From positions 1 through 34,489 of IMG/VR virus record IMGVR_UViG_3300020578_003969: 34,489 bases of DNA; one strand, given 5' to 3'. The stretch comes from a virus. Under the pieces are notes generated by a model, which worked only from the letters and a program-made list of their open reading frames with translations, ran no database searches and was not told the origin of the DNA. Below, piece after piece: positions 1 to 34,489 of this stretch; the stretch's first letter is position 1; each line of letters starts with the position of its first letter. A program made the translations under genes and the position numbers.

Positions 1-391
1 CTTTTTTGTCCTCTTCGCTCTTTTTACCCCAAGAGTCGCCTTTGCCCTTTTCCTTGCAGGCTCCGGGAGTTGGGCGACAGGCCGGATACTTCTTGCGGCT
101 TTCTCCTTCAGATCTTCCACAAGCCTTGTATCCTCCGTTGCCATCTGGGGAGTTGCAGTCAACCCAGCCGCCACGGGATCCACTTTCTCCCTTTCGTGCA
201 AACCAGTCGTGCAGAGATTTTTCCTTGCTGGCTTCTCTAGTTTCTGCGGCTTTAGCTACAGGTACGCAATTGGGTACCTGCTTGCCGTTCTTCATCTTCT
301 TGCCTACTTGTTTATAGCCCTCCCAGCAAGATGTATTATCCGCGGCAATCTTGTGCAATAGGCGTGTAAGGTTGTTGCTAAAATAAATCAT
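1..391 (-). CDS. Phage protein of unknown function, C-terminus beyond the window
   Basis: The frame is open from an ATG at 391 to the left edge (130 codons), so the gene is partial. The start overlaps the stop of the gene upstream (ATGA at 388-391), which supports both. The N-terminus reads MIYFSNNLTRLLHKIA. Then comes CWEGYKQVGKKMKNGKQVPNC, a lysine-rich Cys-containing motif, and from about residue 60 a second Cys-containing block (WFARKG, GGWVDC, KACGR, YPACRPTPGACKEKGKG). I recall similar blocks in phage and giant-virus proteins of unknown function, but I cannot assign a domain name safely. The protein is very basic and could bind nucleic acid. It is the last visible member of a minus-strand set of probable virion proteins. 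Its N-terminus resembles that of the protein encoded at 1107-1805. Confidence 0.8.
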   Translation of the reverse strand, partial: MIYFSNNLTRLLHKIAADNTSCWEGYKQVGKKMKNGKQVPNCVPVAKAAETREASKEKSLHDWFARKGESGSRGGWVDCNSPDGNGGYKACGRSEGESRKKYPACRPTPGACKEKGKGDSWGKKSEEDKK

Positions 392-1089
392 TTGTTAAGT
401 CCGTTGGCAAAGTTCTGTACAAACTTATTCCAAGTGCCGGTATCCTTGTTTATCAGTGGAGTGTTATTTAGCTCAAGCATCATTTTAGTAGTTCTTCTGT
501 TTACGTAACCTTTTATATCTGCTTGAAATGCTAGTTGATTTTGAATCATGGTTTGCATGGCTTCCTGGGTATCTGCGTGAGACTCCACGTTGGCTGCAAA
601 GTCTCCAGGGCCCATATCTGCAACCTTTGCAAGCACTATAGGCGGTCTATATAGCCCCTGCTCTTTGCACACTTCTCCAATATACCTACGCACATCTGAG
701 CTTAGTCGCTCTGGAGTACTGCTATCGAGCATTGTTAGCTCTGTAATTGCCCAGGCACACTCGTAGACATCAGCAATATCAAACACGTCATAACTCATAG
801 GCGTTCCGCTTAATACATTCGCCGTGTTCATGAACGTCGATACATCTGTGTGCACGAGGTCTGTCGTAAGGGAATTCCAAAGAGCCCAAACTTTGTCTGT
901 GCTGATAGCTGGAATATCGGATATTCTAAAACCTTCTTCAATTTCTTGGCGGAAGGCCTGGGGGTCCATATCAAAGACCTCTTGGCCGTACGAGTCCAAG
1001 ACCATAATGAGGAGCGTGGTCCCAACGGTGTCTCGGCTTTTCCACAGCTGCTCATAGGTTTGTTGAGATGTAACAGACTTTACTGGCAT
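388..1089 (-). CDS. Hypothetical phage protein (233 aa)
   Basis: A complete ORF that I do not recognise. It has no signal peptide or membrane segment, is acidic overall, and looks mostly helical, with no cysteine motif (two cysteines only). The last third is Gln/Asn/Thr-rich. The ATG at 1089 has no convincing Shine-Dalgarno sequence within 15 bases, which is unusual in this window; a 17-base gap separates it from the gene before it. Its stop overlaps the start of the next gene by ATGA, so the two are probably translationally coupled. From its position in a minus-strand cluster that runs the same way as terminase, a structural or head-assembly role is possible, but that is inference only. Confidence 0.8.
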   Translation of the reverse strand: MPVKSVTSQQTYEQLWKSRDTVGTTLLIMVLDSYGQEVFDMDPQAFRQEIEEGFRISDIPAISTDKVWALWNSLTTDLVHTDVSTFMNTANVLSGTPMSYDVFDIADVYECAWAITELTMLDSSTPERLSSDVRRYIGEVCKEQGLYRPPIVLAKVADMGPGDFAANVESHADTQEAMQTMIQNQLAFQADIKGYVNRRTTKMMLELNNTPLINKDTGTWNKFVQNFANGLNK

Positions 1090-1106
1090 ATTACATTAAT
1101 TAACGG

Positions 1107-1805
1107 TTAGCGGAATTTGCGTGGGACAGATTTTATATAATCTTCAACCTTTTGACTTGCAAGATTTGCTACTTGAGCATCGCTTGTCGGATTTAGTGCT
1201 GTAATTCCCATAGGATTATCGGGAGTTACGTCATATGCTGCGGTAAGGTAACGACCCGGAACGCCGCCTTTGTTCGGTGAGGCTCTATCTTCAGCCATTC
1301 GTCTCTGAAGCTTTTCATATTGGTTTTGTGGTCTGTAGAGTGGCCTTAGGCGAGTGTCATAGAACGTTTCGAAAGGCATAACAGCTGGCTGATTAGGCTG
1401 TCGTTCAGGGGACATATAGGCTTCTACCGCTAACCCTCTGCCAAGATCATAATTATAGTCCGCTGGCGTCATTGATCCAAAGTTTATGGGATTATTTCTT
1501 GTGCGATTAGTACTTGCTTGTATTTGTTCTGGAGTCACCCCTTGTACATTTGCAATATTTGCAATCCCAGAAGTATTTAAAGCCATAGCAAGATCTTCAG
1601 GACTATTAAAATATTCTGGTTCGTCAAATCTAAACCTATTTATGTAATTAAGAGCTTGATGCTGTTGATAACGCTCTGGACTCATACTTTGAGGATAAGT
1701 TCCTGGAGTGTGAAATCCGCCTAACTCAGGACTGTACAACATTTGAGGATTACCGGAGGCTTGCTTGGCAAGCATACGTTGAAGGTTGTTTGCGATTTTA
1801 ATCAT
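1107..1805 (-). CDS. Hypothetical phage protein, Pro/Asn/Gln-rich (232 aa)
   Basis: Complete ORF, not recognised. It is rich in Pro, Asn, Gln, Tyr and Arg with low predicted order, a composition common in minor virion proteins. The N-terminus MIKIANNLQRMLAKQASGN resembles that of the partial gene ending at 391 (about 10 of 19 positions identical), so both may carry the same targeting or processing signal. The start at 1805 overlaps the stop of the preceding gene (ATGA) and has an AGGA Shine-Dalgarno about 8 bases upstream. No catalytic motif is visible. Confidence 0.8.
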   Translation of the reverse strand: MIKIANNLQRMLAKQASGNPQMLYSPELGGFHTPGTYPQSMSPERYQQHQALNYINRFRFDEPEYFNSPEDLAMALNTSGIANIANVQGVTPEQIQASTNRTRNNPINFGSMTPADYNYDLGRGLAVEAYMSPERQPNQPAVMPFETFYDTRLRPLYRPQNQYEKLQRRMAEDRASPNKGGVPGRYLTAAYDVTPDNPMGITALNPTSDAQVANLASQKVEDYIKSVPRKFR

Positions 1806-3154
1806 GATCGCATTCCTGGGTCTATGCCCATTTGAGCGTTAATGGCGTTCTGTTCGTGCTGTTGTCTTGCCTGTCGGGCCTTTACTGCGGCAAGTCCGGC
1901 CTGAGCATCGAGAGCATCTAATTTAGCTTGCTCTTTCTTTTCGTTCATACGTGCCTCAAAAGAAGAGTCGTCCTCGCCTGGCATTGGATTAGTGTCATCT
2001 ACAGGCATTTGTTGCATAGCAGGCATCATGCCCATATTGGCTTCTTTAAATAAACGACCCAGCAAATCATCTGCTGTCTCTGGCACGTAACCAGAAGTCT
2101 TAATTGCCTCTTCAAATCTACGAGCTTCTGGCTTGGGTAGCGTAGGCAAAATCTCAGCAGCTTTGCTTCTATCTACATTGAAGCCATCGGTTTGGCAATA
2201 AGACAAGAAGTCGTCTCCGGCAATCTTAAGACCCTTTTCAAGTTGGTGATCGCTAATCTTGGTGAGATCGACTGGCATGCCGGTAGTTAGGTGAATAACT
2301 GCATCAGCAGCGGCAGCAGCCTTCGTCATGTTGACTCGTAGGCACGCCTCTACTGGGTGCTGTAATGCAGACCCCCACTTAGTATTAAGCCCATGCTTTA
2401 CGTCTAGAGCTTCAAGTGCGCTGGAAATGAGTTCGCCGCTATGGCATACTTCAAACGGACGGCCGTTTAGATCATTGGCAATTTTAAGCAACTCGTCTTC
2501 TAGGCTACTCCAACGCACGGTAGGGATACTGCTAAGGCGATCGGTAATCGCCATGGCTACCTTGCAATTAATATTTGCATAGGTCTCAGGATTTACCAAT
2601 TTGTCTAAATAAGTAGATGCGCTAGGTGTAAGGCTTAAAAAATCTGCCTTAGCCGCAAGGCGAGCTGCTGCTTGCTTCTGTACATCTAGCGGAAACTTTG
2701 TTCTATTCTTATATAGCCACTCTGCACTAGCTGTAGCCGCTTCCTTAGTGTGATCCGGGCAGCGCTCTACCTTTGCACCCTTGTAATCAAAAGAGATGGC
2801 ATACGAGGCAGGAATAGTTTGTAATTCAAATGCCTGCTTCAGACTTGCTACATCATCTGCAATTCCCCAGATGCGAGCAGCATTAAGCAACTTTGCTTCA
2901 GCTTGTTTACTCGTTCCTGAAGTGCTACACTGGTTGCCGTAGAAATAAAGAGCAGAGCACCAACAGTTGGCTTTACTATTTACGGCAAACTTTCTGTTGA
3001 AGCCATCTGCAAACGCGTCGGATGGAACGTCATTCAAATCTTCCTTGGTAGGTACGCTTGCCGCCTTTACGTACTCTGGCATTGAAACCTGCTTAACGAA
3101 GGCATTATAGTACTTTTTAGAGACGTCATCAGTTATGTCAATCCAGCGACTCAT
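1802..3154 (-). CDS. Hypothetical phage protein, probably virion-associated (450 aa)
   Basis: Complete ORF, not recognised. The N-terminal two thirds is an Ala/Lys-rich helical protein with scattered cysteines (for example NCWCS near residue 64). The C-terminal 80 residues change character: a Met-rich segment (MGMMPAMQQMP, around 375-385) is followed by a charged, Ala/Gln-rich likely coiled coil (about 400-440). Such tails are typical of scaffolding or inner-capsid proteins, but this is only composition. A good Shine-Dalgarno (GAAGGAA) lies just upstream of the ATG at 3154. The start region overlaps the divergent primase-like gene by 20 bases, so a promoter for this cluster must lie inside that gene. 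Confidence 0.8.
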   Translation of the reverse strand: MSRWIDITDDVSKKYYNAFVKQVSMPEYVKAASVPTKEDLNDVPSDAFADGFNRKFAVNSKANCWCSALYFYGNQCSTSGTSKQAEAKLLNAARIWGIADDVASLKQAFELQTIPASYAISFDYKGAKVERCPDHTKEAATASAEWLYKNRTKFPLDVQKQAAARLAAKADFLSLTPSASTYLDKLVNPETYANINCKVAMAITDRLSSIPTVRWSSLEDELLKIANDLNGRPFEVCHSGELISSALEALDVKHGLNTKWGSALQHPVEACLRVNMTKAAAAADAVIHLTTGMPVDLTKISDHQLEKGLKIAGDDFLSYCQTDGFNVDRSKAAEILPTLPKPEARRFEEAIKTSGYVPETADDLLGRLFKEANMGMMPAMQQMPVDDTNPMPGEDDSSFEARMNEKKEQAKLDALDAQAGLAAVKARQARQQHEQNAINAQMGIDPGMRS

Positions 3155-5810
3155 AGATGGTGTTCCTTCGGAAGAGTTCTACTCGACCTTCCATTATACA
3201 AAAATCTTAAAACTTCTGGGTTACGACGGCCCAGCCAAGGCGGGCTCTTATGTGCGTTGTCCTAGGTGCAAAACTGCAAATATGCTGGTCTCCAGCCTGC
3301 TGCCCTTTGAAGGATGGATGTATTGCGACAAGTGCAAACTAGCATGTGAAGGTCTGCAACTATATGGGCAAGCGTACAAAATCTCAAACCCGGAAGAGCT
3401 TTTAGATGTCCTCTCCAAGGATCTTAAAATAAAGTCTGTAAATACAGAAGACCACATTGCTTATTGCAATTTTTACAATAGATACTACAAAAAAATACAA
3501 AAAGTTTGGACTAAAGCCCAAGCAGCCATGTACCCCACGGCAAACAGACTTGCCGTAGGTCGACTGGCAGAACTTAACCTATGGCTAAGCCAAGAGGTAT
3601 TTAACCGAGGACTAGTTGATTGGTTTGGGTTTGGGTTTAAGAACGAGCTAGAAGAGCAACTACAGGAGACCATATCGGGTCTTGGTAAATCTCCTGAGGG
3701 TTTGCTTGTAATGCCGTTTTACATTAAGCCGGGATTTATTAGTGGATTTGGCTTTGTATCCGCTAAAGACCAGATGGCCTATATGAACCTCCTGCAGGGG
3801 CATAGCGGAGGATATTGCGGACTTAACTCCTGCCATAACTCTGATGCAAACAAAATACACGTTGTACCTCATCCCCTGCAGGCGGCTCGAATTGCACAAA
3901 AATGTGCAATCGAAAGGTATACCAAGTTATCTGTAGTAGCTAAAGCCCCTATTGGGGAGCTAGAGCCGTTACTCCTTACCAAGCCCGCCGTGGTGTGGAT
4001 TGACGAACCAGATACCGCATTCTTTAAAAGTTGCATTAAAGCTCGTAACTTTAAGGTAATGGTGGACGACACGCCTTACATATGGAAGCCAACAGAAAAA
4101 ACCTCTAAAGTTTGGGAGGGCAGTTTTATGCCCTCTATTCATGCCAGGGTAGAGGAAAACAACCTATTAGACCCTATTGATTTTTTAGTTACTGAGCTAT
4201 TGACCCTGGGCAAAGCTAATGCTCGAAATGTAATTGATAGTTTAGGTTTAACAGAATTTCAAAAGAACATTATTCTTGCATCTTGTTCAGAAGAAATTAG
4301 AGCCGAGATAGCAGAGCTGTTAAACCACATAATGGAGTCGCAGCCTCTTGTTATCGATAAGAAGGTCTTCTTTGAACGAGACGGCAAACTTTGGATTCAA
4401 GGCTCGCGGGAAATAATTGACGAGGTTGTGTGTAACGCTATCGTGCGTATATCTCATATATGTCGAATAAAACAAGGCGGAGCTGCTGCCATCTTTGGCA
4501 GGCTATTGTTTGACGGCAAAGAGGTTGGCTTTCAGACTACCGAAGATGATATTGAGGATCACCCAAGTAAAGTCTTAGCGTTTATTGCAGCCTCTGCCGG
4601 ACTGTCTAAGCAACCATTTGTGGCAGACTCAATAGCTAAAAAATATCTAGAAATCATTACAAGACTTAGTTCCCCTGAAGTACATTCAGCTCAAAACTAC
4701 GTGGGCTACGATCCAGACACAGGTAGGTTTAACTTACCCAGGGTGTCAATCGACACGGATCAAATTAGGGTAGGGGTGCCTTTTGTTATGAGCGAAGTTG
4801 AGCCCCCATGCTCTAACTTAACTGTTGAGCCTGGGCTAACCGTTAAAAAGATTTCAAATATATTTGAGCCTAGCGTAGAGACTATTGCGTACTTGGCGGG
4901 AATGGTTGGAGTCGTCTCAGGTATACACAATCTTATTGAGGGCACGTCAAGAACAAATTTAATGCTCGTGGGCGCTAAAAATTCTTTAGCAGAATATATC
5001 TTTGATATAATTAAAATTGATTTAGGGCTAGATTACCTAACTCTAAACTGCAAGGAAGACATAGACGCCGCACAGGCTACTGCAGAGCTGCATCAAGTTC
5101 CGGTGGCTATAGACGGTATAAGGTCGTCACCAAAGCTGCTGGCGCAATGGCTAGAGGGTAGAGGCAAGAATAGCCTGGTCTTAGCGCCACCGCTTATTGC
5201 CTCTGCTTTAGCCTCAGACAAAGACTGGGAGTTTGTGCGAGCAGATACAGAGTTTACTGACGAAACTCGAGCGCTACTCAACAGTGAAAACGTGTTTCCA
5301 TTTTTTATGCAGTATGCACTCACTGTAAAGTCTACGTCTTCGCATTCGCTATTAGATAGTTTAAAGTATTTAACTAAATCGTTAGACATCAACCCAGACA
5401 TCATGGATAAAGCAAAATCCATGATATCTACCCGCGGCTACATCAACACTAAGTCTGCAGGAGTTCAGCTTATCAACTTTGTGCAAGAGGGTGTAGAACA
5501 AGGCATGTTTAAGATGTTTACTGGAGACGGGTCTAAGAAGCGCTACGTGGTGTTTAAAAACCCCATGGAAGATACCGTAGCTATAGACTTAACCAATCTA
5601 CTGGGGCATATGCGATTCTATAACCTACCGGTACGAAGCTGGGAGTCAGCTATGACCCACCTTAAAGAGCTCGGAGCTATAGAAGCACATAAGGAAGATC
5701 ACCTTATGTTGGTGTTTTCTAAGCCTCTATGGAACAGCCTGGTATCTGCGGTAAAGCGAATGCGCAGCCTTAGACGAGCCGCTTTAAGTAATTTATTCTA
5801 CCTGCAGTAA
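3135..5810 (+). CDS. Large primase-like protein with degenerate TOPRIM and ATPase motifs (891 aa)
   Basis: The N-terminus has a zinc ribbon of DnaG/CHC2 type (CPRC at 42-45 and CDKC at 64-67). It is followed by a DnaG-like stretch in which RGLVDWFGFGF and LVMPFYIKPGFISGFGFV match the usual primase core pattern. In the TOPRIM-like part, the place where a catalytic Glu-Gly would stand reads VVPHPLQAARIA, and VVWIDEPDTAFF replaces the Asp-x-Asp loop, so catalysis is doubtful. After about residue 520 (YVGYDPDTGRFNLPRV) it resembles the helicase-like half of phage and plasmid primases, but LMLVGAKNSLAE replaces a Walker A. I infer a primase-helicase relative that may have lost activity. A more orthodox primase is encoded at 17740-18870. 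The ATG lies inside the divergent gene; the Shine-Dalgarno is weak. Confidence 0.6.
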   Translation: MSIQRLIDGVPSEEFYSTFHYTKILKLLGYDGPAKAGSYVRCPRCKTANMLVSSLLPFEGWMYCDKCKLACEGLQLYGQAYKISNPEELLDVLSKDLKIKSVNTEDHIAYCNFYNRYYKKIQKVWTKAQAAMYPTANRLAVGRLAELNLWLSQEVFNRGLVDWFGFGFKNELEEQLQETISGLGKSPEGLLVMPFYIKPGFISGFGFVSAKDQMAYMNLLQGHSGGYCGLNSCHNSDANKIHVVPHPLQAARIAQKCAIERYTKLSVVAKAPIGELEPLLLTKPAVVWIDEPDTAFFKSCIKARNFKVMVDDTPYIWKPTEKTSKVWEGSFMPSIHARVEENNLLDPIDFLVTELLTLGKANARNVIDSLGLTEFQKNIILASCSEEIRAEIAELLNHIMESQPLVIDKKVFFERDGKLWIQGSREIIDEVVCNAIVRISHICRIKQGGAAAIFGRLLFDGKEVGFQTTEDDIEDHPSKVLAFIAASAGLSKQPFVADSIAKKYLEIITRLSSPEVHSAQNYVGYDPDTGRFNLPRVSIDTDQIRVGVPFVMSEVEPPCSNLTVEPGLTVKKISNIFEPSVETIAYLAGMVGVVSGIHNLIEGTSRTNLMLVGAKNSLAEYIFDIIKIDLGLDYLTLNCKEDIDAAQATAELHQVPVAIDGIRSSPKLLAQWLEGRGKNSLVLAPPLIASALASDKDWEFVRADTEFTDETRALLNSENVFPFFMQYALTVKSTSSHSLLDSLKYLTKSLDINPDIMDKAKSMISTRGYINTKSAGVQLINFVQEGVEQGMFKMFTGDGSKKRYVVFKNPMEDTVAIDLTNLLGHMRFYNLPVRSWESAMTHLKELGAIEAHKEDHLMLVFSKPLWNSLVSAVKRMRSLRRAALSNLFYLQ

Positions 5811-5818
5811 ATCATGCA

Positions 5819-5910
5819 TGACGTTTGCTATGTAATATTGCAGTATATTTAATATGCTTATCTAATGGTATATACTTTTATTGAGTATTAGATATACATA
5901 GCAAACGTCA
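5819..5910. repeat. 16-bp perfect inverted repeat with inner hairpin
   Basis: Left arm TGACGTTTGCTATGTA (5819-5834) is perfectly complementary to 5895-5910. Directly inside the right arm, ATTAGATA (5887-5894) pairs with TATCTAAT (5859-5866). A small AATAT/ATATT hairpin (5834-5838 with 5845-5849) can form in the left bulge, competing with the outer pairing for one base. The structure could form as RNA on either strand or as a cruciform. Confidence 0.85.
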
Positions 5911-5935
5911 CCTATGGTTTCAAAGTGCGTTAATA

Positions 5936-6002
5936 TAACTTAGTCCTGATTTGCTTTTAGATGCCTAAATAAGGCAACTAAAATAACCAGCAAATTAAGT
6001 TA
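5936..6002. repeat. Long imperfect hairpin (about 67 nt, four stacked stems)
   Basis: Nested pairings: TAACTTA (5936-5942) with TAAGTTA (5996-6002); ATTTGC (5949-5954) with GCAAAT (5990-5995); TTTTAG (5955-5960) with CTAAAA (5978-5983); TGCCT (5962-5966) with AGGCA (5972-5976) around an AAATA loop. Asymmetric internal loops GTCCTG and TAACCA remain unpaired. The nesting of four stems looks like a designed fold. Confidence 0.75.
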
Positions 6003-6010
6003 ACATAATC

Positions 6011-6029
6011 TGATGGTTCTTCGCCATCA
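6011..6029. repeat. Short hairpin, 6-bp stem
   Basis: TGATGG (6011-6016) and CCATCA (6024-6029) flank a TTCTTCG loop. It is short alone but is the third hairpin in the row. Confidence 0.55.
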
Positions 6030-6046
6030 ACCTTCAGCTACTGCTG

Positions 6047-6100
6047 ACCCGTAATCTTAAGCTAATCTTATAAAACAAGAATAAGCTTAGGATTACGGGT
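6047..6100. repeat. 17-bp inverted repeat with one wobble pair
   Basis: ACCCGTAATCTTAAGCT (6047-6063) pairs with AGCTTAGGATTACGGGT (6084-6100); all positions match except one wobble. The 20-base loop is AT-rich. No T-run follows on either strand. Confidence 0.85.
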
Positions 6101-6109
6101 TGGTACACA

Positions 6110-6123
6110 AACAAACGTTTGTT
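6110..6123. repeat. 14-bp perfect palindrome
   Basis: AACAAACGTTTGTT is its own reverse complement and sits 20 bases past the terminase stop. It shares the CAAACGT core with the right arm of the 5819-5910 repeat, so the two could bind the same dimeric protein. Confidence 0.7.
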
Positions 6124-6142
6124 ATAACCTTCGACTTAGCTA

Positions 6143-8068
6143 TCAGTCATATTCGCTGCTGTTGTAGTACGCATTGGGATTTGCCATGTGTACGTGCTCA
6201 TCTCCATCTAGTACCTCTTCCATAAGGTTTGGTATAAGTTCGGGATATCTTCGCCATAGAGAAATAACAGCAAAAGCAACAGCGTGTAGGAAGTCGTCAG
6301 GCATTCCTGGGTTACGTCGAATAAACCGACGCTCAGTACCAAACATGCTTTCACTGCTTTCCTCATAAACAGCCAAGAAGTGATTCATCATGTTTTCGCC
6401 GGCAGCGTCCAGCAAACTATCAAACTGCGGAAACCTTATGTTTTTGTTTTTGATGGCAAGACATATCGCTGCAATGACTTTGCTTTTATCCAGGTTGTAG
6501 TAGCTGGTAGGATTGACGTCTGTTGGGGGTACAAACTGCAATATTGATTTGATGCTGCCACTAGCTACATACCGGCAGTTAATGAGTCTGGAGTCTGGTA
6601 CTCCGACGCTGCGCATAATGCTCAGTCTTACTTCGCCTGCTACTGCGACGTCGTGCGCAATAGCCGTGCATTGAAACGTATTGGCAATATCAATAATTTC
6701 TTTTGTTTCAATCACCGAATCCGTCATGGCTTGGAATACGTGGCCAAAGACAATATCAATTTTTTGTTCTACGGGCCTGTAGCAAGCCACAGCGGCAGCT
6801 GTCATAGATTGAAATCTGCTCCCCTTGCCACCCCAGTCAACCCCTAGAACTCTGTCTGCATACTTAGGGGCATCTGCGCCGTTGTCTTTAGAGTTTGGCT
6901 TCAGTATGCATACGTCTTTAAGCTCCGTAAGGCTGACAAGTCTTTGCCCCTCATCGCAAGCTTCCCCAAGTACTTCGTTTATAAAAGTTGCCGGAGAATT
7001 TAGCTCTCGCTTTAACAGCAGAGATCTCCAGTTCTTTGGATTGGCGTAGTGCACCGGTGCAATGACTTGGGGTACGTGGTAACTAGGAAAGGTCTTGGCT
7101 TTTTCTGCGTACTTATGGACCCAGAAGCCCTTTTCTGGCTCCAATAGTCTATGGCATTTAGCGCAGCAAAATCCTTCAGATCGCATCATGTCCATGACGG
7201 TAAGCCCTGGACCAGATCCTTCTATGGTTGGTATGTTCCAATGATTGCAGGTTTCACACTTCATAAACCATTCGGCTTGACTTGACTGCAGTCGCAATTG
7301 CTCAATAACGTTGTCGATAGTTTTGCTGGTGCCTGCGTACATTTCAGAACGCCGCTCAGATGCAGACATACACTCTCGAACAATGTCTAAAAACTCCGGG
7401 TTAAGATCTTGAATCTCGTCCATTCGAATTCCGTCAACAGACAGACCACGAATTCTGTCTACCGATAGCTTGGCAAAAGAGAACCAAAGTTCTGATCCGT
7501 TTCTGAAACTCTTCTGCATTACTGAGTCGACACAGTTCTTATCCATGAGTGTGTCTTTGATGTAAGACTCATGGACAAACTGTCGAATGTACTGGTGGCT
7601 AAATCTTCTAATCTGCTCAAACTGCGGAGCCATGTATAATACTTTAAATCTATTAATGGCTGCTGCTTGTAAAACTCCTTGAGCCGCAATGTGCGTAGAC
7701 TTACCGACCTGACGAGCGCAGACTAATAAAGTCCTATCCGGAAGATTTGGATAGAACAAAGGTTCAAAAAACTTATGCTTAACTAGCGTAAACGGCTTGC
7801 CGTTCAGTCTAAGCATTGAAGTCAGGCGAATTGGAGAAGTTTGATTCTGCGCTAAATAAGTACTAAGAAACTTTGAAAATTCGTTTATATCTAATCTTGC
7901 ATGCAGTTCAGCAAGTTTGTCGGGGGGTAAAGAAAACACCTTGTCGTCAATATCGTCGACCTCACAAATAGATTTCATATTTTGAGCCATGTCAACAACC
8001 CAGCTTGGCGCTAGGGTTTTCAAATCAATTTTGGTTTTTTCTTCGTTAATCCGATTGGAGTCGTTCAT
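6143..8068 (-). CDS. terL: Terminase large subunit (ATPase and nuclease), 641 aa
   Basis: This is the DNA-packaging motor and headful or cohesive-end nuclease. From the start chosen here, Walker A is ARQVGKST (118-125) and Walker B is IRMDEIQD (about 214-221). A zinc-knuckle insertion has Cys271/274 and Cys302/305. The RNase H-like nuclease has Asp411 in GVDWGG, Asp473 in AHDVAV and a C-terminal PDDFLHAVAFA. The frame stays open to 8260, but I place the start at 8068 (MNDSNRINEE). A GGAA Shine-Dalgarno lies upstream, and the extra N-terminus would cover a better small gene on the other strand. No small terminase subunit is obvious next to it. Confidence 0.93.
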   Translation of the reverse strand: MNDSNRINEEKTKIDLKTLAPSWVVDMAQNMKSICEVDDIDDKVFSLPPDKLAELHARLDINEFSKFLSTYLAQNQTSPIRLTSMLRLNGKPFTLVKHKFFEPLFYPNLPDRTLLVCARQVGKSTHIAAQGVLQAAAINRFKVLYMAPQFEQIRRFSHQYIRQFVHESYIKDTLMDKNCVDSVMQKSFRNGSELWFSFAKLSVDRIRGLSVDGIRMDEIQDLNPEFLDIVRECMSASERRSEMYAGTSKTIDNVIEQLRLQSSQAEWFMKCETCNHWNIPTIEGSGPGLTVMDMMRSEGFCCAKCHRLLEPEKGFWVHKYAEKAKTFPSYHVPQVIAPVHYANPKNWRSLLLKRELNSPATFINEVLGEACDEGQRLVSLTELKDVCILKPNSKDNGADAPKYADRVLGVDWGGKGSRFQSMTAAAVACYRPVEQKIDIVFGHVFQAMTDSVIETKEIIDIANTFQCTAIAHDVAVAGEVRLSIMRSVGVPDSRLINCRYVASGSIKSILQFVPPTDVNPTSYYNLDKSKVIAAICLAIKNKNIRFPQFDSLLDAAGENMMNHFLAVYEESSESMFGTERRFIRRNPGMPDDFLHAVAFAVISLWRRYPELIPNLMEEVLDGDEHVHMANPNAYYNSSEYD

Positions 8069-8279
8069 GTCAAATTCCGAAAAACCGGAAGACTTAATTT
8101 TGAGAATAGTGAAGCAGTTTGTAATTGCAGCATATACGCTTTTTATATTGCTAGCAACTGGCTTCATCGTTGTAGGTAAATTTGTATTCGATGCCCTACA
8201 TATTTGGTTAGAAAGAAACAAAGAAAGACAACCACAAAGAAAGTTTGTAGAATCCTCCACTTCTAACGAGAACCCCTGA
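8067..8279 (+). CDS. Small single-span membrane protein (70 aa)
   Basis: MSNSEKPEDL begins an N-terminal charged segment, followed by one strong membrane segment (about residues 15-40) and a long basic amphipathic tail ending in a Ser/Asn-rich stretch. The ATG at 8067 has GGAG (8057-8060) at good spacing. A longer form from 7989 would overlap terminase and adds nothing plausible. The stop overlaps the next start (TGATG). It could be a holin or spanin-like component of a lysis cassette, since other tiny membrane proteins follow, but no lysozyme is visible nearby, so function is unassigned. Confidence 0.75.
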   Translation: MSNSEKPEDLILRIVKQFVIAAYTLFILLATGFIVVGKFVFDALHIWLERNKERQPQRKFVESSTSNENP

Positions 8280-8461
8280 TGCCAAACCCCCCAAGATCAG
8301 AATCCCCAGATGAGTTTCTAAAGCAAGCAGGTCTACCCGGCTACGATCCAACATTGACAGAACCTGGAGCAGCAAAGCCCTCTATAAATAAAGATATGCT
8401 GGGAGCCTTACGCCAGCCAAAAGACGGCACTGAATCTAAAGACTGCAAAGACTGCGAATAA
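8279..8461 (+). CDS. Small Cys-ended protein (60 aa)
   Basis: Soluble, Pro/Asp-rich, probably disordered, with the C-terminal sequence KDCKDCE. The two closely spaced cysteines are its only notable feature. Its start overlaps the preceding stop (TGATG). The next tiny ORF begins nine bases after the TAA and in the same frame, so stop-codon readthrough would fuse this protein to a membrane anchor. Function unknown. Confidence 0.65.
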   Translation: MPNPPRSESPDEFLKQAGLPGYDPTLTEPGAAKPSINKDMLGALRQPKDGTESKDCKDCE

Positions 8462-8470
8462 GGATTAACA

Positions 8471-8581
8471 TTGTTTGCACTTATCTGCATCATATTTCTC
8501 GTATTCTTTTTTATCAATCCTTGCCTCACAATTGCAGTTGCTCTACTTACTCTGATTGGCTACTGCGCAATTAACAAATGA
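8471..8581 (+). CDS. Cryptic hydrophobic microprotein, TTG start (36 aa)
   Basis: This gene is too short for usual callers. A TTG at 8471 is preceded by AAGGA (8460-8464). The translation is almost entirely hydrophobic: two membrane segments (about 2-15 and 19-33) separated by an Asn-Pro-Cys turn, ending CAINK. The stop TGA overlaps the ATG of the next gene as ATGA, exactly like the neighbouring junctions. An open frame with Shine-Dalgarno, membrane composition and a coupled stop fills what would otherwise be a 116-base gap in a gapless cluster. It may be a hairpin-type holin or a subunit of the next membrane protein. Confidence 0.65.
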   Translation: MFALICIIFLVFFFINPCLTIAVALLTLIGYCAINK

Positions 8582-8892
8582 CTGACTGGATCCTCACTGT
8601 CTTGCTGTCTTCACTCGTACTCGGCTCCATGGCTTACATGGTTGTCTGGGGCATGCACAATTTTGAACTTACTTTAGATACGATAATGGTCTGGGCTGAC
8701 CAACAGGAATCGTTTCTACAGAAGCTAATATCATGCCCAGTTTGTCTTGGCGTTCAGGTTGTTCTGGTTTTATCCTCGCTGCATTGTCTGGCGTTTGGAA
8801 TGGGCCTGTGGACTTGGGTAGCAATTACGCTATTAGCCTGCTTGGTAGCCTTATTGATGGGCAGGCTTGACCTCCTTACTGAAAAGAAATAA
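8578..8892 (+). CDS. DUF1360-like membrane protein (104 aa)
   Basis: Three predicted membrane segments lie at about residues 4-25, 57-75 and 77-95. The cytosol-edge motif SCPVCLGVQV (about 52-61) matches the CPxCLGxxV signature of small DUF1360 membrane proteins, which are common in phages and bacilli and whose role is unknown. The two cysteines could bind metal. It is coupled to the preceding microprotein by ATGA and is followed 4 bases after its stop by the next gene. Lysis (holin-like) or superinfection-exclusion roles are possible guesses. Confidence 0.6.
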   Translation: MTDWILTVLLSSLVLGSMAYMVVWGMHNFELTLDTIMVWADQQESFLQKLISCPVCLGVQVVLVLSSLHCLAFGMGLWTWVAITLLACLVALLMGRLDLLTEKK

Positions 8893-8896
8893 ACCT

Positions 8897-9283
8897 ATGT
8901 TCAAAGAAATTGCTGACGTCTGGGTCGAAGCCCTTCGATCCGGTGGCTATACTCAAGGCAGACGTGTATTAAAAGCAAATTTCGATACGCCAACTCATTG
9001 CTGTCTAGGGGTTCTATGTGAGATATATCAACAGCAAAATCCAACTAATCCATTGGAGGTCGGCATGACCTCAAGATGGCGCGTCGAGCATTTAGACGCA
9101 GTCTCTTTTAATCACGAGTCTGAGGTGTTGCCTATAAGGGTTCAAGAATGGGCAGGACTAGGCTCAGCAGAAGGCTCGTTAGTAATTGACGGCTGCAGAA
9201 CTAGTCTTGCTCAACAAAACGATAAAGGCGCTTCTTTTGCAGAATTAGCGTGTCTAATAGAAGACAACCAACATCTACTGTAA
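8897..9283 (+). CDS. Widespread small phage protein with CCLGVLC motif (128 aa)
   Basis: I recognise the pattern but not a function. W-x-E-A-L-R-S-G-x-Y-x-Q-G near the N-terminus, then HCCLGVLCEIY, and near the C-terminus an L-x-x-x-N-D-x-G-x-S-F-x-E-L-A-x-x-I-E segment occur in many phage proteins of 110-150 aa. The cysteines may bind metal or form disulfides. The frame extends to 8867, but an ATG at 8897, just after the preceding stop, gives the usual family N-terminus. The Shine-Dalgarno (GAAAAG) is weak. Confidence 0.75.
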   Translation: MFKEIADVWVEALRSGGYTQGRRVLKANFDTPTHCCLGVLCEIYQQQNPTNPLEVGMTSRWRVEHLDAVSFNHESEVLPIRVQEWAGLGSAEGSLVIDGCRTSLAQQNDKGASFAELACLIEDNQHLL

Positions 9284-9293
9284 AGGTGCATAA

Positions 9294-10412
9294 TTGCGAT
9301 ATCCAATATTTGTATTTTGCGCTGACTTGCAGGCTAGAGAGTCGGCGTATCGTTCTGTCAAAGAACTGCGTGGCGATGATCTATACGCTCTGAGACAAGT
9401 TGTCGACTACTGTAAGAAGAATAAGCTGGCGCTATTTCTAGGTGGCGACCAGGTTGACACCCCGACCATTTCAGACGAGCACACCATAGAGATTCGCAAA
9501 ATTCTTATGGATGTTCCATTTCAGGCAACTTACTATGTGGATGGCAACCACGAGCGAGGATTCAAGAGACTCTGTATGGAGGGCGGCGGTGCTGCCGCTG
9601 CTACCAATCTAGAGGAAAAAGAATACATAGACTCAGGTGCACGCATTGCCGGCTACAACTGGCGTACTCGACGTCAGTGGGAAACCCACCTAGAACGATA
9701 CGTTCTGCAGCAGGCAGACGTTCTTATTCTGCACGGCTTTGCGTCTCAAGTTGTTCCGGCTCTTGGACTGCCTCCAGATGAAGCACCGCTGTGTGACATC
9801 GACCTAACTTGGTTTGACGGCAAATACAAGCTAGTGCTGATGGGCGACATTCATATGGAGTGGGATTGGCGAGGACCGCAAGGCACTCGCTTTTTGTACT
9901 CTGGTTCTATGTGGATGCACAGACTTGGCGAGCCTGAGGCAAAGTCTTTTATTGTAGTCTACAACGATTTCAGTGTAGAACGTGTACCACTGCGTTGTCG
10001 CCCATTTTTACGCACGGATCTTAAATCAGAGGAGGATCTCAAAAGAATTCAAACATGGCTTGACAACTGCGCTAAGCTGTCGTATGTTTCAGAAATGCAG
10101 TCGTTCATGGGAGACAAACTTCCTAGATTGCATCTTGAAATACCTTCAGATATGCCAGCAGCGCTTTCAGCTGGACTTGAATCCTTGAAGCAACAGGCTT
10201 TTGTATTTGAAAGAGTAGACACTTCGCACGACCGAGATCTTGCTGAGATAAAAGGATCCTTGGACGAACAGGTGGATTTGAGCACAGCCTTGAAACAACT
10301 AGTAGATGAAAAAGAACCAGTAGATCTTGAAGCTGCAGAGTTTGTAAAGCAGGCAATGGAGCTTGGCTTTGATACAGCTGTCACGAATCTAAAACAAAAG
10401 GTAGGAATGTAA
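9294..10412 (+). CDS. SbcD/Mre11-like metallophosphoesterase (372 aa)
   Basis: A calcineurin-like nuclease, presumed partner of the SbcC-like ATPase at 11802 (the T4 gp47/gp46 pair is the classic parallel). Motifs are GGDQVD (50-55), DGNHERG (83-89), a helical cap region, ILHG (145-148) and GDIHMEW (184-190). The first metal motif, normally Asp-x-His, reads ADLQA, so Gln13 replaces the usual His; one metal site may be altered. The start is a TTG at 9294 with AAAGGTG about 8 bases upstream; no in-frame ATG lies upstream of the first motif. The stop overlaps the next ATG (TAATG). Two genes, not the usual direct adjacency, separate it from sbcC. Confidence 0.85.
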   Translation: MRYPIFVFCADLQARESAYRSVKELRGDDLYALRQVVDYCKKNKLALFLGGDQVDTPTISDEHTIEIRKILMDVPFQATYYVDGNHERGFKRLCMEGGGAAAATNLEEKEYIDSGARIAGYNWRTRRQWETHLERYVLQQADVLILHGFASQVVPALGLPPDEAPLCDIDLTWFDGKYKLVLMGDIHMEWDWRGPQGTRFLYSGSMWMHRLGEPEAKSFIVVYNDFSVERVPLRCRPFLRTDLKSEEDLKRIQTWLDNCAKLSYVSEMQSFMGDKLPRLHLEIPSDMPAALSAGLESLKQQAFVFERVDTSHDRDLAEIKGSLDEQVDLSTALKQLVDEKEPVDLEAAEFVKQAMELGFDTAVTNLKQKVGM

Positions 10413-11068
10413 TGGCAACCACTAAGAAGAAGCCCGCTAAGACAAAGAAGTCAACCGCAGTCGCTAAGAAGCCCAGCACCAAGACTCCTGCGCAAATGCG
10501 TGTAATCATTGCCAAAGATGTTCTTGCGCAAATTGCAAGCCGACGATATCTCCCTACTGAGGGTTCATGGGTAGCAAATTCCAATTTAGGAGGCGGAGTA
10601 CTATATCGTGGCATGGACTGCTATATCGGAGATAGACTGGCTGAGGGGGGTAGACTTTGCAAGATAGACGCAAGAGACTATGTCAACAAAGTAAAGAAGT
10701 GCTCCGTGTGCGCCCTAGGTGCTATCTTCATGTCTCAGGTAAGCAATTTTGGCGGAGTTACTTTTACTGATGGCAGCCATGCCTATGACGTGTTTGAGGA
10801 CCTAGAGCGCTCGCCTCTTAAGAAATATTTTTCTGTAGGCCAGCTTGAGCTTATTGAAGCTTGCTTTGAAGGACTTGATGGAGCCTACTCTGGTGACATG
10901 GTTAAAAGCAGCGATAGGGTATCTGCTCAGGCCTACTACATTTGCCACAAAAACGCTACAAAGCGAATGACTGCCATTATGAATAACATCATTCGTAATA
11001 AGGGTACCTTTGTACCAAGCCAGGACCTTACAAAGGAGATGCTTATCGAAGCGGCAAATTTCATCTGA
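10412..11068 (+). CDS. Basic-tailed protein with CSVCALGAIF motif (218 aa)
   Basis: The N-terminal 30 residues are a histone H1-like Lys/Ala/Thr/Pro tail (for example KKKPAKTKKSTAVAKKP), likely to bind DNA or RNA. The globular part has KKCSVCALGAIFMSQV (about 94-109), similar to the CCLGVLC motif in the gene at 8897; I suspect the same broad family. No enzyme motif is seen. It is coupled to the SbcD-like gene. A role in DNA binding near the recombination nuclease is inference. Confidence 0.7.
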   Translation: MATTKKKPAKTKKSTAVAKKPSTKTPAQMRVIIAKDVLAQIASRRYLPTEGSWVANSNLGGGVLYRGMDCYIGDRLAEGGRLCKIDARDYVNKVKKCSVCALGAIFMSQVSNFGGVTFTDGSHAYDVFEDLERSPLKKYFSVGQLELIEACFEGLDGAYSGDMVKSSDRVSAQAYYICHKNATKRMTAIMNNIIRNKGTFVPSQDLTKEMLIEAANFI

Positions 11069-11112
11069 CAGATTAAACAGACTTTAAAGCAAATAGACAA
11101 TAGGACAAACCA

Positions 11113-11793
11113 ATGAGCCTTATTGACCGAATTCTCAACGGCGATTTTGACGACGAAGACAATGTCAGCGTTCCTGCCATCAAGACCCATAATCAGCGTG
11201 GTTCGGAAGGAGCCTGCTCTTCCGCTTGTCCCATCGATCCCGACGAGGATGAAGAGGTTGCAACTGACGAGGATGAAGAGGTTGCAACTGACGAGGACGA
11301 AGAGGTTGCAACTGAAGAAGAATTTGAAGATATCCCGTCTGAAGAGGTTGACGACGGGAATACCACTGTTATCATGGAGGCCAACTCAGACATTCCTTCG
11401 GAGGAGTGGATGAAGGAATACATGGAAGAAAATGATCTCAATGTCAGCGAACCTGAGCCGGTACCAACTGCGCCGACTCAGTATGTCGAAAAACCAAAGC
11501 AGTCCAAGGTAAGAGAAATCAAGAAAACCATGAACAACGAAACCAACGAAACTCCCGCAAAGACGACCCCTAAGCAGTCCGCAACCAAGTCTGCCGACGC
11601 AGGCACCAAGAAGCGTGGCGCTCCACACAAGCTCACTGAGCACGCCGACGAGGTTTGCCGCCTTTACACCGAAGGCGTTGGCGCCAAGACGATCGCCGAG
11701 AAGTTCTCGGTGTCTGTTTCCTGCGTCATCAACACGCTGAAGCGTAACAACGTCACCATCCGCCCAAAGGGTCGCCGCAAGACTAGCGACTGA
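11113..11793 (+). CDS. Acidic-repeat protein with C-terminal helix-turn-helix (226 aa)
   Basis: Residues 44-67 are three exact copies of DEDEEVAT, followed by a Glu-rich region in which DIPSEE also occurs twice. A Lys/Thr/Ala-rich linker (about 128-172) leads to a helix-turn-helix (about 174-212: TEHADEVCRLYTEGVGAKTI through VINTLKRNN) of resolvase or sigma-region-4 type, and the tail is basic (RPKGRRK). It is probably a DNA-binding regulator or DNA-mimic/adaptor protein. Codons are strongly C- or G-ending in the last third. The start has AGGAC about 8 bases upstream, after a 44-base gap that could hold a promoter. It sits just ahead of sbcC. Confidence 0.75.
   Translation: MSLIDRILNGDFDDEDNVSVPAIKTHNQRGSEGACSSACPIDPDEDEEVATDEDEEVATDEDEEVATEEEFEDIPSEEVDDGNTTVIMEANSDIPSEEWMKEYMEENDLNVSEPEPVPTAPTQYVEKPKQSKVREIKKTMNNETNETPAKTTPKQSATKSADAGTKKRGAPHKLTEHADEVCRLYTEGVGAKTIAEKFSVSVSCVINTLKRNNVTIRPKGRRKTSD
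11242..11313 (+). repeat. 24-bp tandem repeat, three copies
   Basis: Three back-to-back units at 11242-11265, 11266-11289 and 11290-11313 differ at only one base. Each encodes DEDEEVAT. Near-identity at the DNA level suggests recent slippage expansion, so copy number may vary between isolates. Confidence 0.95.
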
Positions 11794-11801
11794 GTAAACA
11801 C

Positions 11802-13979
11802 ATGAAGCTGCTCTCCCTGAAGGGCAGGAACATCGGTCTTCTCAAAGGAGATTTTGAGTTTGAGTTTGACGACGCACTGACGGTCATCACCGGCCCAATC
11901 GGCTGCGGCAAGTCAACCATTCTCACGATGATCCGAGCCTCGCTGACCAACTCGTTTCCAGGGAACGCAGGTAGCTGGGCCTCCTGGGGTACACCCCCCC
12001 AGGAGGCCTGCTATTTTATTGCGTCCTGGCGTATAGGAAACAAAGTTTTACATATCGCCAAGGCAGTTGCTGGCGAAAAGAAGTTTGGTGCGCTGAACAT
12101 TCCACGATTGCGCATCGAACACGACGACGGAAAAGTCGAAGAGGTGTTCACATCCAAGGAGGCTCTAGAGAAAACCCATTCCCTAATTCCCGTTCCGGCC
12201 AGCATTATCGACGGGCATCTAATCGTAGATCAAGATTCCATCACAGCACCTGTATCTTCAACGCCGGCAAAGTTCAAGGAAATTATTCATACTTTGACTC
12301 GCACCAATGAGCTAGAAGCTCTGCGAGGCCAAGTCAGAGATGTGATGATGTCCGTAACTGTGCCTGACGTAGAAGGGCCCTTGCTGGAGGCTAGGACTGA
12401 GTACAACCTGCTGAGTGGCGAGGTAGCCAGGATAGAGTCTGATCTTCAAAAGCTGGTCTTGGAATACACAGGTCTGCAGCTAAAAGAAGTTGGCACGCGC
12501 TTGGATACTCTTGAGCACATCAAGAAAAATGATGAAAAGCGCACACAGCTGGAGTCCAATAGAACTACTGCTGTAAATGCTCATGTTCAACTACTGCAGC
12601 AACAAAAGGTTCAAGAGTCTGGTTTGGCGGAACTAGAGCAGCAGAAGGCAGCAAAAGCAATTAATGCAGAGGCGGCTAAAAAGTCTTTGTATTCTGCAGA
12701 TATATTGCTGGAGAATAACAAGCGTAAAGCCAAGCTGCTGGAAACTGCAGAAAAGCTTACGACTAGATTGCAGGAGTGTCTGCAAACTCAGCCTCAGGCA
12801 CCTAGCGAGGAAAGACCACAAGCAGGTTCTGACACTTGGCTTGTGGACCGCGGTTCGGAGCTTAAACAAGAGCTAGCTGCGGCTATAAAGCGAATGCAGT
12901 TGGCAGAAAAGGGTCAGTGTCCGGAGTGCGGTACGGTTACAGCCGTATGCAGTCATGACATGGATCAGCTTAAGTCTGATATTGCCAGCAAGTCTGCGGA
13001 AGTAGATCTCACCACTCAGACTCTACGGGAAGTGCGTAGGTTGGAGCGAGAGTGGCAAGACTACGAAAAGGCTCTTAATGAGTCTACTCAATGTGCTGAG
13101 ACCACAATGGTCAAAGCTGCGGAAATAGATCAGGAGCTGCAAGGGCTTCAAGACTTGCCAGTAATGACACCGGAGATAAAGGCCGGATTTGCTCGTACGG
13201 TAAGTGAGTACGATCTATTGGAGCGCAGTATCAACACTGCAACTAACAGCATCAGCGCAGTCAAGGGGCATATCCAGTCTCAACTGGACATGATTACTTT
13301 GATAGACAATCAGCTAGCCGACATACCGCCTGCTCGATACGATGCGCATGAGTATGTTCGATTGCAGAAAGTGCATCAAGATGGCATGCTGTTAAAGCAA
13401 AAAGCGGATAAGCTGGAGGGCAGTCTAGAGACGGCCATTCAGAGTGTAGAGCGGGCAAAGTCCAAGGTTGACGTTCATGAAAAACGAGCAGCCTCGGTAA
13501 AGCCTATTGAGAATTTCCGTAAAGTCTTGGATAAGGTCAACGGTATTCTGATGAAGGACGGTCTACCAAGACTGCTGTCCTTGCAGTACATGCAGAAACT
13601 CAATGACCGTCTTGGGTTCTATCTTCGTACGATTAATGCAGACTTCTCTGCCTACATTGACGAGAACCTGGAGTTCATGGCGCGAAAGTCTGACGGCTTG
13701 GTACATGCTGCCAAGAGACTTTCTGGCGGTCAGAAGCAGCAGGCCAGCGTCTGCTACCTACTGGCCGTGAATGACGTGTTTGCCAGCACTCTCGGAGTCC
13801 TTGCTCTTGACGAGCCCTCAGGGGCCATGCAGGAGTCTAACTCACGAGATCTTGCAGAAGCGTTCAACTATCTGGCGAAGATGGGACAGCAAACCGGTCG
13901 TCAGTTTATCGTAATTACCCACAGCAACGCCCTTGCGGCCCTAGGCTGCAAGAATATCTCTCTTGAAGGTCACGAGTAA
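11802..13979 (+). CDS. SbcC/Rad50-like ATPase (725 aa)
   Basis: An SMC-type ATPase of the SbcCD/Mre11-Rad50 (T4 gp46/gp47) class, for processing DNA ends and branched DNA. Walker A is GPIGCGKST (31-39). A long heptad-rich coiled coil (about 180-600) is broken by a zinc-hook-like CPEC at about 373-376. Then come the ABC signature LSGGQ (about 641), Walker B with LALDEPSGA (about 665-675) and the H-loop ITHSN. It is shorter than bacterial SbcC, as in phages. The ATG follows the HTH gene by 8 bases with no strong Shine-Dalgarno (TAAACAC precedes it). The stop overlaps the next ATG (TAATG). A strong intragenic hairpin lies at codons 59-69. Confidence 0.92.
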   Translation: MKLLSLKGRNIGLLKGDFEFEFDDALTVITGPIGCGKSTILTMIRASLTNSFPGNAGSWASWGTPPQEACYFIASWRIGNKVLHIAKAVAGEKKFGALNIPRLRIEHDDGKVEEVFTSKEALEKTHSLIPVPASIIDGHLIVDQDSITAPVSSTPAKFKEIIHTLTRTNELEALRGQVRDVMMSVTVPDVEGPLLEARTEYNLLSGEVARIESDLQKLVLEYTGLQLKEVGTRLDTLEHIKKNDEKRTQLESNRTTAVNAHVQLLQQQKVQESGLAELEQQKAAKAINAEAAKKSLYSADILLENNKRKAKLLETAEKLTTRLQECLQTQPQAPSEERPQAGSDTWLVDRGSELKQELAAAIKRMQLAEKGQCPECGTVTAVCSHDMDQLKSDIASKSAEVDLTTQTLREVRRLEREWQDYEKALNESTQCAETTMVKAAEIDQELQGLQDLPVMTPEIKAGFARTVSEYDLLERSINTATNSISAVKGHIQSQLDMITLIDNQLADIPPARYDAHEYVRLQKVHQDGMLLKQKADKLEGSLETAIQSVERAKSKVDVHEKRAASVKPIENFRKVLDKVNGILMKDGLPRLLSLQYMQKLNDRLGFYLRTINADFSAYIDENLEFMARKSDGLVHAAKRLSGGQKQQASVCYLLAVNDVFASTLGVLALDEPSGAMQESNSRDLAEAFNYLAKMGQQTGRQFIVITHSNALAALGCKNISLEGHE
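11978..12008 (+). other. Intragenic 12-bp perfect hairpin in the sbcC-like gene
   Basis: GGCCTCCTGGGG (11978-11989) and CCCCAGGAGGCC (11997-12008) are perfect complements with a 7-base loop. The right arm holds a full AGGAGG ribosome-binding core. The position is codons 59-69, shortly after the Walker A codons. Confidence 0.9.
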
Positions 13980-14284
13980 TGTCCATTATTGACTCTAGTG
14001 TTGTTCATGCTTCTATCAGCCCCGACATGGTCGAGGCCGTCCGTCTGATCACGAAGGTCGATTTCTACAGCACTCAGTGCATTCCCGGATGTCAGGCGAA
14101 GACCCTGGCTCGCAAGCTTCGCAACTTTGTTCTTGTTCGTCAGCAGCCCGAGTACACCAAGTTCATGCAGTATTATGGACTTGAGTCCCTCGCCAACAGC
14201 AGCGATGAGATAGTGAGCTTTGCCGATATTCTCACTAATGCCGAAACCGAAGGTTGCGGTGTTGTCATCTCGGTCTCGGCTTAA
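13979..14284 (+). CDS. Small hypothetical protein (101 aa)
   Basis: A compact soluble protein with no known motif; three cysteines, two of them in a CIPGC pair (about 34-38). Codon use is strongly biased to C/G-ending codons, like the gene at 22080, suggesting high expression. It is coupled to the sbcC-like gene (TAATG) and lies 23 bases before the helicase gene, whose ATG is preceded by CAGGAG. A role with the recombination proteins is likely from position only. Confidence 0.75.
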   Translation: MSIIDSSVVHASISPDMVEAVRLITKVDFYSTQCIPGCQAKTLARKLRNFVLVRQQPEYTKFMQYYGLESLANSSDEIVSFADILTNAETEGCGVVISVSA

Positions 14285-14307
14285 GCGTATTTAAACAGGA
14301 GTTTGGC

Positions 14308-15747
14308 ATGAGCCAAAAAATAGTTCTGCAACGCATCATGCGGTTCATCAGAACCCCAGAAGGTCCGCATAACGAGATTCTTCAGAAAGAGTTTCAATAC
14401 CTTCATAGGAGTCAGGAACGAGTGCCGGGCCGAGCTCCCAGGTATGTCAGTACGCCTGTAGAGCTATTTGCAATGCAGGACAACTGGATGTATTTTCCCT
14501 GCGGGCTGCAGGAAAGGTGCCTACAGGTTCTTGCCAAGGCAGGCTACAAGCCGGAGCTCTCCGACCTGCGGCCAAAGAAACTCCCTGTTCCGGACGCCTC
14601 TAAGCTGGCTGGGCTTCGGCCCGGCCAGCTGGAGGTGATCCAGGAGATCGCCAAGGCAGACTTTGGCATAGTGGATGCTCTTACCGGATTTGGTAAAGGC
14701 GTGGTGATAGAGAAGGTTATTCAACTCTATCCCAAGCAAAAGCATGCAGTGATTACCAAGTCCAAGAGTGTTTGCAATCAGCTGTACGAACGCCTTAAGA
14801 AGGTATTCCCAAAGGCAGGCTGTTGGAATTCCAGTAAGCATGTCGAGGGTAATCCCATGGTCTGCACCTGCGGTTCTCTAGGAGGTCTTACCTTAGAGGA
14901 CTTTGACGTAGTGCAGCTTGACGAAGTTCACGAGCTCTTGATCCCCACATTCCTGGAGTACTACCCGGGATTCAGCGGATGCAAGTTGATCTCGTATTCA
15001 GCCTCTCCTGACCAGCGCATGGATAATTCCGCATTGGCCATGGAAGCGTACTTTGGCAACAAGATCTGCAAGATCGACTATCAGGACGGCGTAGATCTTG
15101 GTCTGGTAGTTCCCATCGAAGTGTGGAAAGTGGACTGGGGTTGCACCCCGGTGGATGTAATTCGCAGCTTCAAGTCTGACGTAAAGCGCGCCAGACTAGG
15201 ATACTGGGGCAACCTTGCTCGTAACAATGCTATTGCTAGGGTGGTTTATGAAGAAGTACCCAAGCGTCTCTCAGAGAAAGATCCGCAGATACTCATCCTT
15301 GTTGACAAAATTGAACACGCGCTGGAACTACACAAGTACCTGCCAGACTTCAAATGTGTCTACGGTGAGATGGACGATGCCACTGCAAAGGCATTTCAGC
15401 AAGCCAAGTTGCTTGAAGGCGATCCGGTTTCTCGCAAAGACGTCGAGAACATACGTAAGCAATTCTCGGCAGGAACCCTGAAGCGAGCGATCGCAACGGG
15501 AATTTGGAGCACGGGTGTTGACTTCCCTCAACTCTCGGTCATCATACGTGCAGACGGCGGCGCTTCCCCGATCAAGGATATTCAGATGCCTGGTCGTGTT
15601 TGTCGCATCGCTGACGGCAAGTCAAAGGGTATTCTGGTTGACTTTGCCGACAACTACGACGTATGGGCTGCACGAAGATCTAAGACTCGATTTGAGAGCT
15701 ATGAGGAAAAACAGTGGGAAATTCTTCCAGTGAATCTCAATCACTGA
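14308..15747 (+). CDS. UvsW-like superfamily 2 helicase (479 aa)
   Basis: A DExH-type helicase likely to remodel branched DNA (fork regression, R-loops), as T4 UvsW does. Motif I is TGFGKG (126-131; the last position is Gly instead of Thr/Ser), motif II DEVH (205-208), motif III SYSAS, and motif VI QMPGRVCR (about 426-433). The start at 14308 has CAGGAG at ideal spacing; the frame is open back to 14254 but that would overlap the previous gene. The C-terminal end overlaps the next gene by 34 bases. The region before residue 100 is probably a DNA-binding N-terminal domain. A hairpin with a UUCG loop lies at codons 99-108. Confidence 0.9.
   Translation: MSQKIVLQRIMRFIRTPEGPHNEILQKEFQYLHRSQERVPGRAPRYVSTPVELFAMQDNWMYFPCGLQERCLQVLAKAGYKPELSDLRPKKLPVPDASKLAGLRPGQLEVIQEIAKADFGIVDALTGFGKGVVIEKVIQLYPKQKHAVITKSKSVCNQLYERLKKVFPKAGCWNSSKHVEGNPMVCTCGSLGGLTLEDFDVVQLDEVHELLIPTFLEYYPGFSGCKLISYSASPDQRMDNSALAMEAYFGNKICKIDYQDGVDLGLVVPIEVWKVDWGCTPVDVIRSFKSDVKRARLGYWGNLARNNAIARVVYEEVPKRLSEKDPQILILVDKIEHALELHKYLPDFKCVYGEMDDATAKAFQQAKLLEGDPVSRKDVENIRKQFSAGTLKRAIATGIWSTGVDFPQLSVIIRADGGASPIKDIQMPGRVCRIADGKSKGILVDFADNYDVWAARRSKTRFESYEEKQWEILPVNLNH
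14603..14630 (+). other. Intragenic 12-bp hairpin with UUCG loop in the SF2 helicase gene
   Basis: AGCTGGCTGGGC (14603-14614) pairs with GCCCGGCCAGCT (14619-14630) with one wobble around a TTCG loop closed by C-G, the extra-stable cUUCGg type in RNA. GGAGGTG follows immediately. Confidence 0.9.
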
Positions 15748-16283
15748 GTTATCGCCTACGGGAACTGTACGCAATAAACAAAATGGCTGTTACCGGATCG
15801 AAGCGTGATTATCACGCGGCGATGAACAGCACTAACCCAGCTTTGAAGGCCCGATGGGATTCGATTGCTACTTGGTGTCAAGCCGAGAGCATCGATCCCC
15901 GGGCCTACATTGAGTGGTGTTTCATGCGTGAGTTTCCCGGATATCCAATGCCTTCAAAATTTGACTCTCCTTTGTTCAAGAGCGAATACATAAAGGCAGG
16001 TAAACCGGATCCAGAGTATTCAAAGCTTCAGTTGAAATACGAGCTCATGGTGAAGAGGCTCGAGAAACTGACGCAAGAAGCCGGTTTAATTGAATGCTTA
16101 TTGGATCCTTTAAATACTTTTGATCCTGTCTTCATCTATACAATTGCCAGAAAGATGGAACGCCATGATGAGCTGCCATCAGATATACTACTTCGCGCAC
16201 AGCACCAAGTGCAGTGCCAACCTGTATATGCTGATAAGTTCAAGGGCATCGTTCCAGAGGAGCTGTTCATTCCATGGACTTAA
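15714..16283 (+). CDS. Hypothetical protein between the helicase genes (189 aa)
   Basis: Not recognised. It is a helical, charged protein with several Trp/Tyr-containing segments and a helix around 95-125. I use a GTG start at 15714 because GAGGA lies 8 bases upstream; an ATG at 15783 lacks any Shine-Dalgarno. It overlaps the SF2 helicase by 34 bases and the DnaB-like helicase by 10. Its place just before a replicative helicase fits a helicase loader (as T4 gp59 or lambda P), but I see no AAA+ motif and no sequence match, so this is a guess. Confidence 0.7.
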   Translation: MGNSSSESQSLSYRLRELYAINKMAVTGSKRDYHAAMNSTNPALKARWDSIATWCQAESIDPRAYIEWCFMREFPGYPMPSKFDSPLFKSEYIKAGKPDPEYSKLQLKYELMVKRLEKLTQEAGLIECLLDPLNTFDPVFIYTIARKMERHDELPSDILLRAQHQVQCQPVYADKFKGIVPEELFIPWT

Positions 16284-17743
16284 GTCACGCAAACAATAAG
16301 TGGCTTGTCCTGGGCATGCTCAGGTCAAGCGAAGTAATGGGCATGATTGTCCAGAGACTCAAGCTTGAAGACTTTCGGGATAACGAGACCCCTCTGAGGG
16401 TTGCTTTTATTATCGGTAGTCGCTGGTATGCTACTAGCAAGACCCCCGTTCCCTACGAGGTTGCGGTAAGCGCGTTTATAGACGAGCTTGTCCCTAACCG
16501 CGTATTGAACGAGGCAGAGGCTCTGCAGTTTGGAGAGATTTTGCAATGGGCCTACAGCTCTATAAACACATTTGAAGAGCATAAGACTTATGTCTTGGAG
16601 TTCCTGCATACGTTTCTAATTGATCGCAAGGTTCGCCCTGCGGCATTTGGATTGGATAGAGCCGAGAACATTGTAGATAAGGTGCAGGAGCTCAATCGTA
16701 CGATTGCTAGCACCTCTATCAGTAAGGCTAATTTCATCGATCCGTTCATGAGCAGTACTCCAATGCTGTCCAATGCGGTTCGTAGGCCTTGGGGTGTTGA
16801 CTGGGTGGACATCGTGACTTCCGGCGGTGCAACGACCGGCGAGACCACTTTGTTCCTAGCTCCGTCTGGTGGTGGCAAGACTCTGACTAATATTCAGATT
16901 GCCACTACAGCTGCCCTCTGCGGCGAAGATTCCTTGATTCTGACCTACGAGCAGAATGCAGAGGGCATTACGAATCGTATTTATGCATTTGCTCTAGGCA
17001 TTCCTATCACTAGGTTTGCGGGTTTGAGCAAGGAGGGATTTCATGCAGACAAGGGCCTCAAGGCAAAGTACGATCAAGTGCGAGAGCGCTTGGCCGGCAG
17101 GCTAATGATCGTGGATATGCTCGAAGCCGCACAGAACAGCGGTGGAGGTGGCGGCGGCGCCACAGAGGTGGAGTTGATTGTCAAGCAAGCTAGAGACTCT
17201 GGCAAGAATCCTCGATATGTTGGTATTGACTGGCTCGGGCCAATGGCAAACAACTATATGGCTGTTCGTGGTATGAACACTGCCGAGCAGACAAAGATCA
17301 TGAACCAGATGGCTGACGATCTGCGCAAGGTTGGGAGCAATCTCAAAGTCAACATATTTGTTTACCATCAGCTGGGCACCACGGCTTCGGCCAGTGGCCC
17401 CCAGCGCAAGCCCGAGGCAACAGATGCCTACATGTGCCGTACCTTGCATCACTACATGGACACAGTCATCTGTGTAGGCAACCGAGACAAGGAAAGCAAC
17501 ATGGCTTGGGTAAATGCCCCAAAGGTTCGTAATGGTGCGCCATTCATGGACTCTTTGATTCAAATGGATGGCGCCATGTCTCGCTGGAAGCTAGTCGATA
17601 AGTCGGAAGTAAATACCGAGACAATGAAGCTATACGGCCAAAAGGCGGAATCCAAGCCTGTTGGAGAGGATGACGAGCCTAAGGTTCGCCGTCGCAAGGA
17701 CCCCTTGGCCTTCAATGAAACCGTTAGGGCGTATTTGGGATGA
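16274..17743 (+). CDS. DnaB-like replicative helicase (489 aa)
   Basis: A RecA-fold hexameric 5'-3' helicase. An N-terminal helical domain (about 1-150) precedes Walker A APSGGGKT (196-203), a catalytic Glu in LTYEQN, Walker B RYVGIDWLGPM and a motif with YHQLG. A poly-Gly stretch (GGGGGG, about 292-297) interrupts a loop before Walker B, longer than usual. The C-terminal 50 residues are charged and basic. The ATG at 16274 overlaps the previous stop; AGGAG lies 12 bases upstream, slightly long. Downstream overlap with the primase is ATGA, giving a coupled helicase-primase pair. Confidence 0.9.
   Translation: MDLSHANNKWLVLGMLRSSEVMGMIVQRLKLEDFRDNETPLRVAFIIGSRWYATSKTPVPYEVAVSAFIDELVPNRVLNEAEALQFGEILQWAYSSINTFEEHKTYVLEFLHTFLIDRKVRPAAFGLDRAENIVDKVQELNRTIASTSISKANFIDPFMSSTPMLSNAVRRPWGVDWVDIVTSGGATTGETTLFLAPSGGGKTLTNIQIATTAALCGEDSLILTYEQNAEGITNRIYAFALGIPITRFAGLSKEGFHADKGLKAKYDQVRERLAGRLMIVDMLEAAQNSGGGGGGATEVELIVKQARDSGKNPRYVGIDWLGPMANNYMAVRGMNTAEQTKIMNQMADDLRKVGSNLKVNIFVYHQLGTTASASGPQRKPEATDAYMCRTLHHYMDTVICVGNRDKESNMAWVNAPKVRNGAPFMDSLIQMDGAMSRWKLVDKSEVNTETMKLYGQKAESKPVGEDDEPKVRRRKDPLAFNETVRAYLG
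17371..17405 (+). other. Intragenic 13-bp hairpin with UUCG loop in the dnaB-like gene
   Basis: GCTGGG (17371-17376) pairs with CCCAGC (17400-17405); CCACGGC (17379-17385) pairs with GCC-A-GTGG (17390-17397) with one bulged A. The loop is TTCG closed by C-G. A 2x2 internal loop separates the two stems. Confidence 0.75.
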
Positions 17744-18870
17744 AGCACATAAACGAATCTCTTTTCAAGGCCTTGAAGAAGAAATTCGGAAAGGTCCAGG
17801 TAACCAATGCTGGGATCGAGGCTAAGTACCATGTGGTTGAAGATAAGGTTGCTGCTTGGGCCTCGGCTCGTAACGGCAATCCTGACGCTTCCACAAAACG
17901 CGTAAACCTAATTAATTGGGGCGAGACATATGCTGTAAATTGTCCTCGCTGCAATGACAAGAGATCCCGACTGTACGTCAGTCACATCTGGGGCACTCAC
18001 TGCGAGCAAGCAAATAAAAAATTGTTCTCGTGCGTGAAGTGTCACAATGAGAATTGCTACTGGGGGGATTTGTGGAATGTGCTATTTGGCACGGACTACG
18101 ATCCCGCCATAGAGCAAAAGTCTGAGAATCTCAAGACAGGCATAGACGCAGACGCTAGAAGAATGGAATTGCCGGGCCCTGTAGAAGATCTTATTCCAAT
18201 TAATCAATTGGCTGAAGATCACCCCGTTATTCAGTATTTGATTTCTAGAAACTTTACAGACATCAATATGCTGGCAAACGAGTATCAGTTTTGTTTTTGT
18301 AATAAAAGCTCCTGGCAAAAACGATTCACGGACTCAGGCGGCAATTGGCATACGATAACGCCACAGAACAGACTCATCATTCCTAATGTTCAACAAGGCG
18401 TATGGCAGGGCTGGATGGCGAGGTACATTGGAGACATCCCAAAAGATCCTAACTCCGGTAAGCCTGCCATACAGAAGTATTTGAATGCCCCAGGGTACTC
18501 CTTCAGCTCAAGCGTCTATCGTTTGGAGTCTGCCAAAGCATTCAGCAACGGCGACTTCTGTATTGTTTGCGAGGGTGCGCTGTCCGCAATAGCTTGTGGT
18601 TTTGCTGGCGTGTGCACCTTCGGTATGTACCCAAGGCCAATGCAAGAAGAATTGCTTGCAAATACGTTTAAAGACGGGCAGATCGTTTTCATGGTCGAGC
18701 ATGAAGCTGCAGTCAATAAGCGTATCTTCGATGTCATTGCAAGGTTGAATGAAAAAGTTGCAAAAGGGTGCCTTGCCGTCGAACTGGCCAAGGGTAAAGA
18801 TCCTGCCAGTATGACTACTTCAGAACTCATGGAAGCCGTAATTAACAAACAAAGAAACAACCATGTCTAA
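17740..18870 (+). CDS. DnaG-like DNA primase (376 aa)
   Basis: An N-terminal zinc-binding region (CPRC about 68-71, then CVKC and a nearby Cys) precedes a primase core. TOPRIM-like parts follow: CIVCEGALSAIACG carries the catalytic Glu, and VFMVEHEAAVNK stands where DnaG has Asp-x-Asp, here Glu-His-Glu. The WQGWMARYIGD segment resembles the phage and T7-type core that refolds around the template. It should make RNA primers for the DnaB-like helicase to which it is coupled (ATGA). The changed acidic loop makes exact metal chemistry uncertain. A 14-base palindrome lies at 17764-17777, in codons 9-13. Confidence 0.82.
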   Translation: MKHINESLFKALKKKFGKVQVTNAGIEAKYHVVEDKVAAWASARNGNPDASTKRVNLINWGETYAVNCPRCNDKRSRLYVSHIWGTHCEQANKKLFSCVKCHNENCYWGDLWNVLFGTDYDPAIEQKSENLKTGIDADARRMELPGPVEDLIPINQLAEDHPVIQYLISRNFTDINMLANEYQFCFCNKSSWQKRFTDSGGNWHTITPQNRLIIPNVQQGVWQGWMARYIGDIPKDPNSGKPAIQKYLNAPGYSFSSSVYRLESAKAFSNGDFCIVCEGALSAIACGFAGVCTFGMYPRPMQEELLANTFKDGQIVFMVEHEAAVNKRIFDVIARLNEKVAKGCLAVELAKGKDPASMTTSELMEAVINKQRNNHV

Positions 18871-19147
18871 TCAAAATTCCACCACGCCTATTCCACCGCA
18901 AACAAGTAGTTTCAAGGGGTGGAACGTAATCTTATATAGCAGGGATGGATACGACCTGCATGTAATTGACGTCATTTCAAGTCTTGTATGTCTTGTGAAG
19001 ATGGACGAGCTTACGGCTTTACGGAAGGCTATAGAATTCAAAACAAAACGCGAGACCATCGTGGCAACAACTCACAAGGAGCATGCCGAACTTCTGGAAC
19101 AACAATTGCAGAGCGATGCTCTTCTTTGCCAAATTGAACCCGCCTGA
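18863..19147 (+). CDS. ClpS-like Clp-protease adaptor (94 aa)
   Basis: After a short Pro/Thr-rich disordered N-terminus, WNVILYSRDGYDLHVIDVI aligns with the ClpS pattern YKVILxNDDxxPMExVIDVL. The end, with THKEHAELLEQQLQ and LLCQIEPA, matches the ClpS C-terminal half. ClpS binds the N-domain of ClpA or ClpC and delivers N-degron proteins. The Asn-Asp-Asp site reads Ser-Arg-Asp-Gly and is one residue shorter, and no His is present where E. coli ClpS has His66. The phage protein therefore may not bind N-degrons normally; it could block or redirect the host protease. It lies between primase and polymerase genes and overlaps the primase by 8 bases. Confidence 0.65.
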   Translation: MSNQNSTTPIPPQTSSFKGWNVILYSRDGYDLHVIDVISSLVCLVKMDELTALRKAIEFKTKRETIVATTHKEHAELLEQQLQSDALLCQIEPA

Positions 19148-19157
19148 AAGGCACATA

Positions 19158-22037
19158 ATGCCAGCAGAAACTATCGACGAAAAAGTTGAAAAGTACGGGG
19201 CTATTGCTGTTCTGCGAGCAGAACAGTATGGGCAGCAGATTGAGTACTCCTTTGAGGAGATGCTTAATAACATTAGTAACGTGACCATTACTGGAGCAAA
19301 CGGTAAGTTCATGCCAGTAAAGATCATTCCTGGCATTCACCTAGACTCCGTATTTGGCCAAGACCCTGTAGTTCCTGGCAAAACAGCTGCAGCAGTTTTA
19401 GGCCCTGCGCATAAGAAAATTATGTTCGTGGGCTGTTGGCCGAACTCCAAGGAAGACGCAAACGCCAGACTCTATGTTGGTGATTGGGTTACGGAGTTTG
19501 AGGATCTAGTGCACAAGACCGGGTTTCCTGTAAGCGATTGCTATTACACTACTTATGTAAAGCAGTATGTGGATGGAAAGAAAACAGCTATTCCAAAAGA
19601 GTTAGTTCAGGAATATGCTGCCATGTTCAAGCGAGAGCTTGAACTGGTCAAGCCCGATCTTGTCATCCTGTTGGGAGCCAAAACTCTCAAGGCCGTACTG
19701 GGTGCTAAGGCCACCGTAGACAAGTACAAGAATCGCACTATGTCTGCTGAGGAAAGCCCGCTTGGAGTCAAGACTGCAATCATGACGGACTTTTCGGCAA
19801 TTATCCACATGCCGGAAGTACGGGCTGGTATCGCCATGGACATGAGCAGGATCGCCAATGAGCTGGCAAGTGGCAAGGTCACCATAGAAGACGACACTCA
19901 CATTGAGTATCAGTATATCTATAGCTCCGAGCAACTGAAGGATTGCCTCAACACAATTGAGCAGGAGTACTCTGGGTGGGTGGCTGTTGACTGTGAGTGG
20001 GGCGGCGGCAACCACCTCTCTGGCTATTTACGGTGCATTCAATTCAGCTGGGCTCCAGGCAAAGCATTGGTTGTCGTGTTTAATCACGTTAATCTGCAGC
20101 CAACTCCGATTGGTCAAAACTCACAAGAAGCGTGGGCTTTGATTAAAAGCTTTATAGAGAATGGTAAGACCAAACTGATCGGCCACTTCATACGTGCCGA
20201 CTTGCCTTGGCTAAAGCACAATGGAATAGACGTCACTGTCTCTGCTCTTACCGGCTGGGATACGGCACTTGCTGGGCACTTGCTTGACGAGAACTGGGCT
20301 CAAGGCCTAGAGGTGTACACGGCACGGCACACTCAAATGGGTCGTTATGAGCTGGAACTGAACAATTGGATCAAGACCAATAAGTACGACGTGGATGAGT
20401 TTGGCTATGGAGGTGTTCCTGACGAAGTGTTATTCCCGTATGCCGCCAAGGACGCAGATGCCACATTCCGCATATTTTTAATTCAGTACGCGGAGATGAT
20501 GCGACCGGAAAATGAGAAGGTCAAAGAGCTTTTCCAGAATGTAGTAATGCCAGCTACACTGCCTATCCTAGAGATAGAAATGACTGGCATGAATGTGGAT
20601 AGGGAGCGCCTAGAACTGTTGTCCCACAAGTACACAGCTAAGCGCACCGAGCTGGCAGAGACTCTTAGAACAATGCTATCTTGGCCTGATTTTAATCCTG
20701 ATTCTCCAGTCCAAAAGGCTGCAGCTTTGTTTGGCTGGGTGAAGCAGGGAGCCAAGCCTAGCTTTCCTGACACAGCTACTCTTTGTAAGTTTGAGCCAAT
20801 CAAGGCTACAAACGACAAGAAGTGGGCAGACCTCATCAAGAACCCGGAAAAGATGGCCAGCTATACTCCATCTACCGATAGGTCTGTGCTGACAGGGTTG
20901 ATATTGCAGCATAAGGATAATCCCTTGCTCAATACCATGCTGCTATATACAGCTGTAGCCCAGACTGTGAAAACCTTTACCGGAGAGTTTAGCGACGATC
21001 CGATTACAGGTGGGCACAAGGTGGACGGCGGCATTCTGCCCAAGCTGTGGAGCGACGGCAGAGTGCACACTCGCATTCGACAGACCGTAGAAACTGGCCG
21101 TTATGGACACTCAGATCCCAACATGGCTCAGCTTCCAAAGACTGCCGAAGATCTGGTCAGCAAGGCATTCAAAGACACTAATCAGCAAATCCCATCCATC
21201 CGTTCGTGTTTTCGCGCGGATCCTGGTTGGGTGCTGCTGGATTGTGACTGGGTACAGGCAGAGTTGTTTGTTATGGCCTGGCTATCCGGAGATACCAATA
21301 TGCAACAAAAGCTTGGAGATCCAGGTTCGGACTTCCATTCTGAAGTTGCTATAGAAATGTTCCGCCTGGATCAGCCACCGGCGGACTATGCCAAAGGCAA
21401 GAAAGATTGGCTCAAGGAAAGCGGGAACATAAAGTACAGGACGATTGCGAAAACTATCACGTTCGGAATTGCGTATGGTCGTGGCGGAGCAGCCATCAAA
21501 GAAGCGGTATATACGGAAGGCGTCAACATCACGCTGGACGAAGCTCAGCAATCTGTGGACAAGTTTAAAGAGACTTTTCCTCAGCTTGCACATTGGTTGA
21601 TATCGCAGCAAGAGAAGGTCAGCAGTCAGGGTTATGTCGAGAATGGCTTTGGCCGACGTCGTCGGTTTGAGCACACGGAAGACAATGAACTGCTGGCACA
21701 TCAGAAGCGACAAGCAATGAATGCGCCGATTCAAGGTACTGTTGGCGATCTTATGTCGCTGGCTTTGGTCAACCTATACATGATTCGTGAGGCCGAACGT
21801 CCTCATCTTCAGTATCGGGTTGTCATGAGTGTTCACGACCAGGTAATAGTCACCTGCCCTGCAGAGCAGGTTGACGAGACATTGGAGGTAATGAGAATCG
21901 CGATGTGTGAAAGATGCACTATTCCGGGCAATAATTTGGTGCTTGGCATTGACCCCGAAGTGTGCATTCGTTGGAGCGAACCCTTGACTTCCGAGGACGT
22001 AGCTCAGTATCCTGTTCTAGCCAAGTACAAGAAGTAA
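19158..22037 (+). CDS. Family A DNA polymerase with N-terminal uracil-DNA-glycosylase-like domain (959 aa)
   Basis: The N-terminal domain (about 85-245) has the UDG family 4/5 pattern: FVGCWPNSKED, then YTTYVK, KPDLVILLGAKTLKAVLG and a C-terminal HMPEVRAG in place of HPSxxLR; iron-sulphur cysteines are absent. The 3'-5' exonuclease has VAVDCEWGG (Exo I), GHFIRADLPWL (Exo II) and YAAKDADAT (Exo III). Polymerase motif A is LDCDWVQAEL, motif B RTIAKTITFGIAYG, motif C SVHDQVIV, where Gln replaces the usual Glu of HDE. The same domain order is known in the SPO1 polymerase. The start at 19158 has GAAAGG; the frame is open to 19083 but would overlap the ClpS-like gene. Confidence 0.93.
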   Translation: MPAETIDEKVEKYGAIAVLRAEQYGQQIEYSFEEMLNNISNVTITGANGKFMPVKIIPGIHLDSVFGQDPVVPGKTAAAVLGPAHKKIMFVGCWPNSKEDANARLYVGDWVTEFEDLVHKTGFPVSDCYYTTYVKQYVDGKKTAIPKELVQEYAAMFKRELELVKPDLVILLGAKTLKAVLGAKATVDKYKNRTMSAEESPLGVKTAIMTDFSAIIHMPEVRAGIAMDMSRIANELASGKVTIEDDTHIEYQYIYSSEQLKDCLNTIEQEYSGWVAVDCEWGGGNHLSGYLRCIQFSWAPGKALVVVFNHVNLQPTPIGQNSQEAWALIKSFIENGKTKLIGHFIRADLPWLKHNGIDVTVSALTGWDTALAGHLLDENWAQGLEVYTARHTQMGRYELELNNWIKTNKYDVDEFGYGGVPDEVLFPYAAKDADATFRIFLIQYAEMMRPENEKVKELFQNVVMPATLPILEIEMTGMNVDRERLELLSHKYTAKRTELAETLRTMLSWPDFNPDSPVQKAAALFGWVKQGAKPSFPDTATLCKFEPIKATNDKKWADLIKNPEKMASYTPSTDRSVLTGLILQHKDNPLLNTMLLYTAVAQTVKTFTGEFSDDPITGGHKVDGGILPKLWSDGRVHTRIRQTVETGRYGHSDPNMAQLPKTAEDLVSKAFKDTNQQIPSIRSCFRADPGWVLLDCDWVQAELFVMAWLSGDTNMQQKLGDPGSDFHSEVAIEMFRLDQPPADYAKGKKDWLKESGNIKYRTIAKTITFGIAYGRGGAAIKEAVYTEGVNITLDEAQQSVDKFKETFPQLAHWLISQQEKVSSQGYVENGFGRRRRFEHTEDNELLAHQKRQAMNAPIQGTVGDLMSLALVNLYMIREAERPHLQYRVVMSVHDQVIVTCPAEQVDETLEVMRIAMCERCTIPGNNLVLGIDPEVCIRWSEPLTSEDVAQYPVLAKYKK
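19205..19228 (+). other. Intragenic 10-bp hairpin near the start of the polymerase gene
   Basis: TGCTGTTCTG (19205-19214) pairs with CAGAACAGTA (19219-19228), one wobble pair, loop CGAG. Codons 16-24. Confidence 0.8.
19625..19644 (+). other. Intragenic 8-bp hairpin with GAGA (GNRA) loop in the polymerase gene
   Basis: GTTCAAGC (19625-19632) and GCTTGAAC (19637-19644) are perfect complements around GAGA. Confidence 0.65.
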
Positions 22038-22079
22038 CGTTTAATCTCTTTTTACAAACCCCTAAGGAAAAACACACAA

Positions 22080-23492
22080 ATGGCTTTTGACTTCAACAAG
22101 GCTGTTCACACGAACAGCAAGGTAGACTCGGGTAATCGCAGTTCGGATTACCAGAAGATGTTCAACGACGATGCTCCCAGCCTGGGCTACCTGTCCAGCA
22201 AGGCTCCGTGCGAGTTCATCCTCGTTCCTCCGCATCCAACCTACGGTGCCAGCACGGCAATGACTTCTGGCGGTTTCCGTCAGGATCAACTGCGCGGGGT
22301 TGTTCCCACCCTCGGTCAGTACGGCATTGACTGGGTGATGGTCTACCGCAAGATCGGCAACGATCCAGATCCCCGTAAGCGCAAGGACATCCTGGCCATC
22401 AACATGGTCGAGGGCCCTGACGGTATGGCTGTTCAGGCCGAGCGTGACTGGGGCAACGGTTACAAGAGCCCGATGTACAAGCTTCGCGAGTACCTCTGGA
22501 AGGCTGGCGGCGGTCACAAGTACGACAAGACTCAGCGTCGTTCCATGCCGACCATCAATGTCGATACCAGCACCACGAAGTATCGCCGTGCTCTTGAGCT
22601 CGTTCCTGTCGATGGCAACGACCTCAACGCTCCGCTTGGTCGTGCCGTTCGCACCATGTTTCTGCAGGGTTTTGTCGCCAGTAACGCCGGTATCAACTAC
22701 CTGCAGGACGAGGATGGTCAGCCTTGCTGGCCTCGCCACAAGATTCTGATGATCAATCAGGTGTCTGCAATCAAGAGCCGTGAGGATGCTCGCATCAAGG
22801 AGGGCTTCTACGACGCTTGGTTTGAGCGTGTAGATGGCATGCCCATGGATCCTGAAGGGATCGTGGACACCTTCGGAGACATCTCCGAAAGTACAGAATC
22901 TCTGATGGCGTGGGAAGCCGGCTTCAAGCACGGCGACTTTGCAACTAATCAGAAGATGGTTACCTTCGGTAGCTATGCTTCTGGCCCAGCAGGTATTGCT
23001 ACTTATTCCTGCTCTGTCCAGAACCTGGTTGATCGCTTTGGTCCGGGCTACGTTCTTCCGGACGAGGTTCTAAAGAAGGTTCGTCCATTCAGCGACTATA
23101 TCCTGGAGAACAACGAGAAGCTGCAGATTCAGTGGCTCCTTGAGTTGTTCCCAGGTGATGAGTGGGCCATGATCGAAGCCGGCATCATTCCGGACGGTAG
23201 CAATCGTGCGGCAATGGGTGGTTTCTCCGCCCCTGCTGCACTGTCTGCTCCTGCTCCGGTGATTCCAACTCCGGTCGTCCAAGCTCCTGTTGTGCGAGTC
23301 CCTGTGCCGGTTGCTGCTCCCATGGTTAAGCCTGTTGCAACTCCGCCAATGCCTCGCCCCGTGGCTCCGATTGCGGCTCCTGCCACACCGGTTGCTCCGG
23401 CAACCCCTGCTCCCGCAGCGGGCAACAGTCTGTCTTCTCAGATGCAAGCAATGATGGCCAAGCTTCAAAACAATATGAATAAGCAAGGCTGA
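22080..23492 (+). CDS. Probable single-stranded DNA-binding protein (470 aa)
   Basis: Function is inferred. The protein lies between polymerase and recombinase and is a large globular domain (about 1-375) rich in aromatic and basic residues. A low-complexity Ala/Pro/Val linker (about 378-447) and a short Met/Gln helix follow. Phage ssDNA-binding proteins often have such a layout, although the acidic C-terminal tip typical of them is missing. Codons are strongly biased to C/G-ending and common codons, as for a highly expressed gene, which fits an abundant ssDNA-binding protein. AAGGA lies 11 bases before the ATG. A recombination mediator is the main alternative. A 289-codon antisense ORF here is a by-product of this codon bias. 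Confidence 0.6.
   Translation: MAFDFNKAVHTNSKVDSGNRSSDYQKMFNDDAPSLGYLSSKAPCEFILVPPHPTYGASTAMTSGGFRQDQLRGVVPTLGQYGIDWVMVYRKIGNDPDPRKRKDILAINMVEGPDGMAVQAERDWGNGYKSPMYKLREYLWKAGGGHKYDKTQRRSMPTINVDTSTTKYRRALELVPVDGNDLNAPLGRAVRTMFLQGFVASNAGINYLQDEDGQPCWPRHKILMINQVSAIKSREDARIKEGFYDAWFERVDGMPMDPEGIVDTFGDISESTESLMAWEAGFKHGDFATNQKMVTFGSYASGPAGIATYSCSVQNLVDRFGPGYVLPDEVLKKVRPFSDYILENNEKLQIQWLLELFPGDEWAMIEAGIIPDGSNRAAMGGFSAPAALSAPAPVIPTPVVQAPVVRVPVPVAAPMVKPVATPPMPRPVAPIAAPATPVAPATPAPAAGNSLSSQMQAMMAKLQNNMNKQG
22101..22118 (+). other. Intragenic 7-bp hairpin at codons 8-13
   Basis: GCTGTTC (22101-22107) and GAACAGC (22112-22118), loop ACAC. It resembles the arms of the hairpin at 19205 (CTGTTC core). Confidence 0.6.
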
Positions 23493-23508
23493 AAGTAGGT
23501 AAAACACT

Positions 23509-24756
23509 ATGGCAAAAAAGAAGAAAGACGAATCAGGTGACGCAAGTCAAGATCCCGCACTCGTCGGTATCAAGGCACTCATGGCTCATGCCATGAAGGC
23601 CAGCACCGGCCAGGTCTGCCTCGCGGCAGACCTGGCCGATAGAGTGTGGGGCATTCCTTGTGACCACCTATCCTATCGGTGGCTTTGCGACAATACCTGC
23701 TACCAGATGAGTAGAATCATCGGCGTAGCTGGTATGAAGGAGAGCTGCAAGTCGGCGTTTGCAATGACCCTGGCCAAGGTGTGGATGGACCTAGGCGGTG
23801 CATGCATCTACATCGACACCGAAAACAAGAAGAGTCCTGCTCTGTATCAGGCAGTGGTGGGTAAGAAAAACACTTACCGCACTATTGACCACATCGCTTT
23901 CAACACCGAGGAGTGGCAAGAGCAGATTCTGGGCGCTCTTAAGTTTTCCTCGGAAGACTCTTCTATGGCAGATGTTCCTGTCATGTTCATCATCGACTCG
24001 CTTGGCGGCGTAGACACCAAGGAGAGCGATGCTCGTATTGAAAAGGAGGGTGGAGTCAATCCTCGCAATACGGGCGGCATGATTAAGTGCAAGTCTCACA
24101 ACGAGTTCTTTCGACATGTGAACAAGCACCTGTACATGAAGCCATATGCACTGGTGTACATTAATCACTTGTCTGACGATCCCAATAGCCCAATTCAAGG
24201 TGCGAAGCGCAAGCCTGGTGGCACTGGTCAGGACTATCATGCAGTGTTGGATCTCTGGTTCTCCGTGGTAAAGGGCACTCCAGTCTATAAGGCTACTCGT
24301 GGCTTTACAGAAAAGGTACTTAAGATCACGGTAAACAAGAATTCAATGGGCGCCAGCAAGCGCAACATTGAGATCCCGTATCGTTGGAAGGGCGATGAGG
24401 AGACTGGTCAGATCAGTGAATGTTGGTTTGACTGGGATGCTGCCACCGCAATGCTGCTCACAGATGACAGCCCTACCGGCGTCAAGGGACGCCTAAGAGA
24501 GATCATCAACGTGACGGTCAACAGCAACAAGTACAGCTGCAAGGAGCTGGGCTTGGTGGCGGTTACAGACTCTGAGATGGGTGCGGCTATCCGCAATGCC
24601 GTGGATCTTCGAGAGCGCATCTCGGACGCACTCGGCATTAATCGTATGAAGGTTTATCCAAAGTTGGACGTCAACGATAAGGCCATCTACGAAGAGGTCC
24701 GCTATCCAAAGCTGGTGGCCAACGCTACTACGGATTCTGACGAACAGGAGCAGTGA
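23509..24756 (+). CDS. RecA/UvsX-like recombinase (415 aa)
   Basis: A RecA-fold strand-exchange ATPase for homologous recombination and recombination-dependent replication. GACIYIDTEN (about 97-106) is the RecA strand with the catalytic Glu, and VMFIIDSLGG is Walker B with its following segment. Walker A reads GMKESCKS (75-82): the glycine before Lys is Cys, comparable to UvsX where Phe takes this place. The NKNSMGASKRNIEIPYRW block is like the RecA/UvsX C-terminal core, and the last 90 residues are a phage-specific domain with an acidic tail. The N-terminus is Lys-rich. A 14-bp hairpin lies at codons 33-44. The stop overlaps the next start (TGATG). Confidence 0.88.
   Translation: MAKKKKDESGDASQDPALVGIKALMAHAMKASTGQVCLAADLADRVWGIPCDHLSYRWLCDNTCYQMSRIIGVAGMKESCKSAFAMTLAKVWMDLGGACIYIDTENKKSPALYQAVVGKKNTYRTIDHIAFNTEEWQEQILGALKFSSEDSSMADVPVMFIIDSLGGVDTKESDARIEKEGGVNPRNTGGMIKCKSHNEFFRHVNKHLYMKPYALVYINHLSDDPNSPIQGAKRKPGGTGQDYHAVLDLWFSVVKGTPVYKATRGFTEKVLKITVNKNSMGASKRNIEIPYRWKGDEETGQISECWFDWDAATAMLLTDDSPTGVKGRLREIINVTVNSNKYSCKELGLVAVTDSEMGAAIRNAVDLRERISDALGINRMKVYPKLDVNDKAIYEEVRYPKLVANATTDSDEQEQ
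23607..23638 (+). other. Intragenic 14-bp perfect hairpin in the recA-like gene
   Basis: CGGCCAGGTCTGCC (23607-23620) and GGCAGACCTGGCCG (23625-23638) are perfect complements with a 4-base TCGC loop. It is the longest uninterrupted intragenic stem I found. No T-tract follows. Confidence 0.95.
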
Positions 24757-25274
24757 TGAAGGAAAACGAGAAGCCCAACTTTTTCGATACTTTCGAAGAG
24801 TACAAGCAGAAGCGAGACAACAACCGGCAGGTTGTGTATGAAAACAAAGTCTGCCGAAAGTTGATTACGCGCATGTTTGAAAAGGGCAGCTCGGACCGAG
24901 AATACTGGAGCAAGCGGCTAGAGGCGAGCAGTGAGCCTCTAGCCGAACTTCAGGAGCTGATGGGTCCATTCTGCCTAACAACTCTTAGGATGCAGCAATG
25001 GAGCATCAACGACCTACTCGGCCCTCCGACAAAGATAGCGCAGTTACCTTTGTGGCAGGAGTTCGCCGCAAAGGTTGCACAGTGTAGTCCCAAACAGATT
25101 ACCGCCATGGTGTTTTATAATTCTGTAATTGGCCAGGACATGGTTATACATACAGGGTTAAGTACACAAATGCCTAAAGGCTATTTTCGCTTAATGCGTA
25201 CGTCTACGTCAGGCGACGGCGGAGTAATCATTGACACCTTAGACGGATTTTTGGAGTTGATTGCAGGTAATTAA
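24756..25274 (+). CDS. Hypothetical protein (172 aa)
   Basis: Not recognised. It is soluble, with a charged helical N-terminal half (residues 1-60) and a globular C-terminal half. The ATG at 24756 has CAGGAG at 24745; a GTG three bases earlier is less likely. It is coupled to the recA-like gene (TGATG) and to the next gene (TAATG). A strong hairpin at 24915-24945 is followed by CAGGAG and an in-frame ATG at 24960, which could give a 104-residue short form. A recombination accessory role is possible from position only. Confidence 0.75.
   Translation: MKENEKPNFFDTFEEYKQKRDNNRQVVYENKVCRKLITRMFEKGSSDREYWSKRLEASSEPLAELQELMGPFCLTTLRMQQWSINDLLGPPTKIAQLPLWQEFAAKVAQCSPKQITAMVFYNSVIGQDMVIHTGLSTQMPKGYFRLMRTSTSGDGGVIIDTLDGFLELIAGN
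24915..24945 (+). other. Intragenic 11-bp perfect hairpin followed by an internal start
   Basis: CGGCTAGAGGC (24915-24925) and GCCTCTAGCCG (24935-24945) pair perfectly around a 9-base loop. CAGGAG (24951-24956) and an in-frame ATG (24960) follow within 15 bases. Confidence 0.9.
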
Positions 25275-25642
25275 TGCAATACAAAACCCTATTGGAATAT
25301 GAAACTGTAGAAAAGCTTAGAACAGAACTGACAAGACTGACTCCAGGGCTTTGGATGCTGGACTTGGACAGAGAGTGCACGCAGGTACTGCTTGGACCAT
25401 ACGACACTATCGCAGAGGCTCACGACAGCCGAGACTACATCTGGCACTATGGCGATAGGTTTGGCCGCTATCTATGGCTGGTAAGCCAGACCACAGCTCA
25501 AATAGTCAGAGGCAATGCTGAGAAACTGCAACACATTGAATTGGGTATCGATACACTGCCGTTGGAGGTAACCCTATTCAAGGTGAAGCTAGAGGGAACT
25601 CCAGAATGGATACAGACTCCAACAAGAAGGGTAAAGAAATGA
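25274..25642 (+). CDS. Hypothetical protein (122 aa)
   Basis: Not recognised. It is a soluble mixed alpha/beta protein with a D/E-rich central part (DLDRECTQVLLGPYDTIAEA) and a basic tail (TPTRRVKK). The start is TAATG-coupled to the preceding gene and the stop is ATGA-coupled to the next. No cysteine pair, membrane segment or enzyme motif is visible. Confidence 0.7.
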   Translation: MQYKTLLEYETVEKLRTELTRLTPGLWMLDLDRECTQVLLGPYDTIAEAHDSRDYIWHYGDRFGRYLWLVSQTTAQIVRGNAEKLQHIELGIDTLPLEVTLFKVKLEGTPEWIQTPTRRVKK

Positions 25643-26181
25643 GTGATCCTAAACCAGAGCGAATCCCACTCAGAGACTCTTTGTCATTTACCATACAGGC
25701 TGCCATCACTGATGCAGCAATGTTTAATAATTATATCTTGAAGGAATATGCCCCCAGATGCCAAGGCCCTCTGGGTTTAAGCAAAAGTCCTGCCAAGCAT
25801 ACGTTAGAGAACTGCCTATACGACGAACTTAGCGGCTGGCTAGATGCGCCCACCATTACGGGCATATCTATTCTAAGCATTGAGTTAGGGCCACCAGCGT
25901 TCAAAAATCAGGTCGTGAATGACGATCCCCGAATTAACTTCCGGGAGTTTGTGGATTTAGTGTATGATATCTGCAAACTGGAAGCGTCCGCCAAAAAAAA
26001 TTCAAATTTTGTAATGGTGGACCGGAAAAGGCTGGAGGAGCTAAAGCAGCGCAGTAAGTGGCTGGTTCAGCATGTCGCTAAGGTGGAGTTCGATGAGTCT
26101 AAGTCCGAGAAAACGTCCAGACAAGTGGGTAATAGCCTACGAGAAAGACGGATTTCTAGTGGACTACCTACGTCATCCTGA
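25639..26181 (+). CDS. Hypothetical protein (180 aa)
   Basis: Not recognised. I start at the ATG at 25639, which overlaps the previous stop (ATGA) and has AAGAAGGG upstream; the frame is open to 25606. The middle contains EELKQRSKW, encoded by a 28-base sequence that recurs exactly, in frame, in the DUF5664 gene (see repeats). The last 29 codons overlap the next ORF in another frame, so either the tail or the overlap may be less constrained. Function unknown. Confidence 0.65.
   Translation: MSDPKPERIPLRDSLSFTIQAAITDAAMFNNYILKEYAPRCQGPLGLSKSPAKHTLENCLYDELSGWLDAPTITGISILSIELGPPAFKNQVVNDDPRINFREFVDLVYDICKLEASAKKNSNFVMVDRKRLEELKQRSKWLVQHVAKVEFDESKSEKTSRQVGNSLRERRISSGLPTSS
26035..26062 (+). repeat. 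28-bp direct repeat, copy 1
   Basis: Identical to 26894-26921, starting GAGGAGCTAAAGCAGC. Here it encodes EELKQRSKW inside the gene at 25639. Confidence 0.95.
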
Positions 26182-26308
26182 CTTCATATTCGACAACATA
26201 GAATTAGCCTATGAACGTAAGGGCGATGCTCAAGTTTTATTAAGCAAAGCCTTTGCCCACATAAAGTTGGTTAATGTCTACGTTGTACCTCTACGAGATT
26301 TTTTGTAA
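26093..26308 (+). CDS. Small hypothetical protein (71 aa)
   Basis: The ATG at 26093 has GGTGGAG 4-5 bases upstream. The protein begins with a basic stretch (MSLSPRKRPDKW) and then a compact domain (about 12-71). It overlaps the preceding gene by 89 bases and its stop overlaps the next start (TAATG). No known motif is seen. The long overlap lowers confidence, but coupling at the 3' end supports it. Confidence 0.6.
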   Translation: MSLSPRKRPDKWVIAYEKDGFLVDYLRHPDFIFDNIELAYERKGDAQVLLSKAFAHIKLVNVYVVPLRDFL

Positions 26309-26895
26309 TGGCAAAATATGTAGCTTATATCCCAGGGATGGATTCATTTCTGATGGACGGTAACACCCCTTACATTGATGAAGAGAAAGCAGTAAAAAGA
26401 GTCATAGCGCACGAAACAGTGCACCCTAAAAGCTATGAAGCTAAACCGGTTTCTTTCTTAAAGACTTGGGCTAAGAGACAACAGCAAAAGGAGCAAGAGG
26501 AGAAGACTAAGCCATATAGGTTTTCCCCTACTGCCCCCGAGTTTCACTACAGGTCTCCAGAAGGTCAAGCTCGTTACTTAGTAGTGGTAGGCAATGAGAA
26601 TGAGTCTAAAAGCGGTCTTGCAGTAAAAGCCTTTGACAGCCGAGACGAAGCTGCTATATTTGCCCGCAAGTCAATCTCGGGATTGACTAAGGAACTACCA
26701 GATTTAGGATATTACATACTGGATACTGAAAACCATGTCTACGTCGATGGAATCACAGCCGGAAAGCAGTGGCGAATCGAGGATTACGCCCCTGGGATCA
26801 GCGACAGGAAGAGTGTTTGCGTTCAAGGCGATGGGTCAACCCAGCAGCCCAAACGCAGAGGAAGAAAGCCCCGAGTCACCCCAACAGCCAGCTGA
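26308..26895 (+). CDS. Hypothetical protein with AT-hook-like tail (195 aa)
   Basis: Not recognised as an enzyme. It has a basic, Lys/Gln-rich helix (about 53-67), then a compact domain (about 85-155: ARYLVVVGNENES to LGYYILDTENHVYVDG). The C-terminus PKRRGRKPR resembles an AT-hook (core R-G-R-K-P), so minor-groove DNA binding is likely. It is coupled upstream by TAATG, and its last 65 or more bases overlap the next gene in another frame. Copy 2 of the 28-bp repeat begins at its stop codon. Confidence 0.7.
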   Translation: MAKYVAYIPGMDSFLMDGNTPYIDEEKAVKRVIAHETVHPKSYEAKPVSFLKTWAKRQQQKEQEEKTKPYRFSPTAPEFHYRSPEGQARYLVVVGNENESKSGLAVKAFDSRDEAAIFARKSISGLTKELPDLGYYILDTENHVYVDGITAGKQWRIEDYAPGISDRKSVCVQGDGSTQQPKRRGRKPRVTPTAS

Positions 26896-27295
26896 GGAGC
26901 TAAAGCAGCGCAGTAAGTGGCGGTTTCAGCCGAATGACGAGTACGGATTTAACTTCACCTCGGACAATCGTATGTTTGACTCCGGGGCAAAGCGAGATTC
27001 GGCTTCAGGTAAGCCTAGGCCAGATCTACTATCCCCGTTTGCAACGATTAGAAGGGGCAAAGTCATGGAGCTGGGTGCTCAGAAGTACGGCGTGAGAAAC
27101 TGGGAAAAGGGTATGCCCTTAAGTGTATTTGTAGCCTCTGCGAACAGACACTTCGTACAGTTCCTCATGGGAGCAACTGATGAAGACCATCTGGCGCATT
27201 GTGCTTTTAACTTAGACGCAATCATGCACGGACAGGAGATGATTCGCCGTGGACTTTGGCCAGCCGAATACAATGATCTGCCTCAATATGATTGA
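26831..27295 (+). CDS. dATP/dGTP diphosphohydrolase-like protein (DUF5664, MazG-type fold)
   Basis: The core FDSGAKRDSASGKPRPDLL, ELGAQKYGVRNWEKG and ATDEDHLAHCAFNLDAIMHG match the phage DUF5664 or dATP/dGTP-diphosphohydrolase N-terminal family, whose members (MazZ of Z-genome phages) hydrolyse dNTPs to dNMPs. The metal site is probably the Glu/Asp/His set in the two helices. The start is uncertain: ATG at 26831 (AAGG close by), 26735 (long overlap with the preceding gene), or 26972 (domain start, no Shine-Dalgarno). The N-terminal extension is acidic, Ser/Pro-rich and contains the EELKQRSKW repeat. No PurZ is visible here, so a Z-genome cannot be claimed. Confidence 0.75.
   Translation: MGQPSSPNAEEESPESPQQPAEELKQRSKWRFQPNDEYGFNFTSDNRMFDSGAKRDSASGKPRPDLLSPFATIRRGKVMELGAQKYGVRNWEKGMPLSVFVASANRHFVQFLMGATDEDHLAHCAFNLDAIMHGQEMIRRGLWPAEYNDLPQYD
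26894..26921 (+). repeat. 28-bp direct repeat, copy 2
   Basis: Identical to 26035-26062 and read in the same codon phase (EELKQRSKW), within the N-terminal extension of the diphosphohydrolase-like gene. The copies lie 859 bases apart. Confidence 0.95.
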
Positions 27296-27443
27296 ATGCG
27301 ACATGGAAAAACCCTTTACAGATACATGCTTAGATCACCTAGACTTTCAACTGCACCTTCTACCTATAGTCAATAAAATAGATCGTCAGGATTCCTTTTT
27401 ATCAGAAATTCCTGAAGAGTTGTTTGAATCAAATGAAGAATGA
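27288..27443 (+). CDS. Small acidic hypothetical protein (51 aa)
   Basis: It fills the gap between two clear genes. It overlaps the preceding stop by 8 bases and the ThyX start by 11. The protein (MIECDMEKPFTD at the start, EIPEELFESNEE at the end) is acidic and has no motif. No good Shine-Dalgarno is present; ATGs at 27273 and 27303 are alternatives. It is supported mainly by gene packing. Confidence 0.45.
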   Translation: MIECDMEKPFTDTCLDHLDFQLHLLPIVNKIDRQDSFLSEIPEELFESNEE

Positions 27444-28308
27444 AATCTCTGTAGGCCCTGCAGGTTGGGTGAAGCTGGTAGACACCATGCCTCAGACCGA
27501 CCTAGATCTCGCCGTGGTCCAAGCTGCCCGTACCTCCAATGGTGCGGGCAGCAAGGGCCTAGAGAGCGACACCTCCCTGATTCGCTACTTAATGAGACAT
27601 AAGCACACCTCTCCCTTTGAGATGGTGGAGTTTAAGTTTCATCTAAAGATGCCTATCTTCGTTGCAAGGCAGTGGATGCGGCACAGGATGGCAAGCATCA
27701 ACGAGTATAGCGCTAGATACGCGGCTGTACCCGACGAGTGCGCAATTCCTAGAATTACGGATATTCGCACTCAGTCTCATGTGAATAAACAGGGATCTGA
27801 TCTGCTGGATTTCCCAGGAGACGAGGCGTATCTTTTTGTAGATCAGATGAAGTTGATCTACAAACAGGCTTACTTGGCGTATACGCAAGCTCTTAAAGCC
27901 GGCGTTGCGAGAGAGCAAGCTAGAATGCTGCTACCTCAAAACATGTATACGGAGTTCTACTGGAAGATAGATCTGCACAATCTCTTGAATTTTTTAAAGC
28001 TGAGAATGGACCGCCATGCTCAGAAAGAGATTCAAGATTTTGCAAAGGCGTGCCATGAGCTCATAAGTCCTTTAGTGCCTATTACTATAAAAGCATTTGA
28101 AGATTATGTGCTAAAGGCTGTGACTCTGTCTCACCCTGATACAGTATGCTTGCGTATAATGCTTGAAAGCGAATCTACCCTAGAAGAAATAGGAAAAAAG
28201 CAAGGACTCAGTAAGACTGAAATTGCAGAGCTTGAAACAAAGTTTCGTAAGCTGTGCATCAATCCATACGCAATCAAACCGCAAAATAAGAAAAGAGAAG
28301 ATATCTAA
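27433..28308 (+). CDS. thyX: Flavin-dependent thymidylate synthase ThyX (291 aa)
   Basis: It makes dTMP from dUMP using methylenetetrahydrofolate, FAD and NADPH. The ThyX signature is RHRMASINEYSARY (RHRx7S class, about 80-93); LLPQNMYTEFYWKIDLHNLLNFLKLRMDRHAQKEI carries the conserved Arg, His and Asn pattern near the active site (shown here as separate pieces: MYTEFYWKIDLHNLLNFL and LRMDRHAQKEI). The C-terminal 60 residues are an extra helical extension. The ATG at 27433 is preceded by GAAGAG at a long spacing; a TTG at 27424 would fit the spacing better. A 12-bp hairpin spans codons 31-40. Together with the reductase at 32470 it supplies dTTP. Confidence 0.95.
   Translation: MKNEISVGPAGWVKLVDTMPQTDLDLAVVQAARTSNGAGSKGLESDTSLIRYLMRHKHTSPFEMVEFKFHLKMPIFVARQWMRHRMASINEYSARYAAVPDECAIPRITDIRTQSHVNKQGSDLLDFPGDEAYLFVDQMKLIYKQAYLAYTQALKAGVAREQARMLLPQNMYTEFYWKIDLHNLLNFLKLRMDRHAQKEIQDFAKACHELISPLVPITIKAFEDYVLKAVTLSHPDTVCLRIMLESESTLEEIGKKQGLSKTEIAELETKFRKLCINPYAIKPQNKKREDI
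27523..27552 (+). other. Intragenic 12-bp hairpin in thyX
   Basis: GCTGCCCGTACC (27523-27534) pairs with GGTGCGGGCAGC (27541-27552), one wobble pair, 6-base loop TCCAAT. Confidence 0.9.
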
Positions 28309-28310
28309 TC

Positions 28311-28871
28311 ATGAGCGACAATGTAGAGTTCGTAGTCGTCGGACTCAATTCAATCGGTAGAACCCTGGCAGGGCTTCTTTCTGTAAGCAACCTGGGTCCA
28401 GTCACTTTAATTGACGACAAGAAGGTTTCAGCTAAGTGCGTAGCTTCCGGCTATCTAGAGATAGACGTCGGACAGTACCGCACAGACGCCACTGCAGATG
28501 CCATTAAGGAAATTAATCCTAAGGCAAAGATTAACAAACTTATGCGGCTAGATGATTCGGCGGTTGAAACCCTTACCTCAAAGATCAGCGGCAATACAGT
28601 CATGTTGTGCTGCGATCCCATGAGCGACAAATCAAGACTGCACGTATGCGCAGAGATGAAGAACGCCTGTCAGGCGATCTACTTCTTCGGCTTCAATGAA
28701 GACGACGGTAATTGCAGCATTACGCGTATTGTCCCAGGAACTTACAATATAGAAAAAACATTAGAAAACATTCCTTCAGGTAAGGAAGTTCCTGAAGAGG
28801 GCAGGCTTGCCGCAGCAAAAGCCTTCGCCTTACAGGTGAGCTCCTCACAGCCGGCGCCGACTACAAAGTAA
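28311..28871 (+). CDS. Short ThiF/E1-like Rossmann protein (186 aa)
   Basis: EFVVVGLNSIGRTLAGLL (6-23) is a nucleotide-binding loop in the E1/ThiF/MoeB position, VTLIDDKKV (31-39) the following acidic strand, and DVGQYRTDA (52-60) with INPKAKI (68-74) match the E1 pattern DxGxxKxxA and INP. CCDPMSDKSRL (100-110) parallels the CTDN...R segment. It is shorter than ThiF or MoeB (about 240 aa) and lacks the zinc-binding CxxC pair; a Cys in GNCSI is the only candidate near a catalytic place. It may activate a small protein's C-terminus, or be a decoy. It is the last gene before the terminator. Confidence 0.6.
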   Translation: MSDNVEFVVVGLNSIGRTLAGLLSVSNLGPVTLIDDKKVSAKCVASGYLEIDVGQYRTDATADAIKEINPKAKINKLMRLDDSAVETLTSKISGNTVMLCCDPMSDKSRLHVCAEMKNACQAIYFFGFNEDDGNCSITRIVPGTYNIEKTLENIPSGKEVPEEGRLAAAKAFALQVSSSQPAPTTK

Positions 28872-28883
28872 TTTAAACCTTGA

Positions 28884-28916
28884 GTAGAGCTGCCGAAAGG
28901 CGGCTCTACTTTTTCT
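28884..28916 (+). terminator. Intrinsic terminator of the replication operon
   Basis: GTAGAGCTGCC pairs with GGCGGCTCTAC (11 bp, one wobble) around a GAAA loop, followed at once by TTTTTCT. It is the only classical Rho-independent terminator I see in the window and it separates early-type genes from the tail-fibre gene. Confidence 0.95.
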
Positions 28917-28939
28917 CCTAAATCAGGTAAAATGGCCTT

Positions 28940-31489
28940 ATGCCCTCGCTAATAGATCTTGCTTCATACAAAATCATTTCTGAAAAGCAGCTCACCGATA
29001 ACTACAACCTGTTGGTTGATGCTGTTAATTCAAACTTTGATTTTACTCTGGCGCAGGTATCTAACCCTATCCCTGCTGCCACAACGGGACAGGTAAATAA
29101 CGTTCTCACTATAAAGGCAGGGTTTGTTCTTGGGTATTCGTCGCTAACAGATCTGATTAGCGTCTCAGATGTCTTTAGCAGTTTTTTAAACGCCTCTGCT
29201 CAAGTCTTAAGATTAAACAACAATTTAACTCTTTCGCTGCTGAGTACGGGCGGAGCCCCAAATCAGTTCACGATCGCTGCTTCCTTGCCTGGTGGAGCGT
29301 CTATAGACGGGGTAGTCTTTCGTCAGTTAAGTAACGTTGGCGACATGCAAGAAATCCACACCGTAACTCAGTTTACGGTTGCGGCAAACACTGCAAGTTT
29401 GAGTGTAGCTACAGGGTATTTCCAAATTAATGCCCTTAGAGTTGGAACCTACGCCTTCCCAACAACCACGCCAATTAATAATCAAATTTTACAGGCAAAC
29501 AACTCAGGCAATCTTGAGTTTAGGAACCCATTTATACCTGTAACTTTTGACGGCGACGAGTACGGATTCAGCGCCAATAAGCCTGTACGCTTTTCGGCCG
29601 TAGAGTATCCAGACCTTAATATCAAGCTAGGGGCAGATGAAACAGGCATTGGATTTACGGACTCTTGGGCTGATGGCAGCGTAAGAGCCTATGTCTATAT
29701 ATCTGGCAGCCAAGCTTTACAAATTGTAAAGCCCGCAGATGTTTCAGGTAATCCGGTTGCTCCCTACGTCCAACTTACCAGCGGCCTGGCCTTAGCTCCA
29801 GCCTCCAGCATAGATGCTTTAAGCAATCCCATCGGTGGTCTTTGGTACGACTCTGGAACAGAAGGTCTAATCCTAACCACTGCTTCAGGCAGGAAGTACA
29901 TCAGCAGCCAGGCTCTTACAGCCTCGGTAAACACAGAAGAAGTTAAAGACTTCGTACTGCAGCCTGCATCTACATTTACCGTTGACTCCGGATCTACTGT
30001 AAAGCCGGGACTTAACGTAGGCAGCAGCGCTGGCTTGGCATCGGATTCAAGCGGCCTCAAGGTGGTCGTCCATGGTAGCGCAGCTGTTCAGATATCTAGT
30101 GTTGGTCTAGAGTCTGCCGTAGCCGGCTCCACTGCTACAGCAAGACTCATACTCAATGACACCATAGGGATCAACAACCCAACTAAGCCCACTTACTCCT
30201 TCTCTGGCGTCGAAGGTCTTGGCATCTTCCGAGCAGACACAGACGCCATTGGCATGGCAGTCAAGGGGCAGACCGTACTAGAAATATCTGAAGCCAAACT
30301 AAATGTTAAGGGCAGCAAGGTTTCCAACGTTGCGACACCTACTGAACCTCAAGACGCCGCCAATAAAGACTACGTAGATGCCAGAATTCCTATTGGATCT
30401 ACTCCAGGCGCTTTGCCGATTGTTTCGTCAGGTGCTACGTCAAAGTATGTACAGAGTGATGCAAAGTATTTAAATGGCGTATTGGAAATTGGTAGCTCAG
30501 CTGCTCCGGCTTCTTTCAGAATGAACTCAAGTAGCGGTGGAGCTGCAATTATCAAAGCTCCTGCTACCGTAAATAATATTGTATTTGAGCTGCCCAGCAA
30601 TAACTTAAACAACGGCGTTCTACAGAATGTTGGCGGTCAAAGTCGATGGGTCAGCGTTGATTCAATTACAGGCAATACGCTCAAAGCAGACGGTTCGGTA
30701 AACCTAAGCAAAGGCCTGAACTTAACCACGGACTCCACACCTGCAAGCCCTGCAATAGGTAAAGGCAATACTGGCGTATACGCAGCTACCGAGGCTGCAG
30801 CCAAGATTGGTTTCTCGGCTCAAGGCCAACGCTTGCTTGAGGCAAACGCTACTACAAGAGCCCTTGTCGGGGCTAGTGACACTTTCAATGCCCCTCTGAT
30901 TCGATTAGACAACACCATCACAAACTACTCTTCTGTAGGCAACTCCGGACAGCCTACATACGCATTTGCCGGGGAACCTCAGACCGGCCTAGGTCAGACG
31001 CAAGTCCAGTCCGTAAGCTTACTGGTAAACGGCACTGCAAAGATATCGGCAAACGCAAACGGAATCAGCGCACATAACAACAGGGTGCAGGCTGTATCTG
31101 ATCCAGTCCAGGCGACAGATGCAGCGACGAAGGGCTATGTAGATACGTTAGTAAAAGCTCGTAAAGAGTTGAGCTTCCTAGTTCAAAGCCTCCCTGCGGG
31201 TTGGGCTGCTGGTTCAGCGCTTATTCTTTCTATCTACGATAAAGCGCTTATTTTCAACAGCGCTATAGGTAACGTAAGTTTTGAATCAGCTGCAGACAAC
31301 AAACTTGTAGTGGTGCCATCAAACTTCTCTGTAAACCCTGATTGCCAGGTGTATGTAGATAACTCACGTCTTGTCAAAATGGCCAAGTCTTCAGGCGTAA
31401 GAGAAGTATCGTACGGCACAGCAGGATCGATTGTTCTCAATTACAACTTAGCAGTCGGCAATGTTGTAACCATACATTTACCCGGCTAA
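28940..31489 (+). CDS. Tail fibre protein (849 aa)
   Basis: A long Ser/Ala/Asn/Gly/Thr-rich beta-repeat protein with almost no cysteine. Two copies of the phage tail-fibre hinge repeat are present: SNVATPTEPQDAANKDYVD (about 463-481) and QAVSDPVQATDAATKGYVD (about 717-735). Between them are modules of the type PTYSFSGVEGLG and PTYAFAGEPQTGLG. The N-terminal 40 residues (MPSLIDLASYKII) probably attach to the baseplate, and the C-terminal 100 residues, after the last hinge repeat, are the likely receptor-binding tip. No chaperone gene is recognised next to it. It follows the terminator, with AGG at 28925 as a weak ribosome-binding site and a possible -10 (TAAAAT, 28928). Confidence 0.85.
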   Translation: MPSLIDLASYKIISEKQLTDNYNLLVDAVNSNFDFTLAQVSNPIPAATTGQVNNVLTIKAGFVLGYSSLTDLISVSDVFSSFLNASAQVLRLNNNLTLSLLSTGGAPNQFTIAASLPGGASIDGVVFRQLSNVGDMQEIHTVTQFTVAANTASLSVATGYFQINALRVGTYAFPTTTPINNQILQANNSGNLEFRNPFIPVTFDGDEYGFSANKPVRFSAVEYPDLNIKLGADETGIGFTDSWADGSVRAYVYISGSQALQIVKPADVSGNPVAPYVQLTSGLALAPASSIDALSNPIGGLWYDSGTEGLILTTASGRKYISSQALTASVNTEEVKDFVLQPASTFTVDSGSTVKPGLNVGSSAGLASDSSGLKVVVHGSAAVQISSVGLESAVAGSTATARLILNDTIGINNPTKPTYSFSGVEGLGIFRADTDAIGMAVKGQTVLEISEAKLNVKGSKVSNVATPTEPQDAANKDYVDARIPIGSTPGALPIVSSGATSKYVQSDAKYLNGVLEIGSSAAPASFRMNSSSGGAAIIKAPATVNNIVFELPSNNLNNGVLQNVGGQSRWVSVDSITGNTLKADGSVNLSKGLNLTTDSTPASPAIGKGNTGVYAATEAAAKIGFSAQGQRLLEANATTRALVGASDTFNAPLIRLDNTITNYSSVGNSGQPTYAFAGEPQTGLGQTQVQSVSLLVNGTAKISANANGISAHNNRVQAVSDPVQATDAATKGYVDTLVKARKELSFLVQSLPAGWAAGSALILSIYDKALIFNSAIGNVSFESAADNKLVVVPSNFSVNPDCQVYVDNSRLVKMAKSSGVREVSYGTAGSIVLNYNLAVGNVVTIHLPG

Positions 31490-31502
31490 GATCCCAAACA
31501 AC

Positions 31503-32465
31503 ATGAGCATGCATACTTGTCCGTCCGGCAGGAGACTGCTGATGGATCGCTGTGAGCTTCGCAGCGTTCCAAATCGACTATCTCCATTTCTGTCAAAGCT
31601 AATGGATTCCTACATAGGTTCTTTGGTTAGGTTAGGCGGCCCAGATGTACAGCGCGGTCTAATAGAGCCCCTCAAGATCTACTACAAAGTCGGGGACACT
31701 GAACCACTTACCGATAATTGGGACAGCTTTATCCCTGCAGATTCTCCAAAGTACTTCACAACTTCTGTCGTTCGTAGACTAGCTCTTACTAAGCTATTTC
31801 GACTTGGAGTTCGTAGGTGCATTGGTAAGCTTGCAACGGCTGACGTAGATAGCAACAACCGAATGTACAGCTGTCCACCAATAGGTATGAATACTTCTTC
31901 GTGGAAGTGTCGCAGTATCTTTTGCCCCAATTGCAGAATGCGAATTGCTAATAATACTTGGCGATTTTTGCGTACTCGCTACGAAAACCAAGCATTTGAA
32001 GCAATACCTGCAGTAGTATTTAAAGCAGACATTCCATTTGCTGAAAGCAGATTTGGCTATAACCCAGTACTGGATGACTCCTTGATGAGAAGGATCAGTA
32101 ACCGGTTAGCTAAAGTGGATTACTTTGGGTGTAAGACCTTAGGCGCCAAAGTGATAGATAAAAAGCCGGTAACCTCGGTTCAAATCGCGCTGTTTTCAGA
32201 TGCAAAAAATATGCAATTTATTCAAAATCAAATGACTAAGTTGCAAAAATATATGAGGAAAAATTCTCCGGAAATATTAGTATCCGCAGAAATCAGAGAG
32301 GGGCTAGACAACATATGCTTGGAGCTATATGATGATACTCCTCTCTGCTTGTTAGCACTATCCAATGAAGGCTTTTACAGTAGTTTTGTCCAGCATACGG
32401 TAGAAGAGTTTAAGTATGCGTTGGCAGGTAAAAAGAAAGTTCTGCTTTTTGGAACAGGAGTATAA
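31503..32465 (+). CDS. Cysteine-rich zinc-ribbon protein (320 aa)
   Basis: Not recognised. A cysteine cluster WKCRSIFCPNCRMR (about 133-146), with an upstream SCPP, resembles the zinc ribbon at the front of plasmid and rolling-circle Rep proteins and IS91-type transposases, but the HUH His-x-His and a catalytic Tyr motif are absent. The first 30 residues (HTCPSGRRLLMDRC) add more cysteines. The rest looks globular. The ATG has no clear Shine-Dalgarno. It sits between the tail fibre and the ribonucleotide reductase, and CAGGAG near its end serves the next gene. Confidence 0.6.
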   Translation: MSMHTCPSGRRLLMDRCELRSVPNRLSPFLSKLMDSYIGSLVRLGGPDVQRGLIEPLKIYYKVGDTEPLTDNWDSFIPADSPKYFTTSVVRRLALTKLFRLGVRRCIGKLATADVDSNNRMYSCPPIGMNTSSWKCRSIFCPNCRMRIANNTWRFLRTRYENQAFEAIPAVVFKADIPFAESRFGYNPVLDDSLMRRISNRLAKVDYFGCKTLGAKVIDKKPVTSVQIALFSDAKNMQFIQNQMTKLQKYMRKNSPEILVSAEIREGLDNICLELYDDTPLCLLALSNEGFYSSFVQHTVEEFKYALAGKKKVLLFGTGV

Positions 32466-32469
32466 AGAT

Positions 32470-34489
32470 TTGACCCCAAAGACACTCACAGCAACTAAAT
32501 CCAGCGAGCAAGTCGCTGTCGTACCGCCCACTTACTATACCTACGAAGAGGCTATCGCGGCTTCTACGGAGTATTTCGGTGGCGACGATCTTGCGGCTCG
32601 TGTGTTCGTAGACAAGTACGCACTTAGAGACGGAGAGCAAAATCTCCTGGAGGCAACCCCAGATCAGATGCACCGTAGGCTTGCCAAGGAATTTGCTCGC
32701 ATTGAAAAAAGCAAGTTCAAGCAGCCTTACTCAGAGCAAGAGATTTTTAATGCTTTAAATAAGTTTGGCCGCATCGTCGCCCAGGGCAGCCCTATGTACG
32801 GCATTGGCAATACGTATCAGACGATTAGTCTGAGCAACTGCTATGTGCTGCAAAGCCCGGAAGATTCGTATTCCGGTATTTGCAGAGCAGACGAAGAGCT
32901 GGTTCAGATCAGCAAGCGTCGTGGAGGTTGCGGTCTAGACCTAGCCACACTGCGCCCGGAAGGATCTCTGACCAAGAATGCTGCTCGTACCAGCACAGGC
33001 ACCATCCCATTTGCAGAGCGATTCTCCAACTCTATTCGTGAGGTTGGGCAAAACGGTCGTCGTGGCGCTCTGATGATTACGCAGTCGATTCAGCACCCAG
33101 ATGTCGAGGCGTTCATCAAGTGCAAGCGGGACCTGACAAAGGTCACAGGGGCTAACATTTCTGTACGTCTCTCTGACGAGTTCCTCAATGCGGTTGAGCA
33201 GGGCAAGGATTACACGCAGCAATGGCCTGCCGAAAATCCAAAGGTTAGTCGCAAGGTAAATGCCGATAAAGTTTGGGGTATGCTCATTGAAGCAGCTCAC
33301 GCTACGGCAGAGCCGGGCATGCTGATGTGGGATACGATTATTCGTGAAAGCATCCCAGATTGCTACGCTGACATGGGCTTCAAGACAGTCTGCACGAATC
33401 CATGCTCCGAGATCCCACTCTCTGCATATGACTCCTGCCGATTGATGCTGGTGAATGCGTACTCATACGTTAAGCAGCCATTTACCAAGGAAGCAAAGTT
33501 TGACTTTGAATCTTTCAAGCAAGATGCTTACATGTGCCAGCGACTCATGGACGACATGGTCGATTTGGAGCTAGAGTGCATTGACAAGATTCTCGATAAG
33601 GTCTACAACGACCCTGAGGATCCTGAACTAAAGGTCAGAGAGCTTGCTCTTTGGAAAAAGATTCGTACGGCTGCTGCCAACGGGCGTCGTACAGGTTCCG
33701 GCATGACTGCTATTGGCGATACCCTGGCCGCCCTTGGAATCAGCTATGGCTCAAAGAATGGCATTGGGTCTATCGACGAGATCTACAAACAGTTCAAGCT
33801 GGCTTGCTATCGTTCGTCGGTAGACATGGCCAAAGAGCTTGGCGCATTCCCTATCCACGACAGCAATCGCGAAAAGAATAACCCATTCCTACTGCGTATT
33901 GCTGCCGAGGATCCTGCGCTGTATGAAGATATGCGTAAATACGGTAGACGCAACATTGCGCTGCTTACTACAGCCCCTTGCGGCTCTGTATCCATCTTGA
34001 CCCAAACGAGCTCAGGCATTGAGCCTCAGTTCATGATTACTCCCTATACCCGACGTAAGAAGGGCAATCCTGGGGATAAGAATTTCCGTTCTGATTTCGT
34101 CGATCAGAGTGGAGATCACTGGATGGAATTTACGGTATATCCGCCAAAGGTCTCAGAGTGGATGCGCGTCACAGGAGAAACGGATCTAACCAAGAGTCCT
34201 TGGGCCGGATCTACCGCTCCTGAGCTTGACTGGGAGTCTCGAGTCAAGCTGCAGGCAACTGCGCAGAAGCATATTGATCACGCTATCAGCAGCACCATCA
34301 ATCTTCCAGCAGATACGACCATTGAGACAGTAAACAAGATTTACCTCAAGGCTTGGAGAGCCGGCTGCAAAGGCGTCACTATTTATCGAGACAACTGTCG
34401 TACCGGAGTGCTGGTGGCTAAGGAAGACAAGAAGACTAAAGACACTGGCTACAAGCGTCCTAATATTCTGACTTGCGAAGTACATCATC
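32470..34489 (+). CDS. Class II (B12-dependent) ribonucleotide reductase, C-terminus beyond the window
   Basis: The frame is open to the right edge (673 codons) and starts at a TTG (32470) with CAGGAG at 32455-32460; there is no upstream in-frame ATG. It reduces ribonucleotides to deoxyribonucleotides using adenosylcobalamin. SNCYVL carries the first redox Cys (Cys124), RRGGCGLDL follows, NPCSEIPL gives the active-site Asn310, Cys312 and Glu314, and TAPCGS (501-506) and GCKGVTIYRDNCR match class II NrdJ enzymes. The C-terminal redox Cys pair is not reached. There is no NrdB-like small subunit or NrdG activase nearby, in keeping with class II. It lies outside the main nucleotide operon, downstream of the tail fibre. 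Confidence 0.92.
   Translation, partial: MTPKTLTATKSSEQVAVVPPTYYTYEEAIAASTEYFGGDDLAARVFVDKYALRDGEQNLLEATPDQMHRRLAKEFARIEKSKFKQPYSEQEIFNALNKFGRIVAQGSPMYGIGNTYQTISLSNCYVLQSPEDSYSGICRADEELVQISKRRGGCGLDLATLRPEGSLTKNAARTSTGTIPFAERFSNSIREVGQNGRRGALMITQSIQHPDVEAFIKCKRDLTKVTGANISVRLSDEFLNAVEQGKDYTQQWPAENPKVSRKVNADKVWGMLIEAAHATAEPGMLMWDTIIRESIPDCYADMGFKTVCTNPCSEIPLSAYDSCRLMLVNAYSYVKQPFTKEAKFDFESFKQDAYMCQRLMDDMVDLELECIDKILDKVYNDPEDPELKVRELALWKKIRTAAANGRRTGSGMTAIGDTLAALGISYGSKNGIGSIDEIYKQFKLACYRSSVDMAKELGAFPIHDSNREKNNPFLLRIAAEDPALYEDMRKYGRRNIALLTTAPCGSVSILTQTSSGIEPQFMITPYTRRKKGNPGDKNFRSDFVDQSGDHWMEFTVYPPKVSEWMRVTGETDLTKSPWAGSTAPELDWESRVKLQATAQKHIDHAISSTINLPADTTIETVNKIYLKAWRAGCKGVTIYRDNCRTGVLVAKEDKKTKDTGYKRPNILTCEVHH

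Follow-up and report, generated by a model that had tools for sequence, protein, structure and literature searches.

Hairpins of the REP type are stable, imperfect structures that stabilise polycistronic mRNA and occur as dispersed intergenic sequence repeats. Within coding sequence, the hairpin formed by nucleotides 21-95 of E. coli betT contains RNase III sites that set the stability of the message (PMC4067347), and the same article names the mRNAs of bdm and corA among the targets of RNase III. Phage T4 and other phages have very stable CUUCGG hairpins in their mRNA, described as predominantly intergenic (Tuerk et al. 1988, cited in PMC8948821). Local RNA structure has also been described as widespread in the coding regions of bacteria and viruses (Katz and Burge 2003, cited in PMC6563262; PMC3763529).

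The locus analysed here, in the replication operon of an uncultured freshwater phage lineage, has points in common with each of these systems. Like betT, it places gene-specific hairpins tens of nucleotides past the start codon and within coding sequence, whereas cleavage is here a proposal, five genes of one operon are concerned, and relatives carry unrelated replacements. The CUUCGG hairpins have a counterpart in the C(UUCG)G loop of the helicase element and in the UUCG loops of a dnaB stem and of the uvsX hairpin of a GC-rich relative; however, the stems here are longer and lie inside genes, and the tetraloop occurs in one of the five window hairpins and is not conserved. With REP sequences they share the form of stable imperfect hairpins in a polycistronic mRNA, but they have no sequence in common. 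As in the coding-region surveys, selection inside coding sequence is deduced by comparing relatives, yet the signals there are broad and weak, and here five strong hairpins are fixed in gene and position and are replaced. Judged from sequence comparison, this is a known kind of thing, a selected RNA structure in coding sequence, but with an unusual specificity for gene and position and with clear replacement.

The window, that is, the whole stretch of DNA analysed, is an IMG/VR virus fragment of 34,489 bases, for which megablast found no near relatives among 50,697 phage records. Relatives were IMG/VR contigs at 97-99% identity (L003, L004), about 93% (L005, L009), about 87% (L006, or G002), about 82% (L016 and L010, the latter being G004 with 174,569 bases), about 68% (L018, or G009, and L013, or G006) and 63% (L017, or G008), together with a GC-rich lineage (L054/L080, or G010) with identities of 52% (sbcC) and 67% (uvsX). 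The sbcC homologs among the relatives span 99-52% identity, and each element is represented by 8-9 distinct sequences, some of them closely related; ORFs in the relatives were called mechanically. The genes and hairpins are listed in Table 1. The product of g24753 has no match in Pfam, PHROG or the phage collection. The helicase ORF had been listed from 14254, and an ATG stands at 14308.

Table 1. Genes of the operon and hairpins within them (window coordinates)
Feature	Position	Strand	Basis or remark
HTH protein gene	11113	+	operon
sbcC / T4 gp46-like recombination ATPase gene	11802..13979	+	PHROG 77 'SbcC-like subunit', E 9e-27
Conserved 29-pair hairpin in sbcC, 72 nt, codons ~53-76	11958..12029	+	alignment fold
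Apical perfect stem of sbcC hairpin	11978-12008	+	
UvsW-like DNA helicase gene	14308..15747	+	Pfam ResIII/Helicase_C, PHROG 16
Conserved 26-pair hairpin in helicase gene, C(UUCG)G loop in window	14588..14646	+	core 14603-14630
DnaB-like helicase gene	16274	+	operon
Interrupted stem in dnaB, UUCG loop (weak candidate)	17371..17405	+	close clade only
Primase gene	17740	+	operon
Family A DNA polymerase gene with UDG domain	19158	+	operon
Gene g22080, function unknown	22080	+	operon
uvsX-like recombinase gene	23509..24756	+	PHROG 97, E 9e-24
Short stem TCATGGC/GCCATGA in uvsX	23579..23596	+	site of G009/G006 11-13 bp hairpin
14-bp perfect hairpin in uvsX, +99 from start	23607..23638	+	scan, synonymous tests
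Gene g24753, function unknown, 3' of uvsX, found across lineage	24753..25274	+	alignment
Conserved 17-pair hairpin in g24753, loop GAGYAGUNN	24905..24953	+	core 24915-24945
dATP/dGTP pyrophosphohydrolase-like gene	26735	+	operon
thyX thymidylate synthase gene	27424..28308	+	Pfam Thy1, E 1e-53
Hairpin in thyX	27516..27559	+	12-bp core 27523-27552 plus 5-bp outer stem
ThiF-like gene	28311	+	operon

A first-pass annotation of the window had proposed seven long hairpins inside coding sequence. Direct scanning found all seven at their positions and with their lengths, and the sbcC, helicase and g24753 elements proved to be longer than described, with the pair numbers of Table 1. The estimate that such stems exceed chance was borne out as well. 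In the plus-strand genes from 8578 to 28871, seven stems of at least 11 bp with at most one G.U pair and a loop of 3-12 were counted, against a mean of 0.41 (maximum 2, n=100) in synonymous shuffles that preserve each protein and its codons and 0.71 (maximum 3) in base-context-preserving synonymous shuffles. Two further long stems, at 25046-25075 and 27835-27864, were absent from the earlier list; neither showed conservation in the codon alignments of the relatives. Stems of at least 10 bp are lacking, as had been reported, from the minus-strand genes, from 3135-5810 and after 28940. Confinement to the operon holds for the recurrent, position-fixed long hairpins, but other conserved coding structures occur outside it. 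In a comparison that relied on mechanical ORF calls and few control shuffles and may include some terminators, genomes of the lineage had 1.1-4.3 stems per 20 kb of coding sequence (synonymous expectation 0.24-0.43), the window being the highest, and five other phage genomes had 0-1.8 (synonymous expectation 0.06-0.70). A genome-wide test of stems of at least 9 bp shared by G004 and its distant relatives did not outdo a mirror-repeat control, which means that short stems are uninformative; the argument therefore rests on long stems, on double changes and on positional replacement.

Candidate elements were ranked with RNAalifold on codon alignments, codon columns being shuffled inside each 90-nt window; this local shuffle was added because a gene-wide codon-column shuffle overstates z where conservation clusters. 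By the local test, the five best windows in 22 kb of coding sequence lie in g24753, sbcC, uvsX, the helicase gene and thyX. Compensatory change was judged by counting pairs against shuffled and slid controls, a procedure that is not phylogeny-aware, and for these five hairpins selection is argued from the pairing evidence rather than from synonymous constraint. The seven stems had been taken as a single family, in which relatives should keep the pairing despite synonymous changes; five of them behave in this way. The polymerase stem at 19205, absent from L006 and L016, drops out, and the dnaB stem at 17371 is marginal: synonymous energy tests give z -3 to -4 in four close lineages, the others have lost it, and the local alignment z is -2.5.

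The sbcC hairpin has a consensus fold of -45.9 kcal/mol over nine lineages and a local codon-column-shuffle z of -7.4. Across the alignment 97.3% of cells are paired, with nine double-changed cells (0/500 shuffles; 0-3 with slid partners), and all lineages except G010 keep the structure. The same distribution is found for the g24753 hairpin, for which G010 has a weak peak (z -3.1). Here synonymous constraint reaches z 7.7, higher than in any other of the 6057 windows in the coding region at 9.3-32.5 kb, and 97.7% of cells are paired, with four double-changed cells (0/500 shuffles; 0-2 in slid versions). In G008 (L017), the most divergent lineage to retain the g24753 stem, three double changes are found, among them E57T and E61T; each arm holds one of these glutamate-to-threonine replacements, and pairing thus survives even where the amino acids differ. 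In the helicase gene 85% of cells are paired, and 11 are double-changed (4/500 shuffles; 0-4 with slid partners); the local z is -6.7, compared with -2.8 for the antisense strand. This hairpin is kept in the close clade and in L018, and its tetraloop is not conserved, as L018 and L017 have CUUAGG. The thyX hairpin, kept in the close clade, has an MFE z of -7.1 against synonymous sequences and a local z of -4.9; sequences for this gene were few.

Replacement is seen most fully in uvsX, which has three different hairpins across the lineage. The close clade keeps the one at +99 (GGCCAGGTCTGCC/GGCAGACCTGGCC), with one double change, in L006. G009 and G006 have another at about +61 (GCCCTCATGGC/GCCATGAGGGC), where G008 also shows a strong structure peak, and G010 has a third at about +27 (CCCGAGAGCACCGC-UUCG-GCGGTGCTCTCGGG). 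In thyX the window hairpin lies at +100, and an unrelated 15-bp hairpin is found at about +73 in G008. The helicase hairpin is at +296 in most lineages; G008 has a shifted 13-bp stem, the GC-rich G010 a 10-bp stem at the original site, and in G006 there is nothing beyond a weaker, different structure near +90. More generally, diverged relatives without a given hairpin often carry a different hairpin close by in that gene, on evidence that includes structure-peak scans with few control shuffles. Of five unrelated new stems found in the region, three lay within 40 nt of a window hairpin position (random P 7e-5). Among 414 ORFs with homologs in six genomes, 41 families have at least one stem of at least 10 bp, and only the sbcC, helicase, uvsX, g24753 and thyX families have them repeatedly, in several of the lineages and at a constant 5' position, a list that applies to the homologous part of the genomes compared. 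Of the stems of at least 12 bp, 80% lie within the first 300 nt, where 28% would be expected, largely because of the same five families.

From these patterns, the pairing itself appears to be selected, being kept through matched changes or replaced by an unrelated hairpin nearby. The role of the hairpins is structural, gene-specific, position-tolerant and largely independent of sequence, and this combination speaks against sequence-specific binding, mobile elements, terminators and protein constraint as explanations. Loops vary in the sbcC, helicase and thyX hairpins, which disfavours loop-sequence-specific binding in these three. The g24753 hairpin, a motif with a single copy per genome, could be an exception, as its conserved loop GAGYAGU may be a sequence-specific binding site. 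Intrinsic termination fails because no stem is followed by a U-tract, unlike the terminator at 28883-28910, which is followed by TTTTT; the earlier remark that a T-run is missing was correct for every stem. Mobile palindromic elements (REP, RPE, GC cluster) are likewise contradicted by alignments that are ungapped across the sites and by the lack of second copies. Rfam gave 0 gathering-score matches in the window. With regard to a programmed frameshift stimulator, the proteins align through the hairpin sites in one frame, and no slippery heptamer was seen by eye 5-9 nt upstream of the stems.

The hairpins are most likely control elements at the level of mRNA, for which the first-pass annotation had offered processing, stability, pausing and translation control side by side. 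In four of the five the sense strand folds more strongly than the antisense strand; this tilts the balance towards RNA rather than DNA as the site of action, although it does not prove it; the tally of G.U to A.C, about 17 to 9 in stem-keeping lineages, is only suggestive as a strand test. Structures in single-stranded DNA that serve the replisome or recombination would suit the fact that the carriers are replication and recombination genes, as well as the g24753 stem, which folds equally well on both strands. However, fixed positions in genes with unrelated replacements are hard to explain on such grounds, the elements share no sequence, and together with the better sense folding this favours mRNA over single-stranded DNA, for which we see very little probability. 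Least credible of all is an origin of the stems by chance, codon bias or amino-acid constraint. The stems at 19205, 25046 and 27835, of similar length and without conservation, do look like products of chance, but synonymous shuffles give a tenth as many stems as observed, double changes preserve pairs, and unrelated hairpins recur at the same places.

Among roles in mRNA, we favour recognition of the hairpins as double-stranded RNA signals by an enzyme of the RNase III type, although we rate it somewhat short of an even prospect. Gene-specific and largely sequence-independent action fits the recognition of double-stranded RNA as such, and betT is the closest documented parallel. With 10-29 pairs at about 30-350 nt after the start, the hairpins reach the length of about one helical turn expected of double-stranded RNA signals. 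A phage-encoded RNase III (PF00636) was not found in five phage records, so the host enzyme would have to act. Several observations speak against RNase III. The minimal stems of 10-14 bp in some lineages are short for efficient cleavage of two strands, ribosomes crossing a hairpin would melt it, and G010 has no sbcC hairpin and a weak g24753 peak. The early position, gene specificity and tolerance of any sequence would fit equally well if the hairpins slowed ribosomes early in the gene, for traffic control or for co-translational folding or assembly, with no cleavage involved. We consider this less likely than RNase III-type recognition but a live rival. Against it, the hairpins lie anywhere from about 30 to 350 nt past the start, depending on the gene; the hairpin that remains in G002, where thyX is frameshifted and mostly deleted, also speaks mildly against it, although that decay may be recent. 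Less probable still are barriers to 3'-to-5' decay that, in the manner of REP sequences, would stabilise the upstream message and lie within genes because the genes abut. Several hairpins do stand 80-300 nt past genes with high NNC codon use (g11113, g22080 and uvsX), and a link to the codon bias of upstream genes, albeit weak, can be drawn; but a hairpin stays with the gene that carries it even where a different gene or stretch precedes it. The helicase hairpin is present in G002 and G008, both of which are without the upstream neighbour g13979, and G008 has a longer stretch upstream of thyX and yet retains a hairpin in that gene.

In the sbcC, helicase, uvsX, g24753 and thyX genes a strong RNA hairpin stands about 30-350 nt past the start codon, and selection appears to retain a hairpin there while its sequence and exact pairing are free to vary. 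If RNase III-type recognition is correct, the hairpins would be recognised in the mRNA as double-stranded RNA and be cut or bound by the host enzyme. A cut in the polycistronic message would reduce only the gene that carries the hairpin and leave its neighbours usable, and the amounts of recombination and nucleotide enzymes could thus be tuned during infection. The wider proposition, that five genes must hold a strong 5' hairpin of any sequence, lost and replaced like transcription-factor sites, as a general and sequence-independent way to set the expression of single genes within a long message, we would place just under an even chance.

RNA structure in coding sequence is usually diffuse and statistical, and here it can be assigned to named sites in a phage replication operon. 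The natural replacements, in which unrelated hairpins apparently do an equivalent job at one place, help to make the role of coding-region hairpins in phage messages directly testable. Redesign of phage genes at the codon level can break such regulation. Elsewhere in the operon, overlapping ORFs were considered as a cause of synonymous constraint, and they fit the sites near 26119-26178 and 27230-27259, both of which overlap other ORFs.

Constraint on synonymous sites was also found outside the hairpins. Two ORFs in a different frame, which overlap the ends of the window genes g25606 and g26735 (named by start coordinate), respectively, coincide with strong constraint (z about 6 for the former and about 5.5 for the latter), and this suggests that both are real overlapping genes. 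The synonymous sites of the first 180 nt of sbcC, 5' of its hairpin, are likewise strongly constrained (z 4-6); that segment has no strong structure of its own. In dnaB, a weaker structure peak (about +510 to +620, z -3.5 to -4) recurs at a nearly identical place in four relatives (L005, G009, G006, and G008).

Two long stems absent from the list of the first-pass annotation were identified in thyX and g24753, neither of which is conserved in the relatives. A separate inverted repeat of 17-20 bp is present in four relatives, with the conserved sequence AACAGTGGTGTAAGG...CCTTACACCACTGTT and arms 10-11 nt apart; it sits outside the genes compared in the hairpin analysis and has no T-tract. One of these relatives, G006, also carries a nearly perfect hairpin of 27 bp with a 6-nt loop, located in the stretch that separates its homologs of genes 6143 and 3135 of the window.

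Coordinates of additional features in the window and in related IMG/VR contigs
Feature	Source	Coordinates
ORF overlapping g25606	window	26072-26308
ORF overlapping g26735	window	27249-27443
Constrained 5' segment of sbcC	window	11802-11982
Site of the dnaB structure peak of relatives	window	16784-16894
Stem in thyX	window	27832-27867
Stem in g24753	window	25046-25075
Inverted repeat	G004	69939-69982
Inverted repeat	G002	6273-6316
Inverted repeat	G009	91380-91430
Inverted repeat	G006	21444-21494
27-bp hairpin	G006	48795-48854
Direct repeat, two copies	window	26036-26064; 26894-26922
thyX frameshift region	G002	13400-13800
Extra primase-polymerase DNA	L005	10001-10500
Extra primase-polymerase DNA	L009	645-1148
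Terminator-like hairpin	window	28883-28910

Near-identical copies of a direct repeat, GAGGAGCTAAAGCAGCGCAGTAAGTGGC, lie in two separate operon genes. The operon is closed by a terminator-like hairpin with a GAAA loop, followed by TTTTT.

thyX was not seen in a second relative lineage (G006 and G009), and in G002 the gene has a frameshift near its start and retains roughly the first 70 codons. In L005 and L009, additional DNA, in which the final 41 primase codons occur a second time, separates primase from polymerase, an arrangement resembling what a duplication or a mobile insertion would leave behind.
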